DNA from: Microbacterium faecale
GTDB taxonomy: Bacteria > Actinomycetota > Actinomycetes > Actinomycetales > Microbacteriaceae
Assembly: GCF_014640975.1 (NCBI RefSeq)
Contig: NZ_BMHO01000001.1
Location: 320,166-384,165, forward strand
Reading direction: 5' to 3'
Length of the DNA stretch: 64,000 bases
Shown here: in pieces, positions 1-64,000 of the stretch
How the letters are laid out: each line of letters opens with the position of its first letter
Position numbering within the stretch: position 1 is the stretch's first letter
Notes under the pieces: generated by a model
Told to the model about the DNA's origin: nothing
Databases searched by the model: none
The model's input: only the letters and a program-made list of their open reading frames with translations
Position numbers and translations under genes: made by a program

Positions 1-648
1 GCGGAGGGTGCGGACGTAGTCGAGGCGGAGCGAGTCGATCATCGCACCGCGCACCTGCTGCGCGACGCTCGCGATGGCGCCGAGCGCGAGGGCGATGACC
101 GGCAGAGCGATCGTAGAGAGCCAGCCGACGACCGATGTGCCGAACGGGATGTAGCCGGTGGCCGGAAAGATGCGCAGAGTGAGGCCGAAGATGAAGACGA
201 GGAAGAGCGCGATGAGGAAGCCCGGCACAGCCGAGACGACGACGATGATCACCTGGATGATCCGGTCGGCCGTTCCGCGCTGGCTGGCCGCGAGCACGCC
301 TACGAGCACACCGACCACGGCCGTCAGAATCGTCGCTCCGAGGGTGAGCGAGAGCGTCACGGGGAGGCGCGTCGCAAGCGCGTCGGTGACCTCCTGGCCG
401 GAGAACCACGATCGTCCGAGGTCGCCGACGAGCGCGCTGCCAGTCCAGTCGACGAACCGCGTGAGCAGCGGTCGGTCAAGGCCGAGCTCGATCTCCTTGC
501 GGGCGACGATCTCGGGATCGGCGGTACTTCCGACCAGGCGCCGAGCGATGTCGTGTGCGCCGAGATAGAGAAGGAAGAACCCGAACACGCAGATCGTGAT
601 GACGGTGAGAACGCCCGCGATCAGGCGTCGGATGATGAACGAGATCAT
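1..648 (-). CDS. ABC transporter permease, DppB/OppB type (C-terminus off window)
   Basis: This is the first membrane subunit of an oligopeptide/nickel-type ABC importer. The N-terminus begins MISFIIRRLIAGVLTVITI, a typical first transmembrane helix after a short basic stretch, and continues with the family pattern GLDRPLLTRFVDW and GDLGRSWFSG ahead of the first periplasmic loop. The start is the ATG at 648. The frame stays open for 216 codons to the left edge, so the remaining helices and the EAA loop are missing. It lies downstream of a substrate-binding lipoprotein gene, separated by a strong hairpin. The substrate is unknown; the location beside the glucuronide operon suggests a related glycoside. 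Confidence 0.85.
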   Translation of the reverse strand, partial: MISFIIRRLIAGVLTVITICVFGFFLLYLGAHDIARRLVGSTADPEIVARKEIELGLDRPLLTRFVDWTGSALVGDLGRSWFSGQEVTDALATRLPVTLSLTLGATILTAVVGVLVGVLAASQRGTADRIIQVIIVVVSAVPGFLIALFLVFIFGLTLRIFPATGYIPFGTSVVGWLSTIALPVIALALGAIASVAQQVRGAMIDSLRLDYVRTLR

Positions 649-660
649 GTCGTCTCGGGC

Positions 661-688
661 GGCGGACCCGGTTCTCACCGGGTCCGCC
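661..688 (-). terminator. Intra-operon hairpin between lipoprotein and permease genes
   Basis: A perfect 12-bp inverted repeat, GGCGGACCCGGT (661-672) and ACCGGGTCCGCC (677-688), encloses a TCTC loop. It sits between the lipoprotein stop (696) and the permease start (648). No U-tract follows, so it may be a partial terminator or an mRNA-stabilising 3' end that raises lipoprotein expression over permease, as is common in ABC importer operons. Confidence 0.7.
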
Positions 689-695
689 GGTCCTT

Positions 696-2237
696 TCAGT
701 TGGCGGGCGTGATGTTCCAGAGGTAGGGCACGGCGTTGTCGCTCTGCACCACGGCCTCGGTGTCAGCGTTGGTGATGAACGCCGAGTACGGACGATAGAT
801 CGGCGCGTACCACGCCTGCTCGACGATGTACTCGTTGAGCGCCTTCGCCGCGGCATCCGCTTCAGCGCCCTCGCTGGCGCGCACCGTCTCGGCCAGTTCG
901 AGCATCTCCGGGTCGCTAGCTTGGAAGACGTTCCACGTCGACTCGGGGAGCATCGAGAACTGGATCGTCTGCCAGGGCGTCGGATCGATCTGCAGGACGA
1001 ACGAGAACGCCGCCCAATCGCCGCCGAGCATCCGGCCGAACAGGTCGTCGCCGGTCGACTCCCACTCAACGTCGATGCCGACCGCGCCGAGCTGCTCAGC
1101 GTAGATCGCGAACTCCGACTCCGGCACGAAGTCGTTACTCGGCATCACCAATGTGAAGCCGTCGGGATAGCCGGCGTCCGCAAGCAGCTCCGTCGCCTTC
1201 TCGGGATCGTACGGGTAGCGCTCATCGAGCTCTGCGTCATAGGCAGCTGAGTTCGGCGAGAACACCTGCGTCGTCGTCGTGCCGAGGCCTCCGGCGAGCG
1301 CCTCGAGCAGACCCTCGCGGTCGAGCGCGTGGTTGAACGCCTGCCGCACGCGCACGTCGCCGATGGCTTCGTTGACGGCACCGTCGCGGTCGGAGAGCAG
1401 GAAGCCGGTCCAGTTCTGCTCGTAATTCTGCACCGTGAAGCCGGCTGCCTCAGCATCCGCGCCCTGCGTCGGCGACTGCGTGTTGGCCGCATCGACCTGA
1501 CCGCCCTTGACGGCGTTCATGAGCGCGGTCGGGTCGCCGTAGAACGTCATCTCGATCTCGTCGTAGTGCACGCTCTCGGCGTCCCAGTAGTCAGGGTTCG
1601 CGTCGAAGACGTACTTCGAGCCGACGACGCTCTCCCCGGCATCGAGCGTGTAGGGACCCGAGCCGATCGGCGAGGTCTGCGCGTCCTCAGCGTCGAACAT
1701 CGCCGGGGCGCCCACCAGGCCCGCGTTCTGGCTGAGGTAGACCGGCAGAGCGGGGTCGGGAGCCTCGAGCGTGACAACAAGGGTGGTGTCGTCGGGCGCC
1801 TCCGCGGCGGTCATCCCGGAAAGGAAAGCGGCATTCTCGCTGGTGCCGTCGCGGAAGCGCGTCAGATTATCGGCGGCGACCTGCGCCGTCAGCGCGGTCC
1901 CGTCACTGAACTCAACACCGTCCCGCAGGGTGAGCGTTAAGGCCGTACGGGAGTCGTCCCAACTCCATTCGGTCGCCAAGCCCGGAACGACCGTGCCGTC
2001 AGCGTCGGTGCGGAGCAGCGTGTCGTACACGGCCTGCAGGTACGGCGACTGATTCGCCCAGGAGGCCTCCCAGGGCGCGAACGAACTGAGCTGGGTGACC
2101 ACGCCGAGGCGGAGCTCGGTTTCATCATCACTATCGGCGTCGCCCGGAGAGGCAGCGGGGTTAGCGCAGCCAGACAGGGCCAGCGCGGTGATCAGGCCGC
2201 CGGCGACGACTGCTGCGAACTTGGTGCGGTGCGACAT
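696..2237 (-). CDS. Peptide/glycoside ABC transporter substrate-binding lipoprotein (SBP family 5)
   Basis: This is a 513-residue extracellular solute-binding protein of the DppA/OppA type. The N-terminal signal ends in the lipobox ALSGC with the lipidated Cys at residue 24. Typical family features follow: the YDTLLR stretch, the IGSGPYTL segment, and the DVRQAFNHA-like motif seen here as DVRVRQAFNHALDRE. The start at 2237 is chosen because GGAAGGA lies just upstream and the signal peptide begins there; a longer reading to 2282 adds only non-signal residues. It resembles the protein at 12426-13964 in length and layout, so the two may bind related ligands. It is divergent from the TetR gene, a likely regulator. 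Confidence 0.88.
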   Translation of the reverse strand: MSHRTKFAAVVAGGLITALALSGCANPAASPGDADSDDETELRLGVVTQLSSFAPWEASWANQSPYLQAVYDTLLRTDADGTVVPGLATEWSWDDSRTALTLTLRDGVEFSDGTALTAQVAADNLTRFRDGTSENAAFLSGMTAAEAPDDTTLVVTLEAPDPALPVYLSQNAGLVGAPAMFDAEDAQTSPIGSGPYTLDAGESVVGSKYVFDANPDYWDAESVHYDEIEMTFYGDPTALMNAVKGGQVDAANTQSPTQGADAEAAGFTVQNYEQNWTGFLLSDRDGAVNEAIGDVRVRQAFNHALDREGLLEALAGGLGTTTTQVFSPNSAAYDAELDERYPYDPEKATELLADAGYPDGFTLVMPSNDFVPESEFAIYAEQLGAVGIDVEWESTGDDLFGRMLGGDWAAFSFVLQIDPTPWQTIQFSMLPESTWNVFQASDPEMLELAETVRASEGAEADAAAKALNEYIVEQAWYAPIYRPYSAFITNADTEAVVQSDNAVPYLWNITPAN

Positions 2238-2322
2238 TGCACATCCTTCCGATGGAAACGGGCGCGGCCACGGGCGGACCACTGAAGGGAAGCTAACACG
2301 AAAATCTTACTCGACAAACATT

Positions 2323-2350
2323 TTCAAAGAATTCGCCAATCTGCTAGCTT
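2323..2350 (+). promoter_or_regulatory. Leaderless-type promoter of the TetR gene
   Basis: An extended -10 element, TGC-TAGCTT (2342-2350), ends six bases before the GTG start at 2357, so the transcript probably starts at the codon itself. A weak -35 (TTCAAA, 2323-2328) lies 16 bp upstream. No Shine-Dalgarno sequence is present. The surrounding AT-rich 2291-2340 must also carry the divergent promoter for the lipoprotein gene. Confidence 0.5.
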
Positions 2351-2356
2351 CACCGG

Positions 2357-2947
2357 GTGAGCGCACGTCGAAAACCCCGCGGCGAATACGCGAAGACGCC
2401 GAAGACACGTGAAGCGATCCTCGCGTCGGCGTTCGCCGTGTTCTCACGAGGCGGGTATCTCAACAGTTCGATGCGCGAGATCGCCGAAGGCGCCGGGATG
2501 ACCGTACCCGGCATGACCAACCATTTCCCCACCAAGGCGGTGCTGCTCGAAGCTGTGCTGCGCGAGCGCGACGTCGACGCCGGTGCCCACCTCGCAGAGC
2601 GCACCGGCGCGGACCTGTTGCGCGGCGTGCTCGAGATCGTCACCCGAGACGAGGCCGACCATAACCTCACCCAGCTGTTCGCCGTGCTCTCCGCTGAGGC
2701 GACGATGACCGAGCACCCTGCGCACGAGTATTTCACGCAACGGTACGAGCTCGTGATCGACACCGTGCGGCGCGGATTCTCGGAAGCGGCCGAAGCCGGC
2801 GAACTCCGCGAGGGCATCGCCCCGGACGCTGCCGCGCAGTACCTCGTCGCCCTCTCGGACGGCCTGCAGTTGCAACGTCTGTACCGCGTCGGAGAACACT
2901 CGCAGGCACACCTCATGCGCGGGTTCCTCGAGGGCCTTCTGCGCTGA
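2357..2947 (+). CDS. TetR/AcrR-family transcriptional regulator
   Basis: This is a 196-residue DNA-binding regulator. The N-terminal helix-turn-helix domain is clear, with TREAILASAFAVFSRGGY leading into SSMREIAEGAGMTVPGMTNHF, where the recognition helix ends in the usual tyrosine/asparagine-histidine-phenylalanine corner. The C-terminal ligand domain carries YELVIDTVRRGF and is not specific. It starts with GTG, preceded by a -10 element rather than a ribosome site, which favours a leaderless transcript. It is divergent from the ABC lipoprotein gene at 696-2237 and convergent with manD. It most likely represses the adjacent transporter; the inducer is unknown. Confidence 0.9.
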   Translation: MSARRKPRGEYAKTPKTREAILASAFAVFSRGGYLNSSMREIAEGAGMTVPGMTNHFPTKAVLLEAVLRERDVDAGAHLAERTGADLLRGVLEIVTRDEADHNLTQLFAVLSAEATMTEHPAHEYFTQRYELVIDTVRRGFSEAAEAGELREGIAPDAAAQYLVALSDGLQLQRLYRVGEHSQAHLMRGFLEGLLR

Positions 2948-2965
2948 CCGAGGCGCGCGCCTCGG
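2948..2965. terminator. GC-rich palindrome between convergent genes
   Basis: An 18-bp perfect palindrome, CCGAGGCGC followed by GCGCCTCGG, begins directly after the TetR stop codon. It can fold as a hairpin on either strand and lies between the convergent TetR and manD genes, so it may serve both as a terminator. There is no U-tract. Confidence 0.5.
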
Positions 2966-3059
2966 CGCGCCCGAAACTCACCTCACCTGTCCTCACGCAC
3001 GGCGCCACGTCGGCTGCGAAACGACTCACGCAAGGTCGGTTCGCAGCCATTGACGTTCC

Positions 3060-4294
3060 CTACCAGTCATGCACCGTTCCGTCTGCGAGGCGGTTGTATG
3101 GCAAGTACGCCCGCTCGTACGGATACCTGCCTGCCTCGTCAACATCGAGCTCGACGCCAAGCCCGGGTTTGTCGCCCGGGTGGAGCAGTCCGTTCTGCCA
3201 CGTGTAGGACTGCTGGAAGACCTCGTTCGTCTTGTCTCCGTGCGGCATGTACTCCTGGATGCCGAAGTTGTGGATGGAGAGGCCGAGGTGGGCTTGGGCG
3301 GCCATCCCGACCGGCGAGATGTCGGTCGGACCGTGAAAGCCAGACTTGACCTGGTACTGCGCGGCATAGTCGATCGTCTTCTTCAGCGGCGTGATGCCTC
3401 CCATATGCGTGACCGCGCCGCGCACATAGTCGATGAGTTGGTCACGAATGAGATCTTTGAAGTCCCAGATCGTATTGAAGATCTCACCGATCGCCAGTGG
3501 CGTGGTGGTGTGCTGTCGCACGAGGCGCAGCGCCTCCTGGTTCTCGGCGGGCGTGCAGTCCTCGAGCCAGAACAGGTCGTACGGCTCGAGTTCCTTTCCG
3601 AGCTTCGCCGCCTGGATCGGCGTCATCCGGTGATGCCCGTCGTGCAACAGCGGGATCTCGGGACCGAACTCGTTCCGGACGGCCTCGAACACCCCGGGAA
3701 GGTGCCGCAGGTACGCGCGGGTGTCCCAGTCCTCCTGCACGGGCAGTGCGCCGCGCCGGGCGGGCTCGTGGTCGTAGCGTGCCGCGCCGCCGCCAGCAGC
3801 GGCGGACTGGGAGGCGATGCCGTAGATCGCCTTCAGGCCGGGGATCCCGGATTGGATCCGGATCGCCCGGTAGCCCTCGTCGAGATGCTCACGCACGGAG
3901 TCGAAGAGCTCCGGGAGCTCCTTCCCCGACGCGTGCCCGTACGCGAGCAGTCCATCGCGGGAGGCCCCTCCGAGCAACTGGTGCACGGGCATCCCCGCGA
4001 GCTTGCCCTTGATGTCCCACAGCGCCATATCGACCGCGGCGATCGCTGCCATCGTGACGGGGCCACGGCGCCAGTATGCTCCCCGGTACAGGAACTGCCA
4101 CGTGTCCTCGATGCGCTGCGGATCACGTCCGAGCAGCAGCGGCACGACGTGCTCTTTCAGATACGCCACGACCGCGAGCTCGCGCCCATTGAGCGTCGCG
4201 TCGCCGAGCCCCGTCACGCCGTCGGAGGTGGTGATCTTGAGCGTCACGAAGTTGCGATCGGGACTGGTGACGATGACGTCGGCCTTGTCGATCA

Positions 4295-4295
<1 letters not shown>
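3060..4295 (-). CDS. manD: D-mannonate dehydratase, enolase superfamily
   Basis: This 411-residue enzyme would dehydrate D-mannonate to 2-keto-3-deoxygluconate with Mg2+. It shows the ManD/RspA signature [13 protein letters not shown] followed by [10 protein letters not shown]. Probable metal ligands are D219 (in LLHDGHH), E245 (in FWLED) and E271 (in AIGEIFN), with H221 as the acid and H321 in GFHGPTD. R146 and Y158 fall where the family's catalytic Arg/Tyr pair sits. The ATG start at 4295 shares one base with the uidA stop (TGATG), which indicates translational coupling. It is the last gene of the glucuronide operon and replaces the unrelated UxuA. Some RspA-like members are weakly active, but this context favours true ManD activity. 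Confidence 0.9.
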
Positions 4296-7424
<3,129 letters not shown>

Positions 7425-7428
<4 letters not shown>

Positions 7429-8843
7429 AGCTTGAACACCTCCCGGGGCTGGCGGTCGACGAGATCGACGATGATCTCCCTCGCGCGGGCGAGGGAGATC
7501 CGCCCCTCCGCGACGTAGCGCGCGAGGAAGGCGGCCTCGGAACGGCGGGCGACGTCGTGGCGCGCAGGGATCGACAGGAAGGCGCGCGTGTCGTCGATGA
7601 ACCCGGATCCGCGGGAGAACCCGGCCGTCTCGGTCACCGCCGCCCGGAAGCGACCGATCGCGTCGGGCGCATCGAGGAACCACCACGGCGCACCGATGAA
7701 CACGGATGGATAGAAACCCGCGAGTGGCGCGATCTCACGCGAATAGGCGGTTTCGTCGATCGTGAACAGCACCAGATGGAAGTCGCGTTCGAGGCCGTGC
7801 CGTTCGAGCAGTGGACGCAGCCCGCGGGTGAATTCCACACGAACCGGGATGTCGTGGCCTGAGTCAGGACCGAAGTCGCGGAACGTGACACTGCTGTGAT
7901 TGCGCTGCACGCCGGGGTGCAGTGTCATCACCAGGCCGTCGGCGACGCTCATACGCGCCATCTCGACGAGCATGTGACCACGGAACTCGCGCGCCTCGGC
8001 AGGTGACAGCTTCCCGCGCACAGCCCGCCGGAACAATGCCGCGGCGTCGTCGGCGTCGAGCACGGTCGTGTAGGCGTCGGCGACGCCGTGATCGGCAGAC
8101 ACCGCGCCGCGGGCGACGAAGTGCGCCCGCCGCTCCTCGAGCGCGGTGATGTACCCGCGGTAGTCGTCGACGGCGATACCGTGTTGATCCGCAAGCCGCG
8201 CGACGGCATTGGCGAAGCCGGGCGCCTCCGGATCGATGTACTTGTCGGGGCGGAAGGTCGGGAGCACGCGACCGCGGAACGTCGGATCCGCCGAGATCCG
8301 CCGGTGCGCGTCGAGGTCGTCGAGCGGATCATCCGTCGTCGCGAGCGCCTCGATCCGGAAGCGCTCGAACAGCGCACGGGGCCGGAACTCCGGCGTCGCG
8401 AGCGACCGGGAGATGCGGTCATAGATGATGTCGGCTGTCGCGGCCGAGGGCACCTCGGAGACAGCGAACACGTGCGAGAACACGTGCTCGAGCCAACCGG
8501 CCGATGCGGTCCCAGTGAACAGGCCCCAGCGCGCGCAGAAGATGCGCCACGCCTCACGCGGATCCGCCGCGGTGCCCCCCACGCCGAGCTGAGCGAGGTC
8601 GACGCCCGAAGCGTGCAGCAGCCGAGTGACGTAGTGATCGGGCGAGAGCAGCAGACTGGTGGGATCCGCGAACGGTTCATCGTCGGCGATCCACTCGGCC
8701 GGGACGTGGCCGTGCGGCGAGAGGATCGCCAGATTCGCGACCTCCGAGAACAGCTCACGCGCGATGTCACGGGTGCGGGGGTCGGCAGGGAACAGCCGGT
8801 CGGGGTCGAGATGCAGGTGCTCGGTCGTCGTCATGTCACTCAT
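7425..8843 (-). CDS. uxaC: Glucuronate isomerase
   Basis: This 472-residue amidohydrolase-fold isomerase converts D-glucuronate to D-fructuronate. It begins with the family features DPDRLFPADPRTRDIARELF and then SPHGHVPAEWIAD, where the HGH pair binds metal. Later segments RPRALFERF, GRVLPTFRPDKY and SSVTFRDFGPDSG are diagnostic of UxaC. The ATG start overlaps the upstream ABC ATPase stop by four bases (ATGA), and GGGG lies about nine bases before it. The gene links the importer half of the operon to the catabolic half. Confidence 0.95.
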
Positions 8844-9688
8844 GTGCGCACCCCTTCGAACTCGGCAGGGTCGAGCCGCTGGAACGCCTCGCGGCGCGCT
8901 CGTTGCTCATCGGGGTCGATGACGGGCGAGGCCAGCAGCAGCCGCTGCGTATATGGATGCGTCGGCGCGCCCGCGATCTGCGCGGCCGGCCCCTGCTCCA
9001 CGATATTCCCGCGGAAGAGGACGGCGATGTCGTGGCTCATGTGCTTGACGACGTCGAGGTCGTGCGAGATGAACAGATACCCGACGTCCGTGTCCTGCTG
9101 AATCTCGAGCAGGAGGTCGAGCACGCGCGCCTGCGTCGACAGATCAAGCGCCGAGACCGCCTCGTCGCACACGATGAGCTTGGGCTTCAATGCGAGGGCC
9201 CGAGCGATCGCGATGCGCTGCCGTTGGCCACCGGAGAACTCCCGCGGAAGGCGGGAGGCGGCATCGCTGGGCAGGTGCACGCGGTCGAGCAGCTCGCCCA
9301 CGCGCGAGTGCGCCGCCGAAGCCGCCGTGCCCTGCGCGACGAGGGGCTCGGCGAGGATGTCGCCGACCTCCATCGCCGGATTCAACGAGCCGTACGGATC
9401 CTGGAAGACGACCTGGAGGTCGCGGGAGATCTCCCGACGGCGGCGGCGCCGCGAGATGCGACTGATATCGCGCCCGTCGAAGGTGATCGTGCCGCCCGTG
9501 ACGGGCGCGAGACCGAGCGCAGCGCGCCCGATCGTCGTCTTGCCCGAGCCGGACTCGCCGACAAGCCCGAGCGTCTTCCCGGCCGCGACGGACAGGGAGA
9601 CTCCGTGCAATGCCCGAAACGGCTTACGGAGGAAACCCGAGCCGGGGAACTCCACGACGAGGTCGTCGACGGTGAGCAGCGCGGTCAT
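8840..9688 (-). CDS. ABC transporter ATP-binding protein, DppF/OppF type
   Basis: This 282-residue cytoplasmic ATPase energises the importer encoded in the same operon. It has a Walker A motif (GESGSGKTT), the signature FSGGQRQRIAIARAL, Walker B (LIVCDEAVSALD) and a switch histidine in FISHDLDVV. The C-terminal PTHPYTQRLL stretch is characteristic of oligopeptide-type ATPases. It overlaps its neighbours by four bases on both sides. It pairs with the ATPase domain fused to the permease at 9685-11460. Confidence 0.95.
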   Translation of the reverse strand: MTALLTVDDLVVEFPGSGFLRKPFRALHGVSLSVAAGKTLGLVGESGSGKTTIGRAALGLAPVTGGTITFDGRDISRISRRRRRREISRDLQVVFQDPYGSLNPAMEVGDILAEPLVAQGTAASAAHSRVGELLDRVHLPSDAASRLPREFSGGQRQRIAIARALALKPKLIVCDEAVSALDLSTQARVLDLLLEIQQDTDVGYLFISHDLDVVKHMSHDIAVLFRGNIVEQGPAAQIAGAPTHPYTQRLLLASPVIDPDEQRARREAFQRLDPAEFEGVRT

Positions 9689-11460
9689 TCCGCACCTCCC
9701 TGATCGGTGGTGGCGAGCAACGGCGTCAGAGGCTCGCGCCCCGCGACGGTCGACGCCAGCAGATGCTTCGAGTACGGGTGCTGCGGGGCGAGGAGCACGT
9801 CGCGCACCGCGCCCTGCTCGACGATCTCGCCCGCGCGCATGACGACGACGCGGTCCGCGAGATCGGCGATGAGCCCGAAGTTGTGGCTAACGACGATGAT
9901 CGCCATGCCGAGCTCCTGCCGCATCTCGCGGAGCAGCTCGAGCACCTCGGCCTGCACCGTGACGTCGAGGGCCGTTGTTGGCTCGTCCGCGATGATGAGG
10001 TCGGGATCGCAGCTCACGGCGCCGGCGATCAGCACGCGCTGGGCCATACCGCCGGAGAGCTCGTGCGGGAAGGCGCGCATGGTGCGCTCGGGGTCGGGGA
10101 TGCCGACCCGCTCGAGGAGCGCGACGGCCCGGCGGCGGGCTTCCGCACGCGAGATCTTGAGGCCCTTCACCATCGGGCGGGTCAGTTGGGCTCCGACCGT
10201 GAACGCCGGGTCAAGGTTCGACATCGGCTCCTGCGGGATGTACGCGATGCGCGTGCCGCGCAGCGCGCTGAGGGCGCGCTGGTCGGTGCCGCCGTCGGCC
10301 GAGGCGGTGCGCACGCCGTCGAAAGCGATCTCCCCGCCGACGATGCGGGCGGTCTCCGGGAGGAGGCCGAGGATCGAGAAGGCGGTCTGCGTCTTCCCTG
10401 AGCCGGATTCACCGACGATCCCGAGCACCTCTCCGCGGTCGACCGCGACGCTCACGTCCTTCACGACCGCGTTCGTGGATCCGTCGGCACGGGGGAAGCC
10501 GGTGTGAAGCCCTCGCACCTCGAGCAGGTGCTCGGACGACACCTCGACCAGCGGGCCGCTCTTCCGGCCGCCGCCACGCTTCGTCGGCGGCGCAATCGTC
10601 GATCCGCCCTCCAGGGCGTCGCGAATCGCGTTTCCGAGCAGCACGAGCGAGCCGATGGTCAGCCCGATCGCGAGCGCAGGCCAGAGAATGAGTTGGGGCG
10701 CCGTATAGATATTGCGGAACCCGTCGCTGATCATCGCGCCCCACGTCGCCGTGAGCGGATCGCCGATGCCGAGGAACTCCATGCCGTTCTGGATCGAGAT
10801 CGCGACACCGCAGATGATGGCGGTCTGGATGATGATCGGCGCGCGGACGACCGACATGACGTGGCGGCTGATGATTCGCAGATCGCCGAGACCCGCCACC
10901 TGGGCCGCATCGACATACAACTCGTTCCGCACCGACTGCACGGCTGTGCGCGTGAGACGGAAGTAGCTCGGGCTGATGAGGATGCCGAAGACGATCATCG
11001 TGATCCAGACCGAAGGGCCGAACACAGCCCGTGCGGTCAGCAAGACGATGATCCCGGGCAGGCTCATGATGAGACCCGCAAACCAGTCCGCGATGCCGTC
11101 GAACGCTCGCCCGTAGTAGCCGGCGATCAGACCAGACGGGAGCCCGATCGCGATCGCGACACCGGCGCAGAGGACCGCGGACGGGAGAGTGATCTGCGCG
11201 GAGAAGACCAGTCGGCTCCACACGTCGCGGCCCGCGCTGTCCGTGCCCAGAAGGTGATCCGCGCTCGGCCCCGCGAAGGCGTTGCCGACTTCGGCATAGT
11301 TCGCACCGTAAGGGGCGAGGAGTGGGGCCAAAACGGCGATGACGACCGCAGTCGCGAGGATCGACAGGGAGACGAGTCCGAGCGGATTGGTGAGGAGGCG
11401 ACGGACGGGAGACGTCCGTGCACGCATGGAGTCGAGGACGATCATGTCGGTGCTGCTCAT
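9685..11460 (-). CDS. ABC permease-ATPase fusion (DppC-DppD)
   Basis: This 591-residue protein joins a DppC-type permease to a DppD-type ATPase. Residues about 1-290 contain the membrane helices and the inner-membrane coupling loop (AAQVAGLGDLRIISRHV). A basic linker (PPTKRGGGRKSG) follows. The ATPase half has Walker A (GESGSGKTQTAF), signature (LSGGMAQRV) and Walker B (IIADEPTTALD). The ATG at 11460 has a four-base overlap with the upstream permease stop; the open frame extends further upstream but that part runs through the permease gene in another frame. Such fusions are known in actinobacterial peptide importers. Confidence 0.93.
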   Translation of the reverse strand: MSSTDMIVLDSMRARTSPVRRLLTNPLGLVSLSILATAVVIAVLAPLLAPYGANYAEVGNAFAGPSADHLLGTDSAGRDVWSRLVFSAQITLPSAVLCAGVAIAIGLPSGLIAGYYGRAFDGIADWFAGLIMSLPGIIVLLTARAVFGPSVWITMIVFGILISPSYFRLTRTAVQSVRNELYVDAAQVAGLGDLRIISRHVMSVVRAPIIIQTAIICGVAISIQNGMEFLGIGDPLTATWGAMISDGFRNIYTAPQLILWPALAIGLTIGSLVLLGNAIRDALEGGSTIAPPTKRGGGRKSGPLVEVSSEHLLEVRGLHTGFPRADGSTNAVVKDVSVAVDRGEVLGIVGESGSGKTQTAFSILGLLPETARIVGGEIAFDGVRTASADGGTDQRALSALRGTRIAYIPQEPMSNLDPAFTVGAQLTRPMVKGLKISRAEARRRAVALLERVGIPDPERTMRAFPHELSGGMAQRVLIAGAVSCDPDLIIADEPTTALDVTVQAEVLELLREMRQELGMAIIVVSHNFGLIADLADRVVVMRAGEIVEQGAVRDVLLAPQHPYSKHLLASTVAGREPLTPLLATTDQGGAE

Positions 11461-12398
11461 GAGACACGCACCTTCGGGTTGAGCCAGCCGTTCGCGATGT
11501 CGACCAGCAGATTGACGATGATGACGATGATGACCGTTGCGATCACGACGCCCATGATGACCGGAATGTCGCTCTGAGACGTCGCCGAGACAGCGGTGGA
11601 CCCGATCCCCGGGATCGAAAAGATCTTCTCGACGATGACGACGCCGCCGAGCATGCCGATGAACTGCAGGCTGAGGACCGTCAGTCCCGCCGGCGCGGCG
11701 TTCTTCAGCACGTGGGCGAAGAGGATCTCGCCCTCGCCGATGCCGCGGCTGCGCAGCGTCCGAACGTATTCCTTCTCCAACTGCGCGAGCACTGCGCTGC
11801 GGAACTGCTGCGTACTGCCGGTCACCGCGCTGATCACGATCGCGATGACCGGCAGGGTCAGCGACGCGATCCATACGCTCGGAGGCGCTCCCGGCGCGAT
11901 CGTGCTGACCGCGGGGAAGACATCCAGGTTGATCGCGAAGATGATGACGAGCGCGAGCGCCAGCACGAAGTTCGGCACGATGTCTCCGGCGATCGATCCC
12001 ACCTGCACGGCGCGATCGACCCATCCACCCCGTACGGCGGCGGCGACACCGATCGCGGCGGCAACGAGCGCAGTGAGCAGGATCGACACCGTGACGATCA
12101 CGAGTGTCACCGGCAGCCGGTCTCCGATCGTCGCGGTGACCGGCTGGGCCGTGAACCACGACGTGCCCAAGTCGCCCGATGCCGCACTCGCGAGCCACGA
12201 GAAGAACCGCTCGACGAGTGGCCGGTCGAGGCCGAGTTCCTGTGCGCGGTACGCGACCTGCTCTTCCGTCGCCTGGTCGCCGGCGAGATTACGCGCGATG
12301 TTCGTCCCGGAGAAGAACAGGAGCGTGTATGCGAGCGCGCAGATCACAAGGAGGAGGATCGCCCCCGAGACGACGCGCTTCGCGATGAACGTGAGCAT
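11457..12398 (-). CDS. ABC transporter permease, DppB/OppB type
   Basis: This 313-residue inner-membrane protein has six predicted helices. It begins MLTFIAKRVVSGAILLLVI and includes ELGLDRPLVERFFSW and SGDLGTSWFT, the usual DppB N-terminal pattern, and a coupling loop RSRGIGEGEILFAHVLKNA. It follows the lipoprotein gene by 27 bases and overlaps the permease-ATPase fusion by four. It is the partner membrane subunit for the predicted glucuronide importer. Confidence 0.93.
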   Translation of the reverse strand: MLTFIAKRVVSGAILLLVICALAYTLLFFSGTNIARNLAGDQATEEQVAYRAQELGLDRPLVERFFSWLASAASGDLGTSWFTAQPVTATIGDRLPVTLVIVTVSILLTALVAAAIGVAAAVRGGWVDRAVQVGSIAGDIVPNFVLALALVIIFAINLDVFPAVSTIAPGAPPSVWIASLTLPVIAIVISAVTGSTQQFRSAVLAQLEKEYVRTLRSRGIGEGEILFAHVLKNAAPAGLTVLSLQFIGMLGGVVIVEKIFSIPGIGSTAVSATSQSDIPVIMGVVIATVIIVIIVNLLVDIANGWLNPKVRVS

Positions 12399-12425
12399 TC
12401 CCCCTCCTCTCTGTTCAGAGCCCCG

Positions 12426-13964
12426 TTACGCGGCCGGCGTGAAGTTGTACATCGACGGGAATGCCTGCTGCGGCTGCTTGACGACGTCGATCGCGTCGCT
12501 GTCGTAGGCCACGACCTGGTCAAGACGGTAGAGCGGCACGAACCACGCGTTCTCGACGACGTATTCGTTGATCTCCTGGGCGATGGAGTCACCGTCGGGC
12601 GCGGCCTGCAGCTCCTCGATCAGCGCCGTCAGTTCAGGATCCGCGGTCTCGAAGGGGTTGTAGAGCGTGTTCTCGGCGAGCAGCTGCTGGACGTTGACCC
12701 ACGGCTCGCTTTGGAAGAAGTTGAAGTAGAAGATCTCGAGCTTCTGCTGTCCGATGTCGCCGAAGATGTTGGCCATCTGCGCCGGCACGGACTCGAGTGT
12801 GATGTTCGCTTCGCTCAGCTGCTGGCGCAGCGCGGCGTGCATGGCATCCCATCCCGGGACGAGCGGCACGCTGATCGTGACGCCATCGGCGTAGCCGGCC
12901 TCGGCGAGAAGTTCACGTGCTTTCTCGGGGTCGTGCGGGTAGCGCTCGTCGAGCTCCTCGACGTAGGCGCCACTTTCGGGCCCGAACGGCTGCGCCGTCG
13001 CCGTGCCGTGTCCACGCTCGTTCTGCTCGACGAGGGCTTCTCGATCGACGGCGTAGTTGATCGCCTGACGCACGTTCACGTCACCGAGCGCCGGGTTGAG
13101 GTCTCCATCGCGATCCATGAGGATCAAGCCGTGCCAGTCGACCTGGTAATCGTCGACGATCTCGAAGCCGGCGCCCTCAGCTTGGTCGATCGTCGTCGCG
13201 TCGAGGATCGTCACGTCGATCTGCCCGGATTGCAGCGCGTTCAGGCGGGCTGACGTCTCGTCGAGAATGCGGAACTCGACGCGCTCGAACTCCTGCAGCT
13301 CGGGCGCCCAATAGTCCTCACGGGCCGTGAACACGACCTGGGTTCCGGCCACCGTCTCGCTTTCGGACATCACGTATGGGCCCGAGCCGACGGGGACGGT
13401 GTCGGCTTCCGGGGTCCCGACCGAGTCGGGGCTGGCCATGAGACCCGCGGCCTGGCTCAGGTTGAACTCGAAGGCCGGGTCCGGATCGGTGAGGTGGAGC
13501 ACGACCGTCGCGGCGTCGACGACCTCGACGCTGTCGAGCGCCGCGAGCTGCGACGCCTGGCGCAACGCGTCCTGCTGAAAGTGCTCGAGGTTCGCCTTCA
13601 CGGCGTCGGCATCGAACGCAGCGCCGTCGCTGAAGGTGACGTCGTCACGGAGTTCCAGCGTGAGCGCGGTACGCGTCTCGTCGTACTCCCACGACGTGGC
13701 CAGCATCGGCTGCAACTCGCCGTTCTCGTCACGACGAATCAGGCTGTCGTACGGCGCCTGGTACGGGAAGAGGGTGTGACCGACATGCGCATCCTCCGAT
13801 GCCCACGAGGGGAGCGTCCCGCTGGTGCCGATCCTGAGTGTCGCGCCGTCGCCGTCCGCGGACGGATCCGATGCTCCTTCCGCCGCGCCGTCGCCTCCCG
13901 AGCACGATGCGAGGGCGAGTGCGGGCACGAGCAGCGCCGCGGCTGCAAGCTTTCTGAACGTCAT
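12426..13964 (-). CDS. ABC substrate-binding lipoprotein (SBP family 5), probable glucuronide binder
   Basis: This 512-residue extracellular binding protein heads the glucuronide operon. The signal peptide ends in the lipobox ALASC (Cys21), followed by a Gly/Asp/Ala-rich linker. Family features include PYQAPYDSLIRRDENG, PVGSGPYVMSE and DVNVRQAINYAVDREAL. The ATG start has GAAGGA about nine bases upstream. Family 5 proteins bind peptides, nickel or oligosaccharides; co-transcription with uidA and uxaC argues for glucuronides here. That ligand assignment is inference. Confidence 0.9.
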   Translation of the reverse strand: MTFRKLAAAALLVPALALASCSGGDGAAEGASDPSADGDGATLRIGTSGTLPSWASEDAHVGHTLFPYQAPYDSLIRRDENGELQPMLATSWEYDETRTALTLELRDDVTFSDGAAFDADAVKANLEHFQQDALRQASQLAALDSVEVVDAATVVLHLTDPDPAFEFNLSQAAGLMASPDSVGTPEADTVPVGSGPYVMSESETVAGTQVVFTAREDYWAPELQEFERVEFRILDETSARLNALQSGQIDVTILDATTIDQAEGAGFEIVDDYQVDWHGLILMDRDGDLNPALGDVNVRQAINYAVDREALVEQNERGHGTATAQPFGPESGAYVEELDERYPHDPEKARELLAEAGYADGVTISVPLVPGWDAMHAALRQQLSEANITLESVPAQMANIFGDIGQQKLEIFYFNFFQSEPWVNVQQLLAENTLYNPFETADPELTALIEELQAAPDGDSIAQEINEYVVENAWFVPLYRLDQVVAYDSDAIDVVKQPQQAFPSMYNFTPAA

Positions 13965-14004
13965 TGTTCGTTTCCTTCTCTTCAGAGTATGTCGGGTCGA
14001 TCGT

Positions 14005-14014
14005 CAATCGGTTG
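14005..14014. promoter_or_regulatory. Probable LacI-family operator of the glucuronide operon
   Basis: CAATCGGTTG matches the central CAANCGNTTG palindrome recognised by many LacI-type regulators. It lies just downstream of the -10 box of the leftward promoter, at about +3 to +13, where repressor binding would block transcription. A one-mismatch copy lies at 14064-14073. Confidence 0.65.
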
Positions 14015-14023
14015 CCATGAGCG

Positions 14024-14052
14024 ACCATAGTTGACGACGCCGCGCACGTCAA
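14024..14052 (-). promoter_or_regulatory. Promoter of the glucuronide operon
   Basis: On the minus strand TTGACG (14047-14052) is followed after exactly 17 bp by TATGGT (14024-14029). This is the best sigma-70-type promoter near the operon and reads into the lipoprotein gene. GTTGACG (14030-14036) and CGTCAAC (14047-14053) also form an inverted repeat across the spacer. Confidence 0.75.
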
Positions 14053-14063
14053 CGACAGAATGG

Positions 14064-14073
14064 CCACCGGTTG
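14064..14073. promoter_or_regulatory. Second, imperfect LacI-type operator
   Basis: CCACCGGTTG differs from CAANCGNTTG at one position. It lies about 59 bp from the first operator, on the side of the lacI-type gene, so it could support cooperative binding or autoregulation. Confidence 0.4.
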
Positions 14074-14152
14074 TCGTATCGCGGCGAAGCACGCAGAGTT
14101 CGTGTGGCACCATGGTGAGCATACGGATCCTACGGAGGGCGAGAGAAACCGC

Positions 14153-15178
14153 ATGGTCGACACTGGGCTGAGGCACGGCGCGAATGGCAACCGGAAGCCT
14201 TCCGCGACGATCTATGACATCGCCCGCGAGCTTGCCCTCAGTCCGTCGACGGTCTCGCGCGCACTGAATAAACCGGGGCGCATCGCGGCGAAGACCGAGA
14301 AGCGGATCCGCGATACCGCAGCCGAACTCGGCTACCGCAGCAATCCGATGGCGCGCGCCCTGCCGACGGGCCGCACGCGGATGCTCGGGCTCGTCGTGTC
14401 CGACGTGACGAACCCTGTCTTCTTCCGACTCGTGCGGGGCGCCGAGCACGCGTGCGGCGAGCTCGGGTACACCCTCGTGTTCGCTGAGTCGCAGGAGTCG
14501 GGCGAAGTCGAGTACGGCACACTCGACCGGTTGTTGCCCGCTGTCGACGGCGTCGTGCTCGCCGCGGCCCGCCTCGACGACGAGCAGATCTCGCAGATCG
14601 CCGCGACCAAGGATGTCGTGCTCGTCAATCGCCGCGTGGGGGATCTCTCCGCGATCGTCCCCGATCCGAATGTCGGCGTGACACAGGCCGTCGACCACCT
14701 CGCCGACCTTGGCCACACGTCGATCGCTTACCTCGCGGGACCCGCGACGTCGTGGATCTCGCGCACACGCGGCGAACTGCTGTTGGAGCGCGCCGTCGCA
14801 CGCGGCATGACCTTCGTCGAGATCGGACCGAATTCCCCGACGCGCGACGGCGGCGAGGCGGCGCTCCGCCGCGTACGCGCGTCGGGCGCCACTGCCGCCC
14901 TCACGTACAACGACCTCATGGCGATCGGACTCCTGCGCGCCTGCCGCGAAGCGGGCGTCAGCGTGCCGGGCGGCCTCAGCGTTGTGGGCTTCGACGACAT
15001 CTTCGGCGCGGATCTCACGACTCCGACGCTCACGACCGTGCGCAGTCCGCTCGGCCTCGCCGGCGAGGCCGCCGTACGCGACCTCGTGGCGACGCTCGAT
15101 GGCGCACAACGGGACACCTCCGAGACCCTCGCGACGGAGCTCATCGTGCGCGAGTCGACCGGCGCGCCGGTGTCCTGA
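14153..15178 (+). CDS. LacI-family transcriptional regulator
   Basis: This 341-residue repressor has an N-terminal helix-turn-helix (ATIYDIARELALSPSTVSRAL) with the family hinge PMARALPTGRTRMLG, and a periplasmic-binding-like effector domain (LGLVVSDVTNPVFF, GFDDIFGADL, TTPTLTTVRSP). The start at 14153 is chosen because the DNA-binding region begins about 20 residues later and GGAGGG lies upstream; a longer frame from 14060 would run through the operator. It is divergent from the glucuronide operon, with CAANCGNTTG operators between the two. It probably responds to a glucuronide or a glucuronate intermediate. Confidence 0.92.
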   Translation: MVDTGLRHGANGNRKPSATIYDIARELALSPSTVSRALNKPGRIAAKTEKRIRDTAAELGYRSNPMARALPTGRTRMLGLVVSDVTNPVFFRLVRGAEHACGELGYTLVFAESQESGEVEYGTLDRLLPAVDGVVLAAARLDDEQISQIAATKDVVLVNRRVGDLSAIVPDPNVGVTQAVDHLADLGHTSIAYLAGPATSWISRTRGELLLERAVARGMTFVEIGPNSPTRDGGEAALRRVRASGATAALTYNDLMAIGLLRACREAGVSVPGGLSVVGFDDIFGADLTTPTLTTVRSPLGLAGEAAVRDLVATLDGAQRDTSETLATELIVRESTGAPVS

Positions 15179-15238
15179 CGGCGCCCTGCTCGCCGACGGT
15201 GGCTTCGACACCTCCGATGGGTGAGAGCGCGTGACACC

Positions 15239-16195
15239 TCAGCTGCGAACGCGATCCCGGGGGCGCGAGCGAGCCCGTGGGAGCGGCGGCGCGGGGACCC
15301 GTTCCCCGACGATTCCGGCCAGCTCGCCGACGCCCTCGATCGTCATGTGCACCTCGTCGCCCGGTTCGAGTGCGGCGATGTCGCTTCCCCGACCCCAGAG
15401 CTCGCCGAGGCAGCCGCCGTTTCCGACAGTGCCGGATCCGAGCACGTCGCCGGGCACGATCCGCGCGTTGCGGGACGCGTACGCAACAAGTTCTCCGAAC
15501 GGCCACCCCATGTTGGACACGAGATCCTCGCCCACGAGATGCCCGTTCACGAACACCTCTGCGCGCAATGCGAGGAAGCCCTCGTCGTCGCGGAACGATT
15601 CGAGCTCATCCGCCGTGACGATCCACGGACCGAGCGACGTCCCGAAGTCCTTGCCCTTGCACGGCCCGAGCCTCACCTTCATCTCGCGGGCTTGCAGGTC
15701 ACGCGCCGACCAGTCGTTCATGATGGTGTAGCCGAAGATCGACCGCTCGCCCTCGACTGCGTCGAGGTTCGCAGCCGGGGGTCCTCCGATGACGGCCGCG
15801 AGCTCGAGCTCGAAGTCGAGCCGCGCCGTCTCGGGGATGGCGACGACCGCGCCAGGCCCCGCCACGGTGTGCGGGTTGGTGAAGTAGAACGTCGGGGCCT
15901 CGTACCACTCGTCGGCCACGTGGCTCTTGCCCTCGACGCCCGCTGAGACACCTTCGACGTGCTCCTCGAACGCCACGAAGTCGCGCACGGAGGCGGGGGC
16001 GAGCGGTGCGCGCAGCACGACGTCGTCCACCGCCGCCACGGGGTCGCCGGAGCGCGCGCGCAGCTCGGCGAGCGCCGAGAGCCCGCGGGCAAGGACATCC
16101 GTCACGGTGAGACCGTCCGGGAACGGGATGACACCGGCGTCCTCGATGAATCCGTCCTCGTCGGCCCCGGCTCGGGTCCAGCGTCCGATCCTCAT
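15239..16195 (-). CDS. Fumarylacetoacetate hydrolase (FAH) family protein
   Basis: This 318-residue protein has the FAH fold used for C-C bond hydrolysis or decarboxylation of ring-cleavage products. Metal-binding acids are likely in LDFELELAAVIGG and in the downstream NDWSARDLQ segment; KGKDFGTSLGPW is typical of the fumarylacetoacetase-like branch. The C-terminus carries a basic tail (RARSRPRDRVRS). It is the last gene of the aromatic operon, overlapping the amidohydrolase stop by four bases. It is distinct in sequence from the second FAH protein at 19362-20327, so the two probably act at different steps. Confidence 0.87.
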   Translation of the reverse strand: MRIGRWTRAGADEDGFIEDAGVIPFPDGLTVTDVLARGLSALAELRARSGDPVAAVDDVVLRAPLAPASVRDFVAFEEHVEGVSAGVEGKSHVADEWYEAPTFYFTNPHTVAGPGAVVAIPETARLDFELELAAVIGGPPAANLDAVEGERSIFGYTIMNDWSARDLQAREMKVRLGPCKGKDFGTSLGPWIVTADELESFRDDEGFLALRAEVFVNGHLVGEDLVSNMGWPFGELVAYASRNARIVPGDVLGSGTVGNGGCLGELWGRGSDIAALEPGDEVHMTIEGVGELAGIVGERVPAPPLPRARSRPRDRVRS

Positions 16196-17211
16196 TCTCG
16201 CGCTCCCTTTTCCGCGCCCGCGGCGAGCGCCGCGGCGTTGTCCTCCAGGATCCGGCTGCGGGCCTCGTCACCGACGCCCGCGCCCGTCACGAACGCGACC
16301 GGATCGTCGAGCCCCATGTCGAACGGGAAGTCGCTGCCGAGCACGACACGGTCGGATCCGACGATCTCGACGAGGTCGCGGAGGCCCCGCTCGTCGTGCA
16401 CCACCGTGTCGTACCAGATGCGCGAGAGATAGCTGGAGGGTGCGTGCTCGCATCCCTGTGCCTCGGGGCGCACCTTCCACGCGCGGTCGGAGCGGCCGAT
16501 CGCGGTGGGCAGGTAGCCGCCGCCGTGCGCGGCGACGATCTTCAGTCCTGGATGCCGGTCGAGCACACCGGCGAAGATGAGGTGCGACAGCGCGACGGCG
16601 TTCTCCGCCGGCTGGCCGACCGTGTTCGACAGGTAGAAGCGGTCGAGCCGTTCGTCGAGGGAGCATCCGAACGGATGCAGGAAGATGACGGCGCCGAGCT
16701 CGGCGGCCCGCGCCCAGAACGGTTCGAGCCGTTGGTCCGACAGCTCGACCTCGCCCGCGAACGACGAGATCTCGACGCCGAGGAGTCCGTGAGTGAGGAC
16801 CGCGTCGTCGAGCGCCTCGACGACGCGGGACGGATGCTGCAGCGGCACGAGGCCGAGGCCCTTCAACCGCTCGGGCGCGCGGGCGATGTGTTCGGCGACG
16901 CGGCGGTTCGCCTCCGCTGCGACCCACACCGCGAGGTCCTCGCCGGCCCACGGATAGTAGTGGTTCGGCGACGGGCTCACCCACTGCTGGGCGATTCCCT
17001 GCTCGTCCATCGCCGCGAGGCGCGCATCGACGTCGGTGAGCAGCCGGATGCGGGATCCGACCATCTGGCCGGAGACGGCCAGGCTCTCTCGACCGTTGCG
17101 CTTCGCCTCGAGCGCCTGCGACGCCGCGAAGCCGTCGGGATCGCGGCGCACCACCTCTTCCTGCACCGGCGGCATGATCAGGTGGGCATGGACGTCGATC
17201 GGAGCCGTCAC
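16192..17211 (-). CDS. Amidohydrolase, ACMSD/resorcylate-decarboxylase-like
   Basis: This 339-residue TIM-barrel metalloenzyme belongs to the amidohydrolase-2 group, which includes decarboxylases of aromatic and muconate acids. H8 and H10 in IDVHAH bind metal. Further motifs are IFLHPFG, VAAHGGGYLP and LGSDFPFDMG, the last carrying the catalytic Asp. The GTG start overlaps the monooxygenase stop by four bases (GTGA). In this operon it could decarboxylate the substrate or a ring-cleavage product; hydrolysis is an alternative. Confidence 0.85.
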   Translation of the reverse strand: MTAPIDVHAHLIMPPVQEEVVRRDPDGFAASQALEAKRNGRESLAVSGQMVGSRIRLLTDVDARLAAMDEQGIAQQWVSPSPNHYYPWAGEDLAVWVAAEANRRVAEHIARAPERLKGLGLVPLQHPSRVVEALDDAVLTHGLLGVEISSFAGEVELSDQRLEPFWARAAELGAVIFLHPFGCSLDERLDRFYLSNTVGQPAENAVALSHLIFAGVLDRHPGLKIVAAHGGGYLPTAIGRSDRAWKVRPEAQGCEHAPSSYLSRIWYDTVVHDERGLRDLVEIVGSDRVVLGSDFPFDMGLDDPVAFVTGAGVGDEARSRILEDNAAALAAGAEKGARE

Positions 17212-18341
17212 GCCGGTTCCGCCATCTTCTGCGCGACGCCGAAGATGAGCCCGGGGGCGTCGGCTTCGCGATTGTGCTCAAGCTGCCACGCCCCGAGCTG
17301 CACGGACGCGTCGACGACTGCCTTCGCGCGCTCGATACGACGCGCATGGAACGCTTCCCACAGATCGTCGTCGACGGCGTCGGCGGCGATCAGCAGCTCG
17401 GCGAGGACGAGTCCGTCCTCGAACGCCTGCGCCGCGCCCTGCGCGATCGTCGGAGGGCAGCTGTGCGCGGCGTCGCCGATCACGACGACGCGGCCGCGGT
17501 TCCACGCGCCGTCGATGAGGTGCGACGTGAACCAGGTGTAGTTGATCCGCCGCGTGTCGTCGAGGTTCTCGCGTACCTCGTTCCACGGGCCGCCATACGC
17601 GCCGCAGATCTCCCGCATGATCTCCGCGCCCTCGGCGGGAGGCACATCGAAGCGATCCTGCGCGTCCTCGACGAAGAACGCGTACATCGTGTCGTCGCCC
17701 GTGGGCGTGTACCCGGCGATGTACGCCGGACCGCCGTAGTACAGCTGCGTCTGCGTGACCTCGGCCGGGCGCGGCACGAACGCGCGCCAGATGCCCATGC
17801 CGGTCGGCTCGGGTCGCGTCTCGATTCCGATGAGCTCGCGCACGGTCGAGTGCAGCCCGTCGGCGCCGATCACGAGGTCGAACTCGCCGACGGGCGCCCC
17901 GCCGACGTCGACGCGCACGCCGGAGTCGGTCTCGGTGACCGCCGTCACCTTCGCACCGAAGTGGATCCGGACGCCCGCGGCCTCGGCGCGCGCGGTGAGG
18001 ATCCGTGCGAGATCAGGCCGGTACATCCCCATGCCCGCGGGGAAGTCCGGACCGCCCGTCTTCACTTCCGGCAGCTCGGCGACGACCGCGGCATCGGGCC
18101 CCGGCGCGCGGAGCGTGAGCCCCTCGAACGCGTACCCTTCGGCAGCGGCCTGCTCCCAGACGCCGAGCTGCCCGAGCGCGCGAAGCGCGTTGCCCTGCAG
18201 CGTGATGCCGGAGCCGAGCGCGGACACCTCCCGCTTGAGCTCGTAGACGTCGACGCTGACCCCGGCTTCGGCGAGCGGGATCGCGGCGGCGAGACTCGCC
18301 GCGCCGCACCCGGCGATGGCGACCGTGGTGACTGCGGTCAT
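17208..18341 (-). CDS. FAD-dependent aromatic monooxygenase (PHBH/UbiH type)
   Basis: This 377-residue class A flavoprotein would hydroxylate a phenolic ring with NAD(P)H and O2. It has the FAD-binding start VAIAGCGAASLAAAIPLA with an acidic end of the second strand (VYE), the internal DLVIGADGLHSTVRE motif that contacts FAD and NAD(P)H, and the GD motif VVVIGDAAHSCPP. The ATG at 18341 has GAGGAGG upstream; a longer frame to 18389 is unlikely. It lies in the middle of the aromatic operon and would supply a catechol- or hydroquinone-type substrate for ring cleavage. The exact substrate is unknown. Confidence 0.9.
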   Translation of the reverse strand: MTAVTTVAIAGCGAASLAAAIPLAEAGVSVDVYELKREVSALGSGITLQGNALRALGQLGVWEQAAAEGYAFEGLTLRAPGPDAAVVAELPEVKTGGPDFPAGMGMYRPDLARILTARAEAAGVRIHFGAKVTAVTETDSGVRVDVGGAPVGEFDLVIGADGLHSTVRELIGIETRPEPTGMGIWRAFVPRPAEVTQTQLYYGGPAYIAGYTPTGDDTMYAFFVEDAQDRFDVPPAEGAEIMREICGAYGGPWNEVRENLDDTRRINYTWFTSHLIDGAWNRGRVVVIGDAAHSCPPTIAQGAAQAFEDGLVLAELLIAADAVDDDLWEAFHARRIERAKAVVDASVQLGAWQLEHNREADAPGLIFGVAQKMAEPA

Positions 18342-18375
18342 GATCGGAACCTCCTCGTTCTCGGAAAACTCGTGT

Positions 18376-19365
18376 TCAGAAGATGGCAAGCGGATTCACT
18401 GGCGACCCGACGGCCCCCGTGATCCGCAGCGGTGGCGCGGTCAGCAGGAACTCCCAGCGCCCACGCTCGCGGCAGGCGTCCGCGAGGGCGTCGAGATCCC
18501 ACATCTCGCCGATCGTGAGTCCCATGTTCGGGATCGCGATCTGGTGCAGCGGCTGGAACGATTCGGTGAACTCGTTCGGGCGCACCTCGAAGCCCCACGT
18601 GTCGGTCGCGATCGCCGCGATCTCGGTCCGATGGAGCCAGCCGGCCGTCGTGACCGAGAGCCCGGGCGCGGGGCCGCCCGCATAGTCGCCCCACCCCTCG
18701 CGGCGGGCGCGGGCGAGCCGTCCCGTGCGCACGAGGACGATGTCGCCGCGACCGACGGCGCTCGTTGCGCCCTGCGCCGCGATGCACGCCTGGATATCGG
18801 CCGTCGTGATCGCGTACCCGTCGTCGAGCTCGCCGGTCTCGGGGCGCAGGAACGCGCCCATGTCGAGCAGCACGCCACGACCCACGATCCGATCGGCCAT
18901 GTGCTCGATGCCGGTGACCTTGTCCCCGTCGCTCGTGACGACGTCGCCGGCTCGGCGGCCGTTCCACGCGAAGCCGCGGTCGAAGATGTGACCGAGGCCG
19001 TCCCACTGCGTCGAGCACTGGAGCGGCATGGCGATCACGTCGTCCGCGCCCCCGATGCCGTGAGGGAAGCCCTGCAGGCCGCGCTCGGCGTCGGTGCCGG
19101 TGTCGAGCATCGTGTGCACGGGGTTGGTACGGCGACGCCACCCCTTCTGCGGACCGTCCATGTCGAACGACTGCGACAGCGAGACGACGTGGCCGTCACG
19201 CACCATCGCCGCGGCGCGGGCGCGGGTGGCGTCGTCGATGAAATTGAGTGTGCCGACGCGGTCATCGTCGCCCCAGCGTCCCCAGTTGCGGTACGCCTCG
19301 GTGGCCGCCGCGAGGTAGCCGTCGGGGTCCGCGGGATCGATCGATGTCGGGTCTTCGAGGTTCAT
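18376..19365 (-). CDS. Cyclase-family metal-dependent hydrolase (kynurenine formamidase/isatin hydrolase fold)
   Basis: This 329-residue protein belongs to the PF04199 'cyclase' group, Mn/Zn hydrolases that open amides, lactones or isatin. The family motif HxGTHxDxPxH is present in altered form as Q116-C-S-T-Q-W-D122-G-L-G-H126, so two usual histidines are glutamines; this variant is common in the larger 'putative cyclase' branch. The ATG has GAGGAG upstream and overlaps the FAH gene stop by four bases. A role in hydrolysing a lactone or ester intermediate of aglycone breakdown is plausible but unproven. Confidence 0.82.
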   Translation of the reverse strand: MNLEDPTSIDPADPDGYLAAATEAYRNWGRWGDDDRVGTLNFIDDATRARAAAMVRDGHVVSLSQSFDMDGPQKGWRRRTNPVHTMLDTGTDAERGLQGFPHGIGGADDVIAMPLQCSTQWDGLGHIFDRGFAWNGRRAGDVVTSDGDKVTGIEHMADRIVGRGVLLDMGAFLRPETGELDDGYAITTADIQACIAAQGATSAVGRGDIVLVRTGRLARARREGWGDYAGGPAPGLSVTTAGWLHRTEIAAIATDTWGFEVRPNEFTESFQPLHQIAIPNMGLTIGEMWDLDALADACRERGRWEFLLTAPPLRITGAVGSPVNPLAIF

Positions 19366-20327
19366 GCCGTCTCCTCTGCGACGCACCGGACGACCTGCGT
19401 GCCGAGTCCGGCGATGGATCCGGTCATCACGTCGCCGCCTTTCAGGAATCTCTTCCAGTGTTGGCCGTTGCCGGCGGGGCTGCCCGTGAGGAGCAGGTCG
19501 CCCGGCAGCAGCGGATGGGTCTGCGACGCCGCCGAGATCAGGGCGGGGATGTCGAAGAGCAGGTCGGAGGTGTTCGCGTCCTGCTTCACCTCACCGTTGA
19601 GCTCGAGACGCACGTCGACAGAGGATCCGTCCACGAGCGGCGCCGGCACGAGGAAGGGGCCTGTCGGCAGGAAACCCGGCGAGTTCTTGGAGCGGTACCA
19701 GTCGGATCCGATCTCCTTCATGTCCTTTCGGAACGTGAACTCGCGTGTCGAGATGTCGTTGACGATCGTGTAGCCGGCGACGTGGTCGAGCGCCTCGTCG
19801 CGGCTGACGCGGAACGTCTCGCGCCCGATGACGACCGCGAGCTCCAGCTCCCAGTCGTGCGTGTCGCTCACGGCGGGGAGCACGAGGGGAACGTCGTCGC
19901 CAACGACGCACGCGGGCAGGCCGATGAAGAAGTAGGGGGCGCCGTTCTCGCGGCGCTCGTCCATCATGCGCGCCGCCAGATCGCGCGCCTCCTCGAGGTT
20001 CGTGTCCGGATTCGCCGACAGGCCCGACGCGACGAGCTCGATCACGTGCTCGCGGTAGTTCGCACCGGTCTGCAGCACCTGGCGCGGCTCGACGGGGGCC
20101 GTCAACTCGACCTCGTCGAGGGGACGCCACGGGCCGTCTGAGTCCGCGAGCGCGGCGATCCGGTCCCAGTCCCCCGTAGCGAGGAAGGCGTTGAGGTCTT
20201 CTGCGCCGAGGTCGTCGGCGGTGAGCGGGCGGATGCTCGCGCCCGCGACCAGGCCGAGGCGAACGGTGTCGCCGTCGCGGAAGCGCGCGAGGGCGAAGCG
20301 GTTGTCGAGTTGTGGGTGTGACGTCAT
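19362..20327 (-). CDS. Fumarylacetoacetate hydrolase (FAH) family protein
   Basis: This 321-residue protein has an N-terminal domain and a C-terminal FAH domain. Motifs include TGANYREHVIE, the metal-ligand stretch HDWELELAVVIGRE, VNDISTREFTFRKD and LLPGDLLLTGSPAG. These are typical of the branch that includes 2-hydroxymuconate, fumarylpyruvate and acylpyruvate hydrolases. It lies directly downstream of the extradiol dioxygenase, beyond a strong hairpin, so it is the best candidate for hydrolysing the ring-cleavage product. The start at 20327 is preceded by GAGGACAGG. Confidence 0.87.
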   Translation of the reverse strand: MTSHPQLDNRFALARFRDGDTVRLGLVAGASIRPLTADDLGAEDLNAFLATGDWDRIAALADSDGPWRPLDEVELTAPVEPRQVLQTGANYREHVIELVASGLSANPDTNLEEARDLAARMMDERRENGAPYFFIGLPACVVGDDVPLVLPAVSDTHDWELELAVVIGRETFRVSRDEALDHVAGYTIVNDISTREFTFRKDMKEIGSDWYRSKNSPGFLPTGPFLVPAPLVDGSSVDVRLELNGEVKQDANTSDLLFDIPALISAASQTHPLLPGDLLLTGSPAGNGQHWKRFLKGGDVMTGSIAGLGTQVVRCVAEETA

Positions 20328-20370
20328 CGTCCTGTCCTCATGATCCTCAGTGTTGCGGGAAACGAACGGA

Positions 20371-20404
20371 GCCGCCGCGACCGTAACGAGACGGTCGCGG
20401 CGGC
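20371..20404 (-). terminator. Strong hairpin between dioxygenase and FAH genes
   Basis: A perfect 14-bp stem, GCCGCCGCGACCGT (20371-20384) and ACGGTCGCGGCGGC (20391-20404), closes an AACGAG loop. It begins seven bases after the dioxygenase stop codon in the direction of transcription. There is no U-tract. It may attenuate or process the operon transcript so that the upstream genes are expressed more strongly than those downstream. Confidence 0.7.
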
Positions 20405-20410
20405 GGGCCG

Positions 20411-21427
20411 TCAGCCCCGGCCTTCCTTCGCGTAGGGGTTGAGCAGGGCGTCCTTGATCTCGTCGGGCACACCCTCCTCGGTCGCGCTCGGGCCATCGGC
20501 GGGCGGGAACGACTCCGTCATCGACATCGGCATGGTGCCGTTGCGATAGAAGTTGTTGGATCCGAGCGACGGCTTCCAGGTGTTCGGCTGCCAGTCCGGC
20601 ACGTAGTTGCGGTAGCCGCCCGTGTTGAGCTCGATGCGCAGGCTCGACGGCTCGCGGTAGTAGAGGAAGTTCTGCTCGCCGATGCCGTGGATCGAGGGAC
20701 CGTATTCGATCGCCGTGCCGTTCTCCATGAGCACGTCCGCGGCGATGAGTAGTTCCTCGCGGGTGTCTACCCAGAACGCGAAGTGGTTCACGCGACCGGC
20801 GCGCGTGGATCCGTCGAGCACGACGCCGAGGTCGTGCGACTTCTCGTTCGTGGTCAGCACGCTGAACACCGAGATGGGCGCCTCGTCGAGGATGGTGCGC
20901 GCCATGATGCGGAAGCCCAGGACGCGCTCGTACCAGGCCGCGAACTCGTCGACGTCCTTCGCCGCGATCGTGACGTGGTCGAGCTGACGCGGAGCGCCGG
21001 CGTGCGACGAGCGACGCTGCGGACGGTCGGGGTAGATCGACGCGATGTCGGATCCGCTCTGGTAGTGCTCGACGTCCCAGTGGAGCGTCATCGGGTGGCC
21101 CTGCGGGCCGATGAAGCGGTACGCGCGTCCGATGGTGTGCTCGTCCGACCACTCGCCCTCGACGCCCTCGGCCTCGAGTCGCTTGACGGCCTCTTCGAGC
21201 GCCTCCGGGCTCGACGTGCGCCAGCCGGCCGTGTGGAGCGCGGGCTCGTCACCCGGCATGACGACGACGCTGTAGCGGTAGTAGTCACCCCAGCAGCGCA
21301 GGTAGACGGCGCCGTCGATGCGGTCCGTGACCTGCAGGCCGACCTGCTCCTCGTAGAACTTCACGGACGCGTCAACGTCAGGCGTCGTGATCGCCACGAA
21401 CGACAGATGCGACAACAGCTTGATCAT
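20411..21427 (-). CDS. Extradiol ring-cleavage dioxygenase (VOC superfamily)
   Basis: This 338-residue type I extradiol dioxygenase has two vicinal-oxygen-chelate domains. The iron ligands are visible in the second: H151 in LDHVTIAA, H215 in VNHFAFWVD and E266 in LRIELNTGG, with second-sphere H198 in NEKSHDLG and Y256/Y257. This points to meta-cleavage of a catecholic ring, as in 2,3-dihydroxybiphenyl or catechol 2,3-dioxygenases. A C-terminal tail of about 60 residues after the last ligand is longer than usual. AAAGGG lies upstream of the ATG. It is central to the aromatic operon. Confidence 0.9.
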   Translation of the reverse strand: MIKLLSHLSFVAITTPDVDASVKFYEEQVGLQVTDRIDGAVYLRCWGDYYRYSVVVMPGDEPALHTAGWRTSSPEALEEAVKRLEAEGVEGEWSDEHTIGRAYRFIGPQGHPMTLHWDVEHYQSGSDIASIYPDRPQRRSSHAGAPRQLDHVTIAAKDVDEFAAWYERVLGFRIMARTILDEAPISVFSVLTTNEKSHDLGVVLDGSTRAGRVNHFAFWVDTREELLIAADVLMENGTAIEYGPSIHGIGEQNFLYYREPSSLRIELNTGGYRNYVPDWQPNTWKPSLGSNNFYRNGTMPMSMTESFPPADGPSATEEGVPDEIKDALLNPYAKEGRG

Positions 21428-21469
21428 CTTCGATCCCTTTCATCGGGTTGCTATGGTTCCACTCTCGAC

Positions 21470-21513
21470 GATTCGGGCACATCAGGGAACCCGAATCTGT
21501 GTATTCGGCGAAT
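21470..21513. repeat. Cluster of GATTCG inverted repeats upstream of the dioxygenase gene
   Basis: GATTCGGG (21470-21477) and CCCGAATC (21490-21497) form an 8-bp inverted repeat with a 12-base spacer, and ATTCGGCGAAT (21503-21513) is a perfect palindrome. They lie in the only sizable gap (21428-21522) inside the aromatic operon. They may be a regulator site for an internal promoter or the end of the GMC oxidase transcript. Confidence 0.4.
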
Positions 21514-21522
21514 CGACGCGAT

Positions 21523-23145
21523 TTATACCCCGGTGGCGGCTTCCTCGCCGGGCCGCGACGGGCCCGACGCGCGGTCGCCCGGCAGCCGCGCCGCCGCATC
21601 GCGCGCACCGCGTACCGCGATCGCGACCGACATGAGCGTCGGATTCATCGTCGTCGCGGTGGGGATCGTCCCGTTCCCGCCGACGTAGAGGTTGTCGAAC
21701 CCCCACACGCGCGAATGCGGATCCGCGACGCTCGTGCCGTCGTCGGTCGAGCCCAGTCGTGTCGTGCCCTGGTAGTGCAGACTCGACCCCGCCGGCATGA
21801 GGCGCGGATCCGCGATGAACTCGCCGAGCGCCTCGCCCGCGCGGCGTAGGTGAGCCGTGCCGTCGGCGATCTCCGCCTCTTCCTCGGGCGTGAGCGCGTA
21901 CTCGATCGTGAAGTTCGGCATGCCGCGATAATCGAGCTCGGAATCGGAGAAGACGATCCCGTCCTCGACCCGCGGACGCTTGCGCATGCCGTACCCCATA
22001 TTGACGTACCCCCAGGCGTTTCCTGCGCGCGGATGGTCGGCGGACAGCGGGAACGGCGGCTGTTCCGCATACATCACCTGGAGGGAGAACGGATGGTAGG
22101 GCTCGGAGAACGGGATCCGATTCACGGCCGCCACCGGGTCGACCGGGTTCGCGGCGCGGCGCGCGAGCTCACCCGCGAGGTCGTCATCGGTCGAGAAGCG
22201 GCGCATCCGCTCGGCGTCGAGCGCGACGGTCGAGATGACGACGGGGTGCTCCGTCAGGTAGCGCCCGAGGGCCGCTGGGCGGACGCCGGACGCCCAGAGC
22301 AGCTGCGGCGTGCGGAAGGCGTCGGCCGCGACGACGACGAGGTCAGCGTGCAGGGTCTCGGTCTCCCGCGTGCGCAGATCCTCGACGACGACGCCGGTCG
22401 CGCGGGACCCCTCGTGTGCGATGCTCCGCACGAGGGAGAGGTCGCGCAGGGTGAAGCGCTCGGAGATCGGCGACGACGCCTCCACGAGCGGGCCGAGGAC
22501 GACGTCGGCCCCCGCCCACCGCACCGTGCCGTCGGGCTGCGGATCACCCGCGACCGGCAGCGTGCTCGGCCCGAACCCCTCGGGGAGCTCGCTGGCGAAC
22601 TCCTCGGCGAGCAGAGACCGGATCGCGGCGCCGACGGCCGAATCCGCGAAGGCGGCGCTCTGCACGTGGAGGAGCCGCTCGGCGTCGTCGATCAGCCGAC
22701 TCCACTCGGCGTCGTCGATGAAGTCGACGCGCTCGGATCCGGTCGGCCGCGGCGTCGCGCACGTCCAGTGCGCGCCCATGCCGCCGACGTTCGTCGACGC
22801 CGCCGCGGCGGGAAACTGCGGGGCGTGCGCGGATCCGCTGCCCCCGAAGTCGAGCAGGTGCGTTCCCTCGCGTGCCGTGAACATGCCCTCGACGACGGTG
22901 CCCTCGGGGATCCCGAGCGTCTCGCGGTGCTCGCCCGACTGGGGCCCCTGGGAGACCTCGCGGGCGCGCGCCTTCTCGGCGGGATCCGCGATGTTGCGGA
23001 CACTTTCGCCCGGCTTCTCCGTAAGCTGCGGCCCCGCCTCGAACATCACGACGCGAGCCGTCGGATGACTCTCGAGGATGACGCGGGCGTATGCGGATCC
23101 GACGGGTCCGCTGCCGACGATGGCGACGGTGGGCGAAGCGGTCAT
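21523..23145 (-). CDS. GMC-family FAD oxidoreductase (pyranose/C-glycoside 3-oxidase-like)
   Basis: This 540-residue flavoprotein resembles pyranose 2-oxidases and the CarA-type C-glycoside 3-oxidases. The FAD-binding start is VAIVGSGPVGSAYARVI. The catalytic pair is H457 in SLHYQGTTRLG and N501 in MNPTLMSVAIAVRGAR, the His/Asn combination of sugar-oxidising GMC members. There is no signal peptide, so it works in the cytoplasm. GAGGAG precedes the ATG at 23145. It lies between an MFS transporter and an aromatic pathway, which fits oxidation of an imported glycoside before release of the aglycone. It is clearly related to the oxidase at 36855-38375. Confidence 0.85.
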   Translation of the reverse strand: MTASPTVAIVGSGPVGSAYARVILESHPTARVVMFEAGPQLTEKPGESVRNIADPAEKARAREVSQGPQSGEHRETLGIPEGTVVEGMFTAREGTHLLDFGGSGSAHAPQFPAAAASTNVGGMGAHWTCATPRPTGSERVDFIDDAEWSRLIDDAERLLHVQSAAFADSAVGAAIRSLLAEEFASELPEGFGPSTLPVAGDPQPDGTVRWAGADVVLGPLVEASSPISERFTLRDLSLVRSIAHEGSRATGVVVEDLRTRETETLHADLVVVAADAFRTPQLLWASGVRPAALGRYLTEHPVVISTVALDAERMRRFSTDDDLAGELARRAANPVDPVAAVNRIPFSEPYHPFSLQVMYAEQPPFPLSADHPRAGNAWGYVNMGYGMRKRPRVEDGIVFSDSELDYRGMPNFTIEYALTPEEEAEIADGTAHLRRAGEALGEFIADPRLMPAGSSLHYQGTTRLGSTDDGTSVADPHSRVWGFDNLYVGGNGTIPTATTMNPTLMSVAIAVRGARDAAARLPGDRASGPSRPGEEAATGV

Positions 23146-23155
23146 AGGGGTCTCC

Positions 23156-24637
23156 TCAGGTGGTGGTCTGGTGGGACGGTGTGGGGGCGGGGTGTGCATC
23201 GTCGATGCGGCCGGCGGGAAGCAGGAGGGCGATGAGGAAGCCGATCACATAGACCGCGGCGAGCGCCCCGAACACGGGGCTCACGACGGTCGCGTACGCG
23301 TCGACGACGGCCGCCTGCACGCCGTCGGACGCGGCGCGGATCTCGCTCGGGGTGAGGGACGCGATGTCGGCTCCGAGGAGCGCGGCGACGCCGGATCCGA
23401 TGATCCCGCCGACGATCGCGGTGGCGACGGTGGATCCGATCTGGCGCACGAGATTGACGGCCGCGGTCGCGGCGCCCGTGCTCTCCCGCGGCACCGAGCT
23501 CTGGGCGACGGCGACGACGAGGCTCATGAAGGCGCCCGTGCCGATCCCGACGACCGCCATCGCGGCCATGGGCACACCGAGCGGCAGGCCCGTGGGGAGG
23601 AACGCCATCGTCGCAAGACCGGCGGCGGAGATGAGGGGGCCCGCAATCGCGTAGCGACGGTAGTGGCCCGTGCGCCCGACAAGCCATCCGGTGCCGAGAC
23701 TCGCGACGAGCATGCCGAACACGGTCGCGATGGGCACGAAGCCCGAGACGGTCGCCGTGACTCCGTACGCCATCTGGATGAACGTCGGGACGTAGGCGAC
23801 GATCGCGAACAGCCCGACGCCGATGATCGCGGACAGCGCGGTCGCGGCGGCCATACGCCGGTCGCGGAAGATCTCGAGGGCGACGAGCGGGTGCGTGGCG
23901 CGGCGCTCGATCGCGACGAAGGCCGTGAAAGCGACTGCGGCGAGCACGACCGCCGCGACCGCCGGTGCTCCCGCGCCCTCGCCGAACCACGTCACACCGA
24001 GCACGAGTGCGGTCATTCCGGTCGCGAAGGCGATGGCGCCGGGGACGTCGATGCGGGGGCGCCGTTCGGCTCGCGCCACACGGGGCAGGGCGGAGGCCGC
24101 GAACACGAGCGCGATGCCGCCGACCGGGAGGTTGATCCAGAACACCCACGGCCAGCCCCAGGTGTCGGTGATGACGCCTCCGATGAGCGGGCCGGCCACG
24201 ATGGCCACGGGGAATGCGGCGCCGATGACGCTCATGTATTGCGCACGACGGCGCGGTTCGGCGATGTACGCGACGAGGGTCTGCGACATGAGCTGAATCC
24301 CGGCGGCGCCGATGCCCTGCACGACGCGCGCGACGACGAGGCTCGTCATGTTCCAGGCGAATCCGCACGCGAGGGACGCGGCGAGGAAGAGCGTGATCGA
24401 CGCGAGGAAGACGGTGCGCGGACCGATCGCGTCGCCGAGGCGCCCCATGACGGGGAGGAGCACCGTGCTGGCGAGGGTGTAGGCGACGATGATCCAGCTC
24501 ATGTGCGCGAGCGCGCCGAGATCGCCGGCGATCGTCGCGAGCGACGTCGCCACGACGGTGTGATCGAGCGCGCCGAGGAGCGCGACGACGAAGAGTGCGC
24601 CGACGACGAGGCGCGTACGGAGCGGTGAGAGGTTCAT
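23156..24637 (-). CDS. MFS transporter, DHA2 (14-helix) family
   Basis: This 493-residue membrane protein has the 14-helix EmrB/QacA layout, with a motif A-like GRLGDAIGPRTVF in the first cytoplasmic loop, RVVQGIGAAGIQL in helix 4 and PVAIVAGPLIGGVI as motif C. Members are proton-driven exporters of aromatic or amphipathic compounds, although some catabolic clusters use them for uptake. The start at 24637 is chosen because the first helix begins about 10 residues later; no good ribosome site is visible. It is the first gene of the aromatic operon and diverges from the LysR regulator. Confidence 0.88.
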   Translation of the reverse strand: MNLSPLRTRLVVGALFVVALLGALDHTVVATSLATIAGDLGALAHMSWIIVAYTLASTVLLPVMGRLGDAIGPRTVFLASITLFLAASLACGFAWNMTSLVVARVVQGIGAAGIQLMSQTLVAYIAEPRRRAQYMSVIGAAFPVAIVAGPLIGGVITDTWGWPWVFWINLPVGGIALVFAASALPRVARAERRPRIDVPGAIAFATGMTALVLGVTWFGEGAGAPAVAAVVLAAVAFTAFVAIERRATHPLVALEIFRDRRMAAATALSAIIGVGLFAIVAYVPTFIQMAYGVTATVSGFVPIATVFGMLVASLGTGWLVGRTGHYRRYAIAGPLISAAGLATMAFLPTGLPLGVPMAAMAVVGIGTGAFMSLVVAVAQSSVPRESTGAATAAVNLVRQIGSTVATAIVGGIIGSGVAALLGADIASLTPSEIRAASDGVQAAVVDAYATVVSPVFGALAAVYVIGFLIALLLPAGRIDDAHPAPTPSHQTTT

Positions 24638-24909
24638 AGGATGTGGCCCGAAACGACCGGGCTGTCGACTCGACCAGGTGTGCCTCACGGACCTCGTCGG
24701 CGGTGAGGACGGGCCCTCGGGGCCCCGATGTCGATGCCACCCTACCACCCTTAGGTAGCTTTACGACATAAGTGTGCCTGATGCTGACTATAATGAATTC
24801 ACCCGACGGTGATCGACGCCTCTGATACTCCTCTTCTGCTCGATAGATCAGACGGATAGAATGGCGCCACCTCATCGATGAGAGAACCCGACAGGAGGAG
24901 TATTCCGCC
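24638..24909. other. Divergent regulatory region, MFS/LysR
   Basis: This 272-base gap is the longest in the window. It contains an AT-rich core (about 24745-24800) with a TATAAT at 24789-24794 and a TTACGACATAAGTG element at 24761-24774 that recurs upstream of the sugar importer operon. A GC-rich hairpin (around 24709-24726) lies in the presumed leader of the MFS transcript. No coding sequence was seen. Confidence 0.5.
24834..24862 (+). promoter_or_regulatory. Promoter of the LysR gene
   Basis: TTCTGC (24834-24839) and TAGAAT (24857-24862) are separated by 17 bp and read into the LysR gene, leaving a leader of roughly 40 bases that contains an AGGAGG ribosome site. Confidence 0.55.
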
Positions 24910-25845
24910 GTGTCCGACGCCCCCCTGCTGTCCCGACTGGACCTCAATCTCCTCATTTCGCTCGACGCCCTGCTCACCGAGCGCAGCGTCACGCGGGCCG
25001 CCGAGCGCCTGCACCTCAGCCAGCCCGCGCTCAGCGCGTCGCTGTCGCGCCTGCGCACCCACTTCAACGACCCGATCCTCGCCCGCCGCGGCAACTCCTA
25101 CGAGCTCACGCCGTTCGCCGTGCGACTCACGGACCACACGGCGACGGCGCTCGAGGCGGCGCGCCGCGTCTTCGAGGCCCAGGCCGCGTGGGATCCGGAG
25201 CAGTCGACGCGCGAATTCTCGATCTACGGATCCGACTACGCCTTCGCGACGCTCGGGCGCGAGGTGAGCCGCCTCGCCAGCCTGCGCGCGCCGGGCGTGC
25301 GGCTGCGGTTCCAGATGCACAACCCGCTCATCGTCGAGGAAGCCGCAACCCGGCTCCGACAGGCCGACGCGCTCCTCATCCCCCACGGCTTCCTCAACGA
25401 CCTCCCGTACACCGACCTCTGGCACGACCGGTGGGTCGGGATCCGCAGCTCGGACGACCCGCGGGTGACCGCGCCCGTCACGATGGAGGATCTCGCCGAG
25501 CGGCCGTGGGTCCTCACCTGGCATGCCCGCGAGGCGTTCACCTCCGCCCAGCGACAGGTGCAGCAGCTCGGCATCGAGCAGCGGATCGAGGTGGTGGTCG
25601 AGAGCTTCCTCGCGCTCGGACACTTCGTCGAGGGCACGGACCGGTTCGGCATCGTGCACGAATCCCTCGCATCGTCCCTCGAGGGATCCGCGAAGGTCGC
25701 CCGCTTTGAGCTCCCCTTCGAAGCGACTCCGGTGCTCAACGCGATGTGGTGGCATCCGATCCACGAGCGAGACCCCGAGCACGCGTGGCTGCGCGAACTG
25801 TTCGTCGAGGCCGCGGCGACGCTGGGGGCGCGCGCCGCCGCGTGA
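24910..25845 (+). CDS. LysR-family transcriptional regulator
   Basis: This 311-residue regulator has an N-terminal winged helix (NLLISLDALLTERSVTRAA, then LHLSQPALSASLSRLR and FNDPILARRG) of the NodD/NahR-like subgroup, followed by a substrate-binding domain. The GTG start at 24910 follows AGGAGG. It is divergent from the aromatic operon and most likely activates it in response to an aromatic inducer, as NahR does with salicylate. The inducer here is not known. Confidence 0.92.
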   Translation: MSDAPLLSRLDLNLLISLDALLTERSVTRAAERLHLSQPALSASLSRLRTHFNDPILARRGNSYELTPFAVRLTDHTATALEAARRVFEAQAAWDPEQSTREFSIYGSDYAFATLGREVSRLASLRAPGVRLRFQMHNPLIVEEAATRLRQADALLIPHGFLNDLPYTDLWHDRWVGIRSSDDPRVTAPVTMEDLAERPWVLTWHAREAFTSAQRQVQQLGIEQRIEVVVESFLALGHFVEGTDRFGIVHESLASSLEGSAKVARFELPFEATPVLNAMWWHPIHERDPEHAWLRELFVEAAATLGARAAA

Positions 25846-25883
25846 CCGCACGGGTCGAACGGCGCACCATACGTGACGACGGA

Positions 25884-26618
25884 TCAGCCGTCGAGCGCCT
25901 CCGCCACCCGCAGGTCGGCCGCGAGGTCCCCGAGATCCGTGACCGGCCCGCCGTTCAGTGCGGCGAGCGCGCGACGGAGGGCATGGCGCTCCGTCGTCTC
26001 CCAGCGGCGCGGCGCGCGGAGCGCACCCGCGGACGTGGTCATCGTCACGTTGAGGTCACCGCCCGTGCCGTCCGCGGCGATCGTCACGCGCGCCTCGCCG
26101 AGCGCCTCGACGCGGAGGCTCGCGCCGCGACTGCGGGCGGACGGCGACGCGACCGTGAGCGTGATCGCCTCGCCACGCGGGCCGTCGAGCAGGGCGAGGC
26201 CGACGGGATCCACGGCGCGCACCGTCGGGACGCCTCCGGTGAGGATCCGGATCCAGCCGGCCGCGTCCGCCACGGCGGCCGCGCGTTCGGGCGGAGTGGC
26301 GACGACGTCTGCGACGACGTGTCGCGGCTGCTCCGCACGGGCGCTCACCGAATCGGATTCATCGGCTCGCAGGCGCGGGCGGGCGAGGACGATCGGCACG
26401 CGCGCCCCGGTGACTTCTGCCGCCTCGGCTGACGTGGCGCTGGAGACGTCGGCGACGACCACGGCCGCCGCACCCTGCGCGATCGCCCACCTCACGGCAG
26501 CGAGGCTGGGGACCACGACGACCGCCCCGGCCGGTTCCGCACCGAGCGACGCGCTCAGCGGCAGCTCCGCCGCCGCCGCGCGATACGCGGCCAGCTCGGT
26601 AGTGATCACGCGCGTCAC
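25884..26618 (-). CDS. Uncharacterised partner of the Gfo/Idh oxidoreductase
   Basis: I do not recognise this 244-residue protein. The N-terminal half has a parallel beta-alpha pattern (GAVVVVPSLAAVRWAIAQG, AAAVVVADVSS, PIVLARPRLR) without a GxGxxG nucleotide motif. The C-terminal half ends RHALRRALAALNGG and DLAADLRVAEAL, which resembles the tail of Gfo/Idh/MocA enzymes. The GTG start at 26618 overlaps the dehydrogenase stop by four bases, so the two are almost certainly made together. It could be a degenerate Gfo/Idh paralogue acting as a second subunit. That is inference. Confidence 0.7.
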   Translation of the reverse strand: MTRVITTELAAYRAAAAELPLSASLGAEPAGAVVVVPSLAAVRWAIAQGAAAVVVADVSSATSAEAAEVTGARVPIVLARPRLRADESDSVSARAEQPRHVVADVVATPPERAAAVADAAGWIRILTGGVPTVRAVDPVGLALLDGPRGEAITLTVASPSARSRGASLRVEALGEARVTIAADGTGGDLNVTMTTSAGALRAPRRWETTERHALRRALAALNGGPVTDLGDLAADLRVAEALDG

Positions 26619-27664
26619 GACGCCGCCTCGGCGCGAATCCACTCGGCGGCGGCATCGGCGAGCGCGATCGCGAAGTGCGCGTCCGCGGCAACTTCGTCGT
26701 ATTCCGTGGTCTGCCCGCCATCTATGAGTGCCGCCAGCGCTCGCCACTCCGCGACGTACCCGTCCTCGGGATCCGTGGGGTAGCGAATTTCCCGCCCATC
26801 CGCGTCGCGCACGGTGACCGCCGCGCTGCCGCGATGCACGAACGCCGGTGGGAAGTCGATATCGATCTCGTCTCCGTCGGTGAGGATCCGGATCCGCCAG
26901 AGAGCGTCGGCGCCGCCGGCCAGCATGACGGCGGTGAGGCTGACGGGTACGCCACTCGCGACGAACCCGACGGAGCACCCGATCGGCGGGGCGGGGCGCG
27001 CGAATGCGACGCGCTCGAGGTCCGGGGCGAGGTCGCGCACGAGGGGCAGGTCGTGGATCGCGAGCCCGAGGATCAGCTGGCGCACGATGGCGGCGACCAC
27101 CGCGGGGTTCCCCCAATCGGGGGCGGGACGCCTGCCCCCAGGCGCCATCGCGGGCAACTCGGTGACGGCCTCGTGGTATCGCCCGTTCGGCGGCAATGCG
27201 AGCGTGACCGATATCCCGCGCACGCGCCATTCCCGCTCCAGCATGTAGTGCTTCGCCCGCCCCCACGCGGGGTCGTGCAGGTGATTCGTGCCGACCACGA
27301 GCGCCGTGCCGTGCGCGCGGCACGCCTCGATCACTCGATCGACCTCGTCGTGCGTCGTGCCGAGGGGCTTCTCGCAGAGGATCGCGCGCTTGCGTGCGTG
27401 CGCTGCGGCGATCGCCTGAGCGGCGTGCAGCTCAGGCGGGCTGCAGATCGCGACGACCTCGACGGCGGGGTCGGCGATCACATCTGCCGCGTCGCTCGTT
27501 GCCCGTGCGCCGGTGCGCGCCGCGAGGTCGGCCGCTCGCCCGCTGCCGCCGTCAGCGACGCGCACGACGCGAAAGCTCTCGCCGAGGCGCGCCAGCGTCG
27601 GCAGGTGCAGCGCGGAGACACCAGGCCCCGCGCCGATCATCCCCACGCCCCATTGAGCAGCCAT
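26615..27664 (-). CDS. Gfo/Idh/MocA-family NAD(P)-dependent oxidoreductase
   Basis: This 349-residue dehydrogenase has an N-terminal Rossmann domain (GVGMIGAGPGVSALHLP) and the family EKP motif (AILCEKPLGTTHDE) that carries the conserved Lys near the sugar. A beta-sheet domain follows. Family members oxidise sugars or glycosides, often at C3 (for example ThuB and DgpA). The ATG at 27664 lies just before the Rossmann strand; the ribosome site is weak. It diverges from the ROK regulator and is followed by its overlapping partner gene. With the CGD genes downstream it may make 3-keto-glycosides by an NAD route, parallel to the GMC oxidases. Confidence 0.87.
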   Translation of the reverse strand: MAAQWGVGMIGAGPGVSALHLPTLARLGESFRVVRVADGGSGRAADLAARTGARATSDAADVIADPAVEVVAICSPPELHAAQAIAAAHARKRAILCEKPLGTTHDEVDRVIEACRAHGTALVVGTNHLHDPAWGRAKHYMLEREWRVRGISVTLALPPNGRYHEAVTELPAMAPGGRRPAPDWGNPAVVAAIVRQLILGLAIHDLPLVRDLAPDLERVAFARPAPPIGCSVGFVASGVPVSLTAVMLAGGADALWRIRILTDGDEIDIDFPPAFVHRGSAAVTVRDADGREIRYPTDPEDGYVAEWRALAALIDGGQTTEYDEVAADAHFAIALADAAAEWIRAEAAS

Positions 27665-27673
27665 ACCCGACTC

Positions 27674-27687
27674 ACTTACGTAGAAAA
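27674..27687. promoter_or_regulatory. ACTTACGTAGAAAA motif in the ROK/Gfo-Idh divergent region
   Basis: This 14-base sequence, with a TACGTA core, lies 10 bases upstream of the Gfo/Idh start and 75 bases upstream of the ROK start. An identical copy on the opposite strand lies within the promoter spacer of the CGD operon (36810-36823). It is probably the operator of a shared regulator, perhaps the ROK protein. Confidence 0.5.
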
Positions 27688-27762
27688 TCAACTTAAGCGG
27701 CAACGAATTCGACGATAACGCATACACTCGGTGAGATACGTCACTCTCATCAGGAAGATTCC

Positions 27763-29022
27763 ATGGGCACCGGATCTACGCTGCGGTTCGCCGCACAGAC
27801 CGACGAGGTCACCAGCCTCCTCAGGATCGTCAACCTCGTCCGCACACGCGAAGCGGTCACCCGGCCCGAGATCGGGCGCCTCACGGGCCTCGGCCGCGGC
27901 GTCGTCACGCAGCGCATCGACCACGCGATCGACATGGGCTTCCTCGAGGACGCCGACCTCGCGCCCTCCACGGGCGGACGCTCGGCGCGCACCCTGCGGT
28001 TCCGCGCGGAGCGCGGTCGAATCATCGTCTGCGCGCTCGGCGCGCAGCACATCCACGTCGGCATCACGGATCTCGAGGGGAACATCGTCGACGACACGCA
28101 CGTCGTCTGGCAGATCGCCCAGGGCCCCCAGGCGACGCTCGAACGGGCGATCGTGCTCGTCGATGAGCTCGTCACGCAGCACGGCGAGCGCGACGTGTGG
28201 GCCGTGGTCGTCGGCCTTCCGGGCCCCGTCGACTTCGCGACCGGCCGTCCCGTCGCGCCCCCCATCATGCCCGGCTGGAACGAGTTCGACGTGCGCGCGC
28301 CCTTCGAAGAGCGGTACGAGGCGCCCGTGTGGGTCGACAACGACGTGAACATGCTCGTCCTCACGGAGCGCGAGGGCCGCCGAGCGCCGCATGAAGACAT
28401 GATCTACATGAAGATCGGCTCGGGCGTCGGATCCGCCCTGCTCTCGCGCGGCCGTCTCCACCGCGGCGCGAACGGATCTGCGGGCGACATCGGCCACGTC
28501 CGCATCGCGGGCGCCGAGGAACAGTGCCGCTGCGGAAAGACCGGCTGCCTCGAGGCGGTCGCCGGCGGTTGGGCCCTCATCCGCGACGCCGAGCGCGCCA
28601 TCGCCGACGGCGCGACGTCAGTGCTCGCGGATCGCGTCGCCGCCGGTGAGCCGCTCCAACCCGAGCACATCACGCTCGCGGTGCGCGACGGGGACGCACT
28701 CGCGCTGAAGCTCGTGCAGACCTCGGCGCGGGTGGCGGGCGATGCGCTCGCCGTGCTCGTGAACATGTTCAACCCGAAGACGATCATCATCGGCGGGGCG
28801 ATCGCGAGCGCCGGCGAGGTGATGCTCGCCGAGGTGCGGCAGCGGATCTACGAGCTGTCCCTCCCCCTCGCGACGCGAGACCTCGTGATCGATACGTCGC
28901 GCAAGGATCAGTCGGCGCCCATCTCGGGCGGTGCGGAGCTCGCCATCGAGGAGCTCTTCGAGACCACCTTCCCGCGCTGGTTCGCGGACGCGAGGCCGTC
29001 GCCGGCCCTCACGCGGGTGTGA
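27763..29022 (+). CDS. ROK-family transcriptional regulator
   Basis: This 419-residue protein joins an N-terminal winged helix (SLLRIVNLVRTREAVTRPEI and GLGRGVVTQRIDHAID) to a ROK sugar-kinase fold. The kinase half has VVVGLPGPVDFATGRP, the phosphate loop GSGVGSALL and the zinc motif GHVRIAGAEEQCRCGKTGC. This layout is that of NagC/XylR-type repressors. AGGAAG lies before the ATG. It diverges from the Gfo/Idh gene and is followed two bases later by a CGD-like fusion gene, so it is well placed to regulate both and the other CGD operons. Confidence 0.92.
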   Translation: MGTGSTLRFAAQTDEVTSLLRIVNLVRTREAVTRPEIGRLTGLGRGVVTQRIDHAIDMGFLEDADLAPSTGGRSARTLRFRAERGRIIVCALGAQHIHVGITDLEGNIVDDTHVVWQIAQGPQATLERAIVLVDELVTQHGERDVWAVVVGLPGPVDFATGRPVAPPIMPGWNEFDVRAPFEERYEAPVWVDNDVNMLVLTEREGRRAPHEDMIYMKIGSGVGSALLSRGRLHRGANGSAGDIGHVRIAGAEEQCRCGKTGCLEAVAGGWALIRDAERAIADGATSVLADRVAAGEPLQPEHITLAVRDGDALALKLVQTSARVAGDALAVLVNMFNPKTIIIGGAIASAGEVMLAEVRQRIYELSLPLATRDLVIDTSRKDQSAPISGGAELAIEELFETTFPRWFADARPSPALTRV

Positions 29023-29023
29023 C

Positions 29024-30556
29024 GTGGCTGCCCCGATACTGCGCGACGACGCGCTGACCGCCAGGCCCGACGGATTCGAGCTGCGGCTGTCGCTGCCGTG
29101 GATCCGGTCGATGCCGCTCGCGTGCGTGACGGAGCTGTCCGTCGTCATCGGCGGCGCGCGCTGCGACGTTGCCGTCGCCCTCGGAGACCGCGAGATCCCG
29201 CCCGCGGACCTCGCGCGGGAGGACGCGTGGTGGTTCCTACAGGATCGACTGGTGCTGCGCGGATCCGCCTCACTCGGGCCTGGAGCGCATCGCGTCGAGG
29301 CCTTGTTCCGGCTCGTCGTGCCCTATCTCGCGGGCGGACCCGACGGACCGCTCGTGCTCCCGTTGCGCGAGGAACGCGAGCTGGACCCGTCCGTTCACCG
29401 CGCGTCGGCTTCGCGTGATGTCTGCGGCGAGGTCGCACCCACGACGGGAGCGTCGCCCGCCGCCGAGGCGAGCATCGGGGCGACCGGCGGGCCTTCGGGT
29501 TCTGATGACGCCGGGGGCGGCGCAGGGCCAGCGCACGGTGGGTCTCCGATCTCCGGCACCGCGGATCGCGCCCCGGCCACGACCCTGCCGGACGAGTGGC
29601 GCCTCAGCGCCAACGCGTTCAACTGGACCCCGGACGTCGTGGGCGCGCACCGGCCCGCCCACGACATCGTCGTCGGGATCGTCGCCGACGGCGTCGCATC
29701 CGTGATCGAGGTCGAACCGGGGCAGGTGTGGCCTGCCTTCCCGGCGCCCTCGTCCGACGACGTCTTGCGGCTCCGGAACGATGTCGCCGCGGTAGGCGGA
29801 TCCGTGAGCATGGTCGGCGCGAGCATCGACGATTGGGTGGGGACGGCTCGACGCCGTGACGACGATGAGCGGCTCGCCTTCCTCCTTCCGCAGCTCCGTG
29901 CTGCCTCTCTCGTCGGCGCCGAGGGCGTGCGCCTCCCGCTCGGGCATGCCGGGCGCCCGCTGCTCGAGCGCCTGCTCCCGGTTCTCGAGGAACTGGATCT
30001 CGTGCTGTACGAGGAGATGCAGGGGCAGCAGGCCCCCTCGGGCGCTGCGTTCGACGACATCGCCGACCTCGATGACCCGCGTCTGCGCGTTCTCGTCGAC
30101 ACGAGCATGCTCATGCCGGCGCTCCCGGTCACCTACCTCGAGCGGATGACGTCGCTTCCGGCGGAGCTGCACGCGCGGCTGCGCGAAGAATGGCGGGACC
30201 CCGCGACCCATGAGGCGGTGATCGCGGCGCTGCGAGGCGGATCCGTCCCGCCCGAACTGCGCACGACGTTCATGAATCTCATCGTGCGCTTCGGCCGTTC
30301 GACCGCCGCCGACCTGCGACCGGTCCTGTCGCTGGTGGGCGCGGTCCACCTGAAGTTCTGGGATCTGGACGATACCGACGGGCGCGTGAGCACGCCCATC
30401 CGGGAGCTCGGATCCGAGCTAGCCCGCTCCGGCTTCGCCGGCGCGCTCTGCAGCGAGTGGGGCGGACACGACTGGCTCGACGCCGACGCGACCGACATGA
30501 CGCGAGCGCACCTCGCGCTCGCCCGCCAGGCACTCGCGGAGGGCGCCGCTGCCTGA
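29024..30556 (+). CDS. C-glycoside deglycosidase-like beta-alpha fusion protein
   Basis: This 510-residue protein has three parts. Residues about 1-125 match the CGD beta-subunit fold (DUF6379): LSLPWIRSMPLACVTELSVV and RLVVPYLAGG parallel the WYRSLWLS and LRLPYMQIA motifs of the separate beta proteins. Residues about 126-187 are a low-complexity Ala/Gly/Ser/Pro linker. Residues about 190-510 are a sugar-isomerase-type TIM barrel with probable metal ligands E331, D359, H442 (VHLKFWDLDD) and E478 (CSEWGGHDW). The GTG start at 29024 is two bases after the ROK stop. CGD enzymes are normally alpha/beta heterodimers, so a one-chain form is notable. Substrate unknown; activity inferred. Confidence 0.75.
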   Translation: MAAPILRDDALTARPDGFELRLSLPWIRSMPLACVTELSVVIGGARCDVAVALGDREIPPADLAREDAWWFLQDRLVLRGSASLGPGAHRVEALFRLVVPYLAGGPDGPLVLPLREERELDPSVHRASASRDVCGEVAPTTGASPAAEASIGATGGPSGSDDAGGGAGPAHGGSPISGTADRAPATTLPDEWRLSANAFNWTPDVVGAHRPAHDIVVGIVADGVASVIEVEPGQVWPAFPAPSSDDVLRLRNDVAAVGGSVSMVGASIDDWVGTARRRDDDERLAFLLPQLRAASLVGAEGVRLPLGHAGRPLLERLLPVLEELDLVLYEEMQGQQAPSGAAFDDIADLDDPRLRVLVDTSMLMPALPVTYLERMTSLPAELHARLREEWRDPATHEAVIAALRGGSVPPELRTTFMNLIVRFGRSTAADLRPVLSLVGAVHLKFWDLDDTDGRVSTPIRELGSELARSGFAGALCSEWGGHDWLDADATDMTRAHLALARQALAEGAAA

Positions 30557-30646
30557 ATCCTGTGCACGCGGCCGCCGCGAGGTGTCAGTCATACTTTTAT
30601 TCGAGCTGCTCCGCCAGCTTCTCCTTCGTTTGTCGTATGTCTGTTC

Positions 30647-30652
30647 TATTCT
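30647..30652 (+). promoter_or_regulatory. -10 element of the HNH gene (leaderless)
   Basis: TATTCT ends six bases before the ATG at 30659, and no Shine-Dalgarno sequence precedes that codon. The transcript probably starts at the ATG. Confidence 0.5.
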
Positions 30653-30658
30653 GACAGC

Positions 30659-32119
30659 ATGACGACGATCCTCGAGGCACCCGCGGAAGCGCCCGCGATA
30701 CTGCCGCCGCGGCGGCACGTGGGAGCCGCCGTCGCGCTCGTAGCCGGGCTGATCGAGCGCGTCGAACAGCTGCCGGATGCTGCGCTGGCCGACGCATCGA
30801 GGACGGTCGAGGAGCTGGGACGCTTCGTCGACGCGTTACGCGTGCGGATCGCGGGCGAGGTCGACGAGCGGTCGAGCTCGTCGCTGCCTCCCGAGGAGCG
30901 CCTGTCTCAGAAGTATGCGTGCCCGAACGCGGCCGGGCTGCTGGCGCTGACCACGAAGGCGTCCCGGCGCGAGATCCAGGAACGGATCCGCCTCGACCGC
31001 CGCACTCGCGCGGGAACGACCCTGACGGGCGAGCCCCTGCCGGCGGCGTTCCCCTCGGTCGCGGCAGCCTTTCACGACGGAGCCCTCGGTGTCGACGCGG
31101 CTCTCACGATCACGGACGCGCTCGCGAAGGTGACCGATCGCGGGGTCGCCGATCCCGCCGATGTCGATGCGGCCGAGGCGAGTGTCGTCGCCCTCGCGAC
31201 GGGCGACGTTTCGGCAGAGGAGACCCCCGCCGAGACCCACGACGATGTCCGCGCCGTCACGAGCCTGTGGGCGACGGCGCTCGACCAGGACGGCGTCGAC
31301 CCCGACGCCGCCTACGCGGAACGCAGGCGCGGCGTCACACTCGGTCGCGAACGCGACGGACTCGTGCCGCTCAGCGGCCGGCTGATGCCGGAGACCGCCG
31401 GCCTGCTGCAGCGACTCTTCGACGCTCACCTGGCCTCCCCGACCCGATCGGTCTCGTTCGCGCCGTCTCCCGAAGATGCAGACCACGACGAACCGTGGTC
31501 CGACACCGAGCACGTCCTCGACCCGCGCACGGTCCCACAGCGTAAACACGATGCGCTCATGGGCATGCTCTCTGCCGAGGCCGCGTCACGCGTGGCCCCG
31601 ACGATCGGCGGCGCCGCCCCCACGCTCGTCGTCACCGCGACCGTGAATGACCTCGACGGCGGCGTCTGCCGGGCCGACGGCGTCGACATTCCGATGCCCG
31701 CGCGCGTCGCGCACCGCATCGCCTGCACGGGCGCCGTGCAGAAGGTCGTCTTCGACCGGGGCGGCAAGATCCTTCAGCTCGGCGTGCCAGAGCGGCTGTT
31801 CTCTGCGCACCAGCGGCGGGCGATCGCCGCGCGCGACGGCGGCTGCATCATCCCCGGATGCCAGGTCCCCGCGTCGCAGTGCGAGATCCACCACGTCGAG
31901 GAGCATTCGCGGGGCGGAGCCACGCACACCTCGAACGGCGTGATGCTCTGCTGGTGGCACCACCACCGCCTCGACGACGGCGGGTGGCTCATCCAGATGC
32001 ACGACGGCATCCCCTACGTCGCCGCCCCGCACTGGATCGACCGACATCGCCGATATCGACCGGTCCGCAATCACGCGGTAGCGAGGGTCCGCGTGCCAAT
32101 TCACCCTTCGCCGTTGTAG
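30659..32119 (+). CDS. DUF222/HNH endonuclease domain protein
   Basis: This 486-residue protein has an N-terminal DUF222 domain (helical, with ANAAGLLALTTKASRREIQE-like features) and a C-terminal HNH nuclease fold near residues 395-445: CIIPGC, CEIHHVEEHSRGG and LCWWHHHRLD contain the paired cysteines and catalytic histidines. Such proteins are present in many copies in Actinobacteria; their cellular role is not settled. The gene lies between two CGD gene groups and is unrelated to them. Its 3' end overlaps the convergent ThuA-like gene by 19 bases. Confidence 0.9.
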   Translation: MTTILEAPAEAPAILPPRRHVGAAVALVAGLIERVEQLPDAALADASRTVEELGRFVDALRVRIAGEVDERSSSSLPPEERLSQKYACPNAAGLLALTTKASRREIQERIRLDRRTRAGTTLTGEPLPAAFPSVAAAFHDGALGVDAALTITDALAKVTDRGVADPADVDAAEASVVALATGDVSAEETPAETHDDVRAVTSLWATALDQDGVDPDAAYAERRRGVTLGRERDGLVPLSGRLMPETAGLLQRLFDAHLASPTRSVSFAPSPEDADHDEPWSDTEHVLDPRTVPQRKHDALMGMLSAEAASRVAPTIGGAAPTLVVTATVNDLDGGVCRADGVDIPMPARVAHRIACTGAVQKVVFDRGGKILQLGVPERLFSAHQRRAIAARDGGCIIPGCQVPASQCEIHHVEEHSRGGATHTSNGVMLCWWHHHRLDDGGWLIQMHDGIPYVAAPHWIDRHRRYRPVRNHAVARVRVPIHPSPL

Positions 32120-32970
32120 TACGGCCAGGGCAGGAAACGACGCTCGCCCCGGCGATCTGGGCCGTTCAGCGACACCTCGCCGGTGGCCGCCCATTCGACG
32201 CCGCGCGGGAACATCCGGATGAACTCGATGCGACGGAACGTGTCGATGTCATGGCCGATGGTGATCGTGAACGAACGGCCCTCGCCGTACTCGTTGATCC
32301 AGGCGATCGGCTGATCGGTGTTCATACCGGGCAGCGCCGCCACGCCCTCCTCCGGGATCGCAACCGGATAGTGCGGCATGGGCCAGACGGGCGCATTCTC
32401 GTACGCCTCGAGATCGTCGAACGTCGTGAGCAGCACCTGAGCGCCGTCGAGGATCTCCACCCCGACGAGAATGTCGTCACCCGTCACGGTCCAGCGTGCG
32501 CTGATGCCGTCAGTAATCGGATGCCGCGGATCGACGGTGTCGAGTTGCGCCTCGCCCCACGGGCGAGGCCGCAGACCGCCGTCGACGGTCAGCCTCGAGC
32601 CGCGCATGACGTTGTACTCGTCGGGATAGCCCCAGTCGTCCTCCTGTGCAGCCGACCCGTGGAACCACACGATGCCCTTGCCGTCGTCGTGGACGAACTT
32701 CAGCAGCGCGGCGTCCGTCTCCGCGCCGAAGCCGACCGCCTTGTCGTGGTACCCGTCGCGGCCCTCGAACACGACGATCACGACGTCGTACTTGTCGATG
32801 ATCTCAGGCCCGAGCCCGCGCGGGTCCTCGACGACTCGCACGCGGAAACGCCCGGTGTCCTCGAGGACCGTCGTCAGCCACTGATTGTGCTGACGAAAGC
32901 TGCGGAACTCGTTGTCGTGCTCCCTGGTCATGTGACCCGAGAGGATGAGCACGTTCAGCACGTCAGCCAT
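32101..32970 (-). CDS. ThuA-like (trehalose utilisation) family protein
   Basis: This 289-residue protein has the class I glutamine-amidotransferase-like ThuA fold. Characteristic stretches are LNVLILSGHMTREHDNEF, YDVVIVVFEGRDGYHDKA, GIVWFHGSA, DPRHPITDGI and SFTITIGHD. In Agrobacterium, ThuA acts with the dehydrogenase ThuB on 3-keto-trehalose, so a role on 3-keto-glycosides is plausible here. GAGGAC lies before the ATG. It is the last gene of the minus-strand CGD operon (36763 to 32101) and overlaps the HNH gene tail to tail. Confidence 0.85.
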   Translation of the reverse strand: MADVLNVLILSGHMTREHDNEFRSFRQHNQWLTTVLEDTGRFRVRVVEDPRGLGPEIIDKYDVVIVVFEGRDGYHDKAVGFGAETDAALLKFVHDDGKGIVWFHGSAAQEDDWGYPDEYNVMRGSRLTVDGGLRPRPWGEAQLDTVDPRHPITDGISARWTVTGDDILVGVEILDGAQVLLTTFDDLEAYENAPVWPMPHYPVAIPEEGVAALPGMNTDQPIAWINEYGEGRSFTITIGHDIDTFRRIEFIRMFPRGVEWAATGEVSLNGPDRRGERRFLPWPYYNGEG

Positions 32971-32982
32971 CGGTCGATGTCC

Positions 32983-33399
32983 TCACGTCAGCACAAGTTC
33001 GCGCTCGACGGGAACGCGGTTCGTGACGTAACGACCAGGCCCTCCGTCGACGCCCGGTGCGATCTGCATGTAGAGCAGGCGCATCGTGAGCACGACCTCG
33101 ACCGTGATGGTCTCACCCGCGGCTGGCACGTCGTCGAGGCGGATGAGCACGTCGGGTCGGTCGGCGACGAACCAGAGCGTGTCGAACTGCTCAGGCAGCT
33201 CCTCCACGCGGTACTCGCGACCACCGAGGGCGAAGCGCAGGTTCTCGGTCGGCACCTCGGTGCCGTTCACGGACGCCGCGACCCCGTCGACCGCCGACAG
33301 CCAGAGGCTGCGGTACCAGGGAATCTGCACCGACACCGCCAGCCCGTCGTCGGTGCGGCGCACGTCCTTGTCGGAGAAGAGGGAGTTGTGAGTGGCCAT
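32983..33399 (-). CDS. C-glycoside deglycosidase beta subunit (DUF6379)
   Basis: This 138-residue protein is a stand-alone beta-sandwich subunit. It has the family motifs VQIPWYRSLWLSAVDGV, REYRVEELPEQFDTLWF and LTMRLLYMQIAPGVDGGP. In known CGD enzymes the beta subunit packs on the alpha barrel and completes the active site. The ATG at 33399 has TTAGGAG upstream; a longer frame runs into the NTF2-like gene. It lies 10 bases after that gene and 12 before the ThuA-like gene. The best alpha partner is the barrel at 34228-35262, since their sequences parallel the two halves of the fusion at 42469-43944. Confidence 0.85.
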   Translation of the reverse strand: MATHNSLFSDKDVRRTDDGLAVSVQIPWYRSLWLSAVDGVAASVNGTEVPTENLRFALGGREYRVEELPEQFDTLWFVADRPDVLIRLDDVPAAGETITVEVVLTMRLLYMQIAPGVDGGPGRYVTNRVPVERELVLT

Positions 33400-33409
33400 G
33401 ATAGGTCTC

Positions 33410-34192
33410 CTAAGCGAAGGTGTCGGTGAAGTGGTCGTGCGCCACCGGCGGCACTGGCTCGAGCTTCTGCGCGGTTTCCGGGCTGTACGGATGGTTGGTC
33501 GTCGGCACCGGCTCATCGGCCGGCGGCATGAACACCGGCTTACCGTCGTCGCCGAAGTACATGAGGTCGAGATCGAAGGCGCCCTGGTTCTTCAGGCCGA
33601 AGCTCACCCAGTTCTCCTCGAACGGCGCGCGGGCGAGCTCATAGCAGCGGAACTTCCAGAACTTCCACTCGCCGTCCTGCTTGAGGAAGTCGATCGCGTA
33701 CTTGCACCACACCCAGTGCGCCCAGACCTTCTGGCCGAGCACCTCGTCGGGCGAGTACATGTCCGGGAAGGTCTCGGCCACCTTCGGGTCAGTCAGACCC
33801 GACTCCGTACCGGCCATCAGCCAGACACCCTTGGCCGTCTGTCCGTCGCCAGCCACTTCGATCACGGGCGTCGTGGTGGCGTGCAGGATGAGCTTCCCCG
33901 GCGGCGTGGGACGGTCGCGGTGATAGCGCGTCACGCTCTCCCACGTCGTGTACTGTCCCGCGTTGGTGTATCGCGCGCGGATGCCCTCGGTGCCCTCCTT
34001 CACCCACAACGGGATGATCTGCTCGTCCTGAAAGGCGTTGTGCAGATACATGTAGCGGTTGAAGAGGTTCTCCACCTGCCCGCGGTCCTCGGCGCGCTGC
34101 GCGAGGCGCTGCGCGCCAGCGACCTGCTCACGCAGTCGCGTGATCTCGGCGGCCAGCTCGGTGATGCGTGCATCGACAACGGTGTCGGTCAT
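33410..34192 (-). CDS. NTF2-like (SnoaL-type) domain protein
   Basis: This 260-residue protein starts with a short coiled coil (ITELAAEITRLREQVAGAQRL) followed by a cone-shaped NTF2-like domain: VENLFNRYMYLHNAF, TPVIEVAGDGQTAKGVWLMAG and KYAIDFLKQDGEWKFWKFR. The C-terminal 60 residues are Pro-rich. AAGGAG precedes the ATG. NTF2-like proteins serve as small lyases, isomerases or dehydratases and often act on aromatic rings. Being inside a CGD operon it may handle the aglycone or the enone sugar; no activity can be assigned. Confidence 0.8.
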   Translation of the reverse strand: MTDTVVDARITELAAEITRLREQVAGAQRLAQRAEDRGQVENLFNRYMYLHNAFQDEQIIPLWVKEGTEGIRARYTNAGQYTTWESVTRYHRDRPTPPGKLILHATTTPVIEVAGDGQTAKGVWLMAGTESGLTDPKVAETFPDMYSPDEVLGQKVWAHWVWCKYAIDFLKQDGEWKFWKFRCYELARAPFEENWVSFGLKNQGAFDLDLMYFGDDGKPVFMPPADEPVPTTNHPYSPETAQKLEPVPPVAHDHFTDTFA

Positions 34193-34227
34193 GTCACTCC
34201 TTGAGATTGATTAACGCGCCGTTCGAC

Positions 34228-35262
34228 TCACACCGTCTGGCGCTCGGCCACGGCCTCTTCGATGGCGCCGCGCATCAGCGCGTGCTGCTTCTGGACGAGG
34301 TCGATCGGATCCGCCTCGCCGAGATCGGAGAACGCGTGGCCCTCCCACTCGCTCGAGAGGTATCCCTCGAATCCGCCCTTCACGAACTGCTTCACGATGC
34401 GCGGAATGTCCATCGCGGGTTCCTCGCCGTCCGGCCCGATGTCGTAGAACTTCGCGTGGACGTGGAACATCTGCGGCATGATGTCGAGCCACTCCTCCGG
34501 CGGCACGAGCCCGTGCATGTTGAACGCGAGCCTGGTGAACGGCCCAAAGCGCAGGAAGTCCACGCCCTCGCCAGTCAGGTAGTCCTCGAACTTCTGATTG
34601 CGCACATGCATGGGCGTCGGTTCGCGCCAGATCTCGTCCATGACCGAGAAGTGCTTCTCGTCCATCCCCATCTCGCGAAGCGTTCGCAGCAGCGTCGGCG
34701 AGAGGCTGTGCATGGTCGACGAGAAGTCGGCCGTGAAGCCGAGGCGCTCGGACTGCAGCTCGTCATACATCTCGCGGATCTGCAGCACCTCGGGGGAGTT
34801 CGGGCCCAGCGGAGCGTGGATCTCCAATCCGAGCTGCTGGTCGTACTTCTCCGCCAGCGGCAGCAGGCTGCGCAGCAGCTCCTTGCCGTGGGAGCGGATG
34901 ACGATCCGCTTGAAGCCGAGTGTGTGCGCCGTCTTCAGCTGTCGCGCGAGGAACTCGTGCTCCTCATCCGGCGTCATGTCGCGGTGCTTGCGGCGCCCCA
35001 TGTCGAGGTTCGTGCCGACGGCGCTCGGCTCGAGTTCGCACTCCTCGAGCGTCTTGAACCAGAGGTCGACGAACTCCTTGTCGACGTCGGGGTAGGTGCG
35101 CAGCAGCTGCGCGATGTTGAACTCGACGCCCGGCCCGATGCCCTGCTCCGCCACGGCGCGGATGAGGGTCTCGGGCGTGTACTGCCCGGCGGCGAACTCG
35201 CTCGTCATCGAGTACAGGGTGGTACCGAGTTTGATCCCGGTGCCGGCGATTCCGTCACTCAT
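34228..35262 (-). CDS. C-glycoside deglycosidase alpha subunit (sugar phosphate isomerase/epimerase fold)
   Basis: This 344-residue TIM-barrel protein has the metal quartet of the CGD alpha/tagatose-epimerase superfamily: E147 (LEIHAPLGP), D179 (FTADFSST), H269 in FHVHAKFYDI (or H267) and E305 (LSSEWEGH). AGGAGG precedes the ATG, which overlaps the next barrel gene's stop by four bases. It is very similar to the C-terminal part of the fusion at 42469-43944, including the TNLDMGRRKHRDMTPDEE-type segment. With a beta subunit it would cleave the C-C bond of a 3-keto-C-glycoside. Confidence 0.85.
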   Translation of the reverse strand: MSDGIAGTGIKLGTTLYSMTSEFAAGQYTPETLIRAVAEQGIGPGVEFNIAQLLRTYPDVDKEFVDLWFKTLEECELEPSAVGTNLDMGRRKHRDMTPDEEHEFLARQLKTAHTLGFKRIVIRSHGKELLRSLLPLAEKYDQQLGLEIHAPLGPNSPEVLQIREMYDELQSERLGFTADFSSTMHSLSPTLLRTLREMGMDEKHFSVMDEIWREPTPMHVRNQKFEDYLTGEGVDFLRFGPFTRLAFNMHGLVPPEEWLDIMPQMFHVHAKFYDIGPDGEEPAMDIPRIVKQFVKGGFEGYLSSEWEGHAFSDLGEADPIDLVQKQHALMRGAIEEAVAERQTV

Positions 35263-36371
35263 CGGGAGACCTCCTTCTTGTCTGCAAGAGCGTGGTGTGC
35301 GGCAAGCACCGTGCGCGCGTCTGCGGCGCCGGTGACCATGCGCGATCCGGCGTTCTCGGCAGCCGAGCGCTGCACGGCCTGCTCGTCGCGGACGATATCG
35401 AACGGGCTCTGCCAGTTGTTCCAGTGCCATCCCTCGTACTCGCTCGAGACCGCACCGGAGTAGCCGTTCTTCACAAGCAGCTCGATGAGATCACGCACGG
35501 GCACGGACGGCTCTTCCCCGTTCTCATCGATGCCGAAGAACTTCGCGTGCACGTGGTGGATCCACGGCATGATCTCGAGCCAGTCGTCCACGCGCGCCGG
35601 CCCAAACAGGCCGGTGCCGTTGATGCCGAAGTCGATGCCGAGGTCGGGCCGGCCGTGCTGCGACGCGAGGCCGATGAAGCGACCGAAGCGCTCGTTGTGC
35701 TCCTCCTGGTCCGCGGGCGGCCCTTCCCGATAGAAGTCGTCCCACAGGTTCACGACGGCGGTGAGGAGCTCCTCGCTCGCGCCGCGGCGGCGGTACGACT
35801 CCACGAGCGACGGGGCGAATCCCGAGACGGTCGCGCCCCAGTCCATCGTGAAGCCGAGGTACGGGGATCCGACCTTCTCGTAGCGGTCGCGGAGGGCGAG
35901 GATCCGCGGGTGCGAGGCATACTGATCGGCGTGCACCTCCAGCGCGAGCCTGACGCCGTGGCGCTCGGCGATGGGGGCGAGCTGCTCCATCGAGTCGGGC
36001 GTGATCGAGATCTGCACGCGCGCGACGGGGAAGCCGAGCTTCGCCGCCGCCTCGATCTGGCGGGTCATGTATGCGATCAGCTCGTCCTGGTTCAGCAGAC
36101 GGTCGCGGTGGATCCCGATGTCGGCGTTGATCGCGAGCGACGTCGGCACGAGGTCGACCTCATCGACGAGGTCGCGGAACCAGCCGGCGAAGCGATCGTC
36201 GACGTCGGGGAAGCCGCGCAGGCTCGAGAAACCGATGACCTCGAGCCCCGGGCCGTATCCGTCGGCCGCGACCTTGCGGATGAGGCTCTCGAGGTCGTAT
36301 TCGCGTCCGTGGAACGCGCGGGTGAAGCTGTAGAGCGTGACGCCCTGGATCGGGGTACCGAGCGCGGTCAT
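35259..36371 (-). CDS. Sugar phosphate isomerase/epimerase-fold protein, second CGD alpha-like subunit
   Basis: This 370-residue barrel keeps the same ligand set as its neighbour: E145 (LALEVHADQ), D177 (TMDWGATV), H275 in HHVHAKFFGI (or H273) and E311 (SSEYEGWHW). It has an extra C-terminal helix-rich tail of about 40 residues (ending HHALADKKEVSR). Its start overlaps the upstream DUF6379 stop by four bases, so this alpha and the beta at 36368-36763 form a natural pair. It may be a second CGD with another substrate, or a hydratase acting on the anhydro-enone sugar that CGD releases. Confidence 0.8.
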   Translation of the reverse strand: MTALGTPIQGVTLYSFTRAFHGREYDLESLIRKVAADGYGPGLEVIGFSSLRGFPDVDDRFAGWFRDLVDEVDLVPTSLAINADIGIHRDRLLNQDELIAYMTRQIEAAAKLGFPVARVQISITPDSMEQLAPIAERHGVRLALEVHADQYASHPRILALRDRYEKVGSPYLGFTMDWGATVSGFAPSLVESYRRRGASEELLTAVVNLWDDFYREGPPADQEEHNERFGRFIGLASQHGRPDLGIDFGINGTGLFGPARVDDWLEIMPWIHHVHAKFFGIDENGEEPSVPVRDLIELLVKNGYSGAVSSEYEGWHWNNWQSPFDIVRDEQAVQRSAAENAGSRMVTGAADARTVLAAHHALADKKEVSR

Positions 36372-36763
36372 GCGGCCACCGCCTTCATGGTCTTGGCATC
36401 GTGTTCGTCGATGTGCAGCACTTCACCGTCACCGATGACGATGTACGGGATGAACAGGGTGAGATCGACGGCGACCTCGTGCTCGGCGCCGGGGTCGATC
36501 GCGAGATCTCCCGACAGCACGGCCGAGTCGAGGGGGAACCACCACGATTCGGTGTCGTCGACCATCTCCGCGAACGTGCGCGAGCGGCCGTTCATCTCCC
36601 AGCGGAGCGAGTCGGCCGGCGCCGTGACGCCGTCGATGGTCAGGGTCGCGCCGGAGATGCACGACGCGGGGAGCGCGCGATACCAGGGAATGCGCACCTC
36701 GACCGATGCGCGGGATCCGTCGCTGGTGAGCGTGCCCTGCTCGATGATGCGGTCGGGAATCAC
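36368..36763 (-). CDS. C-glycoside deglycosidase beta-like subunit (DUF6379)
   Basis: This 131-residue beta-sandwich protein has VEVRIPWYRALPASCISGAT, SRTFAEMVDDTESWWFP and VDLTLFIPYIVIGDGEV, matching the beta family though more distant than the copy at 32983-33399. The GTG start is preceded by GAGGAGG. It is the first gene of the CGD operon, directly downstream of a good promoter, and overlaps the next barrel gene by four bases. It probably pairs with that barrel. Confidence 0.82.
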   Translation of the reverse strand: MIPDRIIEQGTLTSDGSRASVEVRIPWYRALPASCISGATLTIDGVTAPADSLRWEMNGRSRTFAEMVDDTESWWFPLDSAVLSGDLAIDPGAEHEVAVDLTLFIPYIVIGDGEVLHIDEHDAKTMKAVAA

Positions 36764-36796
36764 CGGAGCCTCCTCATCCTTGTTGTTGTTTCATAC

Positions 36797-36826
36797 ATAC
36801 TATTGTCTCTTTTCTACGTAAGTCAA
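36797..36826 (-). promoter_or_regulatory. Promoter of the CGD operon with shared operator in its spacer
   Basis: On the minus strand TTGACT (36821-36826) and TAGTAT (36797-36802) are 18 bp apart and read toward the GTG at 36763. The motif ACTTACGTAGAAAA (36810-36823 on this strand), also found upstream of the Gfo/Idh and ROK genes, overlaps the -35 box and the spacer, an ideal repressor position. Confidence 0.65.
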
Positions 36827-36854
36827 CGAGTCGTCCAGACGGGAGGAGTCTGCG

Positions 36855-38375
36855 TCAGCCCAGGCGAGCGGCGATGCGACGGGCGCCGCGCACCGCAAGA
36901 GCAACCGACGTGAGGGTCGGGTTGCAGGCGGTCGAGGTGGGGATCACGCCATTGCCGGCGACGAAGACGCCCGGCGCCTCCCACACCTCGCTGAACGGAT
37001 CGCAGACGCTCGCGCCGTCGTCGTCGCGGCCCATCCGGACCGTGCCCTGGTAATGCAGCGATGATCCGAACGGCAAGACGAAGGGATGTTCGTCGAGCGG
37101 CTCTCCAACGGCGCGACCGAGGCGAGCGATCTCCTCCTTCGCGCGCGAGATCACCGCGTGATCCGTGTCAGTGAGGGTGTAGTGGATCCGCATGGCCGGC
37201 ATACCGTAGGGGTCGAGTTCGGCCTCGTCGAAGGCGACGCGGTCCGACGCCTGCAGGTCCTTCGCGCAGAAGAACCCGAGCCCCACGATGGAACCGGGCA
37301 CGACCGGATCGTCCTCGGCGAGCGGGATGGGTGACGCGTCGAGTTGCATGATCTGGCCGTGGAACGGGAGCGCGTCGCTGTACGGCACCCAGCTAACGCC
37401 GCTCGTCTCGCTCAGCACGCCTGCCTCTGCGGGCTCTTCGGCGGGAGCCGAGACGTCGCGCAGCCGCGACGCGAACACGACCTGGGTCTGGTCATTGAGA
37501 TAGCGGCCGAGCGCGGCGGGACGGATCCCGGATGCCCACAGCACCTGCGGGGTGCGCAGCGCGTCGGCAGCGACGACGACGAACCGCGCCGCGACGGTGT
37601 GGAGCGAGCCGTCGCGCACGTCACGCACCTCGACGCCGGCGGCGCGGCCGTCCGCGAGGAGAACCCGCGTGACGAGCGACTCATCGTGTAGCGAGAACGC
37701 CGGGTTGGCGCGCGTGACGTCGCCCAGCACGACGTCGGATCCGGACCAGACGAGTCGTCCGTCGTCGCGCCTGCGGACGGCGAGCGGCATGCGCTGGACG
37801 CGACGGTCCTCCGGGCGCCCGTCGTCGACCGCCGCCGCGAGCCGTTCCCGCACGAGCTCTGAGAACGGCGCCGCGTCGAAGGCGTCGGCCGTGACGCCGA
37901 GCAGGCGGTCGCCCTCGGCGAGCAGCTCGTCGAAGACGCCCTCCTCGTCGAGGAAGCCGATTCGTTCAGAATCGCCCGGCCGAGGGCACGCCGCGGTCCA
38001 GTGCGCACTCATCCCGCCGACGTTGCTCGAGAACGCGGCGACGGGCAGCCCGTCCTCGCCCTCCTGGATGTACCCGTCGTCGAGGAGGTACGTTCCGGGG
38101 CGTGCCCGGCGGTCTCCCGCTTTGACCGCACCCGGTGAGCTCACGGTCGCGGCGCCCGCGCCCGGCCCCTCGGATCGTCGCTGCGCTTCGGCGAGCCCCT
38201 CGGGATCCGCGATGTTCCTGACGTGCGCACCCGGCGGGTCCGTTACCGTCGGCCCGACCTCGAACATCGCGACCGTCGTTCCCGGTGCCGTCTCGGAGAG
38301 GATCCGCGCGTATGCGGCACCCGTGGGGCCGGACCCGACGATCACCACGTCGACCGACTCCGGGTATCTGGTCAT
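36855..38375 (-). CDS. GMC-family FAD oxidoreductase (C-glycoside 3-oxidase-like)
   Basis: This 506-residue flavoprotein starts with the FAD motif VVIVGSGPTGAAYARIL and has the C-terminal catalytic pair H441 (SLHYQGTVRMG) and N485 (CNPTLTSVALAVRGAR). It resembles pyranose oxidases and the CarA-type enzymes that oxidise C-glycosides at C3 before deglycosylation. It lacks a signal peptide. The start at 38375 overlaps the upstream isomerase stop by four bases (ATGA); an in-frame ATG at 38390 is less likely. It is the last gene of the importer/isomerase operon and lies next to the CGD operon, which fits a two-step oxidation and elimination. Confidence 0.87.
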   Translation of the reverse strand: MTRYPESVDVVIVGSGPTGAAYARILSETAPGTTVAMFEVGPTVTDPPGAHVRNIADPEGLAEAQRRSEGPGAGAATVSSPGAVKAGDRRARPGTYLLDDGYIQEGEDGLPVAAFSSNVGGMSAHWTAACPRPGDSERIGFLDEEGVFDELLAEGDRLLGVTADAFDAAPFSELVRERLAAAVDDGRPEDRRVQRMPLAVRRRDDGRLVWSGSDVVLGDVTRANPAFSLHDESLVTRVLLADGRAAGVEVRDVRDGSLHTVAARFVVVAADALRTPQVLWASGIRPAALGRYLNDQTQVVFASRLRDVSAPAEEPAEAGVLSETSGVSWVPYSDALPFHGQIMQLDASPIPLAEDDPVVPGSIVGLGFFCAKDLQASDRVAFDEAELDPYGMPAMRIHYTLTDTDHAVISRAKEEIARLGRAVGEPLDEHPFVLPFGSSLHYQGTVRMGRDDDGASVCDPFSEVWEAPGVFVAGNGVIPTSTACNPTLTSVALAVRGARRIAARLG

Positions 38376-39166
38376 GCGACGGCCGCCCATTCCACGATCC
38401 GCCGCACCGACGCCGCCGAGGCCGACTGCGGGTAGTACTCGAGCCCGATGGGTCCGTCGTATCCGGAGGCGCGGAGAGTGCGGAGGCGCGCGGGCCAGTC
38501 GAGCTCACCCGTCCCCGGTTCGCCGCGGCCCGGCGCGTCCGCGAGCTGCACGTAACGGATGAGGTCGCCCGCGCCCTCGAGCTCGGCGGCCATGTCCTCC
38601 CCCTCGACGGCGGAGTGATAGATGTCGTAGAGGATCCCGAAGTCCGGCGAGTCGACGCCGCGCGCGACGTACGCCGCCTCCGCGGTGCGGTCGAGCAGCG
38701 AGCCGGGGTGGTCGACGCGGATGTTCACGGGTTCGAGGACGAGCGTGATGCCGGATCCGTCGATCTGCGTGACGGCCTTCTGGTAGATCTCGACGAGCTT
38801 GTCGAGCTGCACGTGTCGTTTCCAGCCGCCGAAGCCCGTGCCGCTGCCGACGACGATGCGGGGGCAGCCGAGGTCGCGGGCGATCGCGACGCCCTCGTCG
38901 AGCTTGCGGAAGAACTCGGAGTGATCCCACGGCGGGATCATGAACTGCGTGCGCGGTTCGGACAGTTGGGCCGTCAGCTGCGTCCCGGTCTCCTCGAGCG
39001 CCGCCTTGAGCGCGGGCACGTCCTTCGGCTCGGCCGGGGCGTCGACGCCGGTGGGCCCCCACATCTCGACGGCGTCGAAGCCGGCCGCGGCGGCTGCGCG
39101 GACGCGGTCCGGATAGTCGCCGGTCTCCGTGAAGAGGAGTTCGATGTTCGGTGCGAGTTGGTACAT
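38372..39166 (-). CDS. Hydroxypyruvate isomerase-type TIM barrel protein
   Basis: This 264-residue barrel has the Hyi/OtnI signature: LVLEPVNIR (metal Glu), ILYDIYHS (Asp), RYVQLADAPGRGEPGTGE (Gln ligand and the PGRxEPGTGE loop) and IGLEYYP (Glu). Enzymes of this group isomerise small keto/aldo acids or keto sugars. AAAGGT precedes the ATG. It lies between a MalG-type permease and the GMC oxidase, with a four-base overlap to the latter, so it probably works on a product of the imported sugar. Hydroxypyruvate itself is only one possible substrate. Confidence 0.82.
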   Translation of the reverse strand: MYQLAPNIELLFTETGDYPDRVRAAAAAGFDAVEMWGPTGVDAPAEPKDVPALKAALEETGTQLTAQLSEPRTQFMIPPWDHSEFFRKLDEGVAIARDLGCPRIVVGSGTGFGGWKRHVQLDKLVEIYQKAVTQIDGSGITLVLEPVNIRVDHPGSLLDRTAEAAYVARGVDSPDFGILYDIYHSAVEGEDMAAELEGAGDLIRYVQLADAPGRGEPGTGELDWPARLRTLRASGYDGPIGLEYYPQSASAASVRRIVEWAAVA

Positions 39167-39210
39167 GTGGTGACCTTTCGATGTCGGGAGCGCTCAGCGG
39201 ACGTCGCGCG

Positions 39211-40047
39211 TCAGCCCTTGAGCCCGCCGGCGAATCCCTGGATGAACTTCTTCTGCGCGATCAGGTACAGCGCGAGGATCGGGATCATCGACACAATGAC
39301 GATCGCGAAGATCTTGTTCCACTGCGAGACCAGCGATCCGACGTAGTAGTACATGGCGACAGGCAGGGTCTGGTTGTCGGATCCGCCGAGGAAGATCAGC
39401 GACGCGAAGAAGTCGTTCCACACGATGAGACCCGTCAGAATCGCGACCGTGCCGGTTGCCGGAGCGATCAGCGGGAGCACGATGCGGAAGAACACCTGTG
39501 TGCGTGATGCCCCGTCGATCGTCGCGGCCTCTTCGAAGTCGGTGCCGAGACCGCGGAAGAATCCCGCGTAGATGAAGATCGCGAGCGGCAGCATCATTCC
39601 CGTGTAGAGAACGATCATCCCGTGGAGCGTTCCCGTGAGGCCGAGCGCACGGGCGCCGATGTACAGCGGAACCGTTCCGAGCTGCGTCGGAAGCACGATC
39701 GCGATGAGGAACAGATAAAACGCGCCCCTGCTCCACCTCCGGGTCGAACGGCTGATGACGTATCCCGTGAGCGATCCCAGCAGCACGAGCGCGAGGATGC
39801 TCCCGCCCGTCAGGATCACGCTGTTCATCAGACCCTTCAGGATGTTGGAGTTGCCCTGGGCCGTCAGCACTTCCGTGAAGTTGCCGAGCGTCGGCTGCTC
39901 CGGCGGGGTGACACCCGACGTCGTGAACACCTCGCTGTCCGGCTTCAGCGCCGTGACGACGAGAATATAGAAGGGCAGCAGGTAGACCAGCGCCGCGACC
40001 CACAGCAGGATCTCGCGGACGAGCGTGCGCTTCGTGTAGCGAAACAT
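39211..40047 (-). CDS. Carbohydrate ABC transporter permease, MalG type
   Basis: This 278-residue protein has six helices and the coupling loop EEAATIDGASRTQVFFRIVLP, the CUT1 EAA motif. The C-terminus ends with IQGFAGGLKG, typical of MalG-like proteins. It starts two bases after the MalF-type gene. It is the second membrane subunit of a sugar importer that lacks its own ATPase in this window; CUT1 importers often share a general MsiK-type ATPase encoded elsewhere. Confidence 0.93.
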   Translation of the reverse strand: MFRYTKRTLVREILLWVAALVYLLPFYILVVTALKPDSEVFTTSGVTPPEQPTLGNFTEVLTAQGNSNILKGLMNSVILTGGSILALVLLGSLTGYVISRSTRRWSRGAFYLFLIAIVLPTQLGTVPLYIGARALGLTGTLHGMIVLYTGMMLPLAIFIYAGFFRGLGTDFEEAATIDGASRTQVFFRIVLPLIAPATGTVAILTGLIVWNDFFASLIFLGGSDNQTLPVAMYYYVGSLVSQWNKIFAIVIVSMIPILALYLIAQKKFIQGFAGGLKG

Positions 40048-40048
40048 C

Positions 40049-40996
40049 TCAGACCTCCTTGGGGCCGCGGGTCGCGCGCTGCTGCAGCACCGCGAAGAAG
40101 AGGATGACGATGGTCAAAAGCAGGGCGAGCGCTGCGCCGTACCCGAAGTTGCCGAGCGAGAATGCCTGCTTGTACATCTCCGTCGCAAGAGTCTGCGTCG
40201 CGTCGGCCGGACCGCCACCTGTCAGCGCCATGATGTGGTCGAAGATGCGCAGTCCGTTGACGATCCCCAGCGTCGTCGCGATCGCGATCGCCGGTCTGAT
40301 CGAGGGAAGGACGATGTTCCAGAACCGCTGCCACAGGTTCGCGCCATCGATCGCGGCGGCCTCCTCGACCTCCACCGGTACGCTCGCGAGCCCGGCCATG
40401 TAGATGACGAGCGCGAAGCCGATGTTCTGCCACACGATGACGATGAGGATCATCCAGATCGCGAGAGACGGATCCGCCAGCCACGGGCGCACGAGTCCGT
40501 CCAGTCCGATCATGGCGAGGAGCCCGTTCAGGGGGCCGTCGAACTCGTAGATGAACTTCCAGATGTACGACACGGCGAGCGGGCTCAGCACCGTCGGCAT
40601 GAAGAAGAGCGTGCGCAGCACGTAGCGGGTCTTGAGGATTCGGTTGAGGCCGACGGCGAGCGCGAGCGCGAGGACGTTCGATGCGATCACGGATCCGAAG
40701 GCGAGGAAAAGGCTGTTGCCGAGCGCGAGGATCTTCGACGGATCGCGGAAGATCCTGACGAAGTTGTCGAACCCGATCATGTTGAACGAGCCGATGCCCG
40801 ACCAGTCGGTGAACGCGAAGAACCCGCCGACCGCGTTGGCGGCGTAGTGGACGCCGAAGACGAGCACGATGCCCGGGAGCGCCCACCACCAGTGGCCGAA
40901 GCTCAGCAGGCCGCCCGAGCGCGGACGGGTTCCCGCAGGGCCCCGTCCGCGCCGTCGGCGTGGCACCGTGACGATCTCAGTTGCTGACGTGGTCAT
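40049..40996 (-). CDS. Carbohydrate ABC transporter permease, MalF/UgpA type
   Basis: This 315-residue membrane protein has an Arg/Pro/Gly-rich cytoplasmic N-terminus (PRRRRGRGPAG) followed by six helices and the coupling loop EEAAAIDGANLWQRFWNIV. The start at 40996 follows AGAGGGGAAC; a longer frame to 41080 overlaps the upstream intergenic region only. It lies between the binding protein and the MalG-type permease. It belongs to the importer likely to bring glycosides or free sugars to the GMC oxidase and CGD enzymes. Confidence 0.92.
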   Translation of the reverse strand: MTTSATEIVTVPRRRRGRGPAGTRPRSGGLLSFGHWWWALPGIVLVFGVHYAANAVGGFFAFTDWSGIGSFNMIGFDNFVRIFRDPSKILALGNSLFLAFGSVIASNVLALALAVGLNRILKTRYVLRTLFFMPTVLSPLAVSYIWKFIYEFDGPLNGLLAMIGLDGLVRPWLADPSLAIWMILIVIVWQNIGFALVIYMAGLASVPVEVEEAAAIDGANLWQRFWNIVLPSIRPAIAIATTLGIVNGLRIFDHIMALTGGGPADATQTLATEMYKQAFSLGNFGYGAALALLLTIVILFFAVLQQRATRGPKEV

Positions 40997-41036
40997 CGCC
41001 GTTCCCCTCTCTCGTCGCGGTGTATCGCGGTGCGGG

Positions 41037-42314
41037 TCAGTTGTCCCAGGCCTGATCCATCGCGGCGAGCACGTCGTCAACGGTGCTCTGTCCGGTCAGC
41101 AGGCCCTGCACGCCGGAGCCGAGCTCGTCGTAGACCGACTGGTTCACCCACTGCGAGTTGGGCAGCGGCGCGAATCGATCGGCCTGCAACGCGTCGGCAA
41201 CGGGGGCGTACGCCGTCCCGCTCAGATCGAGCTCGGCGTATCCGCTTGCGGGAAGGACACCTGCGATGTCTGCGAACGTCTGAGACTGCTCAGGCTCAGC
41301 GACCCACGCGAGGAAGTCCTGCGCCGCTTCAGACGCCGCATCACCGGCAGCCGCGTTGAGCGAGAGCGAATAGTTCGAACTCGCGAGGATGAAGTCCTCC
41401 TCGCCGGCCGACGGGAAGGGCTGGAGCGTGAGCTCCTGGCCCTCGGCCGGCCCGCTCATGATCTCGTGAACCGCGCCGCTGGGGACGAAGGCGGTCAGCG
41501 ACGACTTCGCCGCGAGCCCGTTGGTGATCGCCTCGAAGCCGGCGCCGGCCGCGCCGGGCTGGAAGCAGTCCGCTTCGTTCATCTCCACGATCAGCTCGAG
41601 CGTGTCGTGCCACCCCTCGCTCTCGGCGAAGGTGACCTCACCGTCGATGCGCTTCTGGTTCCAGGCGGGATCCTCGGCGAAGACCTTCGTGGCGGAGATG
41701 GACAGCGCCATCATCCCCGTGTTCGGCGCCGCCGCCCCGGCGAGAGCGAAGGCAGAGACCGGTGCGCCGCCGAGATCGGCGCACGTCGCGAGCAGCTCGT
41801 CAGTGTCCGCGGGGAAGGTCACGTCGTTCTCAGCTGCCGCCGTCTCGTTGAACGCAGTGGCGACGATCGTGTAGTCCATCGGGACGCCGTACACGCCGTC
41901 GGCGCCGAAGAGATCCTCGCTGCCCTCGGGAACGAGCGCCTCGGCACCGGAGCCGAGCTTCGTGAGGAACCCGGCATCGGACAGCTCGATCAGGCTCTGG
42001 CCCTGTCCGCTCCCCGGAGCGGTCTGGATGATGTCTGCGGCATTGCCGCCCTGCAACTGAGTGCGAAGCGACTGCGCATAGTTGTCGTTCGGCTGCGGGT
42101 TGAGTTCGATGTCGACGTCGTGCGTCTCCATGTACTCATTCGCGAGCGTCTCATAGGGGCTCTCGAGGTTGTTCGACGTCGCGTACGTCATCGAGAAGCG
42201 CGCAGTGTCGCCTCCCTCGTCGGACCCGGAACAGCTCGCGAGCACCAGCGTGCCCATCGCTGCGACCGCGACGGTACTGACCATGCGCGTGCGGCGGGAG
42301 TTCTGCGTTGACAT
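41037..42314 (-). CDS. Carbohydrate ABC transporter substrate-binding lipoprotein (SBP family 1)
   Basis: This 425-residue extracellular protein has a signal peptide ending in LVLASC (Cys28), followed by a Ser/Gly/Asp linker. Family 1 features include LANEYMETHDVDIELNPQ, GGNAADIIQTAPGSG and GVYGVPMDYTIVATAFN. AAAGGG precedes the ATG at 42314; the frame is open further upstream but runs through the promoter region. It is the first gene of a five-gene operon (importer, isomerase, GMC oxidase). The ligand is unknown; a glycoside is the natural guess. Confidence 0.9.
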   Translation of the reverse strand: MSTQNSRRTRMVSTVAVAAMGTLVLASCSGSDEGGDTARFSMTYATSNNLESPYETLANEYMETHDVDIELNPQPNDNYAQSLRTQLQGGNAADIIQTAPGSGQGQSLIELSDAGFLTKLGSGAEALVPEGSEDLFGADGVYGVPMDYTIVATAFNETAAAENDVTFPADTDELLATCADLGGAPVSAFALAGAAAPNTGMMALSISATKVFAEDPAWNQKRIDGEVTFAESEGWHDTLELIVEMNEADCFQPGAAGAGFEAITNGLAAKSSLTAFVPSGAVHEIMSGPAEGQELTLQPFPSAGEEDFILASSNYSLSLNAAAGDAASEAAQDFLAWVAEPEQSQTFADIAGVLPASGYAELDLSGTAYAPVADALQADRFAPLPNSQWVNQSVYDELGSGVQGLLTGQSTVDDVLAAMDQAWDN

Positions 42315-42392
42315 GTTGTGCCCTTTCGACGTCTTCGTCTGATCGCGATCCGGGTGCCCCAGGGTGGGCGTGCCCCGCGATAACTCGATTGT

Positions 42393-42428
42393 CGCAAAGT
42401 TATGCGAGAAACACACATAACCGTTGCG
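42393..42428. promoter_or_regulatory. Inverted-repeat operator candidate upstream of the sugar importer
   Basis: CGCAAAGTTATGCG (42393-42406) and CACATAACCGTTGCG (42414-42428) are imperfect inverted copies of one another, separated by seven bases. They lie 80-115 bases upstream of the binding-protein start. Next to them GTATGACATAAGTG (42432-42445) matches an element upstream of the LysR gene at 12 of 14 positions. I see no clear -10/-35 pair here. Confidence 0.5.
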
Positions 42429-42468
42429 GATGTATGACATAAGTGGGGTTCGACCCCATTTGGTCCAG

Positions 42469-43944
42469 CTAGACGTGCGCCCGTAGAGCGGCGGCGCTCG
42501 CCCGGATCAGGTCGTGCTGGCGGCGCACGAGTACAAGCGGATCCACCTCACCCAGTTCGGCGAACGCGTGACCTTCCCACTCGCTCGAGAAGTAGCCGCG
42601 ATAGCCGCCCTCGACGAACACGCGCACGAGCTCCGGGTAGTCGATCGCGGGCTCCTCGCCCGACTCGTCGATGTCATAGAACTTTGCGTGCACGTGCATG
42701 ATCTGCGGCATGATGTCGGCCCACTCGGTGGGGTCGACGTGGCCGTGCATGTTGAATGCGAGGTGCGCGAAGGATCCCAACCGTCCCGGGTCGAAGTCAC
42801 GTCCGCGCAGGTACCCGATGAACTCGTCCTGGCGTTCGCGCATCGAGCGATCGGTCGCCCAGATCTCTTGCAGGCGCTCGAGCGCCGCGCTGTCGAGGCC
42901 GGCGCGCGCGACCGCGCGCAGCAGGGTCGGCGACATACGGCGCATCGTCGACGAGAAGTCGGCGACGAAGCCGAGCAGCGGCGAGCCCAGCTCCTCGTAG
43001 ACCTCGCGCACGCGCAGGATCTCGGGCGAGTTCGGCCCCAGGGGTGCGTGGATCTCGTACGCGAGCTTCACGCCGAGCTCTTCGGCGAGCGGGAGGAGGC
43101 GACGCAGCAGCTCGGGCTTCGCGCTCTGGATGCGGATGAGCGGGAAGTCGAGCCGCGCGGCACTGGCGAAGAGCGTCCGAGTGAAGTCGTACTCTTCGTC
43201 CGGCGTCATGTCGCGGTCGCGGCGTCTGCCCATGTCGAGGTTCGCGCCAAACGAGCTCGCGACGAAGCCGTGGCGGTCGAACGCCGACCGCCAGCGCCGC
43301 TCGAACTCGTCGGTGACGCGCGGATACTCGGGGAGCATCTGCGAGGCGACGATCTCGATGCCGGGCCCGATGCCGAGATCCGCGACGCGATCGAGCAGCT
43401 GATCGAAGTCGAACCAGCCGGCACGGAACTCCGCGCTCGCCGAGTAGAGCGTCAGGCCGAGCGGAAACGGATCATCCTCGGCGGGCGGCCGCGGATCCGT
43501 CACGCGGGCGAGCTCGGGCGCAGGCGCGTCGCGATCCGTCGCCGTGAGACGCTCCTCCTGGTGGACGATGTTCGGCACGTACATGCCGGGCCCGCCGTTC
43601 TCGCCCGCCGCAATCTGCATGTACGGCAGGCGCAGTTCGCCGTGGATCACGACGTCGCGCTGGTCGCCGACGACCACCGGCTCGTCGAGCGCGACGACAA
43701 GGAGCGGGTGCGACTCGAGATACCAGAGCGTCTCGCTCTGGGCGGGCAGCTCCGACAGCGCGTAGCTTGTGCCGTCGAGTTCGAAGGTCAGCTTCTCCTG
43801 CGCGACCTCGACACCGTCGATCGACAGCGTGATCGACGTGACGGACGACAGCCACAGGCTGCGGTACCAGGGCACCTGGAGACGGAGGGCGGCGCCGGCG
43901 GGGTGGGCCCGCAGACTGTCGTGTGCGATGAGTCCGTTGGGCAT
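42469..43944 (-). CDS. C-glycoside deglycosidase beta-alpha fusion protein
   Basis: This 491-residue protein joins a beta domain (about 1-135) and an alpha barrel (about 160-491) through a Pro/Asp-rich linker. The beta part has LQVPWYRSLWLSSVTSITL, ALSELPAQSETLWYL and ELRLPYMQIAAGENGGPGMY, nearly the same as the stand-alone beta at 32983-33399. The barrel keeps E297 (AYEIHAPLGP), D329 (FVADFSST), H419 or H417 (MHVHAKFYDI) and E455 (SSEWEGH). TAAGGAG precedes the ATG. It follows another fusion gene by 10 bases. It probably does in one chain what the heterodimer 32983/34228 does in two. Confidence 0.82.
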   Translation of the reverse strand: MPNGLIAHDSLRAHPAGAALRLQVPWYRSLWLSSVTSITLSIDGVEVAQEKLTFELDGTSYALSELPAQSETLWYLESHPLLVVALDEPVVVGDQRDVVIHGELRLPYMQIAAGENGGPGMYVPNIVHQEERLTATDRDAPAPELARVTDPRPPAEDDPFPLGLTLYSASAEFRAGWFDFDQLLDRVADLGIGPGIEIVASQMLPEYPRVTDEFERRWRSAFDRHGFVASSFGANLDMGRRRDRDMTPDEEYDFTRTLFASAARLDFPLIRIQSAKPELLRRLLPLAEELGVKLAYEIHAPLGPNSPEILRVREVYEELGSPLLGFVADFSSTMRRMSPTLLRAVARAGLDSAALERLQEIWATDRSMRERQDEFIGYLRGRDFDPGRLGSFAHLAFNMHGHVDPTEWADIMPQIMHVHAKFYDIDESGEEPAIDYPELVRVFVEGGYRGYFSSEWEGHAFAELGEVDPLVLVRRQHDLIRASAAALRAHV

Positions 43945-43954
43945 GGGGTGCTCC

Positions 43955-45244
43955 TTACAGCGACGAGGCGATGCGGCGGATGAGGGAGTGCTGACGGCGC
44001 ACCTGTTCGATCGAGCGCCACGGATCGCGTTCCCCCTCGTACTCGCTCGAGAGATACCCCGTGTAGCCCGCGTCCTTCATGGCGCGCAGCACGGGTTCCC
44101 ACGGGATCTGCTGATCGACGAGGTTCTCGTCGATGTCGTGGAACTTCGCCTGCACGAAGACCGTGTACTTCGCGACGTCGGCGAAATCGGCGGGGTCGAC
44201 CCCGATGCCGTCGAGGAACGCGGGGCGGGTCTCGCGGGTCTCTCCGGCGCGCAGCGGGATGGGACGATCCTGGAAGATGCCGGTGTCGATCAGCAGACCG
44301 AAGTGCTTCGTGCCGGTGCGTTCGATGAGCGAGATGTAGTCGTCGACGACGGGGTGCTTGATGGGCGTCGGCGAGTGGATCTCGGGGCAGATCACCACGT
44401 CGAGTTCGTGGGCGAGGTCGAGGGAGCGCTCGACGGATTCCGTCCAGATCGGGTGAGGGACGAGGTCGCTGGAGACGACGCCGATCTTCGGGCGCACGAA
44501 CCGGAAGCCGAACTGCTTCGCGAGCTTCAGGTCTCGTTGCAGCGCGGCCGCGCCCTGCTCTGCCGTCATGTCCTGGTCCGGGTGCAGTCGCGTGTCGATC
44601 CAGGATCCGTAGTTCGTCGGCTCGAGGGCGTACTTCTCCAGCAGCCGGAACCACTCGTCGATCCAGGCGGTCGTCGGGTTCGGATACCCGGCGACGTGCG
44701 CCTCGCCGAGAATCTCGACGCCCGTCGCGCCGACGTCCGCGACGTGCCGAAGCGACGTCTCGAGGTCGAGCACGGTGCCGTAGTCGTGCATGAAGCTGTA
44801 CAGCGAGACGCCGTACTTGAAGGGGCCGCCATCGCCCTCGGGCGCGAGCGTGACGTGCTTCGTCTCGCGCGCGAGCGTGGGCTGGTGCTCGATCGGGATG
44901 TAGGACATCCGCAAGCGGATCTCCACCGAGAGCTCGTGCACGCCCTGGGGGAGCCCACCGTCGAGCGGCACCGTCACGAGCGCGCCATCCTCGAGCGACC
45001 AGCGGTATCCCTCGCTCGCCTGGACCTCGGCGAGGGTCATCGTGCGGCCGCCGAGCGTCCAGAGGGGAACATCGGGCGCGACGTCGACGAGACCGGGGAT
45101 CCGCACCCCGATGCCGTCGATGAGCGAAGCGGCCATCCCGCGATACGAGGGAATGCGCACGCGGAATTGGAATCCCGTCGCGCGCCCACCCTCATAGACG
45201 TTGCGGAACCCCGTGGATTGGATCAGGTCTCGTTCGAGCAGCAT
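43955..45244 (-). CDS. CGD-like beta-alpha fusion with altered metal site
   Basis: This 429-residue protein has an N-terminal beta-like region (about 1-130: RVRIPSYRGMAASLIDGI, RLRMSYIPIEHQ) and a C-terminal barrel (about 140-429). The ligand set is E288 (CPEIHSP), D320 (LLIDTG) and E401 (SSEYEG), but the usual histidine is Q365 (FVQAKFHDI where paralogues have HVHAKF). Gln at this position is the norm in Hyi-type barrels, so the protein may still bind metal but with different chemistry. The ATG at 45244 is chosen because GAGGGAG lies five bases upstream; the GTG at 45250 would overlap that site. It is the first gene of its operon. Confidence 0.75.
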   Translation of the reverse strand: MLLERDLIQSTGFRNVYEGGRATGFQFRVRIPSYRGMAASLIDGIGVRIPGLVDVAPDVPLWTLGGRTMTLAEVQASEGYRWSLEDGALVTVPLDGGLPQGVHELSVEIRLRMSYIPIEHQPTLARETKHVTLAPEGDGGPFKYGVSLYSFMHDYGTVLDLETSLRHVADVGATGVEILGEAHVAGYPNPTTAWIDEWFRLLEKYALEPTNYGSWIDTRLHPDQDMTAEQGAAALQRDLKLAKQFGFRFVRPKIGVVSSDLVPHPIWTESVERSLDLAHELDVVICPEIHSPTPIKHPVVDDYISLIERTGTKHFGLLIDTGIFQDRPIPLRAGETRETRPAFLDGIGVDPADFADVAKYTVFVQAKFHDIDENLVDQQIPWEPVLRAMKDAGYTGYLSSEYEGERDPWRSIEQVRRQHSLIRRIASSL

Positions 45245-45290
45245 CGGCACTCCCTCGTCGCAGGTGATGGGTGTGCCTTCACGCTATCCC

Positions 45291-45315
45291 ACTTATGCAT
45301 CTTTGATGCATAAGT
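45291..45315. promoter_or_regulatory. Perfect 11-bp palindrome upstream of the fusion operon
   Basis: ACTTATGCATC (45291-45301), TTT, GATGCATAAGT (45305-45315) form a perfect inverted repeat 47 bases upstream of the ATG at 45244. The minus-strand reading GATGCATAAGTGGG shares CATAAGTGGG with 42438-42447. Its form is that of a dimeric repressor operator rather than a terminator. Confidence 0.65.
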
Positions 45316-45366
45316 CTTCCTGATAGAGGAAAAAGGTCCCGCCGATGCGCGAACGACGCGACCGCC

Positions 45367-46119
45367 CTACGGTGTGCGGATCCGGAGGAACGGCACCCGC
45401 CGCCGCAGCACGAAGCCGAGCTTCTCATACGCCGAGACGGCTGCGGTGTTCGTGCCCGATGCGTGCAGGAAGGCCTCGTCGCCGCGCGCGCGGATCGCGT
45501 GGGCGATGTCGAGCGTGAGGGCGGAGGCGAGACCTTGCCGACGCGCCGATTCGTCCACCGACACGGCGCTGATCTCGGTCCACCCGTCGGCGCGCAGGCG
45601 CTCGCCCGCCATGGCGACGAGGCGTCCGTCACGCCGGATCCCGACGTAGCGCCCGAGCTCGTGCGTGCGCGGCAGGAAGGGACCGGGCTTGTTGCGCTCC
45701 ACGATCGCGAGCATGTCGTCGACGTCGTCGGCGCCGAGCTCGACCGCCTCGGGGTGGGGCCTCGTCTCGAGACGCTCGGTCGGCACCAGCTGCACGCCGA
45801 GGCCGCGACGCAGGTACTCCCACCCGTCCGGCAGCTCCGGCTCGGCATGCGAGGCGAACACCTCTGCGCCGTGCCCGTACACGTCGATGATCGCGTCCCA
45901 GACGTCCGGGTCGTCCCACGACGCGACGCCGCCGAACGCCGAGATGTCCTGCGGATAATGCTTGACGAGGTCGTTGCCCTCGGCGAATGCGGCATGAGGA
46001 CCGGTCAGCGCGGACCAGGCGGGGTTGTCGAGAACGTGGCGGCTCGTGGCGACGACGGGCTCATCCTGTGCGTGATGGGAGGCGGCAGAGCGAGGCGTGA
46101 ATTCAAGCATCGTCGCCAT
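45367..46119 (-). CDS. GNAT-family N-acetyltransferase
   Basis: This 250-residue protein has a C-terminal GNAT domain: ISAVSVDESARRQGLASALT carries the acetyl-CoA pyrophosphate loop (R/Q-x-x-G-x-A) and NTAAVSAYEKLGFVLRRR is the usual final helix and strand. The N-terminal 120 residues form a second, more divergent domain. The start is the ATG at 46119, with an alternative ATG at 46110 and no strong ribosome site. Substrate unknown. It marks the end of the glycoside region. Confidence 0.87.
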   Translation of the reverse strand: MATMLEFTPRSAASHHAQDEPVVATSRHVLDNPAWSALTGPHAAFAEGNDLVKHYPQDISAFGGVASWDDPDVWDAIIDVYGHGAEVFASHAEPELPDGWEYLRRGLGVQLVPTERLETRPHPEAVELGADDVDDMLAIVERNKPGPFLPRTHELGRYVGIRRDGRLVAMAGERLRADGWTEISAVSVDESARRQGLASALTLDIAHAIRARGDEAFLHASGTNTAAVSAYEKLGFVLRRRVPFLRIRTP

Positions 46120-46180
46120 TGTGCGCCTGTCGCCTGAGAGCCGACACCGGATCCGGGCGCCGCTCCGCCGCCGGACACGA

Positions 46181-47341
46181 TCATCGGGCCGCGAACGACA
46201 CCGTCAGCTCGTCGCCGGAGAATTCCGCCGCCTTCTCGCCGGCCATCTCGAGTCCGCTGCCGTAGAGCATCCCGACCTCGATGTCGCCGCTGACGCTGAG
46301 ACCGACCTCGGTCGTATCGACCGGCACCGCGAGGGAGGCCGTCTGGTCGCCCTTCGCGTCCCGCGTCTCGTCCTCGACGTGGATGGTCTCCTCCGTGACC
46401 TCGCCGTCGACATCGATCGCGAGCGCCGCATCGAGCTTCTCGATGCTGCCAGGAATCACCGGGTGCTCGGCCGTCACCTCGTAGTTCCAGTCGACCTCGA
46501 GCCACGCCTGGCCGGGAGACGCCCAACCGTCGTCGGCGGTCCACGCCGTCAGCGTCGCCGTGACGATCTGGAACGAGTAGTCGATCGTCACGTCCTCCGC
46601 CGGCGAGCTGTGGGTCTTGGTCGGGAAGGCGTCGTCATCGATCGCGAACGTGTGGTGGAGTTCCTGGCGCGCGGTCGGCAGGTAGTAGGCGGCCGCGACC
46701 TCGTCGTCGACGCGTTCGCCGGTGAGCACGTCGACGTACTGGTCGTGGCCTTCGGAGGAGACCACGAGTCGTGTGGATCCGTCGTCGGGAGCGGAGACCA
46801 GGATCCGGTGGTCCTGCTGATCCTCCAGCGCAGAGAGGTGCTGCTGCGCGCCTCCCGCCACGAGGGAGAGGTCACTCGTGGCGACATCGTCGCCGGGCGC
46901 TTCCGAGTGGGGTGTGTACGTCACGTCAACGATACGAAAGGCCTCACCCTGGGCCGCGCCGTACTCGGCCGCCTCACCGTCCGTACCGGGGGCGGGATCG
47001 AGTCCGACCTCCTCGGCGGCGACGGCAGTCACTTCCTGCACTTCATTGACCGTGAGCGTGCCGCTGGGGGTAATGATCTCGCCCTGCTCCGGACGGATCG
47101 TGCCGGTCATCGTCACGTCCTTGGAGATGTCTTCGTAGACGAACCCGGGGTCAGTCGTCAGCGCCGGCGCAGCGTCCTCGCTCGCCTGGGTGGGTCCCTC
47201 GGTCGTCTGCGCGGGTTCCTCGCTGTCAGCGAACCCGGCGGTCTGCGTTTCGGTCCCGCAGCCCGCCAGCACGAGCATCGACAGTGCCGCGATACCGATT
47301 CCGCCGCGAGCCAGCATCGCGCGCTTCGCCGTGTGTGTCAT
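46181..47341 (-). CDS. Secreted lipoprotein of unknown function
   Basis: This 386-residue protein has a signal peptide with lipobox LVLAGC (Cys28), then an acidic Thr/Glu/Ala-rich linker (about 30-65) and an all-beta-like remainder without recognised domain. AAGGAGAG precedes the ATG at 47341. It lies downstream of a sigma factor and a serine/threonine kinase on the same strand, 82 bases after the kinase. It may be a client or sensor of that system. No function can be assigned. Confidence 0.8.
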   Translation of the reverse strand: MTHTAKRAMLARGGIGIAALSMLVLAGCGTETQTAGFADSEEPAQTTEGPTQASEDAAPALTTDPGFVYEDISKDVTMTGTIRPEQGEIITPSGTLTVNEVQEVTAVAAEEVGLDPAPGTDGEAAEYGAAQGEAFRIVDVTYTPHSEAPGDDVATSDLSLVAGGAQQHLSALEDQQDHRILVSAPDDGSTRLVVSSEGHDQYVDVLTGERVDDEVAAAYYLPTARQELHHTFAIDDDAFPTKTHSSPAEDVTIDYSFQIVTATLTAWTADDGWASPGQAWLEVDWNYEVTAEHPVIPGSIEKLDAALAIDVDGEVTEETIHVEDETRDAKGDQTASLAVPVDTTEVGLSVSGDIEVGMLYGSGLEMAGEKAAEFSGDELTVSFAAR

Positions 47342-47423
47342 GAGTCTCTCCTTCAGAGGCGTGGATGGTTCGCCTGTATGTCGCGGACCGGCACCGATTG
47401 GTTGCATGAGATCGGAAGAATTC

Positions 47424-48635
47424 TCATTCCACGACGCGGACGATGTGACGCGCCTCGAGTTCCACCCCGTCGGAAGTGCGCGAACGCAGCACGACCTCCC
47501 CCGTGCCCGGGCTCGTCGCGACCATCGTGACCTCCGCCGAGTCGGTGACGAATCTCTGGGTCGGCAGCGACCACGACCATGACGTCACGCCGTCGACCGT
47601 CGCAGTGAAAATCGCCTCTTCGCCGACGTCGATCTCGGACGGACCCGAGATGCTGATCGACGCTCCGGCCACCGCTGCGGGGGGCGCGGGTTCGTCGCCG
47701 AGCCACAGACCCAGTGTGAGGGCGCCCGCGAGAGCGAGCAGGACGGCACCGATCGCGGCAGCGCGCGACCGCCATGCCCGGGTCGGGCGAGGAGGATCCG
47801 CCGGTGCCGCCGGCGCGGAGTCAACCGGCGCCGTGGGTGCCGGCGGCGCGAGGGCCGCCTCGACCTCGCGGAGCCATGCCTGAGCGCCGAGTTGACGGCG
47901 TTCAGGCCGGACCGACATGCCTCTGCTGAGGACGCGCCTGAGCTCGGGCGGGATCGCCGCGCCCTCGGCAAGCCACGTCAGCAGCGCCGACATCGCCCAG
48001 ATGTCGGCCTGCGTATTGACGACGCCGACGGCGTCCTGTTCGGGCGGCCGGAATCCGGACGTCCCACCCGCCACCGTCAGGCCGGAGTTCAGCGCGAGGT
48101 CCTTGCACATTCCGAGGTCGGCGAGCAGCAGCCGCTCGTCGTCGCGGACGAGGGACGATCCGCTCGTGCCCTCGTCGCCAGGCGAGCTGTGCGCGCCCGA
48201 GGCGAGCAGCAGGTTCCGGGGGCTGAGGTCGCGGTGCACGAGGCGTGCGCGGTGGACCGCCTCGACACCCGCCGCCAATGGACGCGCGACGGCGAGCAGA
48301 TCGGCGGGCGACGCGCGCCAGCCCTGGTCGCGCAGCCACGCGACCCGATCATCGAGCGACCGCCGGTCGGCGTACTCGAGCACGAGGTAGGGCTGCTGCT
48401 CCGCGGACTCGCCGATGTCGTGGATCGCCGCGACGTGCGCGCCGCCTACCCGCCGCAGCGAACGTCCCTCCGCGATGAACCGTTCGCGGATCTCGGGATT
48501 CAGGCTGTGGTTTTCGGCGAGGATCTTGATCGCGACCGTGTCGTCGAGCCGTTCGTCGACGGCGCGGTACACGGTGGCGAAGGATCCGATGCCGATCGGG
48601 TCTTCGACGCGGTAGTGGGACAGCCGCCAGTTCAC
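47424..48635 (-). CDS. Membrane serine/threonine protein kinase (Pkn type)
   Basis: This 403-residue protein has an N-terminal Hanks-type kinase domain (about 8-260), one membrane helix (about 292-312) and an extracellular beta-sandwich domain of about 80 residues (SISISGPSEIDVGEEAIFTA, PKD/Ig-like). Kinase residues are K37 (VAIK), E56, D136 and N141 in HRDLSPRN, and D173 in ADLGMC, where DFG is DLG. The GTG start overlaps the sigma-factor stop by four bases. The extracellular domain is not a PASTA repeat, so this is not the usual PknB cell-wall kinase. It is probably co-transcribed with the sigma factor. Confidence 0.9.
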   Translation of the reverse strand: MNWRLSHYRVEDPIGIGSFATVYRAVDERLDDTVAIKILAENHSLNPEIRERFIAEGRSLRRVGGAHVAAIHDIGESAEQQPYLVLEYADRRSLDDRVAWLRDQGWRASPADLLAVARPLAAGVEAVHRARLVHRDLSPRNLLLASGAHSSPGDEGTSGSSLVRDDERLLLADLGMCKDLALNSGLTVAGGTSGFRPPEQDAVGVVNTQADIWAMSALLTWLAEGAAIPPELRRVLSRGMSVRPERRQLGAQAWLREVEAALAPPAPTAPVDSAPAAPADPPRPTRAWRSRAAAIGAVLLALAGALTLGLWLGDEPAPPAAVAGASISISGPSEIDVGEEAIFTATVDGVTSWSWSLPTQRFVTDSAEVTMVATSPGTGEVVLRSRTSDGVELEARHIVRVVE

Positions 48636-49270
48636 GGATCCACCTCCGCCCCGTCGAGTTCCCGAAGGGTTCCGGCGATCAGCGCGCGTCCGCGACTCAC
48701 CTGCGATTTCACCGTGCCGACGCTGCGCTCGAGGTGCGCCGCGATCTCGGCGTACGACATCCCCTCGATGTCGCGGAGGGTGACAGGGATGCGATAGAGC
48801 TCGGGCAGGTCTGCGAGGGCCTGTCGCACCGTCACTCGCGTCGCGATCAGCGAACTCATCCGGGCCGCCGGGAGCAGGTTCTCGTCGATCGTCGATGTGT
48901 CGCGCTGGCGGCGGAGGTGGTCGGCGACGCGCCGCCTGACGATCGGGTGCACCCAGCTCGTGAACCTGCTTCCGCGCCGATACGAGCCGATGGAGCCGAC
49001 GATCGAGATCAGCGCATCCTGCGCGACATCGTCGATCGCGTCGCGGTCAAGCAACATGGATCCGGCGAACCGGTGTACGACGCCCGATGAGTCCAGCGTC
49101 TCGACCAGGAGCTCCAAGGCCGCCGAGCTGTCGGCAGCATGCCTCGCGAGGACATCGAGCGCGTCGTCGGCGCGCCCCGCGTCGACGAGCGCGGATGCTG
49201 CGCGAGACGCGGCCCTCATGTTCGCCGCGCGAAGGGCGGCGCTCAAGTCCTCCACCCCGCGCTCCCCCAT
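48632..49270 (-). CDS. RNA polymerase sigma factor, sigma-70/ECF-like
   Basis: This 212-residue protein has a short N-terminal helical region, a sigma-2 region (DRDAIDDVAQDALISIVGSIGSY and SRFTSWVHPIVRRRVADHL) and a sigma-4 region (RQALADLPELYRIPVTLRDIEG then YAEIAAHLERSVGTVKSQVSRGR). The ATG at 49270 is chosen because a TAGACT box ends seven bases upstream and no ribosome site is present. A longer frame to 49342 overlaps the divergent promoter. It is followed directly by a membrane kinase, which may control it in place of an anti-sigma factor. Confidence 0.9.
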   Translation of the reverse strand: MGERGVEDLSAALRAANMRAASRAASALVDAGRADDALDVLARHAADSSAALELLVETLDSSGVVHRFAGSMLLDRDAIDDVAQDALISIVGSIGSYRRGSRFTSWVHPIVRRRVADHLRRQRDTSTIDENLLPAARMSSLIATRVTVRQALADLPELYRIPVTLRDIEGMSYAEIAAHLERSVGTVKSQVSRGRALIAGTLRELDGAEVDP

Positions 49271-49277
49271 ACGCGGA

Positions 49278-49283
49278 AGTCTA
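49278..49283 (-). promoter_or_regulatory. -10 element of the sigma-factor gene (leaderless)
   Basis: TAGACT on the minus strand ends seven bases before the ATG at 49270. No Shine-Dalgarno sequence lies between them. Confidence 0.45.
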
Positions 49284-49341
49284 TCGAGGTCCTTTTCGCC
49301 CCCTGCGCGCGGCTGCGCCGGCTCGCTCTGTCGCAGCCGCA

Positions 49342-49347
49342 TACCCT
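49342..49347 (+). promoter_or_regulatory. -10 element of the LOG-family gene (leaderless)
   Basis: TACCCT ends six bases before the ATG at 49354, consistent with a leaderless transcript. Confidence 0.4.
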
Positions 49348-49353
49348 GGAAGC

Positions 49354-49944
49354 ATGCGCGAGATCTCCTGTGTCACCGTGTTCACCGGATCCAGCCCCGG
49401 AGCGGAACCCGCGTTCGCCGACGCCGCCGTCGCGGTCGGCACGGCGTTGGCGAAGGCGGGGATCGGGCTCGTCTACGGCGGCGGCAACGTGGGCCTCATG
49501 GGCGCGGTCGCGACGGCGGGGCGCGACGCGGGCGGCGCGGTCGTCGGGGTGCTGCCCGAGGCGCTCGTCGACAAGGAGATGGCGCACCCGGACCTCACGC
49601 GACTCGAGATCGTCGCCGACATGCACGAGCGCAAGCAGCGCATGGCTGATCTCAGCGACGCGTTCGTGATGCTCCCCGGCGGCATCGGCACGCTCGAGGA
49701 GTTCTTCGAAGCGTGGACGTGGCAGCAGCTCGGGATCCACGACAAGCCGATCGCGCTGTACGACGTCGGCGGGTTCTGGGATCCGCTGCTCGAGATGATC
49801 GACCGGCTCGCGGACCAGGGATTCGTTCGGGAGCACTTCCGCAACGGGCTCATCGTGTCGAGCGAGCCGCAGGATCTGCTCGAGAAGCTGCGGGCCTGGC
49901 AGCGGCCGGCGCCGAAGTGGGAGCCCACCGCGGGCATCGTGTAG
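49354..49944 (+). CDS. LOG-family nucleoside 5'-monophosphate phosphoribohydrolase
   Basis: This 196-residue Rossmann-fold enzyme removes the base from (cytokinin or other) nucleoside monophosphates. It has the N-terminal VTVFTGSSPGAEP, the VYGGGNVGLMGAVA loop, the Arg-Lys pair in MHERKQRM and the signature PGGIGTLEEFFEAWTW with the catalytic Glu. Length and motifs are those of bacterial LOG proteins. It is divergent from the sigma-factor gene and followed closely by a membrane protein gene. Confidence 0.93.
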   Translation: MREISCVTVFTGSSPGAEPAFADAAVAVGTALAKAGIGLVYGGGNVGLMGAVATAGRDAGGAVVGVLPEALVDKEMAHPDLTRLEIVADMHERKQRMADLSDAFVMLPGGIGTLEEFFEAWTWQQLGIHDKPIALYDVGGFWDPLLEMIDRLADQGFVREHFRNGLIVSSEPQDLLEKLRAWQRPAPKWEPTAGIV

Positions 49945-49948
49945 CGGC

Positions 49949-51394
49949 GTGCTCGATGTCTATGCACCCGTCGTGCACGGCATCGGGGTGCGCGACCACA
50001 AGGAGTTCGCGGAGGACTCGGTGCGCCGCGTCGCCCGGCATCTCGAACGTGCGAGCTGGCGTCGCGATTCATGCCCGACGACGTGCGACGGCTTCGCGAT
50101 CGGCCACGTGCACCTCGTCGACGACGGCGACAGGAGCCTCGTCGTGGATCCGATCACGTGGTTCGACGAGATCCGCACCCCGTCGCGATGGCGCGCCGCG
50201 TGGTGGTTCCTGCGCGCACTGTTCGTGCTGTGCGCCGTCCACCTGCTCGTGAACGGTCAGGTGCTGTTGAGCGCGCCATCCGTCGCCGGACTGCCGCGCT
50301 ACGTGTGGCGCGCGCTGCGCGCGATGACGTGGATCCTGCTGCTCGGCGCGCTCACGATCGCGCTCGCCGTGCCGCTCACCCTCGCGGTCGCGCTCGTTCC
50401 CCGGGCACGGATCCTCGCAACCGACGCACTCGGTTGGACGAGCGATCCGGAGACGCGCGAGAAGGTGATCGCGCGTGTGACGTCTCGCGTGGTCGCGACC
50501 CGGGCACGGCACACCGTGCTGATCGGGCATTCGCAGGGCGGCGCCATCGCGACGAACGCGTGCCACGTGCTGGAGCCGGCGACGACGACCCTCGTGACCA
50601 TGGGCAACGGTCAGGCGCTCCTCATTCCGCTCCGCGCATCCCGCGGCATCCCGTGGACATCGTTCGCCGCCCTCGTCGGCGCGATGATCGCCTATGTCGC
50701 GGCCGCGCTCGTCATCATGCGCACCCTGCTGCTCGGCGCGATCGAGCTGACCGCGGCGGTCGTGCGCGGGCTCGCGCTCCTCGTCCGCGCGGCGACGGAT
50801 CCGGGCGCGGCCCCCGATCACGTCGCGGCGGCCGGCGCGGGAATCGTCGCGGCGGTGGAGTCGCTCGCCCTCTCGCCGCAGCTGTTCGTCGTGCTGATCG
50901 CAATCCCCGTGGTCGCCGTCACCGTGCTCGTCTACGCGCGACTGCTGGCGCCCATCGTGCGCGACATCCGCGGCCTCTTGGATGCGGGAGTGCTCGGCAT
51001 CGACCTGTGCGCGCGCTTCGACGGCGTCTCGCACCCGTTCGCTGTGCTCGGATCGTCGCGACGCGTCGCCACGATCACCCAGTCGGCGTCGCTGCTCGAC
51101 CACATGCTCTACTTCGACAACCGCGCGGAGGTTCTGACCGAGATCGAGCGGTGGATCACAGGCGCGGGCGGAGAACGCACGCCGGATCCGCGCGCATCGG
51201 TGGCACGGCGACGGATGCGACACCTCGTGCGCAGCCTGCGCGCCGCCCGCGCCGTGGTCGCGCTCGCGGCGATGGCGATCGCCTCACTGCTGGTGCCCAG
51301 CGCGCTCGCGGCCGCGACCATCGGCGGCGCCGCCTACGCCGTCATGACGCTCGTGAAGCACCTCGCGTGGCGGGCCGTGCAGCGAACGCTGTGA
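49949..51394 (+). CDS. Membrane protein with alpha/beta-hydrolase-like motif
   Basis: This 481-residue protein has an N-terminal soluble part with VVHGIGVRDHKEF, two early helices (about 83-105 and 124-150), a lipase-like elbow TVLIGHSQGGAIATNA with S195, further helices in the middle and a C-terminal pair (about 420-460). It resembles integral-membrane esterase-like proteins of Actinobacteria; no catalytic Asp or His can be placed with certainty. The GTG start lies four bases after the LOG stop, so the two may be co-transcribed. Confidence 0.75.
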   Translation: MLDVYAPVVHGIGVRDHKEFAEDSVRRVARHLERASWRRDSCPTTCDGFAIGHVHLVDDGDRSLVVDPITWFDEIRTPSRWRAAWWFLRALFVLCAVHLLVNGQVLLSAPSVAGLPRYVWRALRAMTWILLLGALTIALAVPLTLAVALVPRARILATDALGWTSDPETREKVIARVTSRVVATRARHTVLIGHSQGGAIATNACHVLEPATTTLVTMGNGQALLIPLRASRGIPWTSFAALVGAMIAYVAAALVIMRTLLLGAIELTAAVVRGLALLVRAATDPGAAPDHVAAAGAGIVAAVESLALSPQLFVVLIAIPVVAVTVLVYARLLAPIVRDIRGLLDAGVLGIDLCARFDGVSHPFAVLGSSRRVATITQSASLLDHMLYFDNRAEVLTEIERWITGAGGERTPDPRASVARRRMRHLVRSLRAARAVVALAAMAIASLLVPSALAAATIGGAAYAVMTLVKHLAWRAVQRTL

Positions 51395-51472
51395 AGCGGC
51401 GACGTGACCCCGCTGTCCCCCGCCCGCCTAGACTGGGAGGATCCCGCCCCGCCTGACTCCTGGAGCCTCCGC

Positions 51473-53779
51473 GTGACAACTTCGCCCGTCGCTGACACCG
51501 TCTCGAATGCCGCTGCCACGCCGGAGCGCGACCAGCCCTACGAGACGCTGGGCCTCAAGGCCGACGAGTACGCACAGATCCGCGAGTTGCTCGGGCGCCG
51601 CCCCACCTCGGGCGAGCTGGCGATGTACTCGGTGATGTGGAGCGAGCACTGCTCGTACAAGTCGAGCAAGAAGTACCTGCGCCGCTTCGGAGAAAAGGTC
51701 ACCGAAGAGATGACCGAGCGGTTGATGGTGGGCATGGGGCAGAACGCTGGCGTCGTCGACGTCGGCGAAGGCTGGGCCGTGACCTTCAAGGTCGAGAGCC
51801 ACAACCACCCGTCCTACATCGAGCCGTTCCAGGGCGCGGCCACCGGCGTCGGCGGCATCGTGCGCGACATCATCTCGATGGGCGCGCGTCCGGTTGCCGT
51901 GATGGACCAGCTGCGCTTCGGTGCGATCGATGACCCCGACACGGCGCGCGTGGTGCACGGCGTCACGGCGGGCATCTCGTCCTACGGCAACAGCCTCGGC
52001 CTGCCGAACATCGGTGGCGAGACCGTCTTCGACTCCTGCTACCAGAAGAACCCGCTCGTCAACGCGCTGGCCGTCGGCGTGATGCGTCACGAGGACATCC
52101 GCCTCGCCAACGCGACCGGAGCCGGCAACAAGGTCGTGCTCTTCGGCGCGCGCACGGGCGGCGACGGCATCGGCGGCGCCTCGATCCTCGCGTCCGACTC
52201 GTTCAGCGACGGCGGACCGACCAAGCGGCCGGCCGTGCAGGTCGGCGACCCGTTTGCCGAGAAGGTGCTCATCGAGTGCTGTCTCGAGCTCTACCGCGAC
52301 GAACTCGTCGAGGCGATCCAGGATCTCGGCGCCGCCGGCATCTCCTGCGCGACGAGCGAGCTCGCCGCGAACGGCGGATCCGGGATGAACGTCGAGCTCA
52401 CCGAGGTGCTGCTGCGCGATCCCTCGCTCACGCCCGAGGAGATCCTCATGAGCGAGTCCCAGGAGCGCATGATGGCGATCGTCGCTCCCGAGAAGCTCGA
52501 GAAGTTCCTCGAGGTCACCGGCAAGTGGGAGGTCGAGACGAGCGTCCTCGGCGACGTCACCGGCGACGGGCGACTCATCATCACCGGGGACGGCGAGACG
52601 ATCGTCGACGTCGACCCCACGACCGTCGCGGTCGATGGCCCCGTCTACGACCGCCCGGTCGCCTACCCGTCGTGGATCGATGCGCTGCAGGCCGACTCGG
52701 CGGCCCGCCTCCCGCGGCTCACCAAGCCGGAGGAGCTGAAGGAGCAGTTCGCGCAGCTGATCGCGAGCCCGAACATCGCCGACACGAGCTGGATCACGAA
52801 CCAGTACGACTACTACGTACTCGGCAACACAGCGCTGTCGTTCCCCGACGACGCCGGCATGATTCGGGTGGACGAGGAGTCCGGCCTCGGTTTCGCGATC
52901 GCGACCGACGCCAACGGCCGCTATTGCCAGCTGGACCCGTACGCTGGCGCCCAGCTCGCACTCGCCGAGGCGTACCGCAACGTCGCCGTGACGGGAGCCG
53001 TTCCCACTGCCGTCACCGACTGCCTCAACTTCGGCAGCCCCGAGAACCCCGAGGTCATGTGGCAGTTCTCACAGGCCGTCGACGGTCTCGCGGACGCGTG
53101 CCAGGCGCTGTCGGTTCCGGTGACGGGCGGCAACGTGTCGTTCTACAACCAGACGGGCGACATCCCGATCCATCCCACGCCCGTCGTCGGCGTGCTCGGC
53201 ATCATCGACGACGTCTCGCGCCGCATCCCGAGCGGTTGGCAGGACGCGGGCGAGAACATCTACCTGCTCGGCACGACGGCCGACGAGCTGGACGGATCCG
53301 CGTGGAGCGACGTCATCCACGATCACCTCGGCGGCCGGCCGCCCGCTGTCGACCTCGACGGCGAGAAGCGCCTTGCCGAGTTGCTGCAGGCGGCGCGGGA
53401 CGAGTGGCTCATCTCGAGCGCGCACGACCTGTCCGAGGGCGGTCTCGCGGTCGCCGTCGCGGAGGGCGCGATGCGGTTCGGTGTTGGCGCGCGCGTGTGG
53501 CTCTCCGAGCTGATGTCTCGCGACGGCGTCGACCTCACCAGCGCCCTGTTCTCGGAGTCGACGGGCCGCGTCATCGTGACCGTGCCCCGCGAGGAGGACG
53601 TGAAGTTCCGCGGCCTGTGCGAGGGGCGCGGCTATCCCGTGCTGCGCATCGGCGTGACCGACACCCAACCCGACCTCGAGGTGCAGGACGTGTTCACCTA
53701 CCCGGTGGCCGAGCTGCGCGCGCTGTCGGCGGCGACGCTGCCAGCGCACTTCGGCGAGACCGTCGCGGAGGCCGTGTGA
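51473..53779 (+). CDS. purL: Phosphoribosylformylglycinamidine synthase subunit PurL
   Basis: This 768-residue enzyme performs the fourth step of purine synthesis, ATP-dependent conversion of FGAR to FGAM. Motifs include [56 protein letters not shown] and [13 protein letters not shown]. Length fits the small PurL that needs PurQ and PurS. The GTG at 51473 is preceded by GGAG; an ATG at 51404 would extend into leader sequence containing a TAGACT -10 box (51429-51434). It overlaps the next tiny gene by four bases. Confidence 0.97.
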
Positions 53780-53934
53780 GTTCCATTCCCCCCGAGCTCG
53801 AGTTCGCCGACGACGACGGCGACAATCGCCTCGAACGCCGCAACCGGCGGATCCGCGTGGTCGCCTGGGTCGTCGTCGTCTCGCTCATCATCGCCGGAGG
53901 CGGATCCACGGTCCTGCTGACCCTCTTCGGCTGA
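53776..53934 (+). CDS. Small membrane protein downstream of purL
   Basis: This 52-residue protein begins with an acidic and basic segment ([20 protein letters not shown]) followed by a single hydrophobic helix ([18 protein letters not shown]). The GTG start overlaps the purL stop by four bases (GTGA), and the frame has strong third-position GC bias, so it is probably translated with purL. No function is known to me. Confidence 0.75.
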
Positions 53935-54009
53935 CGCCCCTAGGGTGGGCGCCGGCCGCTCCGGATCCGCGGGGGTCTGCCGCTTCCGCGGACGAGAACC
54001 CACATTCGG

Positions 54010-54035
54010 GGCGGCGGGCCTGGCCCACCGCCGCC
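54010..54035. terminator. Hairpin between convergent purL unit and zinc-ribbon gene
   Basis: GGCGGCGG (54010-54017) pairs with CCGCCGCC (54028-54035) around a 10-base loop. It lies between the 52-residue membrane-protein stop (53934) and the stop of the convergent gene (54049), the usual place for a shared terminator. Confidence 0.5.
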
Positions 54036-54048
54036 GTTGTGATGCGCG

Positions 54049-54528
54049 CTACTCGTCGCAGGTCGCGCAGATGCCCGTCGCGGGCAGCACCATGAAGCAG
54101 GTCATGCAGACCGGTTCGGGCTTCTCTGGCGCCGACGGGCGCGCGGGTCGGCGCGGGGCCGTACGCGTCGGCGTGCGGACGCGATCCTCGGGATGGGTGA
54201 CGCCCCACGCCCCGTGGAACCGACGGCTCGGCCAGCGCTCGACGTTGCCCGCTCGCCGGATCGCGTCCTCCTCGGAGCGGAAACCGGTCGTGTACCCCAC
54301 GTGCACCTCGAGTGCTGGCCCGCCACCGCGGCGATTCACCCGGAAGTACGAGCCGTAGCCCACGAGGTCCGAGGCGTCCGTGTTCTCGACGATGCGGCGG
54401 ATGAGCTGCTGGTTGGCGAATGGCGTGCGGTACCGCTGGAAGGCTTCGTCCAGGGTGGCGAGCGGCGTCGCACGCTCGCGGATCTTACGCGCGCCGACGA
54501 GGTCGGCGGTCTCGGGAGTCTCGGTCAT
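54049..54528 (-). CDS. Protein with C-terminal zinc ribbon, unknown function
   Basis: This 159-residue protein has a mixed alpha/beta N-terminal region (FANQQLIRRIVENTDASD, YGSYFRVNRRGGGPALEVHVG), a Pro/Arg-rich stretch, and a C-terminal pair of CxxC knuckles (VCMTCFMVLPATGICATC) that probably binds zinc. The ATG at 54528 is chosen because a TAGTGT -10 box ends seven bases upstream; a GTG at 54537 would overlap that box. I do not recognise the family. Confidence 0.72.
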   Translation of the reverse strand: MTETPETADLVGARKIRERATPLATLDEAFQRYRTPFANQQLIRRIVENTDASDLVGYGSYFRVNRRGGGPALEVHVGYTTGFRSEEDAIRRAGNVERWPSRRFHGAWGVTHPEDRVRTPTRTAPRRPARPSAPEKPEPVCMTCFMVLPATGICATCDE

Positions 54529-54535
54529 TTCCTCC

Positions 54536-54541
54536 ACACTA
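54536..54541 (-). promoter_or_regulatory. -10 element of the zinc-ribbon gene (leaderless)
   Basis: TAGTGT on the minus strand ends seven bases before the ATG at 54528. The GGAGG between them is only two bases from the codon, too close to act as a normal ribosome site. Confidence 0.4.
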
Positions 54542-54591
54542 CGGCGTGCGGGTCACCAGCGGGGCGCCCGGATCCACGGACGAAACACGAA

Positions 54592-54648
54592 TGGGTCGCC
54601 AGACATTGCACGTTCGTGCGCTCCCCCGCTGCAATGTGTGGCGACCCA
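54592..54648. repeat. Long inverted repeat, copy 1 (GGGTCGCCA family)
   Basis: TGGGTCGCCA (54592-54601) pairs with TGGCGACCCA (54639-54648), and ACATTGC (54603-54609) with GCAATGT (54631-54637); the only mismatch is G54602/G54638. The 21-base loop contains a small alternative hairpin (GCACG TT CGTGC, 54608-54619). It lies in the noncoding gap 54529-54796. Confidence 0.8.
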
Positions 54649-54665
54649 CAGGGCCGGGCACCGAT

Positions 54666-54720
54666 GGGTCGCCAGAGTTTGCAGCCTGCGGCAAGCCGCG
54701 GCTGCAAACTCTGGCGACCC
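54666..54720. repeat. Long inverted repeat, copy 2 (GGGTCGCCA family)
   Basis: Bases 54666-54686 pair perfectly with 54700-54720 (21 bp), and the stem continues inward with GCGGC (54688-54692) and GCCGC (54695-54699) around an AA loop, leaving one bulged T at 54687. The outer arm GGGTCGCCAGA matches copy 1, which lies 17 bases to the left. The two hairpins form a tandem unit between two minus-strand genes. Confidence 0.85.
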
Positions 54721-54796
54721 TCACGCGTGGGGAGACCGCGCACGCGGAACCCCACCCAGCCGAGATGCGGGCGGCACATTGCCCGCGCGCTGACTA

Positions 54797-55504
54797 TCAG
54801 GCGCTGAGCTCACCCGCGACGCGGCGCTTGAGTTCGGTCTCGGCGGCGTCCGAGAGCACGAGGAGGCCGTCGAGTTCCTCGCGGATGCGTCGATACGCCG
54901 TCTGCCGCTCCGCCGCGGTCGCCGAGGTGTCCACCGCGACGTTGAGCATGTGCTGCGCGCGCGTCAGCCGCTGCCGCTCCGCCTCACTGAAACCGGTATC
55001 CCGCACGCGCCGGGCCTCCTGCTCGGCGACGTCGAAAGCAACCTCGTAGTCGTGCACCGCGTCGCGATACTCCGCGTAGGCTTCAGCGTCGACGCGCGCG
55101 TGCGCGGATGCCGGGCGCAACCCGTCGGCGACCTTCTTCGCTCGGAGGAACGCGGCGGTGTGCCGGTCCCTGCCGTCGCTCATCGTCGGGAAGGCGATGA
55201 GCTTCGCCGCGTCGAGCTCGTAGTCGAGCCAGCGACGCGAGACGTCGTCGTGCGTCTCCATGAGGCGTTCGAGACGGTCCGCGCGGCTGGCGGCATCCGC
55301 CTGGGCGATCGCCTCGGGATCCATGGACTGGTTCGCCTGCGCGATCTCGGCCTTGGCGCGCATGACCTCGAGTCGCTGTTTGTGGCGCTGCTTCGACTGC
55401 TTCGACCACCAACTCCCGAGCGCGCTGAACCCGCTCGCGATGGCGCCGCCGAAGACGAGAGCGAGCCACCAGTAACTGCCGAGAAAGCCGAACAGGGCGT
55501 CCAT
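54797..55504 (-). CDS. Membrane-anchored coiled-coil protein, unknown function
   Basis: This 235-residue protein has one N-terminal membrane helix (YWWLALVFGGAIASGFSAL) followed by a long charged helical region rich in Lys, Arg, Glu and Ala (KQRHKQRLEVMRAKAEIAQA and later EAERQRLTRAQHMLNVAV). The ATG at 55504 follows a TAGGCT -10 box by six bases, with no ribosome site. It is divergent from the GntR/ABC module. No family is recognised. Confidence 0.75.
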   Translation of the reverse strand: MDALFGFLGSYWWLALVFGGAIASGFSALGSWWSKQSKQRHKQRLEVMRAKAEIAQANQSMDPEAIAQADAASRADRLERLMETHDDVSRRWLDYELDAAKLIAFPTMSDGRDRHTAAFLRAKKVADGLRPASAHARVDAEAYAEYRDAVHDYEVAFDVAEQEARRVRDTGFSEAERQRLTRAQHMLNVAVDTSATAAERQTAYRRIREELDGLLVLSDAAETELKRRVAGELSA

Positions 55505-55510
55505 GTGCAC

Positions 55511-55516
55511 AGCCTA
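55511..55516 (-). promoter_or_regulatory. -10 element of the coiled-coil gene (leaderless)
   Basis: TAGGCT on the minus strand ends six bases before the ATG at 55504. Confidence 0.4.
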
Positions 55517-55555
55517 CGACGCGAGGCGCATGCGAACCGAGGATCGGAGAGGTGG

Positions 55556-55599
55556 TTGACACATTGCTGGGTTATGTGGTTCATTAGTCGAGTAACTAA
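55556..55599 (+). promoter_or_regulatory. Promoter and operator of the GntR/ABC operon
   Basis: A consensus TTGACA -35 box (55556-55561) is followed by a weak -10 (TTCATT, 55580-55585, 18-bp spacer). TTAGT (55584-55588) and ACTAA (55595-55599) form an inverted repeat just downstream, in the position of an operator for the GntR protein. Confidence 0.5.
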
Positions 55600-55621
55600 C
55601 CAGACAACCCGGGAGGGCGCG

Positions 55622-55987
55622 ATGGACGAGGGCAGGCCTCTCTTCATGCAGATCGCTGATCTCGTCGAGGACCAGATCGTCGACGGGACTCTCTCCGAGG
55701 ACGAGAAGGCACCTTCGACCAACGAGATCGCCGCCTTCTCACGCATCAATCCCGCGACCGCGGCGAAAGGAGTGAACATGCTCGCTGAAAAGGGAATCCT
55801 CTATAAGCGTCGGGGCATCGGCATGTTCGTCTCGCCGGGGGCCCGCGAGCGCGTCCTCGCCGAGCGCAAGGCCGCTTTCGCCGACAGCTACATCGCCCCC
55901 CTGTTCGCCGAGGCCCGCAAGCTCGGGCTCGGCCCGGACGATGTCGCACAGCTCATCAACGAGCACGCGACGCCCCAGACATCGTGA
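55622..55987 (+). CDS. GntR-family regulator, YtrA subfamily
   Basis: This 121-residue regulator has a winged helix (PLFMQIADLVEDQIVDGTLS, then APSTNEIAAFSRINPATAAK and YKRRGIGMFV) and the very short C-terminal dimerisation tail that defines the YtrA group. GGGAGG precedes the ATG. It is the first gene of an operon with an ABC ATPase and a permease, the usual YtrA arrangement, and would repress that operon through the TTAGT/ACTAA site upstream. Known members respond to cell-wall-active antibiotics. Confidence 0.93.
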   Translation: MDEGRPLFMQIADLVEDQIVDGTLSEDEKAPSTNEIAAFSRINPATAAKGVNMLAEKGILYKRRGIGMFVSPGARERVLAERKAAFADSYIAPLFAEARKLGLGPDDVAQLINEHATPQTS

Positions 55988-56022
55988 CCCGCGGCGCACG
56001 CCGCCCGTTCAAGGAGAACCAG

Positions 56023-56961
56023 ATGGACCCCGTGATTCAGGTCCGCGACCTCACGAAGAAGTACAAGGAGACCACGGCGCTCGACAGCGTGAGCTTCGAC
56101 ATCGAGCGAGACGCGATCTACGGCTTCCTCGGCCGCAACGGCGCCGGCAAGACGACGGCCATGTCGATCCTCACGGCACAGAACTTCGCGACGAGCGGAT
56201 CCGTGAAGGTCTTCGGCGAGGACCCGTACGAGAACGCGCGAGTCCTGCGACGGGTCTGCTTCGTCCGCGAGAGCCAGAAGTACCCCGACGATGCGACGCC
56301 GACGCACGCGTTTCGCACCGCGCGACTGTTCTTCCCGAACTGGAGCCAGGAGCTCTGCGATGAGCTGATCACCGAGTTCCAGGTGCCGGTGAAGCAGACG
56401 ATCAAGAAGCTCTCGCGCGGACAGCTTTCTGCAGTGGGCGTGATCATCGGGCTCGCGGCGCGGGCAGAGATCACGTTCTTCGACGAGCCGTACCTCGGCC
56501 TCGACGCCGTCGCGCGTCAGATCTTCTATGACCGCCTGCTCGCCGACTACGCGGAGCATCCGCGCACGATCCTGCTCTCGAGCCACCTTATCGACGAGAT
56601 CGCGAACCTCATCGAGCGCGTCCTCGTGATCGACAAGGGGCGGATCATCATGGACGAATCGGCCGACGACGCCCGTGAGAAGGCAACGAGCATCGTCGGC
56701 GACGCCGAGGTCGTCGAACGCTTCGTGAAGGGACGCGAAGTCCTGCACCGCGAGAGTCTCGGCCGCGTGACGTCTGTGACGTTCCTCGGGAAGCTCTCCC
56801 CGACGGAGGCGTCTGCCGTCGCGGAAGCAGGTCTCGAGCTCGCGCCCGTGTCGCTTCAGCAGCTCATCGTGCGCCGCACGCAACATGCTTCCGCAGGTGA
56901 CTCGCACAACCTCAACGACATGGCCTCCGAGGCCGACCAGCAGGAAGGAGCCCTGCGATGA
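56023..56961 (+). CDS. ABC transporter ATP-binding protein (YtrB-like)
   Basis: This 312-residue ATPase has Walker A (GRNGAGKTT), a divergent signature (LSRGQLSAVGV in place of LSGGQ), Walker B (ITFFDEPYLGLD) and a switch His (LLSSHLIDE). A C-terminal extension of about 90 residues follows the core. AAGGAG precedes the ATG at 56023. It overlaps the permease gene by four bases. It probably forms an exporter or stress-response transporter with that protein. Confidence 0.93.
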   Translation: MDPVIQVRDLTKKYKETTALDSVSFDIERDAIYGFLGRNGAGKTTAMSILTAQNFATSGSVKVFGEDPYENARVLRRVCFVRESQKYPDDATPTHAFRTARLFFPNWSQELCDELITEFQVPVKQTIKKLSRGQLSAVGVIIGLAARAEITFFDEPYLGLDAVARQIFYDRLLADYAEHPRTILLSSHLIDEIANLIERVLVIDKGRIIMDESADDAREKATSIVGDAEVVERFVKGREVLHRESLGRVTSVTFLGKLSPTEASAVAEAGLELAPVSLQQLIVRRTQHASAGDSHNLNDMASEADQQEGALR

Positions 56962-57695
56962 CCACCGCACACCCCCTCTCTTCCCTCGCGACGCGTGAGC
57001 GTCAGACGGGAAGCCGGATCTTCAGCGTGATCCGACTGCAGTTCATCAATACGCAGACCTTCATCTGGGTTCCGCTGCTCGTGCTCGCGGGCGCGATCAT
57101 CTGCTCGCTGCTGATCTATCTGATCATTCCGATTGATGAGCCGCTCTACGGCGGTGGCGCCCAGGCGCCGATGTGGGTGTTCCTCACGGTAGGGATTCAG
57201 GCGCTCACGCTCTCGCTGCCGTTCTCGCAGGCGATGAGTGTCACGCGCCGCGAGTTCTACATCGGCACGATCGCCGCCGCCGCCATCAGCGCGGCCGGTC
57301 TCGCGACGGTCTTCCTCATCATCGCCGGAATCGAACAGCTGACGAACGGCTATGGCGGCATCGGGTACATCGCCCACCTGCCGTGGTTCTTCGCCGACGG
57401 CTGGGCGCAGGCCTGGCTGGCGTTCTTCATGTTTACGCTGTTCGCATTCGTCGCGGGGTTCTGGTTCGCCACGGTCTTCAAGCGCTGGGGACCTCTGATG
57501 CTGACCGCCGTCATCATCGGGCTGTCGCTGCTGCTGATCCTCGCGGTGTTCATCGTCACGCGCCTCGAGCTGTGGCCGGCCGTGGTCACGTGGTTCGCGA
57601 CGACCGGCCCCGGGCTGTTCGCGGTCTACGGACTGCTCGTCACGGCAGTGGTCGCCGTCGGCTCCTACCTGACGCTGCGCCGCACCGTGGTCTGA
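56958..57695 (+). CDS. ABC transporter permease, YtrC/D-like
   Basis: This 245-residue membrane protein has six predicted helices (for example WVPLLVLAGAIICSLLIYL, FYIGTIAAAAISAAGLATVF and LMLTAVIIGLSLLLILAVF). It has no EAA importer loop, in keeping with an ABC-2-type exporter. It is the last gene of the GntR operon and is followed by a strong terminator. Confidence 0.88.
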   Translation: MTTAHPLSSLATRERQTGSRIFSVIRLQFINTQTFIWVPLLVLAGAIICSLLIYLIIPIDEPLYGGGAQAPMWVFLTVGIQALTLSLPFSQAMSVTRREFYIGTIAAAAISAAGLATVFLIIAGIEQLTNGYGGIGYIAHLPWFFADGWAQAWLAFFMFTLFAFVAGFWFATVFKRWGPLMLTAVIIGLSLLLILAVFIVTRLELWPAVVTWFATTGPGLFAVYGLLVTAVVAVGSYLTLRRTVV

Positions 57696-57717
57696 ACCGC
57701 AACCCGACACAAGTCCG

Positions 57718-57768
57718 CAAGTCTCCGACGAGTCCGGCGCGATTCGCGCCGGACTCGTCGGAGACTTG
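57718..57768. terminator. Perfect 24-bp-stem terminator hairpin
   Basis: Bases 57718-57741 pair perfectly with 57745-57768 around an ATT loop. The hairpin lies between the convergent ABC permease (stop 57695) and chorismate mutase (stop 57834), so it can end both transcripts. No long U-tract is present, as is common in Actinobacteria. Confidence 0.85.
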
Positions 57769-57833
57769 TCGACTCAGGGTGCGTTGCTAAACCTGGAGCC
57801 GTCGCGAGCAACCGTGAGACGCCCTCCGGCGCG

Positions 57834-58133
57834 CTACTCGTCGCGGGCGCGCTTGTGGTGCTGGATGACCTCGGCGACGACGAAGTTGAACCACTTCTCC
57901 GAGAACTCCGGATCCAGGTCCGCGTCGTGCGCAAGCTGGCGCAGCCGGGCCGTCTGTCGCTCCTCGCGCGCCGGATCGCTCGGAGGCAGGTCGTGCGCGG
58001 CCTTGAGCGCGCCGACCTGCTTCGTGCAGCGGAAGCGCTCGGCAAGCATGTAGGTCAGCGCCGCATCGATGTTGTCGATGCTCGCGCGCAGGCGCAGCAG
58101 CTCGGCCAGGGGATCCTCGGGCGCATCGCTCAT
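57834..58133 (-). CDS. aroQ: Chorismate mutase, AroQ type
   Basis: This 99-residue helical enzyme rearranges chorismate to prephenate. The conserved N-terminal helix ELLRLRASIDNIDAALTYML leads to AERFRCTKQVGALKAAHDLP, with the active-site Arg and Lys, and ERQTARLRQLA follows. The start is the ATG at 58133, six bases after a TACGAT -10 box, so the transcript is probably leaderless. It is convergent with the ABC operon. Confidence 0.9.
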   Translation of the reverse strand: MSDAPEDPLAELLRLRASIDNIDAALTYMLAERFRCTKQVGALKAAHDLPPSDPAREERQTARLRQLAHDADLDPEFSEKWFNFVVAEVIQHHKRARDE

Positions 58134-58139
58134 TCCTGA

Positions 58140-58145
58140 ATCGTA
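58140..58145 (-). promoter_or_regulatory. -10 element of the chorismate mutase gene (leaderless)
   Basis: TACGAT on the minus strand ends six bases before the ATG at 58133. Confidence 0.45.
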
Positions 58146-58207
58146 CCGACGCGGTCCGTGCATCGCCGCGCGGCGGGATAGCGTGGACGCAGGACGGAAG
58201 GATCCGG

Positions 58208-59209
<1,002 letters not shown>

Positions 59210-59214
59210 CCCTC

Positions 59215-60087
59215 ATGTCGTCGCTGCTCCCGGCCGTCGCGTCACGCCTGTTCGTGCGCACGCGACTGGCGTCGGCGGATCCGCTCGACGGCGCCTACGC
59301 GTCGCTTCAGCGCGGCCGCAGCGACGATTTCGAAGATCTGCGCGAGTACGAGTACGGCGACGACGTGCGCGACATCGACTGGAACGCGACCGCGCGCCAG
59401 GGCGAGATCTTCGTCCGGCGCTCGCGTGCGCGACGCATGCACACCCTCCTCGTGGCGGTCGACACGGGACGCGGAATGGCGGCGCTCTCGCCCGACGAAC
59501 GTCCGAAGCGAGACCTCGCGGTGCTCGCGACGGGCGTCCTCGCTCTGCTCGCCCTGCGCCACGGCGACGCGGTCTCCGTCGTCTACGGCGACGCGAACGG
59601 CACGAGGCGGATCCCTGGGCGACGCTCCGAGGGCGCGATCGAGCACGCGCTGCGCACGATCCGAGACGCGACCACCGAGGCGGTCGCGAGCTCGCGCACG
59701 CAGCTGCTCGGCGACATCGCCCGCACCGTGTCGCGTCGCGCGATCCTCGTGATCGTGACGGGCGAGGATCCGATCACGGCGGACGAGGAGCGTCTCGTGC
59801 GGCGCCTGCGCGCGCAGCACGACGTGCTGTGGCTCGCGATCCGTGATGCGGATCCGACCGGACCCGGCACGCGCGCCGACGCCGACAGCGGATGGCGGGT
59901 TCCCGCCTTCCTCCGCGGAAACGACCGCGTCGCCAGCGAGCTGGCCGACGAGCGCGACCGCGCCGACGCCGAACGCGCCCGGACGCTCGACGCGCTCGGC
60001 ATCAGCCACGCCGCGCTCGAGCACGCAGACACCGCCACCGCCGCGATCCTCGGCATGCTCGCGGGGAGGCCCCGTGTCAGCTCCTGA
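59215..60087 (+). CDS. DUF58 domain protein
   Basis: This 290-residue protein has the DUF58 signature: GRSDDFEDLREYEYGDDVRDIDW followed by the VWA-like core (MHTLLVAVDTGRGMAA, DLAVLATGVLALLALRHGDAVSV). It starts five bases after the moxR stop and overlaps the next gene by 14 bases. It works with MoxR, probably as an adaptor at the membrane. Confidence 0.92.
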   Translation: MSSLLPAVASRLFVRTRLASADPLDGAYASLQRGRSDDFEDLREYEYGDDVRDIDWNATARQGEIFVRRSRARRMHTLLVAVDTGRGMAALSPDERPKRDLAVLATGVLALLALRHGDAVSVVYGDANGTRRIPGRRSEGAIEHALRTIRDATTEAVASSRTQLLGDIARTVSRRAILVIVTGEDPITADEERLVRRLRAQHDVLWLAIRDADPTGPGTRADADSGWRVPAFLRGNDRVASELADERDRADAERARTLDALGISHAALEHADTATAAILGMLAGRPRVSS

Positions 60088-60547
60088 TGGTCTCTACCCG
60101 CCCGTGCAGTACGAGGGGTGGTGGCTCGCGCTCGCGTTGGGCATCCTCGTCCTCCTCGCGGCCGCCGCGTGGATCATGTGGGCCGCGGTGCGTCCGCGCC
60201 GGGAGCGCGCGCCGGAGCCGGCCCCGCTCAGCGTGCAACTCGACTCCCTCCGCGCGCACCACCTCGAGCGGATCGACCGCGTCGAACGTGCCTACGCGGA
60301 CGGCACGATGTCCCCCCGCATCGCGAACGCGGAGCTGAGCGCGATCTCGCGATCATTTGTGAACGCGTTCACGGGGATCGAGACTCCCGTCCTCCCGCTC
60401 GAAGACCTCGAGGCGCGCGGCGCCAGCCCCGAGCTGGTCGCCGCGGTGCGTCGCCACTTCTATCCGAGCGTCTTTGAACGCGACGTTCCCGCGGATCCGG
60501 CCGCCGGCATCGCCGCCGCCCGACAGGTGGTGACCGGATGGCACTGA
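60074..60547 (+). CDS. Single-helix membrane protein of the MoxR operon (DUF4381-like position)
   Basis: This 157-residue protein has one N-terminal helix (WWLALALGILVLLAAAAWIMWAAV) followed by a cytoplasmic helical part (RAHHLERIDRVERAYADG). The GTG start at 60074 lies inside the end of the DUF58 gene, and its own stop lies inside the next gene. Its place between DUF58 and the VWA genes is where DUF4381 proteins usually occur; the assignment to that family is tentative. Confidence 0.78.
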   Translation: MSAPDGLYPPVQYEGWWLALALGILVLLAAAAWIMWAAVRPRRERAPEPAPLSVQLDSLRAHHLERIDRVERAYADGTMSPRIANAELSAISRSFVNAFTGIETPVLPLEDLEARGASPELVAAVRRHFYPSVFERDVPADPAAGIAAARQVVTGWH

Positions 60548-61521
60548 CCAATACGTGGGTCGCGATCGCGGCGGTGGCGGCCGTCATCGCGGTGATCGTC
60601 GCGGCGCTCGTCTGGCGCGGGCGCGCGGCACCGGGCTCCGGATCCCTCGTCGCGCGCGCCGAGCGTCTGCGCCGGCTGCCCGCCGTACGGCGGGCGGCGC
60701 AGCTCCGCGTGGTCGCGCTGATCGGCGCCGCGACCCTCGGGGCGATCTCCGTCGTGGCCGCGGGCGTCGTCGCCGCCCGGCCGATGGCCGCGCAGGTGAT
60801 CGAGCCGAGCGCGCACAGCCGCGACATCATGCTCTGCCTCGATGTCTCGGGATCCATGACCGACGTCGACATCGAGATCCTCGAGGTCTTCGACGCACTC
60901 GCCGACGGCTTCGACGGCGAGCGCATCGGCCTCACGATCTTCAACTCTTCGCCCGTGCAGGTGTTCCCCCTGACGGACGACTATCCGTTCATCCACGACG
61001 CGATCGAGAGCCTGCGCACCGGCATGGAGGAGGGCACCGCCTCCGGCGGCATCCCGGAGCATTGGGCCGGCACGCTCGACGGACCGGGGTCGTCACTCAT
61101 CGGCGACGGGCTCGCGGCGTGCACGCTGCGGTTCGACCACGCCGACACGGATCGGTCGCGATCGATCATCCTCGCGACCGACAACGAGGACTTCGGCGAG
61201 AGCATCGTCACCCTCGATGAGGCCGCCGCGCACAGCGCCGAGAAGGGGATCCGCGTGTTCGCACTGAACCCGGTGCAGGACTCCGCCTCGGAGCCCAGCG
61301 AGCGGCTCAGCCGCGCCGCCTCCGCCACGGGCGGCCACGCCTACGCCCTGCGCGGCGAGACGACGGTGGCCGACATCATCGCCGAGGTCGAGCGGGAGGA
61401 GGCGACCGCGCTCGACGCCCGACCAGAGGTCGTCGTCAGCGACGCCCCCGAGCCGTGGATTCTCATCGCGATCATCGCCTCGGTCGCGACGGTCGTCATC
61501 GCCGGGAGGATCCGCGCATGA
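60538..61521 (+). CDS. VWA-domain membrane protein (BatA-like)
   Basis: This 327-residue protein has N-terminal helices (VAIAAVAAVIAVIVAALVW and a second near residue 60-80), a von Willebrand A domain with an intact metal site (CLDVSGSM, DxSxS) and a C-terminal helix (WILIAIIASVATVVIAG). It overlaps both neighbours. It is the first of two VWA proteins in the operon, as in Bat systems. Confidence 0.92.
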   Translation: MALTNTWVAIAAVAAVIAVIVAALVWRGRAAPGSGSLVARAERLRRLPAVRRAAQLRVVALIGAATLGAISVVAAGVVAARPMAAQVIEPSAHSRDIMLCLDVSGSMTDVDIEILEVFDALADGFDGERIGLTIFNSSPVQVFPLTDDYPFIHDAIESLRTGMEEGTASGGIPEHWAGTLDGPGSSLIGDGLAACTLRFDHADTDRSRSIILATDNEDFGESIVTLDEAAAHSAEKGIRVFALNPVQDSASEPSERLSRAASATGGHAYALRGETTVADIIAEVEREEATALDARPEVVVSDAPEPWILIAIIASVATVVIAGRIRA

Positions 61522-62504
61522 CGTTCCTTCCCGTCCTCCCGCTCTGGCTGCTTGTGCCGATCGCGTTCGCGGCCCTCGTCTTCGCCATCTGGTCGCTCGT
61601 GCGCGCGGAGTCCGGCGAGCGCCTGACGTGGGGGATCCGCATCGGCCTGGTCATCGCGTGCGGGCTGCTCGCGCTGCGCCCCGGTATCCCGTCCGGGTCG
61701 GCGAACGCCGTTGTCACCGACCTCGACGTGCTGATCGTCGTCGACAGCACCACGAGCATCACGGCGGAGGACTGGGGAGAGTCTTCGCCACGCCTCGAGG
61801 GCGTGCGCGCCGACGTCGAGCACATCGTCGACGCATACCCCGGCGCGCGTTTCTCTCTCATCACGTTCGACAACCACGCCACGCAGCGCCTCCCCCTGAC
61901 GACGGACGTCAACGCGGTGTTCTCCTCCCTTGACGTGCTGCGTCCGCCCACCACCTCGTATGCGCGCGGATCCGACATCGCCGAAGCCGCCCCGCTCGTC
62001 GCCGAGGTCGCGGAGCGCGCGGCGGACCGCGATCCGGACCGCCCCCGCATCGTGTTCTACTTCGGCGACGGCGAGCAGACGGCCGAAGGCGAGCCCGGAT
62101 CCTTCGCTGACGCGGCCGGTTCGATCGACGGCGGCGCGGTGTACGGCTACGGCACGGCCGACGGCGGTCGGATGCGCGTCGTCGACGGTTTCGACGGGGT
62201 GACGGAGTACCTCACGTATGAGGGCTCCGACGCCCTCTCGATGATCGACGAAGACAATCTGCGCGCCGTGGCGGAGGAGCTGGGCGTGCCGTACGAGCAC
62301 CGCGCCGCGGCGAGCGCGCCGACCGTGCCGGATCCGCCGCCCGCGGCCACCCGGGCAGCCGAGGCCGAGTCGCTCGGCGCGCGGACCGAGCTGTCCTGGG
62401 CGGTCGCGCTCGCCGTCGGCGCCCTCGCGCTGATCGACCTCGGCCGGGCGGTGCGGCTGCTGCGACGCACGGCGAACGTGCCGCGGACGGGAGGCGCGTC
62501 GTGA
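61518..62504 (+). CDS. VWA-domain membrane protein (BatB-like)
   Basis: This 328-residue protein has two N-terminal helices, a VWA domain and a C-terminal helix (LSWAVALAVGALALIDLG). The metal site reads DSTTS, with Thr in place of the first Ser of DxSxS, so metal binding may be weaker than in the preceding protein. The ATG at 61518 overlaps the upstream stop by four bases. Confidence 0.9.
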   Translation: MTFLPVLPLWLLVPIAFAALVFAIWSLVRAESGERLTWGIRIGLVIACGLLALRPGIPSGSANAVVTDLDVLIVVDSTTSITAEDWGESSPRLEGVRADVEHIVDAYPGARFSLITFDNHATQRLPLTTDVNAVFSSLDVLRPPTTSYARGSDIAEAAPLVAEVAERAADRDPDRPRIVFYFGDGEQTAEGEPGSFADAAGSIDGGAVYGYGTADGGRMRVVDGFDGVTEYLTYEGSDALSMIDEDNLRAVAEELGVPYEHRAAASAPTVPDPPPAATRAAEAESLGARTELSWAVALAVGALALIDLGRAVRLLRRTANVPRTGGAS

Positions 62505-63202
62505 CGCCGCGTACGCGAACCTGGGTTGCTGCCGGCTCGCTCCCCGTCGCGCTCATCGCGCTCGTCCTGGTCGTGAAGCTGCTGTCGATGTACCTGCTCG
62601 CACAGACGACGATCGCGGCGCACGCGCGCGACGACCCCACAGGCGCGATCCGCGCCGCCGAGGCACTGCAGCCTGCGAACTGGTTCGAGCCGTGGAAGGC
62701 GCCATACAACCTCGGCGTCGCCTTTGCCGGCGCCGGGCTGCTCGCGGAATCGCGCGGCGAGTTCGAGCGCGCGCTCCCGCTGGTCGAGGGCGTCGACGCG
62801 TGCTCCGTGCACATCAACCTCGCCCTCGTCATCGAGCGTATGGGCGACCGCGCGCGGGCCTCCGACCCGGCGGGCGCCGCGCAGCACTACGCCGACGCCC
62901 TCGAGGTATCCGCGGACACCCCGGCTCACTGCCGCACCGACGAGGCTCGCCAGCAGTCGCCGGATCCCGAGCGGGATCCCGCAGAGACGCTCGACGAGCT
63001 CATGGAGCGGCTCCGCGGGAAGCTGCAGCAGGAGCCAGCGCCGGAGGACGGGGGCGGGCAGGACGACGGGGACGCGCGCCCCGACGGCGACAGCCTCGAC
63101 GAGATCGAAGAGCGTCTGCAGAACGGTCAGCGCTCGCGCGACGAGCTGCGCGAGGATCGGGCGCCCGACGAGGGCACCGGCACCGGAGGGCGACCATGGT
63201 GA
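62501..63202 (+). CDS. Membrane-anchored TPR-like protein of the MoxR operon
   Basis: This 233-residue protein has one N-terminal helix (LPVALIALVLVVKLLSMYLL), a helical-repeat part (FEPWKAPYNLGVAFAGAGLL, ESRGEFERALPLVEG) and an acidic, disordered C-terminus (EDGGGQDDGDARPDGDS). It corresponds in position to the TPR protein BatC. The GTG start overlaps the second VWA gene by four bases. Confidence 0.8.
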   Translation: MTPRTRTWVAAGSLPVALIALVLVVKLLSMYLLAQTTIAAHARDDPTGAIRAAEALQPANWFEPWKAPYNLGVAFAGAGLLAESRGEFERALPLVEGVDACSVHINLALVIERMGDRARASDPAGAAQHYADALEVSADTPAHCRTDEARQQSPDPERDPAETLDELMERLRGKLQQEPAPEDGGGQDDGDARPDGDSLDEIEERLQNGQRSRDELREDRAPDEGTGTGGRPW

Positions 63203-64000
63203 GGATCCCCGGAACCGGACGCGGCTACACAGGGGGGCACGCGGGCGCGCCGCCCGTGCCCCCTCCCGGCGGCTACCGCGGCGAGCGCCGCTTCCCGGAG
63301 CACCCCGTCGCGGGCCACTTCCTCGCGCAGGCGCCGCCGCCGCGATCCGGCCCTCGCCTCCACCCGGTCGGCTGGATCGCGCTGCTCGCCGCCGGGCTAT
63401 TCTCCGCACTGCTCCTCGCCCTCGCCGCGGCCGGGGAGGCGCACAGCGCGCTCGGCACGTCGATGCTCGTGCTGCAGGTCGTGGTGGTGGCCCTCGTCGT
63501 CGCGGCCCTGTGCATCCGCCGCGCCCGCCTGGGCGCGGCGATCGCGCTGACCGTCTCGCTGCTTGTCAATGTCGGCACCGTCGGCGCCGTGGGCGCGCTG
63601 TTCGGCGATCCGCCGGTCCCGCCGTCCGCGGGAACGACGACCGAGGGCACCGCCGACGGCGACTACGCGGGCATCAAGGACGTCGACCCGCAGTCCGTGC
63701 TCCGGGCGCCGTCACTTGAAGACGTCCAGGACCACACGAACGAGCTGTCAGAGCGGATCCGCGAGCGTCTCAGCGCGGAGTTCGGCTTCACGTGGACGCG
63801 CATCGCCGACGCGAGCGAAAGGCCGGAGCGCAACGGGTACGGCGGCGAATCGATGCTGCAGCAGTACACCTCGTCGACGTGGCGAACCGACCAGCCGATC
63901 CGCGAGCACGACCAGAAGATCGAGGTGATGGCCGCGATCGACCGGGAGCTCGCGGTCGCGGGCGAGTACTACGCGCTGTATCCACTGAACGAGCCGGACG
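63196..64000 (+). CDS. Membrane protein of the MoxR operon (C-terminus off window)
   Basis: This partial protein (268 residues visible) has a Pro/Gly-rich N-terminus (GAPPVPPPGGYRGERR), three hydrophobic helices (about 58-80, 92-108 and 114-138) and a soluble region with ERIRERLSAEFGFTWTRIAD. The ATG at 63196 overlaps the upstream stop by seven bases. The frame is open to the right edge. The family is not recognised. Confidence 0.75.
   Translation, partial: MVRIPGTGRGYTGGHAGAPPVPPPGGYRGERRFPEHPVAGHFLAQAPPPRSGPRLHPVGWIALLAAGLFSALLLALAAAGEAHSALGTSMLVLQVVVVALVVAALCIRRARLGAAIALTVSLLVNVGTVGAVGALFGDPPVPPSAGTTTEGTADGDYAGIKDVDPQSVLRAPSLEDVQDHTNELSERIRERLSAEFGFTWTRIADASERPERNGYGGESMLQQYTSSTWRTDQPIREHDQKIEVMAAIDRELAVAGEYYALYPLNEPD

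Follow-up and report, generated by a model that had tools for sequence, protein, structure and literature searches.

Does a locus with five alpha and five beta modules of C-glycoside deglycosidases (CGDs) encode five versions of one C-C-cleaving enzyme, or has one of the copies taken up another task? CGDs cut the sugar-aryl C-C bond by acid/base chemistry together with a metal, which is a rare ability. The locus lies in a 64,000-nucleotide stretch of the Microbacterium faecale genome (the window, in whose coordinates all positions are given). The reading that we favour, with moderate confidence and on sequence comparison, is an island for the catabolism of aromatic C-glycosides, probably of the flavonoid type, and related O-glycosides, in which four CGD modules would cleave and the fifth, the beta-alpha fusion F1 (29024-30556, forward strand), would be a side branch, most likely without C-C-cleaving activity.

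Five DUF6379/CGDB beta domains and five xylose-isomerase-like alpha barrels, among them three beta-alpha fusions, were found where an earlier note on this DNA had placed them. Both small stand-alone betas, for which that note had suggested a profile search, scored above the cut-off of the CGDB profile PF19906 (27.6 bits), with 53.5 bits for 32983-33399 and 48.8 bits for 36368-36763, as did the N-termini of the fusions F2 (42469-43944; 45.2 bits) and F3 (43955-45250; 106.7 bits). The N-terminal beta of F1 is below the cut-off in M. faecale (17 bits, E 0.0052); it is similar to the beta chain of a solved CGD (8qvc_B, 30.8 bits), carries a PWIRS/PWIRA motif in 46 of 46 genus rows, and PF19906 is annotated (precomputed) in some F1 homologs. 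All five alpha barrels are homologous to solved CGD alpha chains, with best scores of 596 bits for 34228-35262 and 210 bits for 35259-36371 (both to 7dnm_A), 424 bits for F2, 756 bits for F3 (whole fused chain) and 82 bits for F1; the barrel family PF01261 was matched by four of them, the F1 alpha not being among the matches at E 0.01. The 34228-35262 protein aligned with residues 1-339 of 7dnm_A, so its start agrees with that of the solved chain, 32983-33399 aligned with 7dnm_B from residue 1 and F3 with 8qrz from residue 1, which gives F3 an ATG start at 45244. The term 'DUF6379' did not occur in the literature searched, mostly papers outside subscription.

Catalytic residues were mapped onto the window proteins from PMC8563793 and PMC10628242. 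The set E147/H149/D179/H269/K271/E305/E307 is complete in 34228-35262, an AgCGD2-alpha-like subunit, in 35259-36371, an alpha subunit of a separate clade with Gly at the Met249 position, and in F2. The genus alignments show it in every row for each of the two alpha subunits (45 of 45 both times) and in at least 43 of 44 rows for F2; 22 alpha and beta rows below the chosen identity thresholds were left out of these alignments. The metal ligands E147, D179, H269, K271 and E305 are present in these three and in F1, whereas F3 has Gln at position 269; the solved 8qrz also has Gln269, so a changed residue need not mean that function is lost, a point against the reading of F1 favoured here. The position of beta Tyr39 (PuCGE numbering, deduced from the start offsets of matches to 7bvr_B on the assumption of no gap before it) holds Tyr in all four non-F1 window betas and in every ungapped row of those four groups; two divergent beta rows (G203 and G267) among the 22 left out gave no PxYR-type motif in a pattern search. 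The 35259/36368 pair, compared by published description only, has Gly or Ala at the Met249 position, as reported for AgCGD1, MiCGD and MtCGD, and a beta loop that is shorter, not longer.

F1 is a noncanonical 'QG-type' paralogue. The base His149 has become Gln and Glu307 has become Gly, while Phe stands in place of Tyr17 and Ile in place of beta Tyr39; all five metal ligands are kept. F1 thus has neither the catalytic His149/Glu307 pair nor the beta tyrosine of a CGD. The earlier note had proposed five paralogues tuned to different glycosides; five diverged paralogues do suggest divided roles, but with four residues tied to C-C cleavage replaced, such tuning is unlikely for F1, and C-C cleavage is probably not what it does. 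The combination of Gln149 and Gly307 with all five metal ligands occurs in 46 of 47 genus F1 fragments (the remaining one is gapped at each site), in all 78 rows from 79 named-genome loci (L162 is without a row) and in 103 of 103 further proteins. The protein lists comprised the best 120 of 660 and the best 120 of 702; among the best 120 of the 660 proteins, Gln149 is found in 119 (the single exception is P0078) and Gly307 in 120, and two F1-like rows among the 22 left-out low-identity rows also have Gln and Gly. Nearly every aligned relative shares the swaps, and among these are proteins from the A. globiformis, P. siccitolerans and M. trichothecenolyticum islands. The beta Tyr39 position is Ile in 46 of 46 F1 genus rows and in 78 of the 79 named-genome loci (one gap), although the latter count is not free evidence since one of the two contig scan patterns contains this Ile. 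Of the 79 loci, 28 have F1 beta and alpha as a fusion and 35 as collinear genes; in 16 (mostly Arthrobacter/Pseudarthrobacter) the two are divergent genes, and their pairing there is therefore assumed.

F1 evolves faster than its paralogs, with a median dN/dS of 0.39 against 0.14-0.23 for the others (Nei-Gojobori, 820 non-independent pairs from 41 genomes, 666 for F2, with saturation possible). Partly loosened constraint could also give such a higher ratio. Structure prediction, which the earlier note had recommended for every pair and fusion, was run for F1 and gave a model with a mean pLDDT of 86.2 and a pTM of 0.85 (residues 139-181 below 50). A structure search ranked CGDs first and sugar epimerases and 3-keto-glucoside enzymes lower; the relative placement of the two F1 domains against 8qrz and 8un2 was poor (rmsd 17-18) and is given no weight. 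An NCBIfam profile search gave no match for F1 at E 0.01, which together with the structure ranking led us to reject a known non-CGD family. No F1-like protein was found in a search of the literature on C-glycosides and deglycosidases, which extended to passages of main text, mostly of papers outside subscription.

The five barrels form five supported clades, each set apart by a branch that recurs in 97-100% of bootstrap trees (75 hand-picked rows), and three of them (F1, 34228 and 35259) include Arthrobacter/Pseudarthrobacter members; on these grounds we reject a recent local expansion. F2 is the sister group of the 34228 clade; no order among the clades is claimed, as the tree tool warns that long branches meet at the deep joins. 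The CGD family was present in 68 of 295 same-genus genomes searched, with 3-7 copies per carrier, and F1 orthologs in 65 of the 68. A synteny search recovered the whole island set in 39 of 50 same-genus stretches (from 48 of the 67 other carriers, sampled mostly where F1 and beta matches share one contig). The earlier note's reading of CGD modules in an apparent glycoside catabolic island holds, but the five copies are not an unusual expansion.

The surrounding genes suggest what the island may do. On the reverse strand, a ThuA-domain protein (32101-32970, PF06283; in 41 of 50 same-genus stretches at the threshold chosen for analysis), the AgCarC2-like beta at 32983-33399 and a SnoaL_4-like protein (33410-34192, PF13577; 32 of 50) are followed by the two alphas, which share four bases (35259-35262), and by the beta at 36368-36763, the likely partner of 35259-36371, with which it also has a 4-base overlap (36368-36371). 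Next, on the same strand, are an FAD glycoside/C-glycoside 3-oxidase of the PsG3Ox/CarA-type GMC family (36855-38390), close to the characterised enzymes 7qf8 (816 bits) and 7dve (795 bits) and with a score of 185 bits to the pyranose oxidase 9fl2, a hydroxypyruvate-isomerase-like barrel (38372-39166; PF01261, and 160 bits to TIGR03234, below the family cut-off) that is a candidate keto-glycal hydratase, two ABC transporter permeases (39211-40047 and, with uncertain start, 40049-41080; PF00528), an extracellular solute-binding protein (41037-42323; PF13416/PF01547), F2 and F3 (43955-45244). Beside F1, a ROK-family gene (27763-29022, forward strand; PF00480, 184.5 bits) adjoins a reverse-strand Gfo/Idh/MocA oxidoreductase (26615-27727; PF01408, 78 bits), a candidate final 3-keto-sugar reductase by analogy with PMC10628242. 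Further reverse-strand genes comprise a second pyranose-oxidase-like GMC oxidoreductase (21523-23199) and an aromatic ring-cleavage set (15239-21427: two FAA hydrolases, an amidohydrolase, an FAD monooxygenase, a cyclase and an extradiol-dioxygenase-like protein), five genes of which have homologs around F1 in 46-53 of the 79 loci and the sixth (FAA19362) in 8 of 79. These flanking genes point to aromatic glycoside catabolism, and from them we infer aromatic aglycone use.

The reactions and substrates that follow are predicted from observed gene content, homology, residue states, conservation and synteny. The ABC transporter would import the glycosides, and the GMC oxidase would oxidise C3 of the sugar. 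Metal-assisted beta-elimination would then release the aglycone, carried out by four CGD modules that differ in specificity (the split pair of AgCGD2 type, F2 as the fused sister of that pair, the pair 35259/36368 and the fused M. testaceum-type F3). The 2-hydroxy-3-keto-glycal set free would be hydrated and reduced, with the barrel at 38372-39166 and the Gfo/Idh enzyme as candidates for these steps, and the aglycone ring would be opened by the 15239-21427 gene products. F1 would represent a conserved side branch that keeps the CGD fold and metal site but no longer has the residues for aglycone activation or the base. Its substrate may be the freed sugar or a different 3-keto-glycoside, and it would act at the 3-keto-sugar end of the pathway by hydration, by isomerisation or on an O-glycoside with a good leaving group; for F1, a later step such as hydration of the anhydro-enone sugar, which the earlier note had raised as an alternative, may thus apply.

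F1 could instead be a catalytically dead partner that, for example, binds or senses a ligand in connection with the adjoining ROK gene, or serves the other CGDs as chaperone or inhibitor, a possibility that we take seriously yet judge unlikely. The base residues are lost, F1 begins one base past the ROK stop, and wherever both were seen the F1 alpha lies on the ROK strand (17 of 17 genus and 75 of 75 named stretches) and opposite the main operon (45 of 45 and 64 of 64); however, essentially every aligned homolog has the five metal ligands, which are not obviously required for a purely structural role. Rather improbable is an island mainly for O-glycosides, with C-glycosides as a minor substrate: PuCGE also cleaves 3-keto-O-glucosides (PMC10628242) and PurA oxidises O-glycosides (PMC12724307), but four of the five beta groups keep Tyr39beta, which PuCGE needs specifically for C-glycosides. 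We give little credence to the view that all five modules actively cleave C-C bonds, each adapted to a different C-glycoside. The fold is common to all five, as are nearly all metal ligands (F3 has Gln269), C6/C8 preference varies among CGDs, and PuCGD H143A and E301A retain ~10% and ~50% activity (PMC8563793), so single changes can be tolerated; yet F1 is without His149, Glu307, Tyr17 and beta Tyr39, and beta-Y39F alone lowers PuCGE activity on 3-keto-C-glucosides ~12,000-fold (PMC10628242). That F1 is a decaying pseudogene, as its dN/dS above that of the paralogs and the copies in pieces in G019 and L162 might hint, is scarcely credible with F1 intact in the window and most relatives, invariant ligands and 65 of 68 carriers, and its conservation, dN/dS below 1 and confident model rule out a chance ORF as well.

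With F1 read as a side branch that probably does not cleave C-C bonds, the new part of the island is F1 itself, a conserved natural branch in which the role of the metal site is separated from that of the aglycone-activating residues. F1 may supply a missing step in the turnover of the released sugar; if so, species that have already been studied would carry a step required by CGD pathways in their islands, annotated for example as 'restriction endonuclease subunit R'. Deglycosylation beside a recurrent ring-cleavage set suggests one path by which soil Actinomycetota could bring plant aromatic glycosides into central metabolism. The island also offers fused and split CGD architectures for comparison.

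Among known systems, AgCGD2 of Arthrobacter globiformis (AgCarB2-C2, 7dnm/7dnn) is the close homolog of 34228-35262 (596 bits) and 32983-33399 (188 bits to 7dnm_B), and differs from F2, which is a single chain, and from F1, which is without the catalytic His/Glu/Tyr set. F3 aligned full length with the single-chain CGD of Microbacterium testaceum (8qrz/8un2), with identical fusion order and Gln269 and no notable difference found; a literature search for a paper on that enzyme, mostly among papers outside subscription, found none. The PsG3Ox cluster of Pseudarthrobacter siccitolerans 4J27 has the oxidase type of the island and two alpha and two beta genes (L188); the available part of PMC10646112 names these four CGD-like genes, and not the homologs there of F1 alpha (L188:9992-11017) and F1 beta (9525-9950). 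Fused CGDs and two-pair clusters are thus already known, and 'normally one alpha plus one beta', as the earlier note had it, understates the range. PuCGD/PuCGE (DgpB-C) and EuCGD (DfgA-B), gut bacterial heterooctamers (PMC8563793), have fold, metal site and catalytic residues in common with the island CGDs, whereas the DgpBC system relies on an NAD-dependent oxidoreductase, DgpA (PMC12724307), and the island oxidase is of the FAD type. The AtOGE/AtHYD pathway of Agrobacterium, although AtOGE is reported as unrelated to CGDs by sequence, follows a like logic of oxidation, elimination, hydration and reduction (both from PMC10628242).

The ten modules of the earlier note, five beta and five alpha, were all found where it places them, arranged as three beta-alpha fusions, F1 (29024–30556, +), F2 (42469–43944, −) and F3 (43955–45244, −), and two split pairs, one with its alpha at 34228–35262 and its beta at 32983–33399 (34228 pair) and the other with its alpha at 35259–36371 and its beta at 36368–36763 (35259/36368 pair). 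Every barrel matched solved alpha chains of C-glycoside deglycosidases (CGDs), and the family had been named correctly, AgCGD2 and the Microbacterium testaceum CGD being solved relatives. Assignment of the betas to DUF6379 (CGDB, PF19906) held for the four scoring above the Pfam cut-off of 27.6 bits, whereas the F1 beta reached only 17; given that score, it is taken as real because it is conserved, with a PWIRS/PWIRA motif common to 46/46 genus rows.

In AgCGD2 numbering (PMC8563793), the metal site comprises E147, D179, H269, K271 and E305, with His149 as base, Glu307 as helper and Tyr17 contacting the aglycone; beta Tyr39 of PuCGE, another characterised CGD, is described as a specific need for C-glycosides, Y39F losing ~12,000-fold on 3-keto-C-glucosides versus 2.4-fold on an O-glucoside (PMC10628242). 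All alpha catalytic and metal residues are kept in the 34228, 35259 and F2 barrels, and those of F3 are complete apart from Gln at 269 (45/45 F3 rows), as in the solved M. testaceum CGD (8qrz); H269Q is a stable ligand swap in otherwise complete CGDs. The Tyr39 site is Tyr in all ungapped rows of the four non-F1 beta groups. In the scheme of PMC10628242, which would apply to these four modules, the 3-keto sugar sits on the metal, the catalytic His takes the C2 proton and beta Tyr39 stabilises the ionised phenol beside the scissile carbon; PMC8563793 proposes a variant with dearomatisation.

F1 retains all five metal ligands and carries Gln149, Gly307 and Phe17, with beta Ile replacing Tyr39. 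Gln149 and Gly307 with intact ligands recurred in 46/47 genus fragments (the remaining one is gapped at each site), in 78/78 rows from 79 named-genome loci (one, L162, contributed no F1 row) and in 103/103 additional proteins taken from the top 120 of a list of 702. Of the best 120 from a list of 660 proteins, 119 had Gln149 (P0078 being the exception) and all 120 had Gly307. The Tyr39 site was Ile in 46/46 genus rows and 120/120 proteins. Genomes G203 and G267 have a second, divergent F1-like alpha (33–34% identity), likewise with Gln and Gly. Public records name F1 alpha homologs (P0121, P0123 and others) ‘restriction endonuclease subunit R’, apparently a propagated annotation error.

With the metal site kept and the base, the helper and two aglycone-contacting tyrosines gone, F1 should, judging from these residues, still bind a 3-keto sugar but would not activate a phenolic aglycone. 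PuCGE Glu301, the Glu307 counterpart, contacts the sugar 2-hydroxyl in simulations (PMC10628242), so sugar binding by F1, with Gly307, may differ too; pairing of F1 beta and alpha is assumed in 16 loci where they are divergent genes. We tentatively favour a sugar-end reaction. F1 may hydrate the released 2-hydroxy-3-keto-glycal or catalyse 2-keto/3-keto isomerisation, which is reported to be spontaneous for puerarin and nothofagin; alternatively, it may cleave O-glycosides that have good leaving groups, or play a non-catalytic role.

All five CGDB copies of the genome fall inside the window. The supposed local expansion was not borne out, as 68/295 same-genus genomes (this one counted) carry the family, at 3 to 7 copies each. 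Nor is the arrangement special to this genome: among 50 stretches from 48 of the 67 other carriers, chosen mostly where F1 and betas shared a contig, 39 had the complete set (the three fusions F1, F2 and F3, the two split pairs, and the oxidase, barrel and transporter) at the identity thresholds used. The remaining 11 comprised four lacking only F2, G038 without F3, the incompletely fetched G094 and five other or second islands. Gene order matched that of the window in 33/39 complete stretches, with local swaps in six, some of which may stem from stop-to-stop ORF calling. F1 orthologs occurred in 65/68 carriers, no strong match being found in G044, G100 and G166. A tree of 75 hand-picked alpha rows recovered five groups, each forming one side of a branch in 97–100% of bootstrap trees. 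Second, divergent CGD-type islands in G203 (L093/L094) and G267 (L095/L096) each encode a separate F1-like alpha with Gln and Gly, together with a transporter and different oxidases. In G204 (L075), G166 (L097), G100 (L099), G038 (L100) and G094 (L109), an additional F3-like alpha and beta are encoded by separate genes, adjoined in each case by another GMC oxidase. Microbacterium-like islands also appeared in records labelled Stenotrophomonas maltophilia (L135) and Planococcus (L127), possibly contaminated or mislabelled assemblies.

Between the modules lie a PsG3Ox/CarA-type FAD GMC oxidoreductase (36855–38390; 816 bits to 7qf8, 795 to 7dve), a xylose-isomerase-like barrel (38372–39166), two permeases and solute-binding, ThuA and SnoaL-like proteins. 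A DUF222/HNH protein (30659–32119, +) between F1 and ThuA had a homolog over 60% of its length in 1/79 named-genome loci (35% identity) and 0/50 other genus stretches, and therefore looks like a lineage-specific insertion. ROK and Gfo/Idh genes lie upstream of F1, and left of them 15239–21427 encodes two FAA hydrolases, an amidohydrolase, an FAD monooxygenase, a cyclase and an extradiol-dioxygenase-like protein, with a second pyranose-oxidase-like GMC enzyme next. Across 79 loci collected by F1 similarity, some shortened by contig ends, five ring-cleavage genes each had homologs in 46–53 and the second FAA hydrolase (19362–21152) in only 8. Naringenin (fde) and isoflavone (ifc) degradation are described as A-ring hydroxylation followed by dioxygenation (PMC11069340, PMC8552027); we infer that the 15239–21427 genes act on the aglycone. 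An apparent glucuronide-use region (3060–13964, −) near the island, whose genes may act jointly, encodes a GH2 hydrolase (4295–6136), a mannitol-dehydrogenase family enzyme, UxaC glucuronate isomerase, a mandelate-racemase family enzyme and oligopeptide-type ABC transporter parts.

Jointly, these observations are probably best explained by an aromatic-glycoside island of four CGD modules with F1 as a side branch that does not cleave C–C bonds. AgCGD2 (7dnm) is the nearest solved relative of both the 34228 pair and F2, and the M. testaceum CGD (8qrz/8un2) that of F3; the 35259/36368 pair and F1 have only weaker solved relatives. A Deinococcus aerius CGD also appears among PDB titles. As far as the stretches reach, the core including F1 also occurs in Arthrobacter globiformis NBRC 12137 (L144), Pseudarthrobacter siccitolerans 4J27 (L188) and Microbacterium trichothecenolyticum DSM 8608 (L124), matching at species level the sources of studied CGDs or the PsG3Ox oxidase (PMC8563793, PMC10646112). 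The literature searched on C-glycosides and deglycosidases gave no description of an F1-like branch, and the term ‘DUF6379’ was not found in it. Two-pair CGD clusters (PMC10646112) and a single-chain CGD (8qrz) are already known; the island itself is thus a further instance of a known CGD cluster type, and the conserved F1 branch is a variation that is new relative to the literature searched.
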